Below, in pieces: positions 1-56,010 of a stretch of 56,010 nucleotides of DNA. Each line of letters opens with the position of its first letter. The first letter of the stretch is position 1. A model generated the notes under the pieces. The model was not told the origin of the DNA and searched no databases. It saw nothing but the letters and a program-made list of their open reading frames with translations. The position numbers and the translations under genes were made by a program. Source of the stretch: Phocaeicola plebeius (lineage in GTDB: Bacteria; Bacteroidota; Bacteroidia; Bacteroidales; Bacteroidaceae); the NCBI RefSeq assembly GCF_003437535.1, contig NZ_QSQT01000026.1:1-56010 (forward strand), written 5' to 3'.

Positions 1-3
1 CGG

Positions 4-11
4 CAAAGATA
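4..11 (-). promoter_or_regulatory. Putative -7 element reading out of the window to the left
   Basis: On the minus strand the sequence is TATCTTTG, a perfect match to the Bacteroidetes -7 consensus TAnnTTTG. It points leftward, away from xylE, so it would serve a gene beyond position 1. If the neighbouring repeat is a mobile-element end, that gene could be a transposase; this is inference. Confidence 0.35.
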
Positions 12-20
12 TAAATTTAT

Positions 21-53
21 CGGATTTACCCCTCAGATTATTACGTTGACCCG
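21..53 (-). repeat. Left-end copy of an inverted repeat shared with the right end
   Basis: Read on the minus strand this begins CGGGTCAACGTAA and continues to CTGAGGG. The same 24-bp string, with 22 identities, occurs in the opposite orientation at 55964-55987. Such paired termini suggest ends of an insertion sequence whose body lies outside the window. The element family is not recognised. A minus-strand promoter element lies just inside it at 4-11. Confidence 0.5.
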
Positions 54-93
54 TGACTGCTTTATGTAGATCATCCTAATGGGAATCAGTATA

Positions 94-127
94 AAAAAGG
101 CTTGCAGAAATTCTGCAAGCCTTTTTG
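94..127 (-). terminator. Terminator of the xylose operon
   Basis: An 11-bp perfect stem (GGCTTGCAGAA at 99-109, TTCTGCAAGCC at 111-121) is flanked by A-runs on the left and T-runs on the right. It lies 12 bases past the xylE stop and can work on both strands. Confidence 0.85.
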
Positions 128-138
128 GGTTATCCTCT

Positions 139-1620
139 TTATTTTTTCCGCTCTTTCCACAAACGTGTCATGTCTTCTAGGGTTTTACCTTTTGTTTCCG
201 GTACTAATTTCCATACAAAGATGGCTGCAATGATGCAGATAGCTCCGTAGAGTCCGTATACAAACATGTGGCCAAACTTGTCGCCCATATCTCCGGCACT
301 CATGTTGTACATGGGCAGGAAGGTAGATGAGACGATGAAATTGAATATCCATTGGAAAGCGACAGCGATGGCTACGGCTGCGCCACGGATGGTATTGGGG
401 AATATTTCGGCGATGAGCACCCAGCAGATGGGACCCCAGCTGAACATGAACGATGCACTGTAGACCATGATGCTGATGACGGGTACCATAGGGCTGATAC
501 CGGTTACTGCATTGCTGAGGGCTACTCCGAGTGCGCCGATGGCCATACCAATGGAACCGTAAATGAGCAGAGGCTTGCGTCCCCACTTTTCTACAGTAAA
601 GACAGCTAACAAAGTGAACAGGATGTTGACAATTCCCATGAATACTGTTTGTACCATCGGATTGCCCATGCCCATGCTTTCGAAAATACGCGGTGCAAAA
701 TAAAGTACGGCGTTAATACCTACTGCCTGCTGGAATACACTCAGCATGATACCGATAAAAATAACCATCCAGCCGTAAGTGAACAGTTTTTCTGTCTTTT
801 CATGAGCAGTAGCCTTGATTTCCTGTAGAATCTCTTTTCCTTGTGACAGACCGTTGATACGGCTTAATACAAACAGGGCTTTTTCGTCACGACCGGTCAT
901 GGCCAGGTAGCGGGGAGTTTCCGGAACGAACAAAACTAAAAGGGTAAACAATCCGGCAGGAACGGCTTCACTGACAAACATCAGTCGCCATCCGGTTTCA
1001 GTACTCCAGGCAGCAGCTTCCGGATTCATGATGCGGTTGACGCCATCCACTATCTCTACTACCGGATTCAGATGGTCTCCCAAGATGAGGAAGTTGACAA
1101 AATAGACTACCAGCTGACCGAAGATGATGGCAAACTGGTTCCAGGAAACCAATGTACCGCGGATACTGCTCGGGGCGATTTCAGCGATATACATCGGACA
1201 GATGGCAGAAGCCAGTCCCACACCTACACCGCCTATGACGCGGTAAAAATTGAACGCTAACAGAAGCGAATAGGAGGGTTCCCCGTACGGAAATATCAAA
1301 AATTCCGGATAGTATGAGCCTAATGCAGATAAAAAGAACATGACGCCGGCTATCAGCAAAGAAAGCTTTCTTCCGAAACGGGAAGCAAAAAATCCTGATA
1401 AAGCACTACCGATAATACAGCCTAAAAGGGCGCTCGAAGAAGTGATACCGTGCCAGGTATCTGTATAGATGAAATCGTCTGCTCCCATGAAGAAAGCCTG
1501 AAGACCCTTTTCCGCTCCTGAAATAACAGCGGTATCGTAGCCGAACAGCAATCCTCCTAAAACGGCTACCAGTACGATGGAAAACAGATAACTTCTGCTT
1601 CCTTTTTCTGTGTAATTCAT
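139..1620 (-). CDS. xylE: D-xylose:proton symporter, MFS sugar porter
   Basis: An inner-membrane major facilitator protein that would import D-xylose with a proton. The translation shows twelve hydrophobic segments, the sugar-porter motif GGLLFGYDTAVISG near residues 22-35, the loop motif RFGRK, VPETPRY in the middle, and the terminal signature PETKGKTLED. I place the start at 1620 (MNYTEKG), giving 493 residues, close to the 491 of E. coli XylE; the open frame runs 12 codons further upstream but that extension enters the terminator hairpin region. It is the last gene of the regulator-kinase-isomerase-transporter set, which supports xylose as substrate. A strong hairpin separates it from xylA, so its expression may be lower than or attenuated relative to the isomerase. 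Another pentose or hexose is possible but less likely given the neighbours. Confidence 0.9.
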   Translation of the reverse strand: MNYTEKGSRSYLFSIVLVAVLGGLLFGYDTAVISGAEKGLQAFFMGADDFIYTDTWHGITSSSALLGCIIGSALSGFFASRFGRKLSLLIAGVMFFLSALGSYYPEFLIFPYGEPSYSLLLAFNFYRVIGGVGVGLASAICPMYIAEIAPSSIRGTLVSWNQFAIIFGQLVVYFVNFLILGDHLNPVVEIVDGVNRIMNPEAAAWSTETGWRLMFVSEAVPAGLFTLLVLFVPETPRYLAMTGRDEKALFVLSRINGLSQGKEILQEIKATAHEKTEKLFTYGWMVIFIGIMLSVFQQAVGINAVLYFAPRIFESMGMGNPMVQTVFMGIVNILFTLLAVFTVEKWGRKPLLIYGSIGMAIGALGVALSNAVTGISPMVPVISIMVYSASFMFSWGPICWVLIAEIFPNTIRGAAVAIAVAFQWIFNFIVSSTFLPMYNMSAGDMGDKFGHMFVYGLYGAICIIAAIFVWKLVPETKGKTLEDMTRLWKERKK

Positions 1621-1638
1621 GATAATAGGTTTTTTATG

Positions 1639-1697
1639 GAAAATAAAAACCGGCATACCCGGTCGGGAAAGAGACTTTCGCCGACGGGCATGCCGGT
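1639..1697 (-). terminator. Hairpin with T-run between xylA and xylE
   Basis: Arms at 1650-1666 and 1681-1696 form a 16-17 bp GC-rich stem with a 14-base loop. On the minus strand it is followed by TTTTTATTTTCC. It looks like an intrinsic terminator placed inside the operon, before xylE, so it may attenuate transporter expression. Confidence 0.7.
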
Positions 1698-1719
1698 CGG
1701 ATACTGATAAATCAGCGTA

Positions 1720-3036
1720 TTAGCAATACATATTTACAATAGCCTCATACAGTTCTTGTTTTCCACTGGTCTGTTTCGGTTCACCTACAGTCTTAGCGTA
1801 TGCTACTACATCTTCCAGTGTCAGCTTGCCTTCTTCAAATTCTTTACCTTTTCCGTTGTCGAATGAAGCGTAGCGGTCAGCCAGCATTTTCTTGTAAGGA
1901 GATTCTTCCAGCAGGCGTGCTGCATTTTCCAAAGCACGTGCCATGGCATCCATACCAGCGATGTGAGCGATGAAGATGTCTTCCAGGTCAGTAGAGTTAC
2001 GACGAGTCTTCGCATCGAAGTTTGTACCACCGTTGCCCAGACCACCACCACGGATAATCTGCATCATAGCCTGAATCAGTTCATAGTTGTCGATAGGGAA
2101 CTGGTCAGTATCCCATCCGTTCTGGTAGTCACCACGGTTAGCGTCGATAGAACCCAGCATGTTGTTGTCTACAGCTACTGCCAGTTCGTGTTCAAATGTG
2201 TGACCAGCCAAAGTAGCGTGGTTTACTTCGATATTTACTTTGAAGTCTTTGTCCAGACCGTGTGCTTTCAGGAAGCCGATAACAGTTTCAGTATCTACGT
2301 CGTACTGATGCTTGCTTGGTTCCATCGGTTTCGGTTCAATCAGGAAAGTACCCTGGAAACCTTTGCTACGTGCATAGTCACGAGCCATTTTCAACATCTG
2401 AGCCAAGTGTTCTTTTTCACGTTTCTGGTCAGTGTTCAGCAGTGACATGTAACCTTCACGGCCGCCCCAGAATACGTAGTTTGTACCGCCCAGTTCGATA
2501 GTAGCATCGATGGCGTTCTTAATCTGTACGGCAGCACGAGCTACTACATCAAAGTCAGGGTTAGTAGCTGCACCGTTCATATAACGTGCATGACCGAATA
2601 CGTTGGCAGTACCCCACAACAGTTTGATACCAGTTTCAGCCTGTTTCTGTTTCAGGTAAGCTACTACTTCTTTCAAGTTAGCTTCGTATTCTTCGATAGT
2701 AGCAGCTTCGTCGCACAAGTCTACATCGTGGAAGCAGTAGTATTCGATACCGATTTTCTGCATGAATTCAAAACCTGCATCTACTTTATCTTTTGCAGCC
2801 TGTACTTTGTCAGGATTTCCTTTCCATGGGAAGCTCTTTGTTCCGCCACCGAACTGGTCGCCACCTTCAGCGCACAATGTGTGCCACCATGCCATAGCGA
2901 ACTTCAACCATTCTTTCATCGGTTTGCCCAGGATGACTTTTTCTGCGTCATAATAACGGAAAGCCATCGGGTTTTTGCTTTCTACACCTTCAAATTTGAT
3001 TTTTCCAATACCCGGAAAGTACTCTTTTGTTGCCAT
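1720..3036 (-). CDS. xylA: Xylose isomerase
   Basis: Converts D-xylose to D-xylulose in the cytoplasm. The 438-residue length fits the long class II isomerases. Active-site and metal-binding signatures are visible: FHDVDLCDE near residue 102 (catalytic His and Asp), the WGGREGY motif near 190, [15 protein letters not shown] (metal Glu) near 234, [12 protein letters not shown] (metal Glu and His) near 268, SIDANRGD and NGWDTDQFP near 300 (metal Asp residues). The start ATG at 3036 lies 36 bases after the xylB stop, so both are probably on one transcript. The gene is followed by a hairpin before xylE. No oddities in the catalytic residues were seen. Confidence 0.97.
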
Positions 3037-3072
3037 AATATCTTTGTTTTATAAGTTAATGAATTGTTATAT

Positions 3073-4560
3073 TTAATTGTTTGTTGATTTTTCGAGACAT
3101 TCTTTCCAACGTGCGTATGCGTCGTCGTATGCCGCTTCGTCGGCAGCCTTCGGTTCGATGACAGCCAGTTTGTCGAGAGTGGCAAAAGCTTCCACGTTGT
3201 CGCGGTAGATGCCTGCACCCATTCCGGCTCCCTTGGCAGCTCCTACCGAACCGTCGGTGTCATAGAGTTCGATGGTAGCACCTGTGACTCCGGCCAGCGT
3301 GTCGCGGAACAGCGGACTCAGGAACATGTTGGCATGTCCGGCGTGAATCTTCCGTACATCCATTCCCATGCCCTTCATGATGTCGATACCGTAACGGAAA
3401 GAGAATACGATGCCTTCCTGAGCGGCACGAAGCAGGTGACTGCGGTTATGCAAGTTGAAGTTGACACTCTGAACGGAACATCCGGTTTCCTGGTTCTGCA
3501 ACATACGTTCAGCTCCGTTGCCAAACGGAAGGATACTGATGCCGGCAGCACCGATAGGAGCCTGAGCAGCTACCTCATTCATTTCCGCATAGCTGAGGTC
3601 GGAAGCTAATGTGCGTTTCATCCACGAATTGAGGATACCCGTACCGTTGATGCAGAGCAATACGCCCAGACGAGTCTGTGAAGCAGTATGGTTGACGTGT
3701 GCAAATGTATTGACGCGTGACTTCGGATCGTAGTTAACACTACCGTTCACTCCGTATACTACTCCGGAAGTTCCAGCTGTAGAAGCAATTTCACCCGGAT
3801 TGAATACATTCAGCGAAAGAGCGTTGTTCGGTTGGTCACCGGCGCGGTAAGTTACCGGAGTACCGGCTTTCAGTCCTAACTCGGCAGCTACTTTTTCCGT
3901 TACTTTACCCTGTTCAGAGAAAGTCGGACGGATGTCAGCCAGCAAGGATGAGTCAATACCGTAATAATCCAGCAAGAAATCAGCTACCTTGTTTTCCTTG
4001 AAATCCCAGAACATACCTTCCGATAATCCGGAAACTGTCGTGCAGATTTCTCCTGTCAGTCGCATGGCGATATAGTCACCCGGAAGCATCACCTTATAGA
4101 TACGTTCATAAACCTCCGGCTCATTTTCCTTTACCCAAGCCAGTTTGGAAGCCGTGAAGTTGCCCGGTGAGTTCAACAAATGTGACAAGCACTGCGCTTC
4201 TCCCAATGTCTGAAATGCCTTCTGACCGTATGGTACAGCTCTGGAGTCACACCATATAATAGAAGGACGGAGCACCTGCTGGTTCTTGTCCACGCAGACC
4301 AGACCGTGCATCTGATAAGAAATACCGATAGCCTTGATTTCTTCTGCTTTTGCACCAGAAGCAGTGAGAACGGCTTGTGTAGCCAGTTTCAAATTATCCC
4401 ACCAGCTCTGCGGGTCCTGTTCAGCCCATCCCTGTTTGACAGCGAGGATAGGCGCTTCTGTTTTCGGGAAAAAGGCAGATGCTGCACATTTTCCGCTTTC
4501 TACATTGACCAGACTCGCCTTTACTGACGAGCTTCCTATGTCATAACCTAATACATACAT
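3073..4560 (-). CDS. xylB: Xylulokinase, FGGY family
   Basis: Phosphorylates D-xylulose to xylulose 5-phosphate, feeding the pentose phosphate pathway. The 495-residue protein starts with the FGGY/actin-fold phosphate-binding loop GYDIGSSSVKASL, followed by YQMHGLV and WCDSRA in the N-terminal sugar-binding half, TAGTSGVVYGV at the start of the second half, and GAAKGAGMGAG near the C-terminus. It lies 20 bases downstream of the regulator and 36 upstream of xylA, which fixes the substrate as xylulose more firmly than the sequence alone would. No truncation is seen. Confidence 0.94.
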   Translation of the reverse strand: MYVLGYDIGSSSVKASLVNVESGKCAASAFFPKTEAPILAVKQGWAEQDPQSWWDNLKLATQAVLTASGAKAEEIKAIGISYQMHGLVCVDKNQQVLRPSIIWCDSRAVPYGQKAFQTLGEAQCLSHLLNSPGNFTASKLAWVKENEPEVYERIYKVMLPGDYIAMRLTGEICTTVSGLSEGMFWDFKENKVADFLLDYYGIDSSLLADIRPTFSEQGKVTEKVAAELGLKAGTPVTYRAGDQPNNALSLNVFNPGEIASTAGTSGVVYGVNGSVNYDPKSRVNTFAHVNHTASQTRLGVLLCINGTGILNSWMKRTLASDLSYAEMNEVAAQAPIGAAGISILPFGNGAERMLQNQETGCSVQSVNFNLHNRSHLLRAAQEGIVFSFRYGIDIMKGMGMDVRKIHAGHANMFLSPLFRDTLAGVTGATIELYDTDGSVGAAKGAGMGAGIYRDNVEAFATLDKLAVIEPKAADEAAYDDAYARWKECLEKSTNN

Positions 4561-4580
4561 CGTTATATAGTCTTTTAAAA

Positions 4581-5309
4581 TTATCTTCTTGTTTTGTTGT
4601 AGATTTTCCGGTCAAACCGGTAATACCTTGCGGCCCGGTGAGATACTCCCTGTTCGTATTCTTCCGTCGGCACGATGTATTCCATCATGGAAATCTTCTT
4701 ATGGAAGTTGCGTACATCCAATGCTTTGCCGTAAATCACCTCATACAGCATTCGCAGTTGCAGAGCGGTAAATTTCCGTGGAAGCAGCTCGAAGATGCAC
4801 GACGGGTTGAATTCGATGTGCTGCCGGATAAACTTCATGGCTTCTGCAATAATCAGATTGTGGTCGAATGCCAGGTCCTTCACTTCTTCCAGTGCCACCC
4901 ATTCTGCCTTGTATTCATCCAGGTTCTTGTTGAGAGTCTTGTCTATTTTTACCATGGCAAAGTAGGCGATGGTTACGATTCGTTCCACTTTGGCCTTTTC
5001 GGCTCTTTCCAGCCAGTGAACATCTTTGGGATTCTTGGTACGGTCCTTTGAACCGAACGCCTTGAACTGCATCAGGTCTACGTTCTTGAGTCCAGTCAAA
5101 TCACGAAGCACTCGTTTAGCTGCATCATCCAAGTCCTCATCCATGTAGATAAGGCTTCCGGGGAGTTTCATATCGTGGAAAACTTCTCCACTTTCTTCCC
5201 CCATTCTTTTTACGAGCAACACCTTTAGTTTCTCTCCATCGAATCCGATGACCACGCAGTCTACTGAGATGTGATTATTGGCTAATTGTTCAGTGTATTC
5301 CATAAGCAT
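4581..5309 (-). CDS. xylR: NrtR-type NUDIX transcriptional regulator of xylose genes
   Basis: A 242-residue protein with an N-terminal NUDIX-like domain (about 10-150) and a C-terminal winged-helix region (about 170-235, with LPRKFTALQLRMLYEV). In the NUDIX box region after LPGSLIYMDED the catalytic Glu residues are not conserved (KRVLRDLTGL in place of the usual REUxEExGU pattern), which fits a sugar-sensing regulator rather than a hydrolase. The family includes the Bacteroides arabinose regulator AraR. Being first in the operon with xylB, xylA and xylE, it most likely senses xylose or a derivative and controls its own operon. A palindrome at 5380-5397 in the leader is a candidate operator. 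Start at 5309; an alternative ATG is two codons inside. The symbol is assigned by context. Confidence 0.82.
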   Translation of the reverse strand: MLMEYTEQLANNHISVDCVVIGFDGEKLKVLLVKRMGEESGEVFHDMKLPGSLIYMDEDLDDAAKRVLRDLTGLKNVDLMQFKAFGSKDRTKNPKDVHWLERAEKAKVERIVTIAYFAMVKIDKTLNKNLDEYKAEWVALEEVKDLAFDHNLIIAEAMKFIRQHIEFNPSCIFELLPRKFTALQLRMLYEVIYGKALDVRNFHKKISMMEYIVPTEEYEQGVSHRAARYYRFDRKIYNKTRR

Positions 5310-5379
5310 TTTTCTGTCTACACCGCAAAGGACGTTTTTTTTATTGATATATGCAATAGGGCTTTTGTGGGTTGTAAAA

Positions 5380-5397
5380 CCTTATTGTTCAATAGGG
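5380..5397. promoter_or_regulatory. Palindrome in the xyl operon leader, candidate operator
   Basis: CCTTATTG and CAATAGGG face each other across TT, one mismatch from perfect symmetry. A second CAATAGGG half-site lies at 5354-5361. The site sits between the predicted -7 element at 5489-5496 and the regulator start at 5309, a sensible place for repression. Binding by the NUDIX regulator is inferred. Confidence 0.45.
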
Positions 5398-5488
5398 TAA
5401 ATATCTTATTTGATACAATATCGTGATGTGATGTTTTTGTAGTTCATACAATATGTATAAAAGGTAATTTCCCGTGCAGGCTTATTGG

Positions 5489-5496
5489 CAAAAGTA
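5489..5496 (-). promoter_or_regulatory. -7 element, putative xyl operon promoter
   Basis: Minus strand TACTTTTG matches TAnnTTTG. It would give a leader of about 170 bases before the regulator gene. No clear TTTG is seen at -33. Confidence 0.4.
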
Positions 5497-5670
5497 CAAC
5501 AACCCGAAAAATCGAATTTTCAATATCTTACGTGAGGAATAGGAAAAGTCTCCTGCAAGGGGCTTATTGTATTTTATGTTTATGTTGAAATCTCGGTGCC
5601 TTATTTTGAGGAAAGAAGGGGATAGTGGTAAGAATCCTTATGTGTTAAAAAAATAAAAGCAGGAAATTTA

Positions 5671-5678
5671 TATCTTTG
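5671..5678 (+). promoter_or_regulatory. -7 element upstream of MBL-fold gene
   Basis: TATCTTTG, a perfect TAnnTTTG match, 26 bases before the ATG at 5704. The -33 region is A-rich with no clear TTTG. Confidence 0.6.
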
Positions 5679-5703
5679 TCTTGTGTTTTAAAGGATACAT
5701 TGT

Positions 5704-6528
5704 ATGGAAAATTCGATGAAGCTTATTATGCTGGGTACGGGAAATGCGGCCACCGTAGCCTGCTACAATACCTGTTTTGCCTTGTGCCGGGAGGATAAAT
5801 ACTTTTTAGTGGATGCCGGAGGAGGTAACGGCATTCTGTCGCAGTTGCAGAAGACACATATCCCGTTGTCAGGCATTCATGAGATATTTGTGACGCATGC
5901 ACATACTGACCATATATTGGGTGTGATATGGATGATTCGTATGGTGGCTCAGGCTATTCAGAAAGGAGAGTACCAGGGCGAACTGCGCATATATGGGCAT
6001 GACAAGGTGGTACAGGTGCTCGACTGGATTTGCCGGATGACTTTACCCAAGAAGATTGTGGCACGCCTAGGAGAAGAGATACTGTTGTGTGAGGTGAAGA
6101 ACGGAGAAAAATTTCAGGCCATCGGCCTGGAAGTGGAATGCTTTGACATTGCCTCTACAAAGGAGAAACAGTTTGGTTTCCGTACCTGTCTTCCTGATGG
6201 ACAATCGCTGGTTTGTCTGGGTGATGAACCTTATAACGCATGCAACCAGATGTATGTGGAAGGAGCCGACTGGCTGCTGTGTGAGGCGTTCTGCTTGTAT
6301 GAAGACCGGGAACGGTTCAAGCCCTACGAGAAGCATCATAGCACGGCTTTGGATGCTGGCCGGTTAGCAGCTCAGCTTGGAGTGAAGAATCTGCTGCTGT
6401 ATCACACGGAAGACAAGACACTGGCTACCCGTAAAGAGCGCTATACGGCAGAAGCAGCTTTGCAGTTTAACGGTAAGGTCTATGTACCGGAAGATTTGGA
6501 GGAAATTTTACTACGGGGTAATGAATGA
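5704..6528 (+). CDS. MBL-fold metallohydrolase, ribonuclease Z-like
   Basis: A 274-residue cytoplasmic protein of the metallo-beta-lactamase fold. The zinc motif THAHTDH is at about residues 64-70, with CLGDEP and HHSTALDAGRLA later supplying further metal ligands, an arrangement like RNase Z and arylsulfatase-type hydrolases. Possible roles are tRNA 3' processing or phosphodiester or ester hydrolysis; the sequence does not decide, and a longer canonical RNase Z would be expected elsewhere in the genome. It is a single gene with its own -7 element and a shared downstream terminator. Its last codons fall inside the first unit of a 22-bp repeat array that begins at 6508, so the C-terminal residues (LLRGNE) are partly encoded by the repeat. 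Confidence 0.8.
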   Translation: MENSMKLIMLGTGNAATVACYNTCFALCREDKYFLVDAGGGNGILSQLQKTHIPLSGIHEIFVTHAHTDHILGVIWMIRMVAQAIQKGEYQGELRIYGHDKVVQVLDWICRMTLPKKIVARLGEEILLCEVKNGEKFQAIGLEVECFDIASTKEKQFGFRTCLPDGQSLVCLGDEPYNACNQMYVEGADWLLCEAFCLYEDRERFKPYEKHHSTALDAGRLAAQLGVKNLLLYHTEDKTLATRKERYTAEAALQFNGKVYVPEDLEEILLRGNE

Positions 6529-6595
6529 ATTACTACGTAGTAGTCGGTCTGTTACTACGAGGTAACGGAGGAACTACTACGTAGTAGTTTAAAGG
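6508..6595. repeat. 22-bp-period palindrome array A (4 units)
   Basis: Four units start at 6508, 6530, 6552 and 6574. Each has a palindrome centred at 6514.5, 6536.5, 6558.5 and 6580.5. The last is a perfect 18-bp palindrome (AACTACTACGTAGTAGTT, 6572-6589), the second a perfect 12-mer (TACTACGTAGTA), and the third GTTACTACGAGGTAAC. The first unit overlaps the end of the MBL gene. No unit is seen on either side. Confidence 0.85.
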
Positions 6596-6622
6596 GCATT
6601 TGAAGAGGTTTTAAATGAAACA

Positions 6623-6663
6623 AGAAAGGCGTTCCGATTGTGTTGTCGGAACGCCTTTCTTTA
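6623..6663. terminator. Bidirectional terminator, MBL gene and EEP gene
   Basis: Perfect 15-bp stem AGAAAGGCGTTCCGA / TCGGAACGCCTTTCT (6623-6637, 6646-6660) with an 8-base loop, between convergent genes. Confidence 0.85.
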
Positions 6664-6682
6664 TGAAAAGATATATTTTCTC

Positions 6683-7732
6683 TTACTTCATTACCTTGAC
6701 AAAATAGGTGAGGGTCGGCAAGTGGTCGCTGAATCCATTCTGGAATGTAGTACCCGAGAATGTACGAAGTGGATACCCTTTGTACTTTCCTTCCTTTTGA
6801 AGCAGGAATGGACGGTTGAATACTTCGCTCTTCCAGAATTTCAATGTACTGCGGTCTTTGCCAATCAGGTTACCTGATATAATCTGCTGGTCAAACAAAT
6901 TCCATTGGTTCTGGTAGCAGAGAGAACCGATACCCTGATCGTACAATTTCCAGGTAGCATTGTAATATCCGTCAGGTTTTACCTCCTTGATGTTCTTTTT
7001 AGCGCCCAGTACCTCGCTACAGCTCTTGTTGAACGGGTCATCATTCAAGTCACCCACAATGAGCACTTTTGCTTCCGGGTTCTGTGCATGGATAGAATCG
7101 CCAATGTGTTTCACGATGCTGGCAGCAAATTCTCTCAGCGGAGAAGAAGCGGATCCACCGTAGCGTGAAGGCCAGTGATTTACAATCAGGTGAAACGGTT
7201 CCCCGGCCAGTATACCACTTACCAGCAGAATGTCGCGGGTTTTATAGTGCGGCATATCCGGCTTGTTGAAAGGATAGATTCTGGCATCAATCAGCTTGAA
7301 CAGTTTCGGGTTGTACAAGGCTGCTACGTCGATACCTCTGTGGTCGGGCGATTCGAAATGTACGATTTCATATCCCGTTCCACTGATGGGAGCTGTTTTT
7401 GTCAGGTCTTCCAATACTTTCCGGTTTTCCACTTCTGAGATACCGATGATAGCAGGGCCTGCCGGACAATAATCTCTTCCCAATTGTGAGATTACCTTGG
7501 CAATATTCTGTAACTTTTGTTCATACTTGGTCTGAGTCCATTCATACTTTCCTTCCGGAGTGAAATCATCATCCCCTTCGTTGTTAGGGTCGTCCACCGT
7601 GTCCCAAAGGTTTTCTAAATTATAGAATGCGGCTGCATAAACACCCAGTCTGTCTTGTGCAAACAGACTGGTGGTATATACACAAGTAATGAACAAAGTG
7701 AAAATAAGCAATCGTTTATTCATAACTTTCAT
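6683..7732 (-). CDS. Endonuclease/exonuclease/phosphatase (EEP) family protein, secreted
   Basis: A 349-residue protein with a type I signal peptide (hydrophobic stretch then SLFAQ, cleavage about residue 25) and a complete EEP catalytic domain: FYNLENLWDT near 37 (Asn), GISEVEN (metal Glu), VNHWPSRYGG (His), VGDLNDDPF (Asp/Asn), and SDHLPTLTYF at the C-terminus (Asp-His). This fold cleaves phosphodiester bonds in nucleic acids or phosphates in nucleotides, lipids or inositols. It is the last gene of a five-gene minus-strand set, 15 bases after the DUF5689 lipoprotein. With a nuclease lipoprotein at the other end of the set, a role in breaking down imported or surface-bound nucleic acid is a reasonable inference. 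An ATG three codons inside (7723) is an alternative start. Confidence 0.85.
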   Translation of the reverse strand: MKVMNKRLLIFTLFITCVYTTSLFAQDRLGVYAAAFYNLENLWDTVDDPNNEGDDDFTPEGKYEWTQTKYEQKLQNIAKVISQLGRDYCPAGPAIIGISEVENRKVLEDLTKTAPISGTGYEIVHFESPDHRGIDVAALYNPKLFKLIDARIYPFNKPDMPHYKTRDILLVSGILAGEPFHLIVNHWPSRYGGSASSPLREFAASIVKHIGDSIHAQNPEAKVLIVGDLNDDPFNKSCSEVLGAKKNIKEVKPDGYYNATWKLYDQGIGSLCYQNQWNLFDQQIISGNLIGKDRSTLKFWKSEVFNRPFLLQKEGKYKGYPLRTFSGTTFQNGFSDHLPTLTYFVKVMK

Positions 7733-7747
7733 GGTTTGATGTGTGCA

Positions 7748-9142
7748 TTAATTGCTTGGAGTGGGTTCAATGGTTGTACCTCCGTCACCACCGGTGCTGC
7801 CACTTCCACTTCCTGGAACATAGAGTTTGACGCTGAATAATCGCAACCCATACGTGTTATCTGCTGCGGTTGTATAAAATTCTAAAGTTGTATTATTTGA
7901 AATATTTATGTCTTTAATTTCAAACTCAAAAGGTTTGTTACCTTCTTGATTTTCTCCACTGACCACTTTACTCGATAAGGGGAGTTCTGTACCGTTGCAT
8001 TTAATTTTCAGTGTATTTAGGTCTTGTGTTTCTCCTGAATTATAAACATTGCATCCTACCTGATATTTTAATGTGGCTTTAGTAGCACCTTGTCCGTTTA
8101 TGCCTTTTACTTTCAGATTAATGTCAGATCCTTTTGGGAACCACACGTTAGCAGGATAAGCGGAGCCTATGCGTACATCAGCCTTTCCTGATTCATCTTC
8201 GAAGAATCCAGGATTATCAAACCCTGTGTATTCGGCGATTTTAGGCCAGTAATTTCCACTCTTTTCAGGAGTTCCAAAAGATTCTTGGAATAAAACCGTT
8301 TCACCACTCGGAGTTTCTCCGCCTTCATTCCCACCTTCTTCATTACTTCCAGTAAAGTCGCTGACATCATTAGCTGTACGTAAAGTAAGCTGCCAAGTAC
8401 CTCTGAATCTTCCTAAGATACCTGTTACATTACCTTTTCCTTCTGGAAGTTTATTACCTGCAAAGCTGGCATAATTGCTGGTACGAATCATGATAGTATT
8501 TCCATGACTGTCGGTAATATTTTCTTCACCATAACCATCTTCTGGAGCAAAGATACCCTTACCACCGTTCTGGAAAGTAACTCCGGTAAATTGCACTAAT
8601 TTGAATTTATAGTTATCGGGAGCAGCGTTGATGGTACTGATGTCATCAATTACAACAGGCTTGGCATTTTCTGGATTAGCCCATCCGTCTTTGCTGACAT
8701 GTTTTTCGAAATCTTCCCACGGTGTACGATACAAGTATCCTTCCGGATGTCCTAATTGCTGTTCGTCTCCATATACGGAAATGCTCAATCCGTTCAGGTC
8801 TACATATACAGTCTGGCCTACCGGATAATAATTGTACACACTGCTTTGGTCTACTTCCATTTCAATGGCACCCGTTTCATCCTGCAAGTAGATTTTCTTG
8901 AAGATGTTTCCTGATTCATCGTTACCTGTGATGACGGCTTTGAGTACCTGGTCTTGCGTGATGATGATAGGAACGTCCTGAGTAGCTGCTGCATTCTGTG
9001 TACGCAATTCTGAAATCGTGATATTGGCTGCCGGACCTGTGTATTCAGGTTCTGTCAAGAGAGGAGCATCATAGTCTCGTTCACATGCAAAGAGAGCGAG
9101 TGAGGCAATGAGTGGCAGACTGATATTTCTTAAAAGTTTCAT
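7748..9142 (-). CDS. DUF5689 lipoprotein with OB-fold-like domain
   Basis: A 464-residue lipoprotein: signal peptide with lipobox LFAC at about residues 17-20 and acidic or mixed residues after the Cys, likely surface or periplasmic. Residues about 40-265 match what I know of DUF5689, an OB-fold-like region (KAVITGNDESGN, IYLQDETGAIEM, VGQTVYVDLNGL). Residues about 280-445 form a second beta-rich domain of jelly-roll character, beginning ETVLFQESFGTP. A Gly/Ser/Thr-rich tail follows. It lies 28 bases after the TonB-dependent receptor and 15 before the EEP gene. OB folds often bind nucleic acid or oligosaccharide, which would suit a ligand-capture partner of the receptor in place of a SusD protein; this is inference. 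Confidence 0.75.
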   Translation of the reverse strand: MKLLRNISLPLIASLALFACERDYDAPLLTEPEYTGPAANITISELRTQNAAATQDVPIIITQDQVLKAVITGNDESGNIFKKIYLQDETGAIEMEVDQSSVYNYYPVGQTVYVDLNGLSISVYGDEQQLGHPEGYLYRTPWEDFEKHVSKDGWANPENAKPVVIDDISTINAAPDNYKFKLVQFTGVTFQNGGKGIFAPEDGYGEENITDSHGNTIMIRTSNYASFAGNKLPEGKGNVTGILGRFRGTWQLTLRTANDVSDFTGSNEEGGNEGGETPSGETVLFQESFGTPEKSGNYWPKIAEYTGFDNPGFFEDESGKADVRIGSAYPANVWFPKGSDINLKVKGINGQGATKATLKYQVGCNVYNSGETQDLNTLKIKCNGTELPLSSKVVSGENQEGNKPFEFEIKDINISNNTTLEFYTTAADNTYGLRLFSVKLYVPGSGSGSTGGDGGTTIEPTPSN

Positions 9143-9170
9143 ATATTCTGAGTTTTATGTAGGTTAATGA

Positions 9171-11888
9171 TTAAAAACGGTAGCTCACATTCAGGAAACA
9201 GTTGATGCCCTGCATGTAGTAGTATTTTCCTCCAAAGCGTTCCGGATGGTCAAGGTCAAATCGTCCCTGTTCGTATCCTCCGGTACAAATATCTTTCTTG
9301 TTCAATACATTGTTCAGAGAAAGATTGAAGTTGATAGATTGTCTTCCAGGCAAGTAGAAAATTTTTCCGATAGACAAGTCTAATGTATAGGCTGCCGGGA
9401 AACGTTCTTGTGTGGTCAACTGCTTGAAGGCATCGTAATACTGGTTATACGGAGTTACTTCTGTGTAGCTTGAAGCCAGACGGCGGAGGGGAGCAGCTTC
9501 GATGTAGTTGCGTGCAAATCCGTTCAGGTTGGCTCCCAGGAACCAGTATTTGATGAAGTAACGGATTCCGAATGTACCGGCAATCTGTGGAACTCCACCT
9601 ACGTAAACATCCTTCATGTATACTTGTTCTCTTTCTACTATCTTTCCGTTTTCAGAGTTCTTGATACCGTCAGGGTTGTTGCTGTAATAATATTCACCTA
9701 CGGTTCCAGCCAGGTCGAAGCTCCAATGGTCATCCAGTTTGTAAGTAGCTCCCAGCTCAATACCTCTGTGAATGCGGTTTACTCCATACAACACGTGGTT
9801 GATGAATGTTCCTTCAATGCCGTCATAGTAGCTGCTGCGTTCCATCTGGTCATAGAAATTAGTCTGGAATACTCCGATACGTCCGGCCAGGTGAGGAGTA
9901 GAGAAGATGTAGTTGATGTCGGCAGAGAGAACCCGTCCACTCTTCATGTCATCAATGGTACGGTCTGTGATACGCGGTGATACGTATGCTTCGTTGGGCA
10001 ACGGAGCTTCACTACCATAACTGATGTTGGCGTTAATCATGTGACGTCCGTTGAACTTGTAGGTCAGTCCTCCCTTTACCATTAAGTCTGTGAACTGATG
10101 GCGAGCACCTTTGCCGAAAGAACTGTCCGGATAACGTCCGTTACGCATTTTACCATCACGCTGGAAGCTGGTATAAGTCAGCTTCATTCCGTAATAGTAA
10201 TCCCAATAACGTGAATGATACTGATTCACTACCCAGGCATTCAGTGAATAAATGTTCAGGTTATAGTTGTAACCGAAAATTCCTTCTTCGTATACTTTTC
10301 TCTGCGGGCGGTTCAAGTCGTTCTGAATTTTGTCCGGATCACCAGAGAAGTCTTGTTCTGCAAATTTATCAATATCCAGCACATATTCTGCTCCCAGCAG
10401 GTCGGCTACGGTCTTGAACTGGCGTGACTGGGTGTAGCGTGCACCGACTCCGGCTGTGATGTCGAAATGACGGCTCATGCGTGCGTTTAAAGTAGAGTTG
10501 AATGAAGTTTCCAACAAGTCACTGCGACGTTCTTCCAGCATGTAAACAGCTGCTCCGTTACCATTACGAATGTTGTTGGCATTAGCCAGGTAGAGGTCAT
10601 CCCAGTTGATTTGTGTAAAGCTGGTCTGGTTAGTACGCCACAACTCTTTGTATCTTAGTTGTACCATTTCATCTTCAAAATACGAAGGAAGGTAGCGATA
10701 GTAATCCGGGCGAGGGTCAGGAGCATTGTACCAGTTCAGGGCCGTATTACCGTAGCGGGCATAATGTGCTCCCACACCTGTAGTCAGCGTCATATTATCG
10801 TTGATTTTCCAGATGTGCGAAATGATGGCAGTCGGGTCGAATGCCGTTACCACCTTTGCATTTCTTTTTTCTCCGTTCTGGTATCCCCAGTTCGGGTTGT
10901 AAAGGTAGTTTCCTGTCAGTTCATACACTTCGCGGTAAGAACTGCCTTGCTGTCCACGCTGTACCGGTGATACGAAAGCCACCATTGACAGGCTATGTTC
11001 TCCTCCTTTCCATTGCTTTTCAGCAGAGAAGGCGAAAGAAACGTTCTTGTAGAAAGTTCCGTCGATGTTACCTTCATTCGAATAGCGTCCGCCAATAGAG
11101 GTAGTGAATGCCCATCCGTTATCTTTCAGTCCGGTAGAGTAGGTAAACATGCCACGGAGATAATAGTTTCGGTTGGTATAGCTTAAGGTTAACTTTCCTC
11201 CAGGAGTATAGCTGCTGGCACGCATATTGATGTTTTCCGTACCTCCCAACTCACCAAAAGTAAAGGACGAAGGAGCTGTGAAGTTGGTGACATCACCGTT
11301 ACGTGTCATGTCGTTCAGTGCGCCTACCGCTGCATAGTTGAATACACCCCTATTCTGGTCGTTGAATTCCACGCCATTGATGTATTTAACCTCCTGTGTG
11401 CTGTTGTATCCACGTGGAGAGAAGCGTGCAGGTGAAAGCTGATAGGCAGCTTTGTTCAGGAAAATATCATTTGACAGAATCACGGTAGAGCTGACATCCT
11501 GCCCGGAGGTCTCCACGTCGTCATCCACCATGCCGGCATCGATGATGCCAATCATAGACACGTCTTCGTTTGCGTTAAGTTCAGTTACTCGGATAGGTTT
11601 TAGTTCAGTTACGCCTAAGTTTTCTACTTCAATGGAGACACTCTTGGGCGTAATCATTACGGAGTTAAGCTGAATGACGTAAGTTCCCGGCTGAATATTT
11701 CGGATGGTGAAGTTTCCGTCCGCGTCGGTTGTGACTTGGCGGTTCAGTTCTGTCACCGTCACAATTACACCTGGAATAGGGTCATTGCTTACTGCTCCGA
11801 TCACACTTCCTTTCACGCTTACATTTCCTTGTGCAAAGACAAGGCAAGGAAGGAAGAATGCCATGAAGAACAGTAATTTGTGTTTCAT
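9171..11888 (-). CDS. TonB-dependent outer-membrane receptor with carboxypeptidase-like N-terminal domain
   Basis: A 905-residue outer-membrane transporter. Residues 1-20 are a signal peptide ending VFAQ; about 22-100 form a CarboxypepD-regulatory-like domain (VSVKGSVIGAVSNDPIPG, TDADGNFTIRNIQPGTY); about 115-230 a plug domain; the rest is a beta-barrel rich in aromatic strands, ending in FLNVSYRF with the terminal Phe expected for Bam-dependent assembly. It is not a typical SusC and no SusD-like gene is adjacent. Instead its neighbours are two nuclease-type genes and an OB-fold lipoprotein, so nucleotides, oligonucleotides or a bound cofactor are possible substrates. Energy would come from a TonB-ExbBD system like those at 38455 and 41292. 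A hairpin at 11931-11972 precedes it. Confidence 0.88.
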   Translation of the reverse strand: MKHKLLFFMAFFLPCLVFAQGNVSVKGSVIGAVSNDPIPGVIVTVTELNRQVTTDADGNFTIRNIQPGTYVIQLNSVMITPKSVSIEVENLGVTELKPIRVTELNANEDVSMIGIIDAGMVDDDVETSGQDVSSTVILSNDIFLNKAAYQLSPARFSPRGYNSTQEVKYINGVEFNDQNRGVFNYAAVGALNDMTRNGDVTNFTAPSSFTFGELGGTENINMRASSYTPGGKLTLSYTNRNYYLRGMFTYSTGLKDNGWAFTTSIGGRYSNEGNIDGTFYKNVSFAFSAEKQWKGGEHSLSMVAFVSPVQRGQQGSSYREVYELTGNYLYNPNWGYQNGEKRNAKVVTAFDPTAIISHIWKINDNMTLTTGVGAHYARYGNTALNWYNAPDPRPDYYRYLPSYFEDEMVQLRYKELWRTNQTSFTQINWDDLYLANANNIRNGNGAAVYMLEERRSDLLETSFNSTLNARMSRHFDITAGVGARYTQSRQFKTVADLLGAEYVLDIDKFAEQDFSGDPDKIQNDLNRPQRKVYEEGIFGYNYNLNIYSLNAWVVNQYHSRYWDYYYGMKLTYTSFQRDGKMRNGRYPDSSFGKGARHQFTDLMVKGGLTYKFNGRHMINANISYGSEAPLPNEAYVSPRITDRTIDDMKSGRVLSADINYIFSTPHLAGRIGVFQTNFYDQMERSSYYDGIEGTFINHVLYGVNRIHRGIELGATYKLDDHWSFDLAGTVGEYYYSNNPDGIKNSENGKIVEREQVYMKDVYVGGVPQIAGTFGIRYFIKYWFLGANLNGFARNYIEAAPLRRLASSYTEVTPYNQYYDAFKQLTTQERFPAAYTLDLSIGKIFYLPGRQSINFNLSLNNVLNKKDICTGGYEQGRFDLDHPERFGGKYYYMQGINCFLNVSYRF

Positions 11889-11930
11889 AAAAAATAATTG
11901 TTAGTTTAGTGTTATTTTATAGGGGGTGAA

Positions 11931-11972
11931 AGAGAACATGAAAAAGTTTTATAGAGCTTTTTCATGTTCTCT
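11931..11972 (-). terminator. Hairpin between fimbrillin-like gene and receptor gene
   Basis: Perfect 16-bp stem AGAGAACATGAAAAAG / CTTTTTCATGTTCTCT with a 10-base loop, 23 bases after the stop of the upstream gene. The following minus-strand sequence is pyrimidine-rich but not a clean T-run, so it may be a leaky terminator or an mRNA-stabilising hairpin that sets the ratio of the upstream to the downstream genes. Confidence 0.6.
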
Positions 11973-11995
11973 TGTGAGGGGAATGGATCAAATTG

Positions 11996-13924
11996 TTATT
12001 GGATTTCAACTAATTCCATGTCATCATAATAAATGTATCCACCACTCTCATTACTATCCATATTGCGGTAGGTTCTTACTTCGTAGCGCATTTTTACAGT
12101 ACCAGCAGGAGCGGTAAATTCTATTGTAACTTGTTGCCATTCTGTGTTGTCTGTAGAGTAGTCGTTTTGTTGGATTTGTTTGTTTATGTCATTGATTGTT
12201 TTTCCGTCACTACCTACCATGGCAAACCAATAACGACTGCTTGCTTTTGTATCATTGTCAAGGAACCAATAAGAGATTTTGTATTTCTTTCCAGCTGTGA
12301 TAGCAACTTCTTGTTGAATTTTATTTGTTCCACTGGCTGAAGTTTGTCTTAGTGCATTATTCCCACCATGTTTAATGCTGGTTTCTTTTACAATTTCTCC
12401 CGTATTATATGTTTTATTGTCCCATGCAGTAGGTAATTCATTTGTCCAGTCTTCAAATCCAGGGTTAGTTAATAAATTAATTCCCGGTTCAGGTTCTGGA
12501 TCAACAGTTCCTCCTCCTTCTCCATTGGCAACTACTTTTACATTCTTGATTTCCCAAGTTCCGGCAGCAGCAGTTGTACTTATATATTTGAATGCAAATT
12601 TGATTGTTTTTCCAGCATAAGCCGATAAATCAATGGTTGCAGTTGTGAAATTAAATTCACTGCCATATTTATCAATTGTCAATTGTTGCCAGTTATCTGC
12701 ACTTGTTTCAGTAGCCCAAAGAGTAAATTCTTCTTCAGCTGTTCCAGCATAATTATGGGCATGATCGAATGTTAATGTTGCAGTTGCTGCCTGACTTAAA
12801 TCTACAGGAGGAGAAACTAACCAAGATTCGGATGCATATCTTGTTCCGCCAATATAAGCACTGGCTTTCATGAATTTATCATCATTAAATGAACCAAGGC
12901 TCCATACAAAACTGCCTTCTCCATTTGGAAGTTGCTTATTATCAATAGTAAAACTTCCTTGTCCAGTTGCAAATGATTCATCCAATACCACAGTTTCTCC
13001 ACCTGGTTGAGTTCCACCATCGAAATCAACATTAATATCTCCACCTGGTTTTTCAGTCCAGTTGCTGATTGTTGCATTTCCTACTGTAACAACCGGTTTC
13101 CCATTGTTGATGGATAGTTTTGCATTAAAGCTTACATTTGTTCCTTTTTCAAAAATACTTGCGTCACTAATTGTATGGGTGAATGATTGACCGTTGAGGT
13201 TAAAAGTCAGGTTGAGTGACGTCTGGTCGGTGCTTGCAGCTGTTGGGAGAATGATGGCTGTAGCCGTAGCTGTTGTACCTTGTGCATCTATGTACATCGC
13301 TACATCTTTATTGTTGGTTCCTGCTGTAGCAGTCAGTGTTCCGTCAGCCAAGTTAAATTCACCTTCTGTGCTGATACCCTTAATGTTTACACCCAATCCG
13401 TTAAGAGTTTCAATTGTTTCATCTTTGGTTACATTCAGGGTGACTTTAGTCAGTTGGTGTGTAAATCCCAGACTAATAGTGGTGGCAGTAGTTGCTGCTA
13501 CTCCTTTAGTACCGTTAGAATAAATCAAGTCGATAGCAGCCGGATTGCTCTGGTCGGATACATTTACCGCAAGCTTATTGCCGCTTACACTTGTGGTATA
13601 AGGATAATATGCAATGAAGTCTACATTCCCGCTTTCAGGGAGATAAATACCATTACCTGGAGCAGCCGTCAATGTGCCGTTGGTCTGTGCAATGTACTTT
13701 TTGTTTTGTGCGGTTGCAGCCTCAATTCCACTTCCTGCGTTCATCATGTAAATACCTACCTCGTCGTTTGCATTCCAAGTGTTACCTGAAACTCTTGACT
13801 GAATAGCTGTGGTAAATACGATGCCTTCACTTCCGTACCATTCGCTGTTGTCGTCATTGTTTGTACAACTCATTAGAGCTAGGGTTGATAATGCCCCCAT
13901 GTACAGTAGATTCGAGATTTTCAT
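11996..13924 (-). CDS. Fimbrillin-family lipoprotein with adhesin-like C-terminal domains
   Basis: A 642-residue lipoprotein with lipobox LMSC at about 17-20. Residues about 30-300 are a fimbrillin (Mfa-like) domain, recognisable by EGIVFTTAIQSRV, NANDEVGIYM, VDFIAYYPY, IDLIYSNGTKG and FTHQLTKVTLNV. Residues about 320-470 resemble a choice-of-anchor-J/MAM-like jelly roll (ESWLVSPPVDLS, LTFDHAHNY, AGKTIKFAFKY). After a Pro/Glu linker, residues about 490-640 resemble a carbohydrate-binding module (NLLTNPGFEDW). The N-terminal domain is paralogous to that of the next gene upstream, which carries a nuclease instead. It is likely exposed on the cell surface and binds a ligand. It is 43 bases from the upstream nuclease gene and probably co-transcribed with it. 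Confidence 0.75.
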   Translation of the reverse strand: MKISNLLYMGALSTLALMSCTNNDDNSEWYGSEGIVFTTAIQSRVSGNTWNANDEVGIYMMNAGSGIEAATAQNKKYIAQTNGTLTAAPGNGIYLPESGNVDFIAYYPYTTSVSGNKLAVNVSDQSNPAAIDLIYSNGTKGVAATTATTISLGFTHQLTKVTLNVTKDETIETLNGLGVNIKGISTEGEFNLADGTLTATAGTNNKDVAMYIDAQGTTATATAIILPTAASTDQTSLNLTFNLNGQSFTHTISDASIFEKGTNVSFNAKLSINNGKPVVTVGNATISNWTEKPGGDINVDFDGGTQPGGETVVLDESFATGQGSFTIDNKQLPNGEGSFVWSLGSFNDDKFMKASAYIGGTRYASESWLVSPPVDLSQAATATLTFDHAHNYAGTAEEEFTLWATETSADNWQQLTIDKYGSEFNFTTATIDLSAYAGKTIKFAFKYISTTAAAGTWEIKNVKVVANGEGGGTVDPEPEPGINLLTNPGFEDWTNELPTAWDNKTYNTGEIVKETSIKHGGNNALRQTSASGTNKIQQEVAITAGKKYKISYWFLDNDTKASSRYWFAMVGSDGKTINDINKQIQQNDYSTDNTEWQQVTIEFTAPAGTVKMRYEVRTYRNMDSNESGGYIYYDDMELVEIQ

Positions 13925-13967
13925 ACTAATTTATTTAGAAAGTTTGTAGATTCTGTATCAGATAGAT

Positions 13968-15575
13968 TTAATTCCATTGCGATGTATTTAGCGTCTTTTT
14001 TACCTCAGAAGGTAATGATGGAAAGAAAGTGAACCCTGTCATATTCTCAAGTTCTGATACGCTGATAGCATATTTCATATATTGTGTATCGCTATATGCC
14101 TTATGGTCAAGTTTAAAAGCGATTGTCTGATAGTTTCCACCTACTTTACGGGCTAATGCTTTGAAGTAATATTTGGGTATTGCTATATTTTTTCCATTAT
14201 TATCTTTAGCATATTGTATTTGCTTATCAGTTGCCGTAGTAGGCATCGCACCTGTTACTACGTATAGTGTGTCTATCCCACTACTCCAGCCTCTGACAGC
14301 GCCTTCTAGTTGAGCCCAAATAGCTCCATTCAATCCATTTTGTAATTGCGGAGTCATATTGGTGTAATAGAAAGTCTGATTATTCATGTCGCAGTCTTTA
14401 CGCTGTCTATCACCACTCGGAATCTGATGCCCTCTGCTGTAACCGCTGAGAGCTTTTTTGAGATTCGCTTGAAGGTTAGTTGCTATTTTAGGGTCATAAC
14501 CCCAATCCTCCGTACGGCCTATGTTTCCTTCCAGATACCATCCGCATAATGGATAGGATACCCAGTAAGCAATTTTCAGATTGGTATCGTATAGCATACT
14601 ATAATTACGGATCTCAATACCGTTGAGTGGAGCTTCGTCATAAGTTATTCCGGTATAATGAGTAACGTATTTTATATTAGATTGATTCAGTTGTGACTCA
14701 GTAATTACCGGTGTTTCAAACCATTTCGTATATTTTGCTTCTGGGTCGGTCGTAATCTCTCCCCCCTGATAATTCACATTTACATTATATATATATTTGC
14801 TACCTTGCTCAATGTTTCCAGAAATCTCAGTCTCAATTTCTTTGCTCTGTCCGTTCTGTTCCAGTTTGATTTTCAGTTTTCCGCTCAAGTCTTGAGGCAA
14901 CAGAATGGCTTCTGCTTGTGTGGCTTCCTCATTTATAAATAAGGAAAAGGTTGTAGCTTCACCGGAAGGAGTAATGGTACCGTCAGAAAGATTAGCTGTT
15001 CCTTTTACTTGCAGTCCGCTGATAGAAGCTTTGATTCCTTTCAGGGAACTTCCAGAAGTAGATTTCAAATTCAGCACCAATTTAGCCAACAGATGCTTGA
15101 ATTGCAGATTACCTTGTGGAGACGCCAATTGACGGTTTGTCAGGTTTACTGCAGTCATCAAGTCGATGGCGTTTTGTTTGGTTTGGTTACTTAAATCAAT
15201 GGGATAGTTTTTATAGTCACTAATAGTTTCACTATAAGGATAATATGCAATGAAGTCGACCGCACTATTGTCTTCCGGATAGTATATGGGACTATTTTTG
15301 CTTACGAAATAGCCGTCTCCTTTAGATGTTGCATAAGGAATGTTTGTAGCCAGTACATTTTTATCACTATTGTTGGCTAGCATAAATACACCAATTACGT
15401 CATTGGCTTCCCACGACGTATCGTAAGCTCTGGAATTTTGTGCATCATCTATGATAGAAGAGAATGTGATGCCTTTGTTATTCACTTCATTCTGGATGAT
15501 GTTTGTTTCGTCATTCTGGCAAGATTGCAGAATACTTAGGGAAAGTACAATCCCTAATAGTGATTTCATTTTCAT
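13968..15575 (-). CDS. Fimbrillin-domain lipoprotein fused to DNA/RNA non-specific endonuclease
   Basis: A 535-residue lipoprotein (lipobox LQSC at about 16-19). Residues about 30-270 are a fimbrillin-like domain with the same signatures as its neighbour (ANDVIGVFML, VDFIAYYPY, AIDLMTAVNL, FKHLLAKLVLNL). Residues about 290-535 are a NUC1-type endonuclease: SRGHQIPSGDR with the catalytic His at 383, then NNQTFYYTNMTPQ with the metal-binding Asn about 20 residues later, and a C-terminal region DTLYVVTGAM and KYYFKALARKV typical of the family. The usual DRGH motif is SRGH here. It would cut extracellular DNA or RNA at the cell surface. It is the first gene of the five-gene set. No perfect TAnnTTTG was found upstream. 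Start at 15575; an ATG two codons inside is possible. Confidence 0.85.
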   Translation of the reverse strand: MKMKSLLGIVLSLSILQSCQNDETNIIQNEVNNKGITFSSIIDDAQNSRAYDTSWEANDVIGVFMLANNSDKNVLATNIPYATSKGDGYFVSKNSPIYYPEDNSAVDFIAYYPYSETISDYKNYPIDLSNQTKQNAIDLMTAVNLTNRQLASPQGNLQFKHLLAKLVLNLKSTSGSSLKGIKASISGLQVKGTANLSDGTITPSGEATTFSLFINEEATQAEAILLPQDLSGKLKIKLEQNGQSKEIETEISGNIEQGSKYIYNVNVNYQGGEITTDPEAKYTKWFETPVITESQLNQSNIKYVTHYTGITYDEAPLNGIEIRNYSMLYDTNLKIAYWVSYPLCGWYLEGNIGRTEDWGYDPKIATNLQANLKKALSGYSRGHQIPSGDRQRKDCDMNNQTFYYTNMTPQLQNGLNGAIWAQLEGAVRGWSSGIDTLYVVTGAMPTTATDKQIQYAKDNNGKNIAIPKYYFKALARKVGGNYQTIAFKLDHKAYSDTQYMKYAISVSELENMTGFTFFPSLPSEVKKTLNTSQWN

Positions 15576-15811
15576 ATTAAGAATAGTTTATTTTATGTTT
15601 TTAATTCATTCAGAATTATATTTTGCTTATATTTTATTCGGGTTAACAAAATACAAGAAAGTTTGTTTCTTGAATTTTGGCTTTAATTTAAGATATTTTC
15701 TTGGAGTAATAAAATATTTATACGATTATTTTTCAAAAAAATATCAAACATGGCTTGGTTGCGTGAAGATTTTACAATCGAGTGAAATTCTTGTGAAAAA
15801 TTGAAAGAAAA
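15576..15811. other. AT-rich leader upstream of nuclease operon
   Basis: About 240 bases, strongly AT-rich, lying before the first gene of the minus-strand nuclease/receptor set. I see no perfect Bacteroidetes -7 element on the minus strand; CAAAATAC at 15647 is one base short of one. No small gene or repeat was recognised. Confidence 0.4.
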
Positions 15812-15846
15812 ACAAAAAAAGAGGTATCCATGGGAATGGATACCTC
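15812..15846 (-). terminator. Terminator of DUF349 gene
   Basis: Stem GAGGTATCCAT / ATGGATACCTC (15821-15831, 15836-15846) followed on the minus strand by a T-run (plus-strand A-run 15813-15820). Confidence 0.85.
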
Positions 15847-15880
15847 TTGTGGTAATAAAATTAGTTTGAGTAAGCTGTTT

Positions 15881-17686
15881 TTATTCTTTTTCTTTCAAGC
15901 TTTCATCAATGTCCTTGATTTTCTTCAGCACCAGTTCCATGTCTTTCTTCAGGCGCTCAATCTTGCGGGTGATGTCGGCCACCAGTGTATTTCCCTTCTT
16001 GGAAGAAGAATTCAGGAAGCCAAGGTTGTTTTCGTAGGTCTGGATGTCGTTTTTCAGCCCTTCGTAAGTGCGAACCAGGCGTTCACGGTCGCGGTAGAGA
16101 TTTCCTTCTTTGTTGCCGTTAGTGCGTACACTGCTCAGGCGTTTTTCAGTAGCCGACAGGTGCAGGCGGTCGAACAGCTTGTCTACCAATGCATGGAATT
16201 CTTTATACAGACGGTCTTTTTCCTTGAAAGGAACGAAGCCGATGGCATTCCATTCCTTCATCAGGGCACGTACTTGTTCGGCAGTTGCATCGTCTGCAGT
16301 TCCGGCAGCTTCCAGGGCAGCCATACGCTTAATGACATCTTCTTTCTTGGCCAGGTTTTCCACTTCTTCCGAGCGTTGTGAAGAAGTCGCTTTGTTTTTC
16401 CGTTCAAAGAAATAATCGCAGGCACCTATAAAACGTTTCCATACGGCATCTGAATGTTTCTTGGCAACCGGACCGATGGTCTTCCATTCTTTCTGGAGCT
16501 TGGTCAGGATTTCAGCCGTTTCTTTCCAGTCGGTACTTTCTTTCAGGGCTTCAGCCTTTTCGCAGAACGCTTTTTTCTTTTCCAGGTTGGCTGCCATTGT
16601 TTCCTTCACAGATTTGAAGAAAGCAGCTTTCCGGCGGAAGAATTCATCGCAGGCAGCGCGGAAACGTTCGAAAATCTTGACGTTCATCTTTTGCGGAGCA
16701 TAGCCGATGGTTTTCCATTTGGCCTGGAGGGCAAGGATTTCATTGGTCTTGTCTTCCCAGTCAGCAAAAGTAGTGAAGGTGTCATATTCCATACCTTCCA
16801 CGATTTCGCAAATCACCGTCTTCTGGTCCAGGTTATTCTGTTCTTTTTCTTTCAGTTCTTCAAAATGCTGCTGGTGGCGTTTGTTGACAACCGTAGAGGC
16901 AGCCTTGAAACGGCTCCAGATTTCTTCGCGCAGGTCTTTGGCTACCGGGCCGATGGCACGGAATTCCTGATGAAGCTTCTGCAGCTGGTGGAAAGCAGAA
17001 ATTACGTCAGGCTCTTCGGCCAGTTTTTCTGCAGCTTCGCACAAGCGGGTCTTCTGTTCCAGGTTTTTCTTGAAGTCATATTCGCGGAATTCATTGTTCA
17101 GCTTCACCATGTCATAGAATTTTTCGGTGTAAAGCTGGTAAGTCTTCCACAGTTCATTTACTTTCGCTACCGGAATCTGGCCTATTTCATTCCATTCCTG
17201 CTGCAATTTCTTAAATTCGTCGTATATCTTGTTGGTATCTTCCTGCGATTCGGTCAGGAACTTCATTCTTTCCAGGATACCCAGTTTCTTGGTCAGGTTT
17301 TCTTCCTTTTCCTGTTCCTGTGCAGCCGCTAAGGCATTTCTCTTCTCCTTGATGGCGTTCATGACAGCTTTGAATTCTTCTTCTGCCGGTTCTGTTTCCG
17401 GAGTGAAGTCTTCTGCCTTTCCCCCTTCGTCGATGAAAGCTTTCCGTGCCGCTTCTGATTTGGCTTTTTGTAGTTTGTAGAACGTTTGTTTAAGTGAATC
17501 GATTTCCTGCTTGTCGGTCAGGTCGTTTTTTTCGTTGATTTCCTTGAGGCGTTGCACCACTTCTTCCAGTGTTTGTTTGGGAGCGGATGTTTCCTTTTCG
17601 GTGTCTTCAACAGTAGGAACCGGTGCTTCAATGGGTTGTTCCATCGGAGTTTCGGTTAATGGGCGGTTGGTTTCATTTACTTCCAT
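15881..17686 (-). CDS. DUF349 repeat coiled-coil protein
   Basis: A 601-residue, highly charged, mostly helical protein without signal peptide or membrane segment, so cytoplasmic. Five DUF349-type repeats can be seen from their conserved W/F-x-x-I-G core: WNEIGQIP, FRAIGPVA, WKTIGYAP, WKTIGPVA and WNAIGFVP, spaced about 70-85 residues apart over residues about 130-500. The N-terminus is acidic and Pro/Thr-rich, and a coiled coil closes the C-terminus (RKIERLKKDMELVLKKI). The molecular role of the family is not established to my knowledge. It lies downstream of mgtE on the same strand but separated from it by a 22-bp repeat array, so it is likely transcribed alone. Confidence 0.8.
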   Translation of the reverse strand: MEVNETNRPLTETPMEQPIEAPVPTVEDTEKETSAPKQTLEEVVQRLKEINEKNDLTDKQEIDSLKQTFYKLQKAKSEAARKAFIDEGGKAEDFTPETEPAEEEFKAVMNAIKEKRNALAAAQEQEKEENLTKKLGILERMKFLTESQEDTNKIYDEFKKLQQEWNEIGQIPVAKVNELWKTYQLYTEKFYDMVKLNNEFREYDFKKNLEQKTRLCEAAEKLAEEPDVISAFHQLQKLHQEFRAIGPVAKDLREEIWSRFKAASTVVNKRHQQHFEELKEKEQNNLDQKTVICEIVEGMEYDTFTTFADWEDKTNEILALQAKWKTIGYAPQKMNVKIFERFRAACDEFFRRKAAFFKSVKETMAANLEKKKAFCEKAEALKESTDWKETAEILTKLQKEWKTIGPVAKKHSDAVWKRFIGACDYFFERKNKATSSQRSEEVENLAKKEDVIKRMAALEAAGTADDATAEQVRALMKEWNAIGFVPFKEKDRLYKEFHALVDKLFDRLHLSATEKRLSSVRTNGNKEGNLYRDRERLVRTYEGLKNDIQTYENNLGFLNSSSKKGNTLVADITRKIERLKKDMELVLKKIKDIDESLKEKE

Positions 17687-17992
17687 CGTATATAGATTTT
17701 AAAGAGTATAATATCCTAGTTTTTTCTTTACCCTTAGTAAAGGTTCTTACAAATTAAAGAAAAAAAAATCTGATTTTCATACTTTTTCAGAAAAAAACTA
17801 TAAGGTAAGAATCATTTTTAGAAATAGAAAGACGAGGAATGTGGCTCAGAAGGGCTTGTAGAGGGGGTGAAAAAAACGTCTTTGCGTTTGAAAGAAAACG
17901 CAAAGACGTTTTGATCAAAACGCAAGTGCGTTTGAAGTAAAATGTACTTGCGTTTTACCTCAAACGCACTTGCGTTTTTCTTTAACAAAAAT
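17687..17992. other. Intergenic region mgtE to DUF349 gene
   Basis: 306 bases. Its part next to mgtE is taken up by the repeat array at 17873-17982. The part from 17687 to 17872 is AT-rich with no recognised promoter element or small gene. Confidence 0.5.
17873..17982. repeat. 22-bp-period palindrome array B (5 units)
   Basis: Units start at 17873, 17895, 17917, 17939 and 17961, with palindrome centres exactly 22 bp apart (17881.5 to 17969.5). The consensus core is AAACGCAAGTGCGTTT. Unit 1 (AAACGTCTTTGCGTTT) is the exact reverse complement of unit 2 (AAACGCAAAGACGTTT), and unit 3 of unit 5 (AAACGCACTTGCGTTT), so larger hairpins or cruciforms are possible. It ends 10 bases from the mgtE stop. 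Confidence 0.9.
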
Positions 17993-19333
17993 TTAGGATA
18001 ATAATACGGTAATTCCCATGTACATGAGCATACCGATAATGTCGTTGGTAATGGAGATAAACGGTCCGGTGGCAATGGCCGGATCGATTTTCAGTTTTTC
18101 CAGTGTCATGGGCACCAGTGTGCCGAAAATGGAGGCAAACATGACCACGGCAAACAGACTGATGGATACCGAATAGCTGACTGTAGCCGTAGCTCCGAAA
18201 CGGATGAAGTTGTAGATATACACCAGCATGGAAATGATGGTGGCGTTGATAAGGGCTACAACGGATTCTTTCAGCACCTGCTTGAAGGTGTTTTCGGCGT
18301 TCAGTGAGCTGTTGGCCAGACCTTGCACGACCAATGCGGAGGACTGGGTTCCTACGTTTCCTCCCGTTCCACCGATAAGGGGAATGTAAAGCGCCATTTC
18401 CGGATGAGCGGCAAAGGTAGAGTCAAAGTTGCCCAGAATCATGGAGTTACCGATTCCACCGAGCATACCGATGAGCAGCCACGGAAGGCGCGCGGTGGTC
18501 TGGCGGAACACATTGTCGTCTGTTTCTACGTCCTGTGACAAACCGGATGCCAACTGGTAGTCGCGTTCGGCCTGTTCACGAACCTCGTCCATTACGTCGT
18601 CTACGGTGATGCGTCCTACCAGACGGCCGATGCTGTCGACCACGGGAACGGCCACCAAGTCATACTTTTCAATGGTCTGCACCACCTCTTCAATGGGTGT
18701 ATCCACATGGACGGAAATAGGGTCCTTCTTCATCACGTGTTTCACCTTGGAAACCGACGGACTGGTAATCATCTTTTTCAGCGGGAATACGCCGCGCAGA
18801 CGTTCATCGTCGTCTACCACATATACATAATATATCTCGTCCATTTCTTCTGCCTGCAGTCGCATTTCGCGCAGGCATTCGGGCATACTCCAGTTCTCGT
18901 TCACAATCACCATTTCCGTACCCATCAAACCACCGGCGGTGTCTTCGTCGTATTTCAGCAAGTCGACGATGTCGCCTGCCTGTTCGATGTCTTCAATGTG
19001 TGAAAGCACCTCTTCCTGCTTGTCCTCGTCCATTTCACGGATGATGTCTACGGCATCGTCCGAATCCATGTAGTCGACAAAGCGCTTGGCGATGGTTTCA
19101 GGGGGAAGTATTTCGAGGAATTTCTTTCGTGCATCCTCGTCCATTTCAATCAGTACGTCGGCTGCCGTTTCGTTGTCCAGCAGCAGGTAGATGAAGCGGG
19201 CATCTTCTGCGTCCAGCTCGTTGCACAGCTCGGCGATGTCGGCCGGATGCAGGTCCTTGATGACTTCTTTTAACTGGTCGGAATCTTTCTTCTCAATCAG
19301 TTCGGTGACTAATTTAATATCTTCGCTATTCAT
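17993..19333 (-). CDS. mgtE: Magnesium transporter/channel MgtE
   Basis: A 446-residue magnesium channel. Residues about 1-125 are the MgtE N domain of short helical repeats (LHPADIAELCNELD, FLEILPPETIAKRFVDYM); about 130-255 hold two CBS domains (EIYYVYVVDDDERLRGV, YDLVAVPVVDSIGRLVGRI) that sense intracellular Mg2+; about 280-446 form five membrane helices with the selectivity motif GGTGGNVGTQSSALVVQGL. Length and order are standard for the family. It follows ksgA by 55 bases on the same strand and probably shares its promoter. No M-box-like leader was seen immediately upstream. Confidence 0.95.
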   Translation of the reverse strand: MNSEDIKLVTELIEKKDSDQLKEVIKDLHPADIAELCNELDAEDARFIYLLLDNETAADVLIEMDEDARKKFLEILPPETIAKRFVDYMDSDDAVDIIREMDEDKQEEVLSHIEDIEQAGDIVDLLKYDEDTAGGLMGTEMVIVNENWSMPECLREMRLQAEEMDEIYYVYVVDDDERLRGVFPLKKMITSPSVSKVKHVMKKDPISVHVDTPIEEVVQTIEKYDLVAVPVVDSIGRLVGRITVDDVMDEVREQAERDYQLASGLSQDVETDDNVFRQTTARLPWLLIGMLGGIGNSMILGNFDSTFAAHPEMALYIPLIGGTGGNVGTQSSALVVQGLANSSLNAENTFKQVLKESVVALINATIISMLVYIYNFIRFGATATVSYSVSISLFAVVMFASIFGTLVPMTLEKLKIDPAIATGPFISITNDIIGMLMYMGITVLLS

Positions 19334-19388
19334 CTTGTAAACTCCTGATGAGGGTTGTTATCGTAGTCTGTAAGTCTCGTGTGCAGGG

Positions 19389-20192
19389 TCACTCAGCCTT
19401 TGCGGCTGAGGAATTCAAGGCTTCTTCCACCCGGTTGGTCAGGTCGATGAAGTCTTGTACGGAAAGCTGTTCAGGCCGTTTGTTGAAGATAGGGTCGGCA
19501 CTGAGCGGATTTCCTTTCTCCAGAATCAGAGATATGGAGTTGCGGAGCGTCTTGCGGCGCTGGTTGAATGTCGTCTTGACAATCTGCTTGAACAACTGCT
19601 CGTTGCATCCCAACTCCTTGGTCTCGTTGCGGGTCATGCGGATGACGGCGCTCTTTACCTTGGGAGGAGGATTGAATACATGTTCGTGTACGGTGAACAG
19701 GTATTCCACGCTGTACCAGGCTTGAATCAGTACGCTCAGAATGCCGTAGGTCTTGTTGCCCGGACGAGCCGCGATGCGTTCGGCCACTTCCTTCTGAATC
19801 ATGCCCGTGCAGCAGGGAATCAAGTCCTTGTAGTCGAGCATCTTGAAGAATATCTGGCTGGAAATGTTGTAGGGATAGTTGCCGGTCAGCACAAAAGGCT
19901 GTCCGTCGAAAAGTTGCCGGAGGTCCATTTTCAGGAAATCCTGCTCGATGATATGGTCTCCTAATTGCGGAAAATTCTCACGCAGGTAAGCCACCGATTC
20001 AAAATCCAGCTCCACCACTTTGAGCGGGCGGTCTTTTTTCAGCAGGTATTGGGTGAGAACTCCCATTCCGGGACCTACCTCGAGAACGGGAAGGGCCGGG
20101 CAGGCGTCTACCGTGTCGGCTATGTCTTGTGCCACTTGCAGGTCTTTCAGGAAGTGTTGTCCTAAAAACTTTTTAGGTTTAACTAATTTCAT
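19389..20192 (-). CDS. ksgA: 16S rRNA dimethyladenosine transferase
   Basis: Dimethylates two adjacent adenines near the 3' end of 16S rRNA late in 30S assembly, using S-adenosylmethionine. The 267-residue protein starts KPKKFLGQHFLKD, typical for KsgA; the SAM-binding motif is LEVGPGMGVLTQYLL (about 36-50), VVELDFESV follows, and the catalytic motif is NYPYNISSQIFFKML (about 104-118). The C-terminal RNA-binding part has FNPPPKVKSAVIRM and TTFNQRRKTLRNS. It is preceded by a minus-strand -7 element (20232-20239) and followed by mgtE. Confidence 0.96.
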   Translation of the reverse strand: MKLVKPKKFLGQHFLKDLQVAQDIADTVDACPALPVLEVGPGMGVLTQYLLKKDRPLKVVELDFESVAYLRENFPQLGDHIIEQDFLKMDLRQLFDGQPFVLTGNYPYNISSQIFFKMLDYKDLIPCCTGMIQKEVAERIAARPGNKTYGILSVLIQAWYSVEYLFTVHEHVFNPPPKVKSAVIRMTRNETKELGCNEQLFKQIVKTTFNQRRKTLRNSISLILEKGNPLSADPIFNKRPEQLSVQDFIDLTNRVEEALNSSAAKAE

Positions 20193-20216
20193 ACCTCAGG
20201 TTTTAAATGTTCGTAT

Positions 20217-20239
20217 TATCTTTGTGACTTGCAAAGTTA
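20217..20239. promoter_or_regulatory. Overlapping divergent promoters, ksgA and flippase-like gene
   Basis: Two perfect TAnnTTTG elements face away from each other: TATCTTTG on the plus strand at 20217-20224, and TAACTTTG on the minus strand at 20232-20239. They are only 7 bases apart, and each promoter's start point would fall near or beyond the other's -7 element, so the two should compete. Confidence 0.6.
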
Positions 20240-20267
20240 AACATAAATCTTTATATACAGACTGATT

Positions 20268-21275
20268 TTGGAACGAACAGGTTTAAAAAAAGTACTAAAT
20301 AAGGTCTTCCAGATAGCGCTTCCGTTGGTACTCGGAGCGGCTATTCTGCTTTGGACATACCACGATTTTGATTTCCGGCGTGTGTGGAGCGTGCTGGATG
20401 GCGGCATGAATTATGGCTGGATGGCCTTTTCGCTGGTGTTTGGTGTGCTGGGGCATCTGTTCCGCGGCTGGCGCTGGAATCTGACGTTAGCTCCGTTAGG
20501 TGAATACCCCAAGGTGTCGAACAGTGTGTATGCGGTTTTTGTGTCGTACGCGGCCAATCTGGTCGTACCGCGTGTGGGGGAGGTTTCCCGCTGCGGTATC
20601 CTGTCGAAGTACGACGGGGTTTCTTTCTCCAAATCGCTGGGTACGGTGGTGACGGAGCGTCTCATCGATACCATCTGTGTGCTGCTGATTACCGTAGTGA
20701 CGCTGTTGCTCCAGTCGCGTGTGTTTGCGGCATTCTTTGAAAAGACCGGTACGAACATGGGCTTCTTTACGGGCTTGTTTACTTCCACCAACTTTTATAT
20801 CACTCTCATCTGTCTGTTTGCCTTGGGCGTGCTGGCGTTTTTCCTGATTCGCAATTTGACGGTATTTGCGAAGGTGCGCGGCATATTGAACGATGTGTGG
20901 GCCGGATGTTTGTCGCTTCGGCATGTAAAACATCCGTGGCTGTTCGCTTTTTACACCGTGAGCATATGGGCATGCTATTTCCTGCAATTCTATGTGAGTT
21001 TCTATTGCTTTGACTTTTCTGCCTCACTGGGCTGGATGCCCGGACTGGTGATGTTTGTGGTGGGCAGTATTGCAGTGGCCGTTCCTACTCCTAACGGAGC
21101 AGGTCCGTGGCACTTTGCAGTCATTACCATGATGATGATGTATGGGGTGGGAAAGGAAGATGCCGGAATATTTGCCCTGCTGGTGCACGGTATTCAAACC
21201 TTTTTATTAATTTTGCTAGGTGTTTACGGGCTTGTAGCCTTACCACTTGTAAATAAGAAACGGACCGGGAAGTGA
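20268..21275 (+). CDS. Lysylphosphatidylglycerol synthase TM-region family membrane protein (UPF0104)
   Basis: A 335-residue polytopic membrane protein with about eight hydrophobic segments. Family signatures are RVGEVSRCGILSKY near 105, the FSKSLGTVVTERLIDT stretch just after, and VAVPTPNGAGPWHFAV near 275. The family corresponds to the flippase-like membrane half of MprF and may move lipids, but no catalytic lysyl-transferase domain is attached and the substrate is unknown. The start used is TTG at 20268, because no ATG occurs before the first membrane segment; it lies 43 bases after the plus-strand -7 element. pepD follows; its ATG at 21311 is 35 bases beyond this stop. Confidence 0.8.
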   Translation: MERTGLKKVLNKVFQIALPLVLGAAILLWTYHDFDFRRVWSVLDGGMNYGWMAFSLVFGVLGHLFRGWRWNLTLAPLGEYPKVSNSVYAVFVSYAANLVVPRVGEVSRCGILSKYDGVSFSKSLGTVVTERLIDTICVLLITVVTLLLQSRVFAAFFEKTGTNMGFFTGLFTSTNFYITLICLFALGVLAFFLIRNLTVFAKVRGILNDVWAGCLSLRHVKHPWLFAFYTVSIWACYFLQFYVSFYCFDFSASLGWMPGLVMFVVGSIAVAVPTPNGAGPWHFAVITMMMMYGVGKEDAGIFALLVHGIQTFLLILLGVYGLVALPLVNKKRTGK

Positions 21276-21310
21276 AATTGCTTTTCCGGAATAAAATCAA
21301 AAAATATAAT

Positions 21311-22768
21311 ATGAACGAAATTCTTTCTTTGGCTCCGCAGAATGTGTGGAAGCATTTCTATTCGTTGACGCAAATTCCTCGTCCGTCTGGACATTTGGAA
21401 AAAATTCAGGCTTTCTTGCTGGAATTCGGCAAGCAGGTAGGTGTGGAATCATTTCAGGATGAGGCTGGAAACATAATCTATCGCAAACCGGCCACTCCGG
21501 GTATGGAAGACCGGAAGTCTGTCATCCTTCAGGCTCACATGGACATGGTTCCTCAGAAAGACAAACATACACAGCATGATTTTGAAAAAGATCCTATTCC
21601 GGTTTATGTAGACGGCGAATGGGTGAAGGCTAAAGGTACCACATTGGGCTCAGACAACGGTATGGGTGTGGCAGCCATCATGGCCATTATGGAAGACAAG
21701 ACCTTGAAACACGGTCCGCTGACAGCGCTGATTACTGCCGATGAAGAAACCGGTATGTATGGGGCGTTCGGCTTGAAACAGGGCACAGTGGAAGGAGAAA
21801 TCCTGCTGAACCTGGATTCAGAAGAAGAAGGTGAACTTTATATTGGCTGTGCAGGTGGAGAAGACCTGACAGCTACTTTGGAATACAAGGAAGAAGAAAC
21901 AGATCCGGAAGACGTGGCGCTGAAGGTAACACTGAAAGGATTGCGTGGTGGTCACTCTGGTATTCAGATTGGCTGGGGACATGCCAATGCCAACAAGTTG
22001 ATGGCTCGCTTCATGAACCAGGTGATTGCTTACGATGAGGCTTGTCTGGTGTCATGGGAAGGTGGAAACATGCGCAACGCCATTCCGCGTGAATGTGAAG
22101 TAGTGATTACCGTACCGGCTTCGGAGGTAGAAGATGTGCTGGCGTTCGTGGGTGAATGCGAACAGGTATGGCGTGATGAATTCGCGACCATTGAAGACAA
22201 CATCAGCTTTACGGCAGAGCGTGTGGACTTGCCGAAGATGATGGTGCCGGAAGAAATCCGTGACAACCTGGTGGACGCGATTTATGCATGTCCGAATGGA
22301 GTAGAACGTTTCATCCCGACTATCCCGGATACAGTGGAAACTTCTTCTAACCTGGCTATCGTAGAAATCGGCAATGGAAAGGCTGCCATTAAGGTTTTGA
22401 CACGCAGCTCTCGCGAATCAATGAAGGATTATCGCAATACGGCTATCGAGAGCTGTTTCTCTATGGCAGGTATGCATGTAGAACGTTCTGGTAGCTACTC
22501 TGGATGGGAACCGGATGTTAACTCTCCGATTCTGCATGCCATGAAGGAATCTTATAAGGCACAGTTTGGTGAAACACCGGAAGTGAAAGTGATTCATGCC
22601 GGACTGGAATGTGGTATCATCGGTGCGGTTGTACCTGGACTGGATATGATTTCATTTGGTCCTACTTTGCAGTGCCCGCATACACCGGAAGAACGCTGTC
22701 ATGTGCCGTCAGTGAAGAAGTTCTATGATTTCTTGCTGGCTACACTGGAGAATACACCGAAAAAGTAA
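21311..22768 (+). CDS. pepD: Aminoacyl-histidine dipeptidase (M20 family)
   Basis: A cytoplasmic zinc dipeptidase of broad specificity. With the start at 21311 (MNEILSLAP) it has 485 residues, the same as E. coli PepD; the open frame reaches back to 21272 but that part overlaps the previous gene and has no homology. Metal and catalytic residues are visible: LQAHMDMVPQ (His, about 79), LGSDNGMGVA (bridging Asp, about 115), TADEETGMYGAFGL (general-base Glu and metal Glu, about 145), HAGLECGIIG (about 430) and CPHTPEERCH (His, about 460). A strong terminator follows at 22793-22844. Confidence 0.95.
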   Translation: MNEILSLAPQNVWKHFYSLTQIPRPSGHLEKIQAFLLEFGKQVGVESFQDEAGNIIYRKPATPGMEDRKSVILQAHMDMVPQKDKHTQHDFEKDPIPVYVDGEWVKAKGTTLGSDNGMGVAAIMAIMEDKTLKHGPLTALITADEETGMYGAFGLKQGTVEGEILLNLDSEEEGELYIGCAGGEDLTATLEYKEEETDPEDVALKVTLKGLRGGHSGIQIGWGHANANKLMARFMNQVIAYDEACLVSWEGGNMRNAIPRECEVVITVPASEVEDVLAFVGECEQVWRDEFATIEDNISFTAERVDLPKMMVPEEIRDNLVDAIYACPNGVERFIPTIPDTVETSSNLAIVEIGNGKAAIKVLTRSSRESMKDYRNTAIESCFSMAGMHVERSGSYSGWEPDVNSPILHAMKESYKAQFGETPEVKVIHAGLECGIIGAVVPGLDMISFGPTLQCPHTPEERCHVPSVKKFYDFLLATLENTPKK

Positions 22769-22792
22769 TATCCGTTAGTAGATAATAGATTG

Positions 22793-22844
22793 CGGAGGTT
22801 GTCCGATTCCCGTAAAAGGGAAAGGGGCAGCCTCCGTTTTTTTT
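22793..22844 (+). terminator. Terminator of pepD
   Basis: Stem CGGAGGTTG / CAGCCTCCG (22793-22801, 22828-22836) with a second inner stem TTCCC/GGGAA, followed by eight T. Confidence 0.85.
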
Positions 22845-22910
22845 GTTTCGATTTTCTGTGGTTTTACTTCTTTTAATGAAAATCTGTGCAGTAAATCAGG
22901 GTTTTGGTTT

Positions 22911-22918
22911 TATCTTTA
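22911..22918 (+). promoter_or_regulatory. Putative -7 element of the macroglobulin gene
   Basis: TATCTTTA, one mismatch from TAnnTTTG, 33 bases before the ATG at 22951. A TGTG at 22885-22888 is a weak -33 candidate with a 22-base spacer. Confidence 0.35.
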
Positions 22919-22950
22919 TAAAGACAACCTTGTAAAACTTAAAATTGGAA

Positions 22951-25900
22951 ATGATGAACAGACTATTCTTGATATGTGCCACGGGATTGTTGGCTTTTAT
23001 GTTCCCTTTGGCGGGGATAGCTCAGAGTTACGACCGTCTTTGGAAGGAGGTAGAGGAAACCCGGAAGAAGGATTTGCCGCAGACCTTGATTTCACAGGTG
23101 AACCAGATTTATGAAAAGGCAAGGAAGGAGAAGAATGCTCCGCAAATGCTGAAAGCGTATCTTTCGCGGGTGGAATGTCAGGTAGGGCTGACACCGGACA
23201 GTTTGCAGCGTGAACTTTGTCGACTGAATGCATGGGCTGCAGAGGAGAATGATCCTTTGCAGAAAGCCGTGTTGTCGTTTTTGTCAGGATACTATAAGTT
23301 GGAATCCGCTCCTCAGGAAGTGGACAGCGCATTGTATGAGTTTGACCAGGCAGTAAAGGATAAGGAGGTTTTGCTGGGCGTAGCTACGACCGATTTTCGT
23401 CCGATGGCTGAACAGGGCAAATGGAGCCAGCGCTATTTCGGTGACAATATGTACGATTTGCTGTTACGTCAGTCTATCTTTCAGCTTCTATGGAATGGAG
23501 GAGGAAGCAAGGCCGTACAGTTGGCAGTGTTCGACAAGTATGAAAAGCTGATTGCACAATACGAGGCGGCAGGAAATCGTGACGCGGAATTATTGACACG
23601 TCTGGAGCGATTGATGTACTGGCAGCGTAATGGATGGAGGTATCCGCAACAGCTGTCGGACGAGCAGGTGCTGGAGCAGTTGCAGGCGTGGGCAAAAGCC
23701 TATGACGGAGTGGATGCCTGTGCGGCGTTGTATGTGTCATGGGCCGATTTCTATCATCAGAAACAAGACTTCGTGTCCGAAATGAAGGTGATAGAAGAAG
23801 GAATAAAACGGTATCCTTCTTCAGAATTCACGGCCGATTTGAAGGATAAGCAGCGCATAGTGTGCATGCCGTCGCTCTCGGTGCAGGTAACTCATCCTTA
23901 TCCGCAGACGGAAGCGGAACTTCGTGTTACCAGCAAGAACCTGAAAGGGGCGACACTGGAATGGTATAGACTGAACCTGAAGGCTTCTTCTTCTGTGTTT
24001 GCACAGAATCTGGAGCATGCGGACCTGATAAAGAAGTATGGTACACTGGTGGATAAAGTGCGGTTGGACTTGCCGGATACTCCTACGTACAAGGATACGG
24101 TTTCTGTGCTGACCAGCCGGATGCCCGAGGCGGGGATTTATATATTGAAATCAATCCCCGACGGCTATCAGGATAAAACGGGATACGATGTAGTGCATCT
24201 GTCTGCACTGCAGGTGGTTTCTTTCCCGATGGAAGGAAGGCAGACGGAGTGTCATGTGGTGGATTGTAAGACCGGAAAGCCGGTCGCAGGGGCAGAATTG
24301 GTGTTCTATTCCATTCCTGTGCCAGGCAATTATACCTTATATAAGACGTTTAAAACTGATAAGCAAGGCAAGGTAGTAGTGCCGGACATGAAAGAATCAT
24401 TGTGGATGCATGCGTGTGCAGGTAAGGATGAGTTTATGCAGGTGGCTTACTGGTCCAGAAGGGTGTTGCCGACGGTCAATGACAGCAAGAAGAAGGTGGA
24501 TCGCATGGATTTGTTTACCGACCGTGCGCTGTACCGCAAGGGACAGACGGTGTACGTGTCCGGTGTGGCTTATGCGCAGGAAGGTGATAGTGTAGAGGTA
24601 CGCAAAGATGCGGCCATCTGGCTGGCTTTGCGGGATGCTAATAACCGGGAGATAGCCCGGAAAGAACTGACTACGGATGACTTTGGCGCATTTTCAGCAG
24701 AGTTCCAATTACCTTCGGAAACATTGGCCGGCATGTTCCGTATAGAATCGGACAAGGCTTCCTGCTATATCCGAGTGGAAGAATACAAGCGTCCGACGTT
24801 TGAAGTCACCTGGAAGGAAGTGCAGGAAGCTTACACGATGGGGGATTCCTTGCAACTGGAAGGTACGGCGAAAAAGTTTTCCAGTGCACCGGTACAGGGC
24901 GGTAAGGTGCGTTATACCTTGACTCGTTCAAAGGCCTGGTTCTGGCGAAGCATGGCAGGAGAACAACAGTTGGCAGAAGGTGAACTGATAACTTCAGCCG
25001 ACGGAACGTTTGCGGTGAAGGTTTGTCTGGAACGTCCGGATGCGGAAGTCTCTTTAGGCTGGGACGGATTCTATCGTTATCAGGTGAAGGTGGAAGTGAC
25101 AGATGCGGCCGGTGAAACGCAGGAAGGTGTACTGGTGCTTCCGGTGGGTGAACATGCCATCGGATTACAGATAAAGGGATTGGCCGGAAAAGTGGCTCGT
25201 GAGAAACTGGATAAGATGCAGGTACAGGCATTGAACATGCAGCAACAGCCTGTGGCATTGGATGTGGTCTGCTCACTTTATACATTGGATGAGGCCGGAA
25301 AGAAGCAGCAAACAGTATGGGGGGATACGGTGAAATCCGGACAGCCTTTCCTGCCGGAAGCATGGAAGAAGTTGGCTTCCGGAAAATACTTGCTGGAGGT
25401 AACCGCCAGTGATGAGCACGGGCGTCCTTGTCGTGCAGAGCAGGAGCTTGTACTCTTTTCGTTAAAAGACCGGGTTCCTCCGGTAAAGACTGTGGAATGG
25501 TTCTATCAGGACGGTACACAGTTGGAGGAAACGCAGCCGGTGACCTTGTATGTGGGTAGCAGTGAAAAGAATGTACATTTGTTCTATCATGTGTACAGTG
25601 GCAACCGGATGCTGGTGTCTGACTCGTTTGTGCTGAACGAGGAAATCCGTTCGTTTGATTATACGTGGCGGCCGGAATACGGCGATGGAATCACCGTCAG
25701 CTTTGGATTTATGAAAGACGGTATCTGGTATTCCAAGCAAGTCGCTTTGAAACGTCCGGTACCGGAGAAAAAACTGACATTGAAGTGGGAAGTTTTCCGT
25801 GACCGTTTGCGTCCGGGCACAGAAGAAACCTGGACCATGCAGATTCTGGATGCGGCAGGCAAACCGGCGGATGCCCGTTTGCTGGCTACCTTGTATGATG

Positions 25901-28563
25901 CTTCGCTCGACCGTTTGTGGGATAACCCGTGGAATTTCCAGGTGGGCTTCAGCCGATATACTCCTTCCGTCATGCCGTTTATTCAGTCAGTGAATAGTAT
26001 CGCGATGGCTTATTCGCCTTTCTATACTTATTCATTGTCTTCTGTATATACTCCTGACAACTGGCAGTTGTATAGCCGGTTGTGGATTCCTTCTTTGCGT
26101 CAGTATAGAACCTTCTCTCGAAACGGTCTGATGGTACGCGGGGCAGGAATCATGATGAAGGCTGTGGCTGCAGCACCAGATGCCATGAGGGCGGATGAGG
26201 CTTTGAATGCGCAGGCGGGATTCACGCAGGACGATGGAGTGGTAGAAGTAGAACTTCAGTCTGAAACGATTCCTTTGGAAACGGAACAGACGATGACTTT
26301 ACGCGAGAATTTTGCAGAAACGGCTTTCTTCTATCCTGATTTGCGTACAGATTCAACCGGAACCGTGCGATTGGTATTTACCGTACCGGACGCGTTGACG
26401 CAGTGGAAGTTCAGAGGGCTGGCACATACCCGCCACATGGATTACGGACTCCTGCAGGCAGAAACCCGGACCGAAAAACCGTTTATGATTCAGCCTAATT
26501 TGCCTCGTTTCCTTCGTAGAGGAGATGAAACTTCACTGGCAGCTTCTTTGATAAATCTGTCAACGGAAGAGGTGAAAGGGGCGGTACGTCTGGAATTGGT
26601 GAATCCGATGGATGAAAGTGTGGTGTATCAGGCAGTACAGGATTTTCAGGTGAAGGCAGGAGAAACGGGCAGTGTACGTTTTACTTTCCCGGTAAATATG
26701 GATGGCGAGGTTTTGATTTGCCGGATGAAGGCGGAAGCTGGCGAGTTTAGTGATGGAGAACAGCATTATCTTCCTGTGCTTACTGACAAGCAATGGATGA
26801 CGGAAACCTTGTCCTTGCAGGTGAAAGGCGGGGAGTCTCAGGAAGTGAGCCTGAAGGATTTGTTTAACGGACAGAGCAAGACGGCCCAGAACCGGCAGCT
26901 GACCATCGAACTGACTTCTACTCCGATATGGTATGCCGTACAGGCACTTCCGGTAGTAGGAAATCCGCAGCAGGACGATGCGTTCTCCTGGGCTTCGGCT
27001 TACTACGCCAATGCGGTGGCACGGAAAATTGTGGAACTGAATCCGCAGATTCAGCCTGTGTTTGAAGCTTGGAAAAAGCAGGGAGTAAAGAAAGAAACGT
27101 TGTGGAGTGAACTGGAGAAGAACCAGGAACTGAAAAGCGTGTTGCTGGCCGAAACGCCTTGGCTGGCTCAGGCGGCAGATGAACAGGAACAGAGACAACG
27201 GATTGGATTGTTGTTCGACCTGAATACGATGAATTATCGCATGGGGCAGACCGTAGAGAAATTGAAGGCCTTGCAAAAAGCGGATGGAAGCTGGAGCTGG
27301 TTCAACGGCATGCAGGGAAGCCGGTTGGTTACTACGCAGGTGGTGGAACTGCTGGCCCGACTGAAATCCATGCATATCATGGCGGATGCGCAAGTGGCTG
27401 GCATGTACTTGAAAGGTCTGAATTACCTGGAAAAAGCTTTCTGTCAGGAATATGAGAACCTGAAGAAAAACGAGGCTCGTAACAAAAGCCCGCAATGGCC
27501 AAGTGAGCTGGCGGTGAGGTATCTGTATATTGCATCACTGGATGCGGTGGCAGGAGGAAAGGTAAACAAGGCAGCAAAGGAATACATGACCTCCAAACTG
27601 GAAAACCGTTCTGCTACTTATTCCATTTATGAGAAGGCATTGATTGCCCGGATTCTGCAGGCACAGGGAAAACGTACGCAGGCAGAAATACTGGTACGCT
27701 CGATTAAGGAATATACGGTAGTAACACCGGAAATGGGACGTTATTTTGATACGCCGAAAGCCGGATACGCATGGAACGGTTACCGTATTCCGACGCAGGT
27801 GGCTGCCATGGAGGCTATTCAGCACGTGGAGAAGGATGAAAAGATGCTGGAGGAAATGAAACGCTGGTTGCTGAAACAAAAGCAGGTGCAGTGCTGGAAT
27901 ACACCATTGGCTACGGCGGATGCGGTGTATGCCTTGCTGTCAGATGGCATGGCATCGACGGAGTCCGGACAGATGCAGGCGGTGGCAGGCAATGTTACAC
28001 TGGAAACTCCGAAAGACGGACTGGGCTGTATCAGTCATACATTAAGTGGAGCGGAGGCAGAGGTGAAGACGCTGACCGTAAGTCATACGGGAAAAGCTGC
28101 CGGATGGGGTGCCGTGTATGCACAATATCTGGAAGATATGGACCGTGTGAAGGCATTTGAAGGAAAGGGTCTGCAAGTTTCACGTGAGTATATATATAAA
28201 GGTAAGACCTTGTCTGCCAAAGAAAAGTTGCAGGTTGGCGATAAGCTGACGGTGCGCCTGACTCTCCGTGCCGACCGGGATATGGATTTTGTATGTCTGA
28301 AAGACGAACGTGCGGCTTGTATGGAACCAGTGCGGCAAATCTCAGGCTACGAATGGTCCGATGGCTTGGGACGGTATCGGGTAAGTGGTGATGCGGCGAC
28401 GACCTTCTTTATGGATCACTTGCGGAAAGGAACCTACGTCATTGAATATGAAGTGCATGTAGACCGTTCGGGAGTATATCAGGCAGGTACATCGGAAATA
28501 CGGTCGGTATACGATCCTGAGTTTGGCAGTCATACGGAAGGATATACATTATATATCGAATAA
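22951..28563 (+). CDS. Alpha-2-macroglobulin-like protein lacking the thioester motif
   Basis: A giant secreted or periplasmic protein of 1,870 residues. It has a signal peptide (ending about GIAQS), an N-terminal helical region (about 25-290), a series of beta-sandwich MG domains (LFTDRALYRKGQTVYVSG near 520 is the MG/bait-region signature), an A2M core motif (FYPDLRTDSTGTVRLVFTVPDALTQWKFRGLAHT near 1130, given here as an extent of about 1130-1163), and a C-terminal helical toroid (from about 1340). Bacterial A2M proteins trap attacking proteases, often by a CxEQ thioester. Here the equivalent stretch just before SAYYANAVA (codons at about 26960-27008) reads NPQQDDAFSWA and has no Cys or EQ. 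Trapping would therefore need another mechanism. ATG at 22951 or 22954 is preferred to the in-frame TTG at 22945. Confidence 0.85.
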   Translation: MMNRLFLICATGLLAFMFPLAGIAQSYDRLWKEVEETRKKDLPQTLISQVNQIYEKARKEKNAPQMLKAYLSRVECQVGLTPDSLQRELCRLNAWAAEENDPLQKAVLSFLSGYYKLESAPQEVDSALYEFDQAVKDKEVLLGVATTDFRPMAEQGKWSQRYFGDNMYDLLLRQSIFQLLWNGGGSKAVQLAVFDKYEKLIAQYEAAGNRDAELLTRLERLMYWQRNGWRYPQQLSDEQVLEQLQAWAKAYDGVDACAALYVSWADFYHQKQDFVSEMKVIEEGIKRYPSSEFTADLKDKQRIVCMPSLSVQVTHPYPQTEAELRVTSKNLKGATLEWYRLNLKASSSVFAQNLEHADLIKKYGTLVDKVRLDLPDTPTYKDTVSVLTSRMPEAGIYILKSIPDGYQDKTGYDVVHLSALQVVSFPMEGRQTECHVVDCKTGKPVAGAELVFYSIPVPGNYTLYKTFKTDKQGKVVVPDMKESLWMHACAGKDEFMQVAYWSRRVLPTVNDSKKKVDRMDLFTDRALYRKGQTVYVSGVAYAQEGDSVEVRKDAAIWLALRDANNREIARKELTTDDFGAFSAEFQLPSETLAGMFRIESDKASCYIRVEEYKRPTFEVTWKEVQEAYTMGDSLQLEGTAKKFSSAPVQGGKVRYTLTRSKAWFWRSMAGEQQLAEGELITSADGTFAVKVCLERPDAEVSLGWDGFYRYQVKVEVTDAAGETQEGVLVLPVGEHAIGLQIKGLAGKVAREKLDKMQVQALNMQQQPVALDVVCSLYTLDEAGKKQQTVWGDTVKSGQPFLPEAWKKLASGKYLLEVTASDEHGRPCRAEQELVLFSLKDRVPPVKTVEWFYQDGTQLEETQPVTLYVGSSEKNVHLFYHVYSGNRMLVSDSFVLNEEIRSFDYTWRPEYGDGITVSFGFMKDGIWYSKQVALKRPVPEKKLTLKWEVFRDRLRPGTEETWTMQILDAAGKPADARLLATLYDASLDRLWDNPWNFQVGFSRYTPSVMPFIQSVNSIAMAYSPFYTYSLSSVYTPDNWQLYSRLWIPSLRQYRTFSRNGLMVRGAGIMMKAVAAAPDAMRADEALNAQAGFTQDDGVVEVELQSETIPLETEQTMTLRENFAETAFFYPDLRTDSTGTVRLVFTVPDALTQWKFRGLAHTRHMDYGLLQAETRTEKPFMIQPNLPRFLRRGDETSLAASLINLSTEEVKGAVRLELVNPMDESVVYQAVQDFQVKAGETGSVRFTFPVNMDGEVLICRMKAEAGEFSDGEQHYLPVLTDKQWMTETLSLQVKGGESQEVSLKDLFNGQSKTAQNRQLTIELTSTPIWYAVQALPVVGNPQQDDAFSWASAYYANAVARKIVELNPQIQPVFEAWKKQGVKKETLWSELEKNQELKSVLLAETPWLAQAADEQEQRQRIGLLFDLNTMNYRMGQTVEKLKALQKADGSWSWFNGMQGSRLVTTQVVELLARLKSMHIMADAQVAGMYLKGLNYLEKAFCQEYENLKKNEARNKSPQWPSELAVRYLYIASLDAVAGGKVNKAAKEYMTSKLENRSATYSIYEKALIARILQAQGKRTQAEILVRSIKEYTVVTPEMGRYFDTPKAGYAWNGYRIPTQVAAMEAIQHVEKDEKMLEEMKRWLLKQKQVQCWNTPLATADAVYALLSDGMASTESGQMQAVAGNVTLETPKDGLGCISHTLSGAEAEVKTLTVSHTGKAAGWGAVYAQYLEDMDRVKAFEGKGLQVSREYIYKGKTLSAKEKLQVGDKLTVRLTLRADRDMDFVCLKDERAACMEPVRQISGYEWSDGLGRYRVSGDAATTFFMDHLRKGTYVIEYEVHVDRSGVYQAGTSEIRSVYDPEFGSHTEGYTLYIE

Positions 28564-28569
28564 AATCAC

Positions 28570-28601
28570 GTCCGGGCCGGGATTCCGGTTCGGACATTTT
28601 T
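28570..28601 (+). terminator. Terminator of macroglobulin gene
   Basis: Stem GTCCGGGCCGG / CCGGTTCGGAC (28570-28580, 28585-28595, with G-U pairs) followed by ATTTTTA. Confidence 0.75.
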
Positions 28602-28668
28602 ACAAATTTCTGAGGTTATGGAGAAAATAAATTTTCAGACTTGATTTTGCTTGTTTCCGTTTTCTCCC

Positions 28669-28676
28669 TATCTTTG
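28669..28676 (+). promoter_or_regulatory. -7 element of DUF1573-meaB transcript
   Basis: TATCTTTG, perfect TAnnTTTG, with TTTTG at 28645-28649 (19-base spacer) as -33 element. The ATG follows 28 bases downstream, which supports the start at 28705. Confidence 0.75.
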
Positions 28677-28704
28677 TTTCCGTAATTTAGAAAGAATAAA
28701 ATCA

Positions 28705-29790
28705 ATGAAACGAATATATACCCTTCTTTTTTTGTGTGTTGTCGCTTGCATGTCCTTATGGGCTCAGCCTAAAATATCCTTTGATATGACTACTAAGGAC
28801 TTGGGCTACGTGTTGTGGCGCACTCCGGCAACCGTGACTTATCAGTTTACCAATACGGGAGACAAGCCGCTGGTTATATCCAATGTGACGACTTCCTGTG
28901 GATGTGCCAAGGCACAATGGACAGAAGAACCTGTACCTGCCGGAGGAAAAGGAAAGATTACGGTAGTGTTCGATGCAGAAGCTATCGGGCATTTCTATAA
29001 AGATGTGGGTGTGTATTGCAATGCAGCTTCTCTGCCTATTTACCTGGACTTTAACGGAGAGGTGACAGCCGATGCCAAGAACTATTCCTTTACGCATCCT
29101 TATGCTATCGGTGCCATCCGGTTGACACAGGATGAACTTGATTTTAAATCCGTCAATAAGGGAGACCGCCCGGTCATTGAATTGTTGGTGGCCAATACTT
29201 CCAACAAGGCTTATTCACCTGTGCTGATGCATCTTCCTCCTTATCTGGAGGCAAAAGCGGAACCTGAAAAACTGGGACGTGGAAAGACCGGAAAGATTCT
29301 GGTAACACTGGATTCTGAGAAATTGCCAAAATTAGGTATTACACGTGCTTCTGTCTATCTGTCCCGCTTCCCAGGTGATAAAGTCGGCAGTGAGAATGAA
29401 ATACCTGTATCTGTGGCTCTGTTGCCTGACTTCTCCAAGTTGACCGAACAGCAGAAAAACAATCCTCCTCAGATCACGTTGTCGGCTAAGGAACTGGAAT
29501 TTGTGGATTTGAAACCCAACCAAAAGAAGTCGCAGACGATTGTCATTTCAAATACAGGTCGCTCTGACCTGAATATTCAGGATATGCAGGTATTCAGCAT
29601 GGCTTTGGCCGTGAAACTGAAAAAGAGAGTGCTGAAACCGGGTGAATCGACTAAGATGAAGATTACTGTGTTGGCACAGAATCTTCACCGTGTGAAAGGT
29701 ACACCCCGTGTCCTGATGATTACCGATGATCCTAACCAACCGATGATTACCATCCGTGTGAAAGCCCGGCTGAAATCGTCCGAAAAATAA
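28705..29790 (+). CDS. DUF1573 domain exported protein
   Basis: A 361-residue exported protein: signal peptide with cleavage after SLWAQ (about residue 20), then repeated Ig-like beta domains. The first (about 25-130) has the DUF1573 hallmark VISNVTTSCGCAKAQW with its Cys-Gly-Cys and the following PVPAGGKGKITVVFDAE; two further Ig-like domains cover about 140-245 and 265-360 (IVISNTGRSDLNIQDM, LKPGESTKMKIT). The function of the family is unknown; it is common and exported in Bacteroidales. The start is set at 28705 because the promoter at 28669-28676 lies inside the longer open frame that begins at 28651. meaB follows after 8 bases. Confidence 0.85.
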   Translation: MKRIYTLLFLCVVACMSLWAQPKISFDMTTKDLGYVLWRTPATVTYQFTNTGDKPLVISNVTTSCGCAKAQWTEEPVPAGGKGKITVVFDAEAIGHFYKDVGVYCNAASLPIYLDFNGEVTADAKNYSFTHPYAIGAIRLTQDELDFKSVNKGDRPVIELLVANTSNKAYSPVLMHLPPYLEAKAEPEKLGRGKTGKILVTLDSEKLPKLGITRASVYLSRFPGDKVGSENEIPVSVALLPDFSKLTEQQKNNPPQITLSAKELEFVDLKPNQKKSQTIVISNTGRSDLNIQDMQVFSMALAVKLKKRVLKPGESTKMKITVLAQNLHRVKGTPRVLMITDDPNQPMITIRVKARLKSSEK

Positions 29791-29798
29791 AAACTTTT

Positions 29799-30905
29799 AT
29801 GGAACACCCCGAAAACAACGAAGCTTATAAGGGGTTAACTGTGAACCAGGGAGTGGAACAACCCTCCATTGTTAATCCTTATCTGAATCTGAGAAAGAAA
29901 CCCAAACGTCGTCAGTATTCTGCTGCCGAGTATGTGGAAGGTATTGTGAAAGGCGATGTGACCATGCTGAGCCAGGCGGTCACGCTGGTAGAAAGTGTCA
30001 AGCCGGAACATCAGGTGCTGGCACAGGAGGTCATTGAAAAATGCCTTCCTTATTCGGGTAATTCTATCCGTATCGGTATCAGCGGAGTGCCCGGTGCCGG
30101 AAAAAGTACGTCGATTGATGTATTCGGACTGCATGTGCTCGAAGAAAAAGGAGGAAAGTTGGCCGTGTTAGCCATAGACCCCAGCAGTGAACGTTCCAAA
30201 GGAAGTATTTTGGGTGACAAGACCCGAATGGAAAAATTGTCGGTACATCCTAAATCCTTTATCCGTCCCAGTCCTTCGGCGGGCTCATTGGGCGGTGTGG
30301 CCCGTAAGACCCGTGAAACCATCATCTTGTGTGAAGCTGCCGGATTTGATAAAATCTTTGTCGAAACTGTGGGAGTAGGCCAGAGTGAAACTGCCGTGCA
30401 TTCCATGGTAGACTTCTTCCTGCTGATTCAGCTGGCCGGTACGGGCGATGAGTTGCAGGGCATCAAGCGCGGTATCATGGAGATGGCCGATGGTATCATT
30501 ATCAACAAGGCCGATGGAAATAATGTAGAGAAGGCACAGTTGGCGGCTACGCATTTCCGTAATGCGCTCCATCTTTTCCCTACTCCCGAATCCGGATGGA
30601 CTCCTCAGGTGCTGACGTATTCCGGATTTTATAATATCGGTGTCAAGGGAATCTGGGATATGGTGTATGCCTACATCGACTTTGTCCGCAAGAACGGTTA
30701 TTTTGAACACCGTCGGAACGAGCAGGCCAAATACTGGATGTATGAAACCATCAATGAGCATTTGCGCGACAGCTTCTATCAGAATCCGGAAATTGCTTCC
30801 TTGCTTCCCTTGCAGGAAAAGGATGTGCTGGAAGGACGAGCCACGTCTTTCTCGGCAGCCAGAAAACTATTGGAAATGTATTTCTCCGGGTTGAAACAGG
30901 AGTGA
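29799..30905 (+). CDS. meaB: Methylmalonyl-CoA mutase-associated GTPase MeaB
   Basis: A 368-residue P-loop GTPase of the G3E class that chaperones the B12-dependent methylmalonyl-CoA mutase, guarding cofactor loading and integrity. Walker A is GVPGAGKST (about residues 94-102); LAIDPSSERSKGSILGDKTRM follows as the characteristic switch region, quoted here only by its first residues LAIDPSSERSKG at about 126; VETVGVGQSE is the Walker B/switch II part; the base-specificity loop is NKADG. The mutase subunits, with which meaB often clusters, are not in this window; the partner upstream is the DUF1573 gene, 8 bases away, which looks like chance co-transcription. Length is normal. Confidence 0.93.
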   Translation: MEHPENNEAYKGLTVNQGVEQPSIVNPYLNLRKKPKRRQYSAAEYVEGIVKGDVTMLSQAVTLVESVKPEHQVLAQEVIEKCLPYSGNSIRIGISGVPGAGKSTSIDVFGLHVLEEKGGKLAVLAIDPSSERSKGSILGDKTRMEKLSVHPKSFIRPSPSAGSLGGVARKTRETIILCEAAGFDKIFVETVGVGQSETAVHSMVDFFLLIQLAGTGDELQGIKRGIMEMADGIIINKADGNNVEKAQLAATHFRNALHLFPTPESGWTPQVLTYSGFYNIGVKGIWDMVYAYIDFVRKNGYFEHRRNEQAKYWMYETINEHLRDSFYQNPEIASLLPLQEKDVLEGRATSFSAARKLLEMYFSGLKQE

Positions 30906-30999
30906 TGAATAAATATTCAAAATGGCTTGTTTCTATTGGAGTAATTAAAAATAAGGAAGAAAAATAAGGGTGATATGCCTTGTGAAATGAATTAATATG

Positions 31000-31007
31000 T
31001 AACTTTG
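31000..31007 (+). promoter_or_regulatory. -7 element of the pot operon
   Basis: TAACTTTG, perfect TAnnTTTG. It overlaps the TTG at 31005 that opens the longest frame, which argues that translation starts at 31026 or 31029 instead, with a leader of only some 12-15 bases. The -33 region is weak (TTGTG at 30980). Confidence 0.6.
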
Positions 31008-31025
31008 CGAACTAATTTTCAAGAA

Positions 31026-32426
31026 ATGATGCAAAGTGAAATTAAACCTATTATAGAGGTAAAGGGTGTATCAAAGTTTTTTGGTGAAAAAACAGCCTTG
31101 GATAATATCAATTTATCCATCAAAAAGGGAGAGTTTGTAACCATCTTGGGCCCTTCGGGATGCGGTAAGACGACCTTGCTGCGCCTGATAGCGGGATTTC
31201 AGACCGCTTCGGAAGGGGTGATTCGTATTGCAGGGGAGGAGATTACCCAGACTCCTCCTCACAAGCGTCCTGTTAATACAGTTTTCCAGAAATATGCCTT
31301 GTTCCCTCATCTGAATGTGTATGACAATATTGCTTTTGGCTTGAAACTGAAAAAGAAGCCAAAGGATACGGTACTTAAAAAAGTAAAGGCTGCCTTGAAA
31401 ATGGTGGGTATGACCGACTATGAGTACCGCGATGTCAACTCGCTTTCGGGTGGACAGCAGCAGCGTGTGGCCATTGCCCGAGCCATTGTGAACGAGCCGG
31501 AAGTGTTGTTGCTGGACGAGCCGCTGGCTGCGCTTGACCTGAAGATGCGTAAGGACATGCAGATGGAGTTGAAGGAAATGCACAAGACGCTGGGCATTAC
31601 CTTTGTGTACGTGACGCACGACCAGGAAGAAGCCCTGACATTGAGTGATACCATCGTGGTGATGAGTGAGGGACGTATCCAGCAGATTGGTACCCCTACC
31701 GACATCTACAATGAGCCGATTAACTCGTTCGTGGCCGACTTTATCGGAGAAAGTAATATCCTGAACGGAGTCATGGTGAAGGATAAGTTGGTACATTTCT
31801 GTGACCGTGACTTTGAATGTGTGGACGAAGGCTTCGGCGAAAACACACCGGTGGATGTGGTGATTCGTCCGGAGGATTTGTATATATTCCCGGTGTCGGA
31901 TATGGCACAGCTTCGTGGTACCGTACAGTCCTGTATTTTTAAAGGAGTACACTATGAAATGGTGGTGTTGTGCCACGGCTATGAGTTTGTGGTGCAGGAT
32001 TATCATGCTTTCAAGGCCGGAACCGAAGTGGGTATGCTGGTCAAGCCGTTTGATATTCACATCATGAAGAAAGAGCGTATCTGTAATACCTTTGAAGGCA
32101 AGCTTATCGATGAAACTCATGTGGAATTCTTAGGATGTGAGTTTGAGTGTGCACCGGTAGACCTTCAGAAAGTGCCGTTGGGCGATGTGCTGGTAGACGT
32201 GGATTTTGGAAAAATCAATTTGCTGGACAACGCAGAAGACGGCATGCTGACCGGAGAAGTCAAGTTTATTTTGTACAAAGGAAACCATTACCACCTGACG
32301 GTATGGTCAGACTGGGATGAGAATGTGTTTGTCGATACGAATGATGTGTGGGATGATGGAGACCGTGTGGGCATTTCCATTGCTCCTGAAGATATTCGGG
32401 TACGTGTAAAACAGGAGGAACGATGA
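31026..32426 (+). CDS. potA: Spermidine/putrescine ABC transporter ATP-binding protein
   Basis: ATPase of the PotABCD polyamine importer, on the cytoplasmic face of the inner membrane. Walker A is [12 protein letters not shown], the Q-loop is around [11 protein letters not shown], the ABC signature is [16 protein letters not shown], Walker B is [12 protein letters not shown], and the switch His is in VTHDQEEA. Residues about 240-370 form a TOBE domain ([12 protein letters not shown]). The protein (466 residues) is about 90 longer than E. coli PotA (378); the extra C-terminal part ends with [18 protein letters not shown] and [12 protein letters not shown], which looks like a second TOBE-type regulatory domain. 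It overlaps potB by 4 bases (ATGA), implying coupled translation. Polyamine specificity is by family and operon structure. Confidence 0.92.
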
Positions 32427-33220
32427 ATAAACTGCGTTTGTTTTTTCTTTCACGCCGAAGCTGGACACTTCCTTATCTCATTTTCTCTATCATTTTTGTG
32501 ATTGTTCCGCTTCTGCTAATTGTGGTATATGCATTTACCGATGATGCAGGTCGTATGACGCTTGAAAACTTCCGGAAATTCCTGGCCCATCCGGAAGCAG
32601 TCAATACCTTTATTTATTCCATCGGTATAGCTATACTGACTACGATAGGTTGTATCGTACTGGGATATCCGGCAGCCTGGATTCTGAGCCGCAGTAATTC
32701 AAGCTATTCGCGTACGCTGATTCTGCTGTTTATCCTGCCGATGTGGGTCAACATCCTGATACGTACGCTGGCTACCGTAGCTTTGTTCGACTTTGCCAGT
32801 CTGCCTTTAGGAGAAGGAGCGTTGATATTCGGAATGATTTACAACTTTATTCCTTTCATGATATATCCGATTTACAATACCCTTCAGAAGATGGACCCGA
32901 GTTATGTGGAAGCAGCACAGGATTTAGGAGCCAACTCTTTCCAGGTGTTCTGGAAGGTGGTGTTCCCTCTGTCCATGCCCGGAGTGGTGAGCGGCATCAT
33001 GATGGTGTTTATGCCGACCATCTCTACCTTTGCCATTGCAGAATTGCTGACCATGAACAACATTAAGTTGTTTGGTACGACTATTCAGGAGAATATCAAC
33101 AACAGTATGTGGAACTATGGAGCAGCCCTTTCCTTGATTATGCTGTTCTTGATTGCGGCCACTTCACTCTTTAGTTCTGATGAAAAGAGTGATTCAGAGA
33201 AAGGAGGACAGGTATGGTAA
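32423..33220 (+). CDS. potB: Spermidine/putrescine ABC transporter permease PotB
   Basis: A 265-residue inner-membrane permease with six hydrophobic segments. The cytoplasmic EAA loop that docks on the ATPase is [20 protein letters not shown], at about residues 161-180. It makes a heterodimeric channel with PotC. It overlaps potA by 4 bases and potC by 7, so the four genes are tightly coupled. Length is normal for the family (E. coli PotB about 275-285). Confidence 0.93.
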
Positions 33221-34005
33221 AGAAAGTGCTGATGCAGACCTATCTTTGGGTCTTGCTGTTGTTGCTGTATGCTCCGATATTGATTATTGTGATTTATTCC
33301 TTTACCGATGCAAAGGTATTGGGCAACTGGACCGGCTTTTCGCTCAATCTGTACCGCTCCTTGTGTAACACCGGAGCACATCATTCCCTGATGAATGCGC
33401 TGATAAATACAATAGCCATCGCCTTTATTGCTGCGACGGTATCGACTTTGTTGGGAAGTGTGGCTGCCATCGGAATCTACAATCTGAAGGCCCGCAGCCG
33501 GAAAGCCATGGGATTCATCAATACCATTCCTATATTGAACGGAGATATTATTACCGGTATTTCCTTGTTCCTGCTGTTTGTGTCATTAGGCATTACCCAA
33601 GGATTTACCACCGTAGTGCTGGCACACATCACCTTCTGTACTCCGTACGTGGTGCTGAGTGTGTTGCCGCGCCTGAAACAGATGAATCCGAACCTGTATG
33701 AGGCCGCGCTCGATTTGGGAGCTACTCCGATGCAGGCTTTGTGGAAAGTGATTGTTCCGGAAATCCGTCCGGGAATGGTAAGCGGATTCCTGCTGGCACT
33801 GACCATTTCCATCGACGATTTTGCGGTAACGGTGTTTACCATTGGAAATCAGGGATTGGAAACGCTTTCTACCTATATTTATGCCGATGCCCGCAAGGGT
33901 GGTCTGACGCCGGAGCTTCGTCCGCTGTCGGCCGTGATTTTTGTGGTGATACTGGTACTGCTGATTATTATTAACCGTAGAGCTGACAAAGCAAAGAATA
34001 AATGA
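33214..34005 (+). CDS. potC: Spermidine/putrescine ABC transporter permease PotC
   Basis: A 263-residue second permease, six membrane segments, with the EAA loop EAALDLGATPMQALWKVIVP near residue 165. Like E. coli PotC (264 residues) it has the motif SIDDFAVTVF in the loop after the EAA region. It starts inside the end of potB (7-base overlap) and ends inside the start of potD (4-base overlap). Confidence 0.93.
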   Translation: MVKKVLMQTYLWVLLLLLYAPILIIVIYSFTDAKVLGNWTGFSLNLYRSLCNTGAHHSLMNALINTIAIAFIAATVSTLLGSVAAIGIYNLKARSRKAMGFINTIPILNGDIITGISLFLLFVSLGITQGFTTVVLAHITFCTPYVVLSVLPRLKQMNPNLYEAALDLGATPMQALWKVIVPEIRPGMVSGFLLALTISIDDFAVTVFTIGNQGLETLSTYIYADARKGGLTPELRPLSAVIFVVILVLLIIINRRADKAKNK

Positions 34006-35342
34006 AACAGAAGATGAAAAGGTGGAACTGGTGGGTGGCTTTGTGTGTGTGCTGTCTGTTGACAGGATGCTACAACGCTAATGAATCGCGCGAAAACGTG
34101 CTCAAGGTGTACAATTGGGCAGACTACATAGGTGAAGGCGTACTGGAAGATTTTCAGGAATATTATAAGGAAAAGACGGGAGAAGATATCCGCATCGTGT
34201 ATCAGACATTTGACATCAACGAAATCATGCTGACAAAAATTGAGAAAGGGCATGAAGACTTTGATGTGGTGTGTCCTTCCGAGTATATCATCGAACGAAT
34301 GCTGCACAAAGGCTTGTTGCAGCCTATTGATACGGCTTTTGCTCATTCACCCAATTACATGAACGGAGTGGCGCCCTATATCCGTCAGCAGATAGATAAA
34401 CTGACGGTGAAGGGCGATCTGCCGGCCAGCCGTTATGCCGTGTGCTATATGTGGGGTACGGCCGGCCTGCTGTATAACAAGCAGTTTGTTTCCGAAAAAG
34501 ACCTGAAGTCATGGGGGTGCCTGTGGGAGAAACGTTTTTCCGGCAAGATTCTGATGAAGGATGCCTATCGCGATTCGTACGGTATGGCTTTGCTGTATGC
34601 GCATCGTGAGGATTTGAAAGACAGTACCCGCAGTGTGGCTGACCTGATGAACGACTATTCACCGGCTTCCATGGACTCGGTGGGAAAATATCTGAAACTG
34701 TTGAAGCCGAATGTGGCCGGATGGGAAGCAGACTTTGGTAAGGAAATGATGACCAAAGGCAAGGCCTGGATGAACATGACCTGGAGCGGAGACGCACAGT
34801 GGGCTATGGAAGAAGCGGCAACGGTAGGAGTGGACCTTGCCTATACCATTCCGGAAGAAGGTAGCAATGTGTGGTACGACGGATGGGTAATTCCTAAGTA
34901 TGCCAAGAATCCTAAGGCAGCCAGCTATTTTATCAACTTCCTTTGTAGGCCGGACATCGCTTTGCGTAACATGGAAGAGAACGGGTATGTGAGTGCCATT
35001 GCTGCCCCGGAAATTCTGGAAGCTTGTATTGATTCTACCCTGGATAAGGAAGTCGATGCCAGCTATTTCTTCGGTCCGGAGGCACAGAAGGTGAAGCTGC
35101 GTAACACACAGTATCCCGATAAGTCTGTGATAGCCCGTTGTGCCATGATACGTGACTTTGGAGACAAGACGGTAGATGTATTGGAAATCTGGTCGCGTGT
35201 AAAAGGCGACAACCTGAATAGCGGGATTGTGATTCTGATTCTTTTGGTGGTAGTAGGACTGAGCGCCTGGCAGATTCGCCGCCGCTGGATACGTTATAAA
35301 CGTCATGCACGTACGCACCGCAGAAATCGCCGGAGAAAATAA
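34002..35342 (+). CDS. potD: Polyamine-binding lipoprotein PotD with C-terminal membrane anchor
   Basis: A 446-residue substrate-binding protein. The N-terminal signal ends in a lipobox (LLTGC, Cys at about 23), and the mature part begins with the PotD/PotF hallmark LKVYNWADYIGEGVLEDF (about 35-52), followed by DVVCPSEYIIERML, and later WMNMTWSGDAQWAM and VWYDGWVIPKYA that line the polyamine pocket. E. coli PotD is about 348 residues. Here a hydrophobic segment near the C-terminus (SGIVILILLVVVGLSAW, about 407-423) and a very basic tail (IRRRWIRYKRHARTHRRN) follow, so the protein may be fixed in the inner membrane at both ends. It overlaps potC by 4 bases and is followed by a strong terminator. 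Confidence 0.9.
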   Translation: MKQKMKRWNWWVALCVCCLLTGCYNANESRENVLKVYNWADYIGEGVLEDFQEYYKEKTGEDIRIVYQTFDINEIMLTKIEKGHEDFDVVCPSEYIIERMLHKGLLQPIDTAFAHSPNYMNGVAPYIRQQIDKLTVKGDLPASRYAVCYMWGTAGLLYNKQFVSEKDLKSWGCLWEKRFSGKILMKDAYRDSYGMALLYAHREDLKDSTRSVADLMNDYSPASMDSVGKYLKLLKPNVAGWEADFGKEMMTKGKAWMNMTWSGDAQWAMEEAATVGVDLAYTIPEEGSNVWYDGWVIPKYAKNPKAASYFINFLCRPDIALRNMEENGYVSAIAAPEILEACIDSTLDKEVDASYFFGPEAQKVKLRNTQYPDKSVIARCAMIRDFGDKTVDVLEIWSRVKGDNLNSGIVILILLVVVGLSAWQIRRRWIRYKRHARTHRRNRRRK

Positions 35343-35366
35343 AAGAAGAAAATACAGTATACAAAA

Positions 35367-35414
35367 ATCCCCCTTCAAAAGACGTTTAAATGCTTTTTGA
35401 AGGGGGATTCTTTA
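35367..35414. terminator. Bidirectional terminator, pot operon and pfkA
   Basis: 15-bp stem AATCCCCCTTCAAAA / TTTTTGAAGGGGGATT between convergent genes, with A/T runs on both sides. Confidence 0.85.
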
Positions 35415-35429
35415 TATGGAATTGTTTTG

Positions 35430-36410
35430 TTAGATTGACAATTCGTTCAATACGCTAACCAGTTCGCGGTCGATAGGCTTGTCGTTCTTGATAGCCTTGG
35501 CAAACGGAACGTACACAATCTGGTCGTTTTCGATACCAATCATGACGTTGCGCTGACCTTCCATCAGGGCCTGGATGCTGGCTACTCCCATACGGCTGGC
35601 AATGATACGGTCGTGTGCGGTCGGGCGTCCACCACGCTGCAAGTGTCCTAAAATAGTCACACGTACGTCGTACTGCGGATATTCGTTCTTTACACGTTCT
35701 GCATAGTGCATGGCTCCACCGGTGATTTCACTTTCAGCTACCAGCACGATAGAGCTGCTCTTTGATTTGCGGAAACCGTTGTTGATGAACTCTTCCAACT
35801 GGTCTACTTCCGTATTGAATTCCGGAATGATGGCAGCTTCGGCACCCGCAGCAATGGCACCGTTCAATGCCAGGAAGCCGGCGTCGCGTCCCATTACTTC
35901 CACAAAGAACAAACGTTCGTGTGAAGTAGCGGTATCACGTATTTTATCTACTGCATCCAAAATTGTGTTCAGGGCAGTGTCATATCCGATGGTTGTGTCC
36001 GTACCATACAAGTCGTTGTCGATGGTACCGGGCAATCCGATACAAGGTACATCAAATTCCTGAGCCAGCAGGCGGGCACCGGTCAACGAACCGTCACCAC
36101 CAATGACTACCAGTGCATCGATACCTTCGCGTTTCATAGTTTCATAAGCTACCTGACGGCCTTCCGGTGTACGGAACTCCTGGCAGCGAGCTGTTTTCAG
36201 GATGGTACCTCCTAATTGTATGATATTGCTGACGTTTTCAGTCTTGAATTCCTTGATTTCTCCTGTAATCAATCCTTTATACCCACGGTAGATACCTTTA
36301 ACTTGTAATCCGTTGTAGATGGCAGAGCGGGTGACTGCACGGATTGCGGCGTTCATGCCGGGAGCATCTCCTCCGGATGTAAGAATACCAATACATTTAA
36401 TAGTTCCCAT
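35430..36410 (-). CDS. pfkA: ATP-dependent 6-phosphofructokinase
   Basis: Phosphorylates fructose 6-phosphate in glycolysis. The 326-residue protein has the bacterial ATP-PFK motifs: [17 protein letters not shown] (about 8-24), [12 protein letters not shown] (about 100-111), the catalytic [20 protein letters not shown] (about 124-143), [13 protein letters not shown], and [15 protein letters not shown] near 250. The GGDGS signature with Gly after Asp points to ATP rather than pyrophosphate as donor. It is a single gene with a minus-strand -7 element at 36443-36450. Confidence 0.95.
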
Positions 36411-36442
36411 AATTGTTAGTTGTTAGTTTGATTTTTATGAAG

Positions 36443-36450
36443 CAAAAGTA
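36443..36450 (-). promoter_or_regulatory. -7 element of pfkA
   Basis: Minus-strand TACTTTTG matches TAnnTTTG, 32 bases before the pfkA start. No clear -33 TTTG. Confidence 0.5.
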
Positions 36451-36488
36451 CAAATATGAATTTATATTGTAACTGATTTTCTTCTTTA

Positions 36489-37352
36489 TTATTCGTCCAT
36501 TATAACTTTTTTACACGCTTCCATCAACCATTTAGGGGTAGAGGTGGCTCCACAGATTCCAATGGAATGTGCATGTGACAATAAGGCCTTGTCAATTTCC
36601 TCCGGTTTGTCTATCTGGTAAGAGTTGGGATTGACCTTTTTACATTCCTGAAAGAGGATTTTCCCGTTGGAACTTTTATGTCCGCAAACGAAGAAAACCA
36701 GGTCGTGACTGGCGGCAAATTCCCGGATATGCGGCATGCGGTTGGCTACCTGACGGCAGATGGTATCGAAGTACTGGAAGGAGGCTTCCGGTGAAATGTG
36801 GGTCTCGATGTAGGACACTATCTGGCGGAATTCGTCGAGCGACTTGGTTGTCTGCGAATACAGGCGGATGTCTTTGTTCATGTCCAGTTTGCTGACTTCT
36901 TCCAGCTTCTCGATGACGATGGCTTTGCCTTCGGTCTGGCCCACCAGTCCCAACACTTCGGCATGGCCGTTTTTCCCGTAAATAACAATCTGTCTGTCTT
37001 TGTCGTGGGGAGTGGTGTCATACTCCTGCTTGATTCTTTTTTGCAGGCGCAGCACTACCGGACAGGTGGCATCGATGATTTCGATGTGGTTTTTCCGGGC
37101 TAGTTCATAAGTCTCAGGAGGCTCTCCATGTGCTCTCAACAAGACTTTTACATTCTTCAGTCGGGCAAAATCTTCGTGGTTGATGGTAATCAATCCCATT
37201 TCCTTCAGTCGCTCACACTCCTGCCCGTTGTGTACAATATCCCCCAGGCAATACAGAGGTGCGCCCTTTGCCAGTTCTTCTTCTGCTTTTGAGATGGCGG
37301 TCGTCACTCCAAAGCAGAATCCTGAGTCCTTATCTATTTCAATGTGATGCAT
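36489..37352 (-). CDS. ispH: 4-hydroxy-3-methylbut-2-enyl diphosphate reductase
   Basis: Last enzyme of the MEP isoprenoid pathway, making IPP and DMAPP with a [4Fe-4S] cluster. Three conserved Cys are seen: SGFCFGV near residue 12, [10 protein letters not shown] near 95, and [14 protein letters not shown] near 272. [13 protein letters not shown] supplies substrate-binding residues. I start it at the ATG at 37352 (MHHIEIDKD, 287 residues); the frame opens further with a TTG at 37365-37367. It overlaps the end of cmk by 14 bases, so translation is probably coupled; cmk-ispH pairing is a common arrangement in the phylum as far as I know. Confidence 0.93.
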
Positions 37353-38037
37353 GTGCAGCTTTTTCAAATTGTTCTTTCAGCCATTGTTTTTGTTCGGCAA
37401 TGGTCAGGTGACTGTTGTCCAGTAAAATCGCGTCGTCAGCCTTGCGCAGGGGACTTACTGCCCGGTTCTGGTCGATGCGGTCGCGTTCTTCTACGTTGTG
37501 AAGAATTTCTTCGAACGAAGCATCCTGACCTTTGGCTTTCAGTTCCTCGTAACGGCGCTGTGCACGGATCTCGGCAGAGGCTGTCACGAAAATCTTCAGT
37601 TCCGCATTCGGGAATACGGCTGTTCCGATGTCTCTTCCGTCCATCACGATTCCTTTTTCCTTGCCCATTTCCTGCTGTTGCTGAACTAAGGCCTTGCGCA
37701 CAAAGTCGAGTGCTGCCACCGGACTGACATGTGAGGAGACTTCCATGGTGCGGATACGTTCTTCCACGTTCTTCCCGTTGAGGAAGGTCATGGGGCGCTG
37801 GGTTTCCGGGTTGAGCTGGAAGGAAATCTGGATTTGTCTCATCTGCTGGCGGAGCGCTTCTTCCTGAATGCTTCCGTCGGTATTGAACAATCCGTTTTCC
37901 AGACAATACAATGTAACGGCCCGGTACATGGCGCCGCTGTCTATATAGATGTATCCGATTTCTTTGGCTAAGTCTTTAGCCATGGTACTTTTCCCGCAGG
38001 AAGAGAATCCGTCGATGGCAATAATAATTTTTTTCAT
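37339..38037 (-). CDS. cmk: Cytidylate kinase
   Basis: Phosphorylates CMP and dCMP. From ATG 38037 ([10 protein letters not shown]) the protein has 232 residues. It has the P-loop [15 protein letters not shown] (about 9-23), [11 protein letters not shown] (CMP binding), and the motif [20 protein letters not shown] near 150. The open frame extends about 86 codons further upstream to 38295, but that extension runs through the 22-bp repeat array at 38210-38311 and shows no homology, so it is rejected. ispH follows with a short overlap. Confidence 0.93.
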
Positions 38038-38209
38038 GTTTCGGCTTCGATAAAATAGATTTCGCATTGACAAAGATAGTGTAAATCCTTTGTATATCGG
38101 ATGTTTTGGATAAAGTTTTTGGCGTCTCTTCCTTATAATATAAGGTAGAAATTCGTTTGGGACTTCAGAGATGAAAAAACGTTGTAGCAATGATTCAGAT
38201 ACCTGTTTG

Positions 38210-38311
38210 TGTTTTTTACGTTTCCTTTCCGGAAAACCTATGTTTTTCATGGCGGAAACGTAGGTTTTCCCTGCGTGAACCCTACGTTTCCGCACAGGGA
38301 AACATAGAGCA
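38210..38311. repeat. 22-bp-period palindrome array C (3 full units plus 2 half-sites)
   Basis: Palindromes of the form AAAC-nnnn-GTTT are centred at 38239.5, 38261.5 and 38283.5 (the third with one mismatch). In the same register the right half GTTT lies at 38220-38223 and the left half AAAC at 38300-38303, so the array fades at both edges. Unit 2 reads GGAAACGTAGGTTTTCC; unit 3 contains CCCTACGTTTCC, close to its reverse complement. Confidence 0.75.
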
Positions 38312-38410
38312 CGTAAGGCGATATGCTGATTATTTCCAGTGCGGAATAAAAAATATGCATTGTTTTACATTATTTTCATGTTGGGGTGTCGGAGTTTCGG
38401 GGAATTATGC

Positions 38411-38418
38411 TACCTTTG
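38411..38418 (+). promoter_or_regulatory. -7 element of tonB
   Basis: TACCTTTG, perfect TAnnTTTG, 36 bases before the tonB ATG. -33 is weak. Confidence 0.6.
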
Positions 38419-38454
38419 CCACGTATAGAGTATTAACCTTTAATAAACACATTT

Positions 38455-39144
38455 ATGGAAGTCAAGAAATCGCCGAAAGCGGACCTCGAGGGCAAAAAGA
38501 CCACGTGGTTATTGGTAGGTTTCGTACTGATCTTGGCAGCGATGTTTGTAGCGTTCGAATGGACAGAACGTGACAAGCAGGTCACTGCCGATACAGGTAT
38601 CACCGAACCAATCTTTGAAGAGGAAATGATTCCTATCACTGAACAACAGGAAGAACAGAAGCAGGCACCTCCTCCTCCTGAAGCTCCGAAAGTAGAAGAA
38701 GTTCTTCAGATTGCAGAAAATGATGCAAACGTAGAAGAATCTACTATCCAGTCAAGTGAAGAAAACAACCAGGCTGTGGAAATCAAGTATGTACCGGTTG
38801 AAGTGGAAGAAGAAGAACCGGAAGAACAGCAGATTTTCCAGGTGGTAGAAGAAATGCCGGAATTCCCGGGTGGTATGGCTGAATGTTTGAAGTTTATCGG
38901 TAAGAACATCAAGTATCCGACTATCGCACAGGAAAACGGTGTACAGGGACGTGTAATCATCCAGTTCGTCGTAAATCAGGATGGTTCTATCGTTGACCCG
39001 GTGGTTATGCGTAGTGTAGACCCGTACTTGGATAAGGAAGCACTCCGTGTGATCAAGATGATGCCGAAATGGAAACCAGGTAAGCAGCGTGGTAAAGCTG
39101 TACGTGTAAAATATACCGTGCCTGTAACCTTTAAGTTGCAGTAA
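38455..39144 (+). CDS. tonB: Energy transducer TonB
   Basis: A 229-residue inner-membrane protein that transmits proton-motive force to TonB-dependent receptors. One N-terminal membrane helix (about 19-37, WLLVGFVLILAAMFVAFEW), then a periplasmic linker with QAPPPPEAP and a long Glu-rich stretch (EEEEPEEQQ), then the TonB C-terminal domain (about 140-229) with EFPGGMAECLKFIGKNIKYP, VQGRVIIQFVVNQDG and MPKWKPGKQRGKAVRVKYTV, which are the usual Bacteroidetes signatures. It stands alone with its own -7 element and terminator; ExbB and two ExbD genes are 2.2 kb downstream and could be its partners. Confidence 0.93.
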   Translation: MEVKKSPKADLEGKKTTWLLVGFVLILAAMFVAFEWTERDKQVTADTGITEPIFEEEMIPITEQQEEQKQAPPPPEAPKVEEVLQIAENDANVEESTIQSSEENNQAVEIKYVPVEVEEEEPEEQQIFQVVEEMPEFPGGMAECLKFIGKNIKYPTIAQENGVQGRVIIQFVVNQDGSIVDPVVMRSVDPYLDKEALRVIKMMPKWKPGKQRGKAVRVKYTVPVTFKLQ

Positions 39145-39167
39145 TCTATTGACCGTTATAATAAAGT

Positions 39168-39199
39168 GAAGGCTGCATTTTTGCAGCCTTTCTTTTTTC
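39168..39199 (+). terminator. Terminator of tonB
   Basis: Stem AAGGCTGCA / TGCAGCCTT followed by TCTTTTTT. Confidence 0.85.
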
Positions 39200-39221
39200 T
39201 CTTATCTTAAATTACATTTCC

Positions 39222-40205
39222 ATGAAACAACAGACAGGCGAACAATTGTTACAGCAGATTCACGAATATATCGGAAACCTTTCTTATATGCGGGAGCCGA
39301 TGGGACTTTATGATCCGATTGAGTATGTATTGGGGTTGGGCGGAAAGCGTTTGCGCCCGGTGCTGATGCTATTGGCTTATAATTTATATAAGGAAGATGT
39401 GACCCGTATCTTTTCACAGGCAGCAGGCATTGAAACCTATCATAACTTTACTTTGCTGCACGATGACCTGATGGATAAGGCGGATATGCGCCGCAACAAG
39501 CCTACGGTACATAAAAAATGGGATGAGAATACGGCGATTCTTTCGGGAGACGCCATGCTGATTCTTGCCTATCAGTTTATGATGAAGAAATGTCCGCTTG
39601 AATGTGTGGAACGCGTGATGGAAGTGTTTGGCCGTACCGCCCTTGAGGTATGCGAAGGACAGCAGTGGGACATGGAGTTCGAGCATCGTCTGGATGTGAC
39701 GGTCGACGAGTATATCGAAATGATTCGTCTGAAGACTTCCGTGTTGCTTGCGGCAGCCTTGAAAATTGGTGCCATCTTGGGAGGTGCTCCCGAAAAGGAT
39801 GCGCAGTTGCTCTATGATTTTGGCATTAAGATGGGACTGGCTTTCCAGTTGCAGGATGATTACCTGGATGTGTATGGTGATCCGGCTGTCTTTGGAAAGA
39901 AGATTGGAGGAGATATTCTTTGCAATAAGAAGACCTTTATGCTGATTACCGCCTTGAGCCTGGCTGAAGGAGAAGATAAGGAAACGTTACTGAACTGGCT
40001 TCGTGCTACGGACTACGTGGCTGAAGAAAAAATCCAGTCGGTTACAGCTCTATATAATAAGGTAGGAGTTCCTGAACTTTGTCAGGCTCGCATTGATGCC
40101 TATTATAAGGAAGGACTGGAGTTGCTGGATAAAGTAAACGTGGAATCCTCTCTTAAAGAAGAACTGAAGAAGTTTGTTTGTCATTTAATGGACCGTAAAT
40201 TGTAA
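39222..40205 (+). CDS. Polyprenyl (trans-isoprenyl) diphosphate synthase
   Basis: A 327-residue cytoplasmic prenyltransferase that condenses IPP with allylic diphosphates. The first Asp-rich motif is LLHDDLMDKADMRRNKPTVH (about 79-98), the second LAFQLQDDYLDVYGD (about 206-220), and GGKRLRPVLMLLAY near residue 40 is the IPP-binding site. The product length cannot be told by eye; farnesyl diphosphate or a longer quinone side chain are the usual options. tatD follows after 4 bases, so the two are co-transcribed. Confidence 0.9.
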   Translation: MKQQTGEQLLQQIHEYIGNLSYMREPMGLYDPIEYVLGLGGKRLRPVLMLLAYNLYKEDVTRIFSQAAGIETYHNFTLLHDDLMDKADMRRNKPTVHKKWDENTAILSGDAMLILAYQFMMKKCPLECVERVMEVFGRTALEVCEGQQWDMEFEHRLDVTVDEYIEMIRLKTSVLLAAALKIGAILGGAPEKDAQLLYDFGIKMGLAFQLQDDYLDVYGDPAVFGKKIGGDILCNKKTFMLITALSLAEGEDKETLLNWLRATDYVAEEKIQSVTALYNKVGVPELCQARIDAYYKEGLELLDKVNVESSLKEELKKFVCHLMDRKL

Positions 40206-40209
40206 AGAT

Positions 40210-41001
40210 ATGAACGCCCTGATTGATACTCATACCCATCTTTATACTGAAGAGTTTGATGCCGACCGTGAACTGGCGGTGATTCGTGCAGTCGAGGCAG
40301 GAGTGACCCGCTTGCTTATGCCTAACATTGATGATACGACGGTCGAGGCTATGCTTAAACTGTGTGAGGCGCACGATTGCTGCTACCCGATGATTGGTTT
40401 TCATCCCACATCGGTAGATGCCGGTTGGAAGGAACGTCTGGAAAAAGTGAAAGGGTATCTGACTTCTTCTTCTCATTGCTTTTATGGTATCGGTGAGGTG
40501 GGTGTTGACTTGTATTGGGACAAGACCTTCCGTGAGGAGCAGATGATTGTCTTTGAAGAACAGGTGAAGTGGGCACTGGAATACGATCTGCCTCTTATTA
40601 TACATTGCCGGGAAGCTTATCCGGAACTGCTGGAGGTTTTGTCGGGTTACAAGCATACAGCCTTGCGGGGAATCTTCCACAGTTTCACGGGCACTAGTGA
40701 AGATGCAGAACGGCTGTTGGAATACGAATCTTTTATGTTAGGTATAAACGGAGTGGTTACTTTCAAAAAAAGTACCCTTCCCGAAGTGTTGAAGAATGTG
40801 CCTTTGAAGCGCGTCGTGCTCGAAACCGACTCACCTTATTTGGCTCCTGTGCCTTATCGTGGCAAACGGAATGAAAGTGCAAATCTGGTGAAGGTGGCAG
40901 AATGTCTTTCGGTAATCTATGGAGTACCTTTGTCGGAAATCGCCTCCCGGACCACGGAAAATGCTTTAAAAGTCTTCACAAATGCGGAGAAAAGTTTTTA
41001 A
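40210..41001 (+). CDS. tatD: TatD family metal-dependent hydrolase/DNase
   Basis: A 263-residue TIM-barrel metallohydrolase. Metal ligands are visible in order: IDTHTHLY (residues 5-12), GEVGVDLYWD (Glu, about 96), IIHCREAYPELLE (His, about 135), GIFHSFTG (His, about 158) and LETDSPYLAPVPYRGKRNES (Asp, about 207). TatD-type enzymes are 3'-5' exonucleases on DNA and related substrates. Symbol by family; several paralogues (YcfH, YjjV) have the same motifs, so the exact subfamily is open. Confidence 0.88.
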   Translation: MNALIDTHTHLYTEEFDADRELAVIRAVEAGVTRLLMPNIDDTTVEAMLKLCEAHDCCYPMIGFHPTSVDAGWKERLEKVKGYLTSSSHCFYGIGEVGVDLYWDKTFREEQMIVFEEQVKWALEYDLPLIIHCREAYPELLEVLSGYKHTALRGIFHSFTGTSEDAERLLEYESFMLGINGVVTFKKSTLPEVLKNVPLKRVVLETDSPYLAPVPYRGKRNESANLVKVAECLSVIYGVPLSEIASRTTENALKVFTNAEKSF

Positions 41002-41070
41002 AGTTTATTAATTTCGACTTCAAAAGTAAACTTTTGCAGGCTTGATGTTATGTAAGACGAAAAAAAAGAA

Positions 41071-41078
41071 TACATTTG
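41071..41078 (+). promoter_or_regulatory. -7 element upstream of tRNA-Ser
   Basis: TACATTTG, perfect TAnnTTTG, 59 bases before the tRNA. -33 is not clear. Confidence 0.4.
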
Positions 41079-41137
41079 TGACTGAAATCAGCGCGGGGTA
41101 CAAAAATGGCTGAAATGAGGCTCCGGCTGATTAAAAA

Positions 41138-41225
41138 GGAGAGGTGCTCGAGTGGTTGAAGAGGCACGCCTGGAAAGCGTGTATACGCCAAAAGCGTATC
41201 ACGGGTTCGAATCCCGTTCTCTCCG
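41138..41225 (+). tRNA. tRNA-Ser (GGA)
   Basis: 88 bases with a long variable arm, as expected for serine. The acceptor stem is GGAGAGG / TCTCTCC, discriminator G, anticodon loop CTGGAAA with GGA, T arm ACGGGTTCGAATCCCGT. CCA is not encoded. It sits upstream of the exbB operon. Confidence 0.95.
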
Positions 41226-41291
41226 CGAAAAAAGAGAAAAACAATTAACAAACTATTAATTAATTAATTAATCTTAAAAATTAGACACACA

Positions 41292-42092
41292 ATGAAAAAG
41301 TTATTTGCAATTCTTGCAGTGATGGGAGTCCTCTCATTTGGAATGACTCAGACAGCTATGGCTCAGGATTCTACAGCTACAGCAGCTCCGGCTCAGACAG
41401 AACAAGTAGCAGCAGCTGATGAAGCAGCAGCACCTGCAGTTGTTGAAGAAGGTGGTTTGCACAAAGAATTAAAGACTAAGTTTATCGAAGGTGACGCAGG
41501 CTTCATGTCTTTGGTTGCTATCGCATTGGTACTTGGTTTGGCTTTCTGTATTGAACGTATTATTTACTTGAGCTTGGCTGAAGTTGACGTGAAGAAAATG
41601 ATGGCTAAAATTGAAGCTGCTTTGGAAAAAGGTGATGTAGAAGGTGCTAAGACAATCTGCCGTAACACTCGTGGTCCTGTTGCTTCTATCTGCTATCAGG
41701 GCTTGATGAGAATCGACGAAGGTTTGGACGTAGTTGAACGTTCAGTTGTTTCTTACGGTGGTGTTCAGGCTGGTTACCTTGAAAAAGGATGCTCTTGGAT
41801 TACATTGTTCATCGCTATGGCTCCGTCTTTGGGATTCTTGGGTACTGTAATCGGTATGGTTATGGCGTTCGACCAAATCCAGCAGGCTGGTGATATTTCT
41901 CCGACAGTTGTAGCAGGTGGTATGAAAGTTGCCTTGATTACTACTATCTTCGGTTTGATTGTTGCTTTGATTCTTCAGGTATTCTATAACTACATCTTGT
42001 CTAAGATTGAAGCTATCACAAGCCAGATGGAAGATTCTTCTATCACATTGCTTGATATGATCATGAAGTACAACTTGAAATACAAAAAATAA
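41292..42092 (+). CDS. exbB: ExbB/TolQ-family proton channel protein
   Basis: A 266-residue inner-membrane protein, the main subunit of the proton channel that powers TonB or Tol. It has an N-terminal signal-like segment (ending about TAMAQ) and an Ala/Glu-rich stretch that the short E. coli proteins lack in this form, then three membrane helices: about 72-92, about 168-195 (containing APSLGFLGTVIGMVMAFDQI) and about 214-236 (VALITTIFGLIVALILQVFY). The conserved Thr/Gly residues of the pore are in the second. It begins the set exbB, 4TM protein, exbD, exbD. No perfect -7 element is seen between the tRNA and its ATG. Confidence 0.9.
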   Translation: MKKLFAILAVMGVLSFGMTQTAMAQDSTATAAPAQTEQVAAADEAAAPAVVEEGGLHKELKTKFIEGDAGFMSLVAIALVLGLAFCIERIIYLSLAEVDVKKMMAKIEAALEKGDVEGAKTICRNTRGPVASICYQGLMRIDEGLDVVERSVVSYGGVQAGYLEKGCSWITLFIAMAPSLGFLGTVIGMVMAFDQIQQAGDISPTVVAGGMKVALITTIFGLIVALILQVFYNYILSKIEAITSQMEDSSITLLDMIMKYNLKYKK

Positions 42093-42100
42093 TAAGAACA

Positions 42101-42568
42101 ATGGCTAAATTATCATACAAAGTATCATACTACGTATTCTATGTATGCATCGCACTGATTTTGGTAGTGCTGGGCATGTTCTACGGAGTAGGATACAGCG
42201 AAACAAATGCAGCTGGTTTGGTTGAACCGGCTAATACTCCAGCCCTGATGTACCTGATGTACGGTATGTTTGCTGTCTGTGTCGCTGTTACAGTTATTGC
42301 AGCAGTACTTCAGTTTGGTGCTGCATTGAAAGATAATCCGAAAGGCGCTATCAAGTCTTTGTTTGGTCTGATCCTTTTGGTCGTATTATTAATTATAACA
42401 TATAATATCGGTTCTAACGTACCTGTATTGTTGGGTGGTGGTACTGCTTACGAAAATGCAACAATGTTGAAAGTTACAGATATGTTCCTGTATTCAACTT
42501 ATGCATTGCTTGTTGTTGCAGCAATTGGTACATTGCTGAACCTGACAGGTATTTTCAAACAGAGATAA
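42101..42568 (+). CDS. Four-helix membrane protein of the exb operon
   Basis: A 155-residue protein of unknown function with four hydrophobic segments (about 8-28, 50-75, 87-108, 125-148) and short loops. It lies 8 bases after exbB and 40 before the first exbD. The position suggests an accessory subunit of the proton channel. I do not recognise a named family. Acidic residues within the helices are rare, so a direct proton path is not obvious. Confidence 0.75.
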   Translation: MAKLSYKVSYYVFYVCIALILVVLGMFYGVGYSETNAAGLVEPANTPALMYLMYGMFAVCVAVTVIAAVLQFGAALKDNPKGAIKSLFGLILLVVLLIITYNIGSNVPVLLGGGTAYENATMLKVTDMFLYSTYALLVVAAIGTLLNLTGIFKQR

Positions 42569-42608
42569 TATCATTCATTGAGTTTAATAATTTAATAAAG
42601 TAAGTAAA

Positions 42609-43196
42609 ATGGCAAAAAAGAAAAGAGATGTGCCGCAGATTAATGCAACCTCTACGGCCGATATTGCCTTCATGTTGCTTATTTTCTTCCTTATTACAAC
42701 ATCAATGGATACTGACCGAGGTCTGGCAAGACGTTTACCGCCTCCGCCTGAAAACAAGGAGCAGAAAGATGATATTATTGTAAAGGAAAGAAACGTTCTT
42801 CAGGTTCGTTTGAACAAAGACGACCAGTTGATGGTTGGTGGAGAATGGTCTGATATCAGACAGTTGAGACAAAAGGCAAAAGAATTCATTGCCAATCCGA
42901 ATAACGATGAGAACTTGCCTGAAAAGCATGCAAAACATCTTCCGTTCTTCGGTGACGTAATGATTACAGAAAAGCATGTAATCTCTGTACAGAATGACGT
43001 GGGTACTAGCTACGATGCTTATATTCAGGTTCAGAACGAATTGGTAGCAGCTTACAATGAGTTGCGTAACGAATTGGCTCAGTCTCAGTTCGGCAAAGCA
43101 TTCGCTGAATGTTCTGAAGATGAACAGAAAGCTATCACAGACTATTATCCGCAGAAGATTTCTGAAGCAGAACCTAAAAAATATGGAGGAAAATAA
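42609..43196 (+). CDS. exbD: ExbD/TolR-family protein (first of two)
   Basis: A 195-residue protein with one N-terminal membrane helix carrying the essential Asp (STADIAFMLLIFFLITTSMD, about 17-36) and a periplasmic domain (VLQVRLNKDDQLMVGG, then about 120 residues). It is longer than E. coli ExbD (141), with an extra C-terminal part (FAECSEDEQKAITDYYPQ). The second exbD starts 2 bases after its stop. Together with ExbB it should form the channel complex, perhaps as an ExbD heterodimer. Confidence 0.9.
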   Translation: MAKKKRDVPQINATSTADIAFMLLIFFLITTSMDTDRGLARRLPPPPENKEQKDDIIVKERNVLQVRLNKDDQLMVGGEWSDIRQLRQKAKEFIANPNNDENLPEKHAKHLPFFGDVMITEKHVISVQNDVGTSYDAYIQVQNELVAAYNELRNELAQSQFGKAFAECSEDEQKAITDYYPQKISEAEPKKYGGK

Positions 43197-43198
43197 TC

Positions 43199-43663
43199 AT
43201 GGGAAAATTTAATAAGACTGGTAAGCGTGGCATGCCGGAGTTGAATACCTCTTCTTTGCCTGACCTTATCTTTACCATGTTGTTCTTCTTCATGATTGTA
43301 ACAACCATGCGTGAAGTTACATTGAAGGTTCAGTTCAAGGTTCCTCAGGCTACAGAGTTGGAAAAATTGGAAAAGAAATCTTTGGTGTCTTTCATCTACA
43401 TCGGTAAACCGATGCCGGAGTTCCAGAAAAAGATGGGTACTACCGACCGTATTCAGTTGAACGATAAATTCTCTGAATCTTCAGAAGTTCAGGACTACAT
43501 CTATCAGGAACGTGAAAACATGAAAGAGGAAGACAAACCGTTTATGACTGTTTCCCTGAAGGTGGATGCAAAAACCAAGATGGGTATCGTAACAGAAGTA
43601 AAACAGGCTCTTCGTCAGGCATACGCACTGAAGATTAACTATTCAGCTACTCAGCGTCAGTAA
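43199..43663 (+). CDS. exbD: ExbD/TolR-family protein (second of two)
   Basis: A 154-residue ExbD with a membrane helix LPDLIFTMLFFFMIVTTM (about 19-36) that keeps the essential Asp, and a periplasmic domain ending VTEVKQALRQAYALKINYSA, which fits the usual ExbD fold. It differs clearly in sequence from the first copy, so the two probably have distinct roles rather than being a recent duplication. A terminator follows at 43680-43713. Confidence 0.9.
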   Translation: MGKFNKTGKRGMPELNTSSLPDLIFTMLFFFMIVTTMREVTLKVQFKVPQATELEKLEKKSLVSFIYIGKPMPEFQKKMGTTDRIQLNDKFSESSEVQDYIYQERENMKEEDKPFMTVSLKVDAKTKMGIVTEVKQALRQAYALKINYSATQRQ

Positions 43664-43679
43664 TAGTTTTATAAATATG

Positions 43680-43713
43680 AAAAAAGGCTGTCTCTTATGA
43701 GGCGGCCTTTTTT
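43680..43713 (+). terminator. Terminator of exb operon
   Basis: AAAAAAGGCTGTCTC / GAGGCGGCCTTTTTT hairpin with a T-run. Confidence 0.8.
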
Positions 43714-43925
43714 GTTGTATTATGGGATAGAGGGAATGATTTCAAATCAGAAGACCGTATTTCTAAATGGGTGATTAACCTTTGAGTACAATGATTTGAA
43801 GGGAGTATTTCAATAGAAATAACCTACCAGTGTAGTGTATAAGAAATTTTTCTATACAGAGGATTACAGGACTTTTAGCGTGATTTTGTTAGTCCGGTTT
43901 GCAGATGATATTTAACGTATCCACA
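43714..43925. other. Intergenic region exbD-rplS
   Basis: About 210 AT-rich bases between the exb terminator and the rplS terminator. No gene, repeat or promoter was recognised. Confidence 0.4.
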
Positions 43926-43960
43926 AAATAAAAGGAGACACCCAATGGTGTCTCCTTTTA
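43926..43960 (-). terminator. Terminator of rplS
   Basis: Stem AAAAGGAGACACC / GGTGTCTCCTTTT with CAAT loop; T-rich on the minus strand after the stem. Confidence 0.8.
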
Positions 43961-43986
43961 TTTTGTCTTTTTCAGGGAATACTGAA

Positions 43987-44340
43987 TTACACGTTTGCAC
44001 GTTTTTCCTGAATTCTGGCTTTCTTACCGGTAAGTGCACGCAAGTAGTACAATTTAGCGCGACGAACTTTACCAACTTTGTTGACAGTGATGCTGTCAAT
44101 AGCCGGAGATTCCAATGGGAAGATACGTTCAACACCCACTGTTCCTGACATTTTACGTACAGTGAAACGTTTCTTTTCACCGTGACCTGAAATTTTGATA
44201 ACAACACCGCGATACAACTGTACACGTTCCTTGCTACCTTCAACGATACGGTATGCTACTGTGATTGTGTCACCAGCTTTGAATGAAGGATGCTGTTTGC
44301 CAGTAGCAAATGCTTCTTCTGCAATTTTAATTAAATCCAT
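43987..44340 (-). CDS. rplS: 50S ribosomal protein L19
   Basis: A 117-residue ribosomal protein at the interface of the two subunits. The start is ATG 44340 ([12 protein letters not shown]). Family signatures are [50 protein letters not shown], and [18 protein letters not shown] near the C-terminus. The frame opens 16 codons further upstream, but those codons have no homology. Here it is a single gene with a near-ideal promoter (44426-44457) and its own terminator, rather than part of a trmD operon. Confidence 0.97.
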
Positions 44341-44425
44341 GTTTTGTAATAAATTAAATTGTTTGATCGTTACAACGCAACATATCAAGTAACTCTTCTT
44401 TGACAGCGATTGCGCGAAAGCGGGG

Positions 44426-44457
44426 CAAAGTTAGTGTTTTTCTGCGAGCTAGCCAAA
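44426..44457 (-). promoter_or_regulatory. Promoter of rplS
   Basis: On the minus strand TTTG (44457-44454), a 20-base spacer and TAACTTTG (44433-44426), exactly the Bacteroidetes -33/-7 layout. The transcript leader would be about 80 bases and contains GTTAC and GTAAC arms that can form a hairpin. Confidence 0.8.
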
Positions 44458-44567
44458 TGTTTTCTACCTATTTTATTAAAAAATGAGAAGTCTTTTGGAT
44501 AGCTTTTATCATTCTTTTGAGCATGTTCCTTTTTTCCGTATTTTTGACTGCAAATAAACCTTGTTTT

Positions 44568-45350
44568 ATGAATTATCTCAATGTTAGACTTGTAAAAAGT
44601 GCAGTTGCCGGTGTGTTGGCCGGGTGGCTGCTGGCCAGCTGTAGCTCAGGTTATTCGCTGGCAGGTGTGGAAGGCGGAAGGGTGGCCATTACTGATGTGT
44701 ACGACCGTAAACCGGATGCCGAAGCGTTGAATATCTTGAAACCTTATCAGCAGAAAGTAGATAGTATTATGTCGCCGATTATCGGACATTCGGCAAAGAA
44801 CCTGACTGCATACCGTCCGGAGTCTCCGCTGTCTAATCTGATGGCCGATGTACTTCGTCAGGCAGCAGTGCGGGCGATTGGTAAGCCGGCTGATGTAGCT
44901 GTCATGAATATGGGGGGTATCCGGAATGCAATGCCTGAAGGTGAAATTACCTTTGGAACGGTGTATGAGATTGCTCCGTTTGAGAATGCCTTGTGTGTGC
45001 TGACAATGGACGGGGCCACATTGAAGGAGTTGTTCGGACAAATAGCTTCTGTACATGGCGAGGGAATTAGTGGCGCCGCTTTAAAAATAGATGGAGAGGG
45101 AAACCTCTTGGAAGCAAAGGTGAATGGCCAGCAGATTGATGCAAAGAAAACCTATACGGTAGCTACCATAGATTATCTGGCCGAGGGAAATGATAAGATG
45201 GAAGCGTTCCGTCGGGCTTCTTCCAAAATATTCCCGAAAGATGCGTTGTTGCGTAATTTGTTGCTTGACTATGTAAAGCAGTGTGAGCAGAAAGGACAAT
45301 TTGTAACTTCGCAGGTAGAAGGAAGAATAAAAGTAAGTGCGTCCAATTGA
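44568..45350 (+). CDS. 5'-nucleotidase C-terminal domain lipoprotein
   Basis: A 260-residue lipoprotein (MNYLNVRLV start, lipobox LLASC at about 25). It consists of the substrate-recognition half of UshA-type 5'-nucleotidases: SPLSNLMADVLRQAA near 95, VAVMNMGGIRNAMPEGEITFG near 118 (split here for length: VAVMNMGGIRNAMPE), FENALCVLTMDG, and TYTVATIDYLAEGND near 205. The metallophosphoesterase half is the next gene. In UshA both are on one chain with the catalytic half first, so here the domains are separated and the order is swapped. It overlaps the next open frame's TTG, and the next ATG lies 14 bases on, so both are co-translated and probably assemble. Confidence 0.85.
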   Translation: MNYLNVRLVKSAVAGVLAGWLLASCSSGYSLAGVEGGRVAITDVYDRKPDAEALNILKPYQQKVDSIMSPIIGHSAKNLTAYRPESPLSNLMADVLRQAAVRAIGKPADVAVMNMGGIRNAMPEGEITFGTVYEIAPFENALCVLTMDGATLKELFGQIASVHGEGISGAALKIDGEGNLLEAKVNGQQIDAKKTYTVATIDYLAEGNDKMEAFRRASSKIFPKDALLRNLLLDYVKQCEQKGQFVTSQVEGRIKVSASN

Positions 45351-45364
45351 AAAATAGAAAAGAG

Positions 45365-46207
45365 ATGAAAAAGATATATTGTTTATGTCTGGCGTGCCTG
45401 CTGGTGAGTGTGATGGCCGCGCAGTCGGTAAAAGAATTGTATATATTTCATACGAACGACATGCATAGTCGTATCGAACCCTTTGCCTCTTATTTCCCTG
45501 ATACGGTACTGGCCGGAAAGGCGGGTGTGTTGCGCCGGGCGGCTTTTGTGAAAGAACAGCGTCGTGAGCACAAAGATATGTTGCTGTTCGATTCCGGGGA
45601 TTTTTCTCAAGGAAGTCCCTATTATAATTTGTTTAAAGGAGAGGTGGAAATCAAGATGATGAATGAGATGGGGTATGATGCAGGTACGATTGGAAATCAT
45701 GAGTTCGATTTTGGCCTGGACAATATGGCCCGCTTGTTCAAGATGGCCAACTTCCCGATTGTATGTGCCAATTATGACGTGACAGGTACCGTGCTGGAAG
45801 GTTTGGTAAAGGAGTATACCGTCATTGAACGCGATGGAATACGTATTGGTGTGTTTGGACTGGGACCGGAACTTGACGGTCTGGTGGCGCATGCCAATTA
45901 CGGGAATGTAAAATTTGAAGACCCTGTGTCTGAAGGCCAGCGTGTAGCCGACTTGCTGAAGAACCAGGAACATTGTGACTTGGTGATTTGCCTGTCGCAT
46001 TTGGGATGGAAAGGTGAACCTTATTCGGATATAGAACTGATAGAGAATACCCGTAACATTGACATTGTATTAGGCGGACATTCTCATTCCTTCTTTGAAG
46101 TTCCAGAGTTTTATAAGAATCTTGACGGAATAGAGGTGCCTGTGCAGCAGATGGGAAAAAGTGCGGCATTTGTCGGGCGTATGGTTGTCAAGATGCAGAA
46201 AAATTAA
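45365..46207 (+). CDS. 5'-nucleotidase metallophosphoesterase subunit, exported
   Basis: A 280-residue exported metallophosphoesterase: signal peptide ending about VMAAQS, then FHTNDMHSRIEPF (metal Asp/His), LLFDSGDFSQGSPYYNLFKG, TIGNHEFDFGLDNM (metal Asn/His), VICLSHLGWKGE (His), and DIVLGGHSHSFF (metal His residues). This is the catalytic half of UshA-type 5'-nucleotidases, which remove phosphate from extracellular nucleotides. The C-terminal specificity half is the preceding gene. I use ATG 45365; TTG 45347 is the alternative. The hydrolase fusion gene follows after 14 bases. Confidence 0.88.
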   Translation: MKKIYCLCLACLLVSVMAAQSVKELYIFHTNDMHSRIEPFASYFPDTVLAGKAGVLRRAAFVKEQRREHKDMLLFDSGDFSQGSPYYNLFKGEVEIKMMNEMGYDAGTIGNHEFDFGLDNMARLFKMANFPIVCANYDVTGTVLEGLVKEYTVIERDGIRIGVFGLGPELDGLVAHANYGNVKFEDPVSEGQRVADLLKNQEHCDLVICLSHLGWKGEPYSDIELIENTRNIDIVLGGHSHSFFEVPEFYKNLDGIEVPVQQMGKSAAFVGRMVVKMQKN

Positions 46208-46221
46208 ACAGATAGGATAGA

Positions 46222-49191
46222 ATGAAAAGACGGATTTTGTGGTGTATATTGTGTGTTTGTCTGGCCTCGACTAGTCTCTTTGCACAAGAACCTGCGCTCT
46301 TGAGCCGGGTACACGACACGGAAGCCTGCCGGAAATGGGTAGACGGGCAGATGGAGAAAATGACGCTGAAACAGAAAGTGGGTCAGTTGTTCATTTATAC
46401 TCTCCAGCCGGTGACAAACCAATACAGCAAGAATGTTTTGCGAAAGATGGTCGATGATTATGGAGTAGGAGGGCTGTTATTTACCGGTGGAGAACTTCGG
46501 AAGCAGGTGCAGATGACCAACTATGCCCAGGCTCATGCGTCGGTGCCTTTGATGGTGACTTTTGATGGTGAGTGGGGATTGGGAATGCGCTTGAAAGATA
46601 CCCCTTCTTTTCCCTACAATCGTGTGTTAGGATGTATACAGAATGATTCACTGCTTTATGAATATGGTAAAGAAGTGGCTCGCCAGTGTCGTCTGATAGG
46701 TGTGCAGATTAATTTTGCACCGGTAGCCGATGTGGATAACAATCCCAATAATCCGGTAATCAATTTCCGCTCTTTTGGCAGTGACCCGAAGAGGGTGGCC
46801 GAAAAAGTGGCAGCTTATGTAAAAGGATTGGAGGACAATGGCGTAATGGCGGTGTGTAAGCATTTTCCCGGGCATGGAGATACAGAAATTGATTCACACA
46901 ATGCGTTGCCTGAATTAAACTTTGATCGCGCTCGTCTGGATAGTATCGAGTTGTATCCTTTTAAGAAAGCCGTTGAGGCGGGAATTGGCGGTGTGATGGT
47001 AGGTCATTTGCATGCTCCGAGTTTAGGTGAAGGACCTGCTTCCATTTCGCAGGAAGTAATTATGCGTACGCTGATTGATGAATTGCGCTTTCATGGACTG
47101 GTGGTGACGGATGCTCTGGAGATGAAAGGCATTGCCGGGCATGATGATGTGTGTGCCCGTGCCTTGATAGCAGGAAACGATGTGGTTTTATCTCCCCGTA
47201 ATTTGAAAAAAGAAATTGACGGTGTGATGTCGGCGCTTAAAAAAGGTCGTCTGTCGGAAACTGATATTGACCGGAAATGCCGGAAAGTACTATCATTTAA
47301 ATATGCGCTGGGACTTTCTTCCTGGAAAAAAGTGGAAGAAGAAGGACTTGCAGAAAAACTGGTAACGCCGGAGCTTCTGTCGCTTCAGCAGGAATTGTCA
47401 AAAGCGGCAGTGACGGTACTGAAGGATTCTTCGTCATTGGTTCCGCTTGATTTATCTGTATCGGGTACGGTGCTGTTGAGTGTCTCTCCTTCCTTGTCGG
47501 AAGCTTATCCGTTTTATCATCAGTTGAAGCAGACTTTTCCGGTTGGCTGGCTGCATGCGAATGTAGATTCATTGGATGCCGTGGAGGCACGTTTGCGCCC
47601 GACACAGCGAGTATTGGTGGCCTTACATACCGATAAGGTGGAACCGTATGCAGCTTTGCTGGAAAAGCTGGCCAAAGACAAGCCTTTGGCTTTGATTTGC
47701 TTTGGCGATATGAAGATGCTGGAAAAGATTCCGGAAGTGGTTCGTCATGCTTCTACTGTAATACTGGCACATTCTGATGAGAAGTTTGTGCAGCGTCATG
47801 TGGCCGATTTGTTCTTAGACAATGCGTATGCTGACGGACGTTTGTCTATTCCGTTGTCGGGACTGTTTAAGGCTGGGGATGGACTGACTGTCGACCCCGA
47901 AACTCCTCGTCAATATAGTCCGGAGGATGTGGGGATGAACGCTTCGATATTGTCGCAGATAGACAGTATTGCAGAAGAAGGTATCCGGCTGAAGGCTTAT
48001 CCAGGATGTCATGTAATGATCTTGCGGGAAGGTCTTCCGGTCTACAACAAGTGTTTCGGTAGTTATACCTATGAGGGTAAGGAACAGGTCAAGGAAAATA
48101 GCTTGTATGACCTGGCCTCTTTGACGAAAGTCACGGCTACGCTGCTGGCAGTGATGAAGCTTTATGATGAGGGAAAATTCGGACTGACCGACTGGGTAGC
48201 AGATTATGTGCCTATACTGAAAAAAACGGATAAGGCGCGTATTACGGTCCAGGATTTACTTTTCCATGAATCCGGGTTACCTGCCTACTGGCCTTTCTAT
48301 GAGGAAGCTGTGGATATGAAGTCCTGCAAAGGAGGGCTGTTCCGTAAGAAGCCCGATAAAAATCACACGTTGAAACTGGCCGAGAATGTGTATGCCTGCA
48401 ATGATTTCCGTTATAATCCGGAGTGGGTATCGCATGTTCCTTCTGCTGAATATCCGCTTCAGGTAGCAGACAGTTTGTTCTTGAGAAGTGATTTCAGTAA
48501 GAATATAGTGGAGCAGATTGTAAAACTTCCTTTGAAGGGGAAGTCCTATCGTTACAGTTGCCTGAACTTTATGCTGCTGAAAGAAATGGTGGAAAAGATA
48601 GCGGGTATGCCAATGGATATGTATTTGGATAGCGTATTCTATGCCCCGATGGGACTGCGTCATACAGCCTTTTTGCCCTTACGTAAATTCCCGAAGGAGC
48701 AGATTGTACCTTCTGTAGAGACTGATTTCCTCCGTGGGGGCAAATTGCAGGGATTTGTGCAGGATGAGGCGGCCGCTTTCATGGGTGGCGTATCCGGAAA
48801 TGCCGGTTTGTTTTCTACTACGCAGGATGTGGCAAGAATAGCACAGATGTGGCTGGACAAAGGAATCTGCGGTGACCGGAGATACCTTAGCCGGGCAACT
48901 TGTGAGCTTTTCACTACATTGAAGTCGCGTGACAGTCGGCGGGGCTTAGGTTTTGATAAACCCGATACGGAACATACGGACAACAGTCCTTGTAGTCCAG
49001 AAGCGCCAGCTTCGGTGTTTGGACATACAGGTTTCACGGGAACTTGCGTGTGGATAGACCCGGATAACGAGTTGATTTTTGTGTTTTTGAGCAACCGAAC
49101 CTATCCTTCTGTCTATGAACAGAATAACCTGGTTCGTTATAACATACGTACGCGAATGCAGCAGGTGATGTATCAGTCCATTTTGCATTGA
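46222..49191 (+). CDS. GH3 beta-N-acetylglucosaminidase (NagZ-like) fused to serine beta-lactamase-like hydrolase
   Basis: A 989-residue exported two-enzyme protein. After a signal peptide (ending SLFAQ) residues about 40-380 are a GH3 NagZ-type domain: VCKHFPGHGDTEIDSH near 213 carries the catalytic His, and VVTDALEM the nucleophile Asp297. Residues about 385-570 resemble a GH3 C-terminal domain without clear catalytic motifs. Residues about 590-985 are a serine hydrolase of the class C beta-lactamase/esterase fold: SLTK (Ser633, Lys636), YSC at 778-780 where many relatives have Y-x-N, and HTGFTG at 935. The two activities fit trimming of peptidoglycan fragments (GlcNAc-anhydroMurNAc bond and a peptide or ester bond). 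It is third in the nucleotidase set, 14 bases after its neighbour. Confidence 0.88.
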   Translation: MKRRILWCILCVCLASTSLFAQEPALLSRVHDTEACRKWVDGQMEKMTLKQKVGQLFIYTLQPVTNQYSKNVLRKMVDDYGVGGLLFTGGELRKQVQMTNYAQAHASVPLMVTFDGEWGLGMRLKDTPSFPYNRVLGCIQNDSLLYEYGKEVARQCRLIGVQINFAPVADVDNNPNNPVINFRSFGSDPKRVAEKVAAYVKGLEDNGVMAVCKHFPGHGDTEIDSHNALPELNFDRARLDSIELYPFKKAVEAGIGGVMVGHLHAPSLGEGPASISQEVIMRTLIDELRFHGLVVTDALEMKGIAGHDDVCARALIAGNDVVLSPRNLKKEIDGVMSALKKGRLSETDIDRKCRKVLSFKYALGLSSWKKVEEEGLAEKLVTPELLSLQQELSKAAVTVLKDSSSLVPLDLSVSGTVLLSVSPSLSEAYPFYHQLKQTFPVGWLHANVDSLDAVEARLRPTQRVLVALHTDKVEPYAALLEKLAKDKPLALICFGDMKMLEKIPEVVRHASTVILAHSDEKFVQRHVADLFLDNAYADGRLSIPLSGLFKAGDGLTVDPETPRQYSPEDVGMNASILSQIDSIAEEGIRLKAYPGCHVMILREGLPVYNKCFGSYTYEGKEQVKENSLYDLASLTKVTATLLAVMKLYDEGKFGLTDWVADYVPILKKTDKARITVQDLLFHESGLPAYWPFYEEAVDMKSCKGGLFRKKPDKNHTLKLAENVYACNDFRYNPEWVSHVPSAEYPLQVADSLFLRSDFSKNIVEQIVKLPLKGKSYRYSCLNFMLLKEMVEKIAGMPMDMYLDSVFYAPMGLRHTAFLPLRKFPKEQIVPSVETDFLRGGKLQGFVQDEAAAFMGGVSGNAGLFSTTQDVARIAQMWLDKGICGDRRYLSRATCELFTTLKSRDSRRGLGFDKPDTEHTDNSPCSPEAPASVFGHTGFTGTCVWIDPDNELIFVFLSNRTYPSVYEQNNLVRYNIRTRMQQVMYQSILH

Positions 49192-49260
49192 TACTATTTA
49201 GACATGATATAAATTGGGTAGAAAATGCAAAGTGGATGTGACAACTGATTGGAAAAAGAT

Positions 49261-49268
49261 TAACTTTG
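49261..49268 (+). promoter_or_regulatory. -7 element of ferredoxin gene
   Basis: TAACTTTG, perfect TAnnTTTG, with TGTG at 49237-49240 and a 20-base spacer. The ATG is 44 bases downstream. Confidence 0.65.
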
Positions 49269-49312
49269 CACTATCAATTTAGGACTAATAATAACTTAAC
49301 TTTTTTACTACA

Positions 49313-49480
49313 ATGGCTTACGTAATTAGTGACGATTGTATCGCTTGCGGTACTTGTATCGATGAATGCCCGGTTGGAGCAATCTCAGAAGGTGATAAAT
49401 ATTCAATCAATCCGGACGCTTGCACAGAATGTGGAACTTGTGCTGACGTTTGTCCTTCTGAAGCAATTCACTTGGGATAA
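49313..49480 (+). CDS. Ferredoxin, 2x[4Fe-4S]
   Basis: A 55-residue ferredoxin (MAYVISDDC at the start) with two complete cluster motifs, CIACGTCIDECP and CTECGTCADVCP, each CxxCxxCxxxCP, related by the internal duplication typical of clostridial-type ferredoxins. It carries electrons at low potential, for example for pyruvate:ferredoxin oxidoreductase or hydrogenase. It has its own -7 element and a strong terminator, so it is a monocistronic, probably highly expressed gene. Too short for most open-frame cut-offs, it is easily missed. Confidence 0.95.
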   Translation: MAYVISDDCIACGTCIDECPVGAISEGDKYSINPDACTECGTCADVCPSEAIHLG

Positions 49481-49502
49481 TCGAATCGTCTGTATGACAC
49501 AC

Positions 49503-49541
49503 AATAAGGGAATTCTTTTTGGAGAATTCCCTTATTTTTTT
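49503..49541 (+). terminator. Terminator of ferredoxin gene
   Basis: Perfect 14-bp stem AATAAGGGAATTCT / AGAATTCCCTTATT followed by T-run. Confidence 0.85.
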
Positions 49542-49560
49542 GTTCTTGAGGAGGCTTGGA

Positions 49561-49670
49561 AAAACACACTTGTGTTTGAACTGAAATGCAAGTACGTTTT
49601 GATTAAAACGCAAAGGCGTTTGACATGAAATGTACTTGCGTTTAATTGAAAACGTCCTTGCGTTTTGTGG
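49561..49670. repeat. 22-bp-period palindrome array D (5 units)
   Basis: Units start at 49561, 49583, 49605, 49627 and 49649, palindrome centres 49569.5 to 49657.5, exactly 22 bp apart. Cores are AAACACACTTGTGTTT, AAATGCAAGTACGTTT, AAACGCAAAGGCGTTT, AAATGTACTTGCGTTT and AAACGTCCTTGCGTTT. The fourth core is identical to the fourth core of array B. It lies between two terminators of convergent genes. Confidence 0.9.
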
Positions 49671-49699
49671 AAAATGCTAAAGTGATTGGAAGGACATAA

Positions 49700-49735
49700 A
49701 AAAAGCAGCCTCAGAGTTATCCGAGACTGCTTTGT
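49700..49735 (-). terminator. Terminator of aminotransferase gene
   Basis: AAAGCAG and CTGCTTT arms with inner CTC/GAG pairing, T-run on the minus strand (plus-strand A-run 49698-49704). Confidence 0.75.
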
Positions 49736-49756
49736 CTGTATGTAATTTGTAGCTTA

Positions 49757-50950
49757 TTATTTCAAGCGAGCCAATGTTTCCTTGATACGACGCATAGCTT
49801 CTACGATGTTTTCGTCAGAAGTAGCATAGCTCATACGGATGCATTCAGGCGCACCGAAAGAAGTTCCGCCTACGCAAGCCACGTGACCTACTTCCAACAA
49901 GTACATAGCCAGATCGTCTGCATTATTGATTATGCGGTCGCCGTCTTTCTTGCCGAAGAAAGAATCACATTTCGGGAAGAGGTAGAAAGCTCCCTGCGGG
50001 AAGTTTACTTCGAATCCCGGAATTTCTTTTGCCAGTTTCACAATCAGGTCGCGGCGGCGTTCGAATGCCTTACGCATTTCTTCTACCGGAGCTTGAGTAC
50101 CAGTGTAAGCTGCTTCAGCAGCTTTCTGTGATACAGAGCATGGACCTGAAGTATATTGTCCCTGCAGTTTGTTTACACCTTTTACAATCCATTCCGGTCC
50201 GGCTATGAAACCGATTCTCCATCCGGTCATGGCGTATGCTTTAGACACACCGTTTACAATCACTACGCGGTCTTTGATTTCTGCAAACTGAGCAATGCTC
50301 TGGTGCCTGCCAATGTAGTTGATGTGTTCGTAAATTTCATCAGCGATAACGATTACGCGTTCGTGTTTAGCCAATACTTCAGCCAGTCCCTGTAATTCTT
50401 CTTTGGTGTATACTGAACCAGTCGGGTTAGACGGAGAGCAAAGAATTAGGGCACGAGTGTTCGGAGTGATGGCTGCTTTCAGCTGAGCAGGAGTAATCTT
50501 GAAATCCTGTTCAATACCGGCACGTACAATGACAGGAGTACCTTCTGCCAGTTTCACCATTTCCGGATAGCTCACCCAGTAAGGAGCCGGAACGATTACT
50601 TCGTCACCTTTGTTAATTAAAGCCATGATGGTGTTGCAGACAGACTGCTTGGCACCGTTTGCACAGCTGATTTGAGCGGCTGTATATTCCAGACCGTTTT
50701 CATTTTTCAATTTTGCCACGATGGCATTGCGCAAAGCCGGGTATCCGGCAACTGGAGAATAACGAGAGTAGTTTTCGTCAATAGCTTTTTTAGCGGCTTC
50801 CTTAATGTGATCCGGTGTATTGAAATCCGGTTCTCCCACGCTCAGATTGATTACGTCAACCCCCTGAGCTTTAAGTTCACTACTTTTCTGTGACATAGCC
50901 AATGTAGCTGAAGGCGACAGGCTATTCAAACGATCTGAAAGTTGGTTCAT
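49757..50950 (-). CDS. aspC: Class I aspartate aminotransferase
   Basis: A 397-residue PLP-dependent aminotransferase. It has NLSVGEPDFNTPDHIKEAA at about 35-53, SPSNPTGSVYTKEEL near 170, VIADEIYEHINY near 200, the PLP Lys in VSKAYAMTGWRIGF near 235, and the substrate-binding Arg in ECIRMSYATSDENI near 372. The spread of motifs fits the subgroup I-beta/gamma bacterial aspartate aminotransferase (AspC/AspB type of thermophiles and Bacteroidetes) rather than E. coli AspC itself, so the symbol is functional only. It lies 36 bases past the terminator of the BI-1 gene with little room for a promoter. Confidence 0.88.
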   Translation of the reverse strand: MNQLSDRLNSLSPSATLAMSQKSSELKAQGVDVINLSVGEPDFNTPDHIKEAAKKAIDENYSRYSPVAGYPALRNAIVAKLKNENGLEYTAAQISCANGAKQSVCNTIMALINKGDEVIVPAPYWVSYPEMVKLAEGTPVIVRAGIEQDFKITPAQLKAAITPNTRALILCSPSNPTGSVYTKEELQGLAEVLAKHERVIVIADEIYEHINYIGRHQSIAQFAEIKDRVVIVNGVSKAYAMTGWRIGFIAGPEWIVKGVNKLQGQYTSGPCSVSQKAAEAAYTGTQAPVEEMRKAFERRRDLIVKLAKEIPGFEVNFPQGAFYLFPKCDSFFGKKDGDRIINNADDLAMYLLEVGHVACVGGTSFGAPECIRMSYATSDENIVEAMRRIKETLARLK

Positions 50951-50986
50951 GTTATTGTGTTATTAAAATTGGAATTTTTTTGCAAA

Positions 50987-51026
50987 AGAAGCTAATTTCT
51001 TCCACATATAAAAGAAATTAGCTTCT
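50987..51026 (-). terminator. Terminator of lptF-ribBA-BI1 transcript
   Basis: Perfect 15-bp stem AGAAGCTAATTTCTT / AAGAAATTAGCTTCT with a 10-base loop, T-rich after it on the minus strand. Confidence 0.8.
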
Positions 51027-51034
51027 AAAAAGGT

Positions 51035-51736
51035 TTATTTTCTGTCTCCAAGTATCCGGAGAAGGTAAATGAACAGGTTGATAAAGTCAAGATACAGTGT
51101 CAAGGCTCCCATCAGGGCAATCTTCTGTGTGGTTTCGTTGACTTCAATGTCATCGTGCGACAGGAGTTGCTTGATTTTTTGTGAGTCGTAGGCCGTCAGC
51201 CCCACAAAGAGCAGTACGCCGATATAGGAAATAATCATGTCCATCATCGAGTTGTGCAGGAACATATTGACCAGCGAAGCGATAATCAGTCCGATGACTC
51301 CCATCAGGCAGAGACTGCCGATACGGGTAAGGTCTTTCTTGGTGATGTACCCGTAGAGGGCGGTTACTCCGAATGTACCGGCTGTCACGAAGAAAGTGGT
51401 AGCGATGGAACTTAACGTATAAATCAGGAACAATACGGACATGGTAACACCGTTCAATACCGAATAGGCGATGAACAGAAGGGTAGCCGTGGTGAAACTG
51501 ATTTTGTGTATACGGGCAGAAAGATACATCACAAGTCCTACTTCAGCAATCAGTAATCCCCAGAACATGATGGAGTTCTGCATGATGGTTTCAATCAGGG
51601 TGTACGACTTGGCTATGTACATGGCTACAAAGCCCGTGATGACAAGTGCCAGTGTCATCCACAGATATACGCTGCGGAACAAAGCAGTCTGGGCTGCCTT
51701 GCTGGCATAGCTTTTTACTAAATTATTTGTTTCCAT
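51035..51736 (-). CDS. Bax inhibitor-1 (YccA/BI-1) family membrane protein
   Basis: A 233-residue inner-membrane protein with seven hydrophobic segments, the first around YLWMTLALVITGFVAMYI. Family signatures are FLIYTLSSIATTFFVTAGTF near 105, and GLTAYDSQKIKQLL near 180; LYLDFINLFIYLLRILG ends the protein. Relatives are YccA (a modulator of FtsH) and the pH-sensitive calcium channel YetJ. It lies 16 bases after ribBA and is the last gene before a strong terminator. Confidence 0.9.
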   Translation of the reverse strand: METNNLVKSYASKAAQTALFRSVYLWMTLALVITGFVAMYIAKSYTLIETIMQNSIMFWGLLIAEVGLVMYLSARIHKISFTTATLLFIAYSVLNGVTMSVLFLIYTLSSIATTFFVTAGTFGVTALYGYITKKDLTRIGSLCLMGVIGLIIASLVNMFLHNSMMDMIISYIGVLLFVGLTAYDSQKIKQLLSHDDIEVNETTQKIALMGALTLYLDFINLFIYLLRILGDRK

Positions 51737-51752
51737 AATTCTTCTTAATTAT

Positions 51753-52967
51753 TTATTTATTGAAATGTAGGGTATGTCCCATTCTTTCTTTTTTGGTGTG
51801 CAGGTAACGCTCGTTGTATGGGTTGGGAGTGACTTCGATAGGTACGTTTTCTACAATCTCCAGTCCGTAAGCTTCCAGTCCCACGCGTTTCACTGGGTTG
51901 TTGGTCAGCAGGCGCATTTTGTGGATACCGATTTCACGCAGAATCTGAGCACCTACTCCGTAGTCGCGTTCGTCGGCCTGATGGCCCAGGCAGATGTTGG
52001 CGTCTACCGTATCCATTCCTTCTTCCTGCAACTTGTAGGCTTTCATTTTTTCCATGAGTCCGATGCCACGTCCTTCCTGGTTCAGGTAAATAATGGCTCC
52101 CTTTCCTTCTTTTTCAATCTGTTCCATGGCTTTGTGCAACTGGTCGCCGCAATCACAGCGCATAGAGCCGAAGATGTCGCCGGTAGCACATGAAGAATGT
52201 ACACGTACCAGTACTGGTTCGTCTTCCGAGAATGTACCTTTAATTAAAGCTACATGTTCCAGACCGTTGCTTTTCTGACGGAACGGAATCAGACGGAAAT
52301 GACCGTGTTCGGTAGGCATGTCTACTTCCACTCCTTTTTCTACCAGTGATTCCTGTTTTAGACGGTAAGCAATAAGGTCGGCAATGGAAATCAGTTTGAA
52401 ACCGTATTCGTCGGCCATCTTCTTCAGTTCCGGCAGACGGGCCATGGTGCCGTCTTCATTCATAACCTCCATCAGGGCAGCAGCAGGATATAAACCGGCC
52501 AGGCGTGCCATGTCTACGCAGGCTTCTGTATGTCCGGCGCGGCGTAATACACCTTTTTCTTGTGCATACAAGGGGTTGACATGTCCCGGGCGACCGAATG
52601 TTTCCGGTTTGGAAGTCGGATCAGCCAAGGCACGGATTGTAGCAGCACGGTCGGCAGCCGATACACCTGTAGTACATCCCTCCAGTTTATCGATGGTAAC
52701 GGTAAACGGAGTTCCTAATACAGACGTATTGTTGGATACCTGATGTGGTAAATCCAGTTCCTCGCAACGTGATATAGTGATAGGGGCGCAAAGTACACCT
52801 CTTGCATGTTTCAGCATGAAATTTACTTTTTCCGGGGTAATCAGTCCTGCAGCCACTACCAGGTCGCCTTCATTCTCGCGGTCTTCGTCGTCTACGATGA
52901 TGACGAATTCTCCTTTGCGGAAATCTTCGATTGCCTCTTCAATTGTATTCAGTTTGATTTTCTCCAT
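51753..52967 (-). CDS. ribBA: Bifunctional 3,4-dihydroxy-2-butanone-4-phosphate synthase / GTP cyclohydrolase II
   Basis: A 404-residue fusion catalysing the two entry steps of riboflavin synthesis. The N-terminal RibB half has [13 protein letters not shown] at about 28-40 and [16 protein letters not shown] near 145; the C-terminal RibA half (from about 208) has [24 protein letters not shown] region zinc Cys residues (SSCATGD, RCDCGDQ) and [13 protein letters not shown]. Start at 52967 (MEKIKLN); the longer frame to 53033 would overlap the end of the upstream gene and shows no homology. It lies 16 bases after the LptF/G gene. I saw no FMN riboswitch in the leader, as expected for an internal gene. 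Confidence 0.95.
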
Positions 52968-52983
52968 AATGATATTGATAGTT

Positions 52984-54876
52984 TTAGAATGTTGTTTTGA
53001 TTCTTTCTTGTATGTCGCGGTTATTCTTGACAATGGTTTTCAAATCTTTGTCCAGGCGCACGCGATAGCGCCAGATGTTCAGCCAGATAAGCAGTCCGGC
53101 CGGAACAATGATTCCAATCAGTAGATTCAGCCAGCGGTTGTCTGATACGCTCTTGTGAGCTTTTACAGATAAGAACGGATAATTGTTCAATAAATTCAGC
53201 AATACTCCGTCCTTCGTATTGGACATTTCTTCTACGAGTCCTTCCATTTGCAGACTGATTTCCTTGATGGCATCATCATGCTTGTTGTTGGTAAACACCT
53301 GATAATAATTCGGTGGTCCTAATAACTTATGATTTTCTCCGTAAGTTTCACATTCCAGACAAAGTTTGTCCAAATCCTGACAGATGCGAGTATAGTCTGG
53401 TGTGTGGATAATAACTTCTTTCTTGAAAACGTGGCGTGATACTCTTATTCCGAACAGCTTGCGGAAGAAGTTTACATACACGTCGATGTTAAAAACCACA
53501 GAGTCTTTGTTTGATTTGTAAGTAAGGAAACCGCCTAACGGAGCCAGTATGATGGTACTCATCCATGTACCTAACACGATGTTCATCTCTCCACTTTTGG
53601 CCACACGCGTAGCTCCGGAGTCGATAATGTAGTAAAGCACGAAAATCAACACGGAAATGACGACTGGCATACCCAGTCCTCCTTTACGGATGATGGCTCC
53701 CAAGGGGGCTCCGATAAAGAAGAAAATGATACAAGCCAGTGAAAGAGTTATCTTTTTATGCCAGTCCGACTGATGACGACGGATGTTGCTGTCAGCATCT
53801 CGGGTCATATAACTCTTCATGTTCCAGTCCGACATGAGCGAAGAAAGTCGCATTTCTGTTGTATTCAGCGTTTTCAGCTTTTGGGCAGAAGTCATACCGT
53901 TCAGAATACTGTCTGTATTGATAACGGCAAGATGTTCTTTCTCCATTTTTGTAGAGTCTGTTTTGGAAAGAACAGGCTTCCGGTAAGTCGTTTTCATGGC
54001 ATCCGAATACATGGCGCGTCCCACACTGTCGGCATACATGTTGAGTGAGTCGATAGCCAGGGAAATTTCGTTCATGTTCTTGATGTCCGAACGCTGGTTC
54101 AGGAAGTTACCGTCCACCATTTCAAAGTTCGTATCAAAAGCAATCAGGGTATGCTTTTCCTTGAACGTTTCTCGGCGGTAGGGAACGTTGCGGGAAATGA
54201 CGGACTGTGATTTCAGATTCTCAAATTGCTCTCCGTTGTACAAGTGCAGATACAAATGTTTTTTGTCTGCTGTCAGTTCCAGCTTACCTTCTTCTGCCCA
54301 GATGATATGGGCGTTTTCAAATCCGTCAGAGAAGTTGTAAATTAGAATGTCTTTCAGAATGCCTGTATCACGGTCTTTTTTCTTTACGTAGATGTTGTAT
54401 CCCTCAATATCACTGTAAAACACCCCTTCCGGAATATCCACTTCCGGCGATTTTTGCTTCATGGATACCAGCAGTGTCCAAAGCTCTTTCTGTGCCTTGG
54501 GGCCGATGACATTCTGAAAGAAGAATGACATGACACCTAAAAACATGCAAAACAATACAACCGGACGAATAATGCGAAACAAAGGAATTCCTGCTGCCTT
54601 CATGGACAGAAGTTCGTAGCGTTCTCCAAAGTTACCGAAAGTCATCAGAGCGGCCAGCAGAATGGCCAGCGGAAGAGACAACGGAATCAATGTCAGTGCC
54701 GATAAAAAGAAAAACTGGGCAAGAACATTGATTTCCAAACCTTTTCCGACCAATTCATCGACATATCTCCATAGAAACTGCATCATGAAAATGAAAAGGC
54801 AGATAAAGAATGTCCCGGAAAAGAGCAGCAGAAAACTCTTTAAAACGAATATATCAAGTTTTTTTATGCGTAGCAT
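52984..54876 (-). CDS. LptF/LptG family permease (YjgP/YjgQ), extended
   Basis: A 630-residue inner-membrane protein of the lipopolysaccharide export ABC transporter. The N-terminus ([22 protein letters not shown]) and the [23 protein letters not shown] region (about 80-105, the coupling helix) are family hallmarks; three membrane helices lie before residue 125 and three more at about 370-450 ([23 protein letters not shown], given by its ends). E. coli LptF/G have about 360 residues. The extra length is a long central periplasmic part (about 125-365) and a C-terminal extension of about 170 residues with a seventh membrane helix ([20 protein letters not shown]) and a basic end. It heads a transcript with ribBA and the BI-1 gene. 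Confidence 0.9.
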
Positions 54877-54899
54877 TCCTGTCTTATATTATCAGTATG

Positions 54900-54928
54900 C
54901 AAAAGTAGCACAAAAAACGGACAGCAAA
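54900..54928 (-). promoter_or_regulatory. Promoter of lptF-ribBA-BI1 transcript
   Basis: On the minus strand TTTG (54928-54925), a 17-base spacer and TACTTTTG (54907-54900). The start codon lies 24 bases further on. Confidence 0.55.
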
Positions 54929-54953
54929 ATAAAGTTTTGTATATTTTATAGAT

Positions 54954-55337
54954 TTATACTCCGAAAACTCTCTTTAAGGTTTCGATTTGTGAATCCCAAA
55001 GGTTGCGTACATCCTCTTCTTCTCCCGGTTCTGCAAAATCTGTAACTTCCAGTGTGTGGTCAGTTGTCAATTCATTGTAATGGATTTTCAGTTCAAAATA
55101 GCTTTTGGCTTCTTCATCGTCCAGCCAGTGGAAGCGGATAAAAAATTCAGGTCGGCTGTTTACCACAATAGCTTGACGTGTTTCTGTTTTTCCCCAGCGA
55201 AAAGTGTAGGTTTTTCCTTCTTTGGTTACGCGGTCGGCAAACCAGCGCTCCAAACCAGCCGTACTGCTGATGGCATTCCATATAATGACGCTTGAAGACG
55301 GATTGAGCGGATATTCGATTTGTGTTTTTCTTTTCAT
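54954..55337 (-). CDS. START-like (SRPBCC/AHSA1-related) domain protein
   Basis: A 127-residue cytoplasmic protein of the helix-grip fold (MKRKTQIEYPLNPSSSVIIW at the start; TAGLERWFADRV, FRWGKTETRQA, FIRFHWLDDEEAKSYFELKI, then a closing amphipathic helix RNLWDSQIETLKRVFGV). Related domains bind hydrophobic ligands or activate Hsp90; no ligand can be named. The start is ATG 55337; the frame opens 15 codons earlier in an Asn/Lys-rich stretch that looks non-coding. It is a single gene in front of the lptF promoter. Confidence 0.8.
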   Translation of the reverse strand: MKRKTQIEYPLNPSSSVIIWNAISSTAGLERWFADRVTKEGKTYTFRWGKTETRQAIVVNSRPEFFIRFHWLDDEEAKSYFELKIHYNELTTDHTLEVTDFAEPGEEEDVRNLWDSQIETLKRVFGV

Positions 55338-55603
55338 GATGTTTCTTGTGTTTTTATTTGTATTTTTTAGCAACGGCGGCAAATTAAAGTATTTTTTTGT
55401 TTACTCCATAATGATTGAAGAGTTTTTTTTCAGCTTTTTTCTTCGCTTTTAAGAACTTGTGAGGCGGAAAGACTGTTGGCAAAAACTATTTGATATTATT
55501 TTTTCAAATAAATAATATGCTTGTATTTCAGGTAGTTATTGTTATGCTGGAGAAGGAATTGTCGGGAATTTCTTAGAAAAAAGAGTAAAAAAGAGAGGAT
55601 AAA
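55338..55603. other. AT-rich intergenic region before tRNA-Met genes
   Basis: About 265 bases between the START-like gene and the tRNA promoter. No repeat, small gene or perfect minus-strand -7 element was recognised. Confidence 0.4.
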
Positions 55604-55635
55604 TTTGCGTAATTCAAAAACTTGCTCTATCTTTG
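55604..55635 (+). promoter_or_regulatory. Promoter of the tandem tRNA-Met genes
   Basis: TTTG at 55604-55607, a 20-base spacer, and TATCTTTG at 55628-55635: a textbook Bacteroidetes promoter, 21 bases before the first tRNA. Confidence 0.85.
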
Positions 55636-55656
55636 CACCCGCAATCACGAAATGAT

Positions 55657-55730
55657 GGCGGGATAGCTCAGCTGGTTAGAGCGCATGATTCATAATCATG
55701 AGGTCCCCGGTTCAATCCCGGGTCCCGCTA
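55657..55730 (+). tRNA. tRNA-Met (CAT), copy 1
   Basis: 74 bases. Acceptor GGCGGGA / TCCCGCT (first pair G-U), D arm GCTC...GAGC, anticodon stem CATGA / TCATG with loop TTCATAA, T arm CCCGGTTCAATCCCGGG, discriminator A, CCA not encoded. It lacks the C1-A72 mismatch and GGG/CCC anticodon stem of an initiator, so elongator Met; tRNA-Ile2 with a modified CAT cannot be excluded by eye. Confidence 0.92.
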
Positions 55731-55745
55731 CAAAGAATGATTTAG

Positions 55746-55779
55746 CCGTTGGGTGGCTTCCACGCCTGGCGGTTTTTTT
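55746..55779 (+). terminator. Possible terminator between tRNA-Met copies
   Basis: Arms CCGTTGGGTGG and CGCCTGGCGG (with G-U pairs) followed by seven T. Confidence 0.6.
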
Positions 55780-55788
55780 AATGAAAAT

Positions 55789-55862
55789 GGCGGGATAGCT
55801 CAGCTGGTTAGAGCGCATGATTCATAATCATGAGGTCCCCGGTTCAATCCCGGGTCCCGCTA
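55789..55862 (+). tRNA. tRNA-Met (CAT), copy 2
   Basis: Identical over all 74 bases to copy 1, and 58 bases downstream of it. Because a terminator-like hairpin lies between them and no second promoter is seen, it relies on read-through or an unrecognised promoter. Confidence 0.92.
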
Positions 55863-55867
55863 CAAAG

Positions 55868-55905
55868 AAGACATTTAAGAGTAACATCTTAGATGTCTTT
55901 TTTTG
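55868..55905 (+). terminator. Terminator after tRNA-Met copy 2
   Basis: AAGACAT / ATGTCTT arms with inner AAGA/TCTT pairing and a T-run. Confidence 0.75.
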
Positions 55906-55947
55906 TGTTGGGTTCGGAGATAATCTGGCTCAATGCAAAATTTCTTG

Positions 55948-55987
55948 GGGGTCAACGTAATACCGGGTCAACGTAAAAACCTGAGGG
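55948..55987 (+). repeat. Right-end inverted repeat plus a second partial copy
   Basis: CGGGTCAACGTAA...CTGAGGG at 55964-55987 matches the left end (30-53) in inverted orientation at 22 of 24 positions. Just before it, GGGTCAACGTAATA at 55949-55962 repeats the outermost bases in the left-end version. Probably termini of mobile elements, 86 bases past a tRNA gene. Confidence 0.5.
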
Positions 55988-56010
55988 ATTTATTGTTTAG
56001 GCATAAATTT

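What the first reader, a model, noticed from the sequence alone, without database searches (positions are those of the whole stretch)
6508..49670. A dispersed family of intergenic arrays with palindromes exactly 22 bp apart
Four separate intergenic spots carry 3-5 imperfect palindromes whose centres are spaced by exactly 22 bp (arrays at 6508-6595, 17873-17982, 38210-38311, 49561-49670). The palindrome sequence is locus-specific (TACTACGTAGTA; AAACGCAAGTGCGTTT; AAACnnnnGTTT) but the period is invariant. That pattern means units within an array evolve together while the spacing is under selection or set by the copying mechanism. They occur between convergent, divergent and co-directional genes, so they are not promoters as such. 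22 bp is about two helical turns, so a protein bound to each palindrome would line up on one face of the DNA. Candidate roles: nucleoid or segregation protein binding, RNA hairpin arrays acting on mRNA ends, or a minimal mobile repeat. I do not recognise a described family.
Basis: seen in the sequence. Interest (0 to 1): 0.8.

Follow-up and report, generated by a model that had tools for sequence, protein, structure and literature searches.

The report
Palindrome arrays phased at 22 bp
Some gut Phocaeicola bacteria carry dozens of short intergenic arrays of palindromes spaced exactly 22 base pairs (about two DNA turns) apart, kept by selection and probably acting as boundaries at the ends of genes; the protein that would bind them is not known.

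Summary
In detail: all four arrays are in the window, and 22 bp is the period that stands out. They are not one family. Class A, AAAC-8-GTTT-6, makes arrays 2 and 4; in the nearest genome held, G001, 77 perfect triplets have 6/6 spacers against 78 when spacers may be 0-20 bp. Class B, AAAC-nTAn-GTTT-10, makes array 3. Array 1 was found at one locus only.

Between species arms differ 3%, spacers 24-38%; synonymous sites of one species pair differ 32%. So arms and spacing are under selection. Cores do not covary and their centre is anti-palindromic, which favours DNA sites over RNA stems.

Class A prefers gene 3' ends, has A-run...T-run ends, and 85% of 104 array-facing gene ends score terminator-like inside the array. 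REP-type transposases are absent from all 14 array-bearing genomes sampled.

Best guess: protein-bound two-way transcription boundaries; protein unidentified. Ten literature searches found no description.

The parts
6508..6587 (.). Array 1: four YTAC..GTAR palindromes (14 bp, 8-bp spacers), period 22; overlaps the stop of the + gene ending at 6528
   Evidence: Ortholog in G001, changed but in register in G024, eroded in G008
17874..17977 (.). Array 2: class A, five units AAAC-8-GTTT, 6-bp spacers, directly downstream of the - strand gene 17993-19333 (Mg transporter-like, name recalled)
   Evidence: five units at the same place in G001, G008, G024
38212..38311 (.). Array 3: class B, three AAAC-nTAn-GTTT units between two half units, T-run and A-rich ends, between a divergent kinase-like gene and a TonB-like gene (names recalled)
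   Evidence: closely similar ortholog in G024 and in L308
49562..49665 (.). Array 4: class A, five units, between convergent genes and between two separate hairpin-plus-T stretches (about 49508-49537 and 49699-49738)
   Evidence: four units at the orthologous place in G008 and G024

Best explanation
Class A arrays are two-way transcription boundaries at gene 3' ends. Each 16-bp unit, AAACGYM-NN-KRCGTTT, is a two-fold site for a sequence-specific dimeric DNA-binding protein. Four to six sites at exactly 22 bp put the dimers on about one face of the DNA, where they can bind together, bend the DNA and block RNA polymerase from either side; the end units, running into A and T tracts, add an intrinsic-terminator hairpin in each direction. 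Shown: exact spacing, constrained arms, independent half-sites, 3'-end preference, terminator-like ends. Inferred: the protein, joint binding, the block. Class B and the other 22-bp families would be arrays of the same geometry for other factors; class B is not tied to gene ends.
For: Spacing: 77 of about 78 triplets in G001, 378 of 399 pairs. Selection: arms differ 15/488 in 12 ortholog pairs (9/328 in the 8 pairs that align well, 1/112 in the 3 G008-G024 pairs) against spacers 111/294, 48/198 and 34/66; 4-fold synonymous sites of G008/G024 differ 32.1% over 98 genes; 46 of 48 array-by-species comparisons among the close species keep the array, so arm conservation is not just an effect of picking AAAC/GTTT. 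DNA rather than RNA: n2 is Y and n7 is R independently; pairing in the core is at or below chance (z 0.2, -2.8, -3.0, -14.6 in 322 units); T-G is not preferred over C-A along the transcript (67 against 79); ortholog changes are mostly one-sided. Boundary: of 116 arrays 57 tandem, 28 convergent, 12 divergent, 19 at contig edges, none inside a called gene; 51 of 57 tandem arrays nearer the stop, median 38 bp; terminator-like signal in 85% of 104 array-facing gene ends, in 20% of 60 stretches before the array, 9% after it, 37% of 200 array-free 3' ends.
Against: No protein was found and no binding data exist. The diversity of cores within a genome is unusual for one factor. End units pair better than inner ones (n2-n7 58% against 46%), which is an RNA-type sign. 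In tandem regions class B arrays also lie mostly nearer the stop, so nearness to stops may partly be promoter avoidance. Array 4 in the window lies between two other hairpin-plus-T stretches, so it is not needed as a terminator there. The terminator scan is a simple one of mine, and A-tract palindromes score in it by construction. Genes were called by a home-made ORF caller.
Confidence: 0.42

Rival explanations
1. RNA-level compound terminators or 3'-end stabilisers: the transcribed array folds into hairpins that stop polymerase or block decay, with no dedicated DNA-binding protein. Arms are locked because each arm can pair with many others.
For: 3'-end preference and A-run/T-run ends; terminator-like score in 85% of 104; fewer separate terminators before arrays, 12/60 against 74/200, p 0.018; end units pair better; in class B spacers two steps apart tend to be reverse complements (z 4.0 in 36 non-redundant arrays).
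Against: No covariation and an anti-palindromic centre in class A; no G-U preference along the transcript; RNA hairpins do not need exact 22-nt steps or the same arm letters at every locus; A-run and T-run are nearly symmetric even in tandem arrays (mean 2.18 and 2.61); class B ends have the opposite polarity, T-run to A-run.
Confidence: 0.25
2. Nucleoid or topology sites, like BIMEs in function: the phased, bent array binds a nucleoid protein or gyrase at places where supercoils gather. Location at gene ends follows from where positive supercoils collect.
For: Dyads about every 11 bp and array length near 80-130 bp; in an exploratory bend model array curvature is highest at periods 21-22 (1.15, 1.14) against 1.03-1.09 at other spacings and 1.04 shuffled (parameters recalled from memory, matrix composition my own); arrays spread round the G008 chromosome, 37 exact four-unit arrays in all ten 400-kb bins.
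Against: Strict arm letters are more than bendability needs; any repeat near two turns bends in phase; terminator-like ends are not explained.
Confidence: 0.18
3. Mobile or formerly mobile repeats: arrays were spread by a transposase and have since diverged, the arms being its binding sites.
For: Lineage-specific cores; 58 of 158 non-independent site comparisons lack the array, mostly in distant species; class B has inverted ends and a nearly fixed layout.
Against: PF01797 in 0 of 14 class A genomes, although four of those are under 84% complete; the best in-phase match between paralogous class A arrays over variable positions is 78%, no outlier; 46 of 48 comparisons among close species are occupied. 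Other transposase families were not searched. The one exact class B duplicate in G008 lies at rRNA-linked places.
Confidence: 0.1

Closest known systems
REP/BIME elements with RAYT transposases (PMC2817692, abstract seen; PMC3733652, listing and passages seen)
   Same: Many intergenic palindromic units per genome, regularly spaced, at gene ends, proposed protein binding and termination roles
   Different: No PF01797 gene in 14 of 14 array genomes; the commonest unit has neither GTAG nor CGTC; units are 16 bp in 22-bp steps and not copies of each other
BrickBuilt MITE of Porphyromonas gingivalis (PMC4596501, abstract and passages seen)
   Same: Same order; intergenic; tandem 23-nt units that gain or lose whole units; predicted stem loops
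   Different: BrickBuilt has tandem direct repeats without spacers, leader and tail with IS-like ends, 19 copies. Class A has variable cores and spacers and no leader or tail
Iteron and operator arrays, for example plasmid Rep iterons at about 22 bp (recalled, no call)
   Same: Protein sites repeated at about two helical turns
   Different: Iterons are direct, near-identical repeats at one origin; these are two-fold sites at dozens of loci
Bidirectional intrinsic terminators (recalled)
   Same: A-run, hairpin, T-run at both ends of class A; position past stops
   Different: Four to six units instead of one hairpin; invariant arms and spacing; no covariation

Membership tests
REP/BIME (RAYT-spread) | Y1_Tnp-type transposase (PF01797) in the genome | tested here: not met
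   0 of 14 class A genomes; 22 of all 60 genomes searched
REP/BIME (RAYT-spread) | GTAG or CGTC tag at one end of the unit | tested here: not met
   Commonest class A unit, core GCAAGTGC (98 of 585 units), has neither; some other cores contain CGTC by chance of sequence
REP/BIME (RAYT-spread) | Near-identical copies at many loci | tested here: not met
   Best in-phase match over variable positions 78% in G008, G024, CAMFND, DWVR
MITE / BrickBuilt | Tandem near-identical units with IS-like terminal inverted repeats | tested here: inconclusive
   Class A: not met. Class B has inverted ends; target-site duplications and matching IS were not searched
CRISPR | Near-identical repeats with unique spacers of about 30 bp | tested here: not met
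   Spacers are 6 bp and units vary
Intrinsic terminator | Hairpin followed by T tract past a stop codon | tested here: met
   85% of 104 array-facing ends by a simple scan; termination itself not testable here
Structured RNA | Compensating changes in stems | tested here: not met
   Class A cores: pairing at or below chance, ortholog changes mostly one-sided. No Rfam hit at the arrays
Protein-bound operator array | A protein that binds the units | not testable with these tools
   Only the sequence signature of independent half-sites

The most novel reading that the evidence does not exclude
A so far undescribed kind of chromosomal element defined by geometry rather than by sequence: several unrelated two-fold motifs in one genome have each been built, site by site and not by recent duplication, into arrays locked to two DNA turns, each with its own oligomerising protein, class A marking gene ends and class B other boundaries including regions upstream of rRNA genes.
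Probability: 0.28. Interest if true: 0.87.

Novelty: new variant of a known kind. Interest (0 to 1): 0.7.

Why it matters
Bacteroidota are major gut bacteria whose nucleoid proteins and transcription boundaries are poorly known (recalled). One culturable species has at least 37 class A arrays and about 35 class B arrays (38 matches). They are a ready DNA bait for an unknown, probably abundant protein, and a natural series of variants for testing how helical phasing affects binding, termination or supercoiling.

Tried and rejected
RAYT/REP: rejected on PF01797. CRISPR: rejected, 6-bp spacers and varying units. Known RNA family: Rfam found only three tRNAs in the window. Concerted evolution within arrays: pooling species suggested it, within-species tests did not. 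Inter-unit hairpins in class A: not favoured within species, reverse-complement matches of neighbours are at or below the null. Ori/ter exclusion: no clear pattern. A strict class B pattern found nothing in 21 genomes; a looser one found 28-39 matches each in G001, G008, G024 (matches, so a few arrays count twice). First dyad scan of G008 was spoiled by runs of N and redone. Replacement of one array class by another at the same locus: two cases (class B in G008 where G024 has class A; CTCC..GGAG palindromes in G021 at the array 4 place), too few to use. Ortholog pairs: 30 share both flanks; only the 12 of equal unit number entered, four of them under 75% identical inside and perhaps out of register. 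In some searches and 26 rows from minus-strand matches show the wrong side, so absence was not read from them. The class B spacer pairing was first z 5.3 for one position pair with orthologs included; after dropping 9 of 45 similar arrays and pooling both equivalent pairs it is z 4.0. Several de novo hits at other periods fall in gene-like stretches.

Full report
WHAT IS THERE. The four arrays are at the stated coordinates, with units at exact 22-bp steps. In dyad scans of the window 22 stands out: 12 positions reach 17 of 24, none at 16-21 or 23-29, 8 at 33 (dyads also lie 11 bp apart), one or two at 30, 31, 34, 35, 37. The window's own assembly is not held; the nearest, G001, shares 35% of its sampled 31-mers.

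FAMILIES. Class A is AAAC-8-GTTT with 6-bp spacers (arrays 2, 4). G001 has 193 triplets with up to 2 mismatches and 0 for the reversed pattern. Exact triplets occur in 14 of 60 relatives: 134 in G024, 100 in G008, 94 in G009, 77 in G001, 47 in G004, 13 in G036, 1-7 in eight others. With spacers free from 0 to 20 bp G001 has 78. The 8-bp core differs between lineages. Class B is AAAC-nTAn-GTTT with 10-bp spacers (array 3): 39 matches in G024, 38 in G008, 28 in G001, 3 in G018 (other core), 1 in G036, 0 in G004, G009, G012 and in the control. Its layout is nearly fixed: T-run half unit, three units, half unit A-run; of 45 arrays 36 have GTTT and 41 AAAC exactly in the flanking half units. Array 1 has one match in 20 genomes. 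Other palindromes at 22 bp (AGTACT, GACACGAACGTGTC) and one at 21 (CACACTGTG) occur in G008 or G024. G012 and G018 have arrays at 21, 23 and 40 bp. So one period is shared by unrelated motifs among close relatives, but not by every species.

HOW THEY EVOLVE. Array 2 has five units at the same place in the window, G001, G008 and G024. Thirty pairs of arrays share both flanks. Among the close species (window, G001/CAMFND, P. plebeius, G008, G024) 46 of 48 array-by-species comparisons are occupied; over all held sequence 100 of 158 are occupied, the empty ones mostly in distant species. Unit number changes by whole units. In the 12 pairs of equal unit number arms differ 15/488, inner core 60/244, spacers 111/294; in the 8 pairs at least 75% identical inside, 9/328, 19/164, 48/198; in the 3 G008-G024 pairs, 1/112, 15/56, 34/66. 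Four-fold synonymous sites of G008/G024 differ 32.1% over 98 genes. Spacers are therefore near or above neutral and arms strongly held. Core positions 6 and 11 change almost only C-T and A-G. Detection requires AAAC/GTTT, which favours conserved arms; the 46 of 48 occupancy limits that bias. Array 1 keeps its register in G024 though its letters changed, and is eroded in G008. Adjacent spacers are identical in 0 of 179 cases (G008, G024, CAMFND) and 1 of 29 (DWVR), and no array is a copy of another. 39 of the 116 arrays had no species label and were left out.

DNA OR RNA. In 322 units of the close species, Watson-Crick pairing inside the core is at or below chance: n1-n8 z 0.2, n2-n7 z -2.8, n3-n6 z -3.0, n4-n5 z -14.6. 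The two central bases are nearly always both purines or both pyrimidines. n2 is mostly Y and n7 mostly R, as in two half-sites of a symmetric site. Along the transcript T-G (67) is not preferred over C-A (79), and ortholog changes are mostly one-sided. Against a pure DNA reading, end units pair better than inner ones, and class B spacers two steps apart tend to be reverse complements (z 4.0, 36 arrays), which suggests hairpins in RNA or in replicating DNA. End units also have a preferred orientation (65 of 103, p 0.01).

WHERE THEY SIT. Of 116 distinct class A arrays 57 lie between co-directional, 28 between convergent, 12 between divergent genes, 19 at contig edges, none inside a called gene. 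Intergenic regions of at least 130 bp in 1.06 Mb of the same kind of DNA number 162, 30 and 78 (Fisher p 0.0009 for divergent, 0.0001 for convergent). In tandem regions arrays start a median 38 bp past the stop and 51 of 57 are nearer the stop. Class B: 16 divergent, 16 tandem, 8 convergent, 4 edge, 1 inside a called gene; not different from baseline (p 0.20), different from class A (p 0.0008). Class A ends run into A and T tracts, mean 2.2 and 2.6 extra bases against 0.6-0.7 inside. By a simple hairpin-plus-T scan 85% of 104 array-facing gene ends score within the array, 20% of 60 before it, 9% of 104 after it, and 37% of 200 sampled array-free 3' ends.

COMPARISON. REP/BIME is the nearest kind, but PF01797 is absent from all 14 class A genomes, the described tags are missing from the commonest unit, and units are not copies. 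BrickBuilt of P. gingivalis is a tandem 23-nt direct-repeat MITE with leader and tail. Ten searches of an open-access library, one with unit sequences, found no description; passages of two further papers that the last search listed, PMC5771137 and PMC5217627, describe nothing alike. Subscription papers and preprints were not searched.

VERDICT. A real, dispersed and selected system. Best reading: protein-bound two-way transcription boundaries for class A (0.42); rivals: RNA terminators (0.25), nucleoid or topology sites (0.18), old mobile repeats (0.10).

Noticed in passing
L321, L323, L330, L295 (G008 near 789797, 963177, 3781078, 4031786): Class B arrays lie beside rRNA genes: in L321 and L323 between a FopS sRNA and the 16S gene, in L330 beside FopS with a 5S gene nearby, in L295 about 1.8 kb before a partial 16S match. 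A class A array lies about 0.7 kb upstream of the fourth 16S gene of G008.
   Followed up: partly
G315 (phylum sample): Seven matches to the reversed control pattern TTTG-8-CAAA, itself a palindrome: perhaps another array family in a distant genome.
   Followed up: no
G018 near 1170763 (in L234): Tandem array of a 40-bp unit containing GAAAGCTTCCCCAC and its partner arm, about seven copies.
   Followed up: no
G018 near 1058179 and 1155936: Arrays of GTAAGATTATTAATCTTAC palindromes with a 23-bp period.
   Followed up: no
L308 around 1450-1600: In this ortholog of array 3, two spacers have become exact reverse complements of each other, as if copied through a hairpin.
   Followed up: partly
L108 (Anaerolineales MAG record): A four-unit AAAC-8-GTTT array with near-identical units in a record outside Bacteroidota; chance repeat, transfer or binning error.
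   Followed up: no
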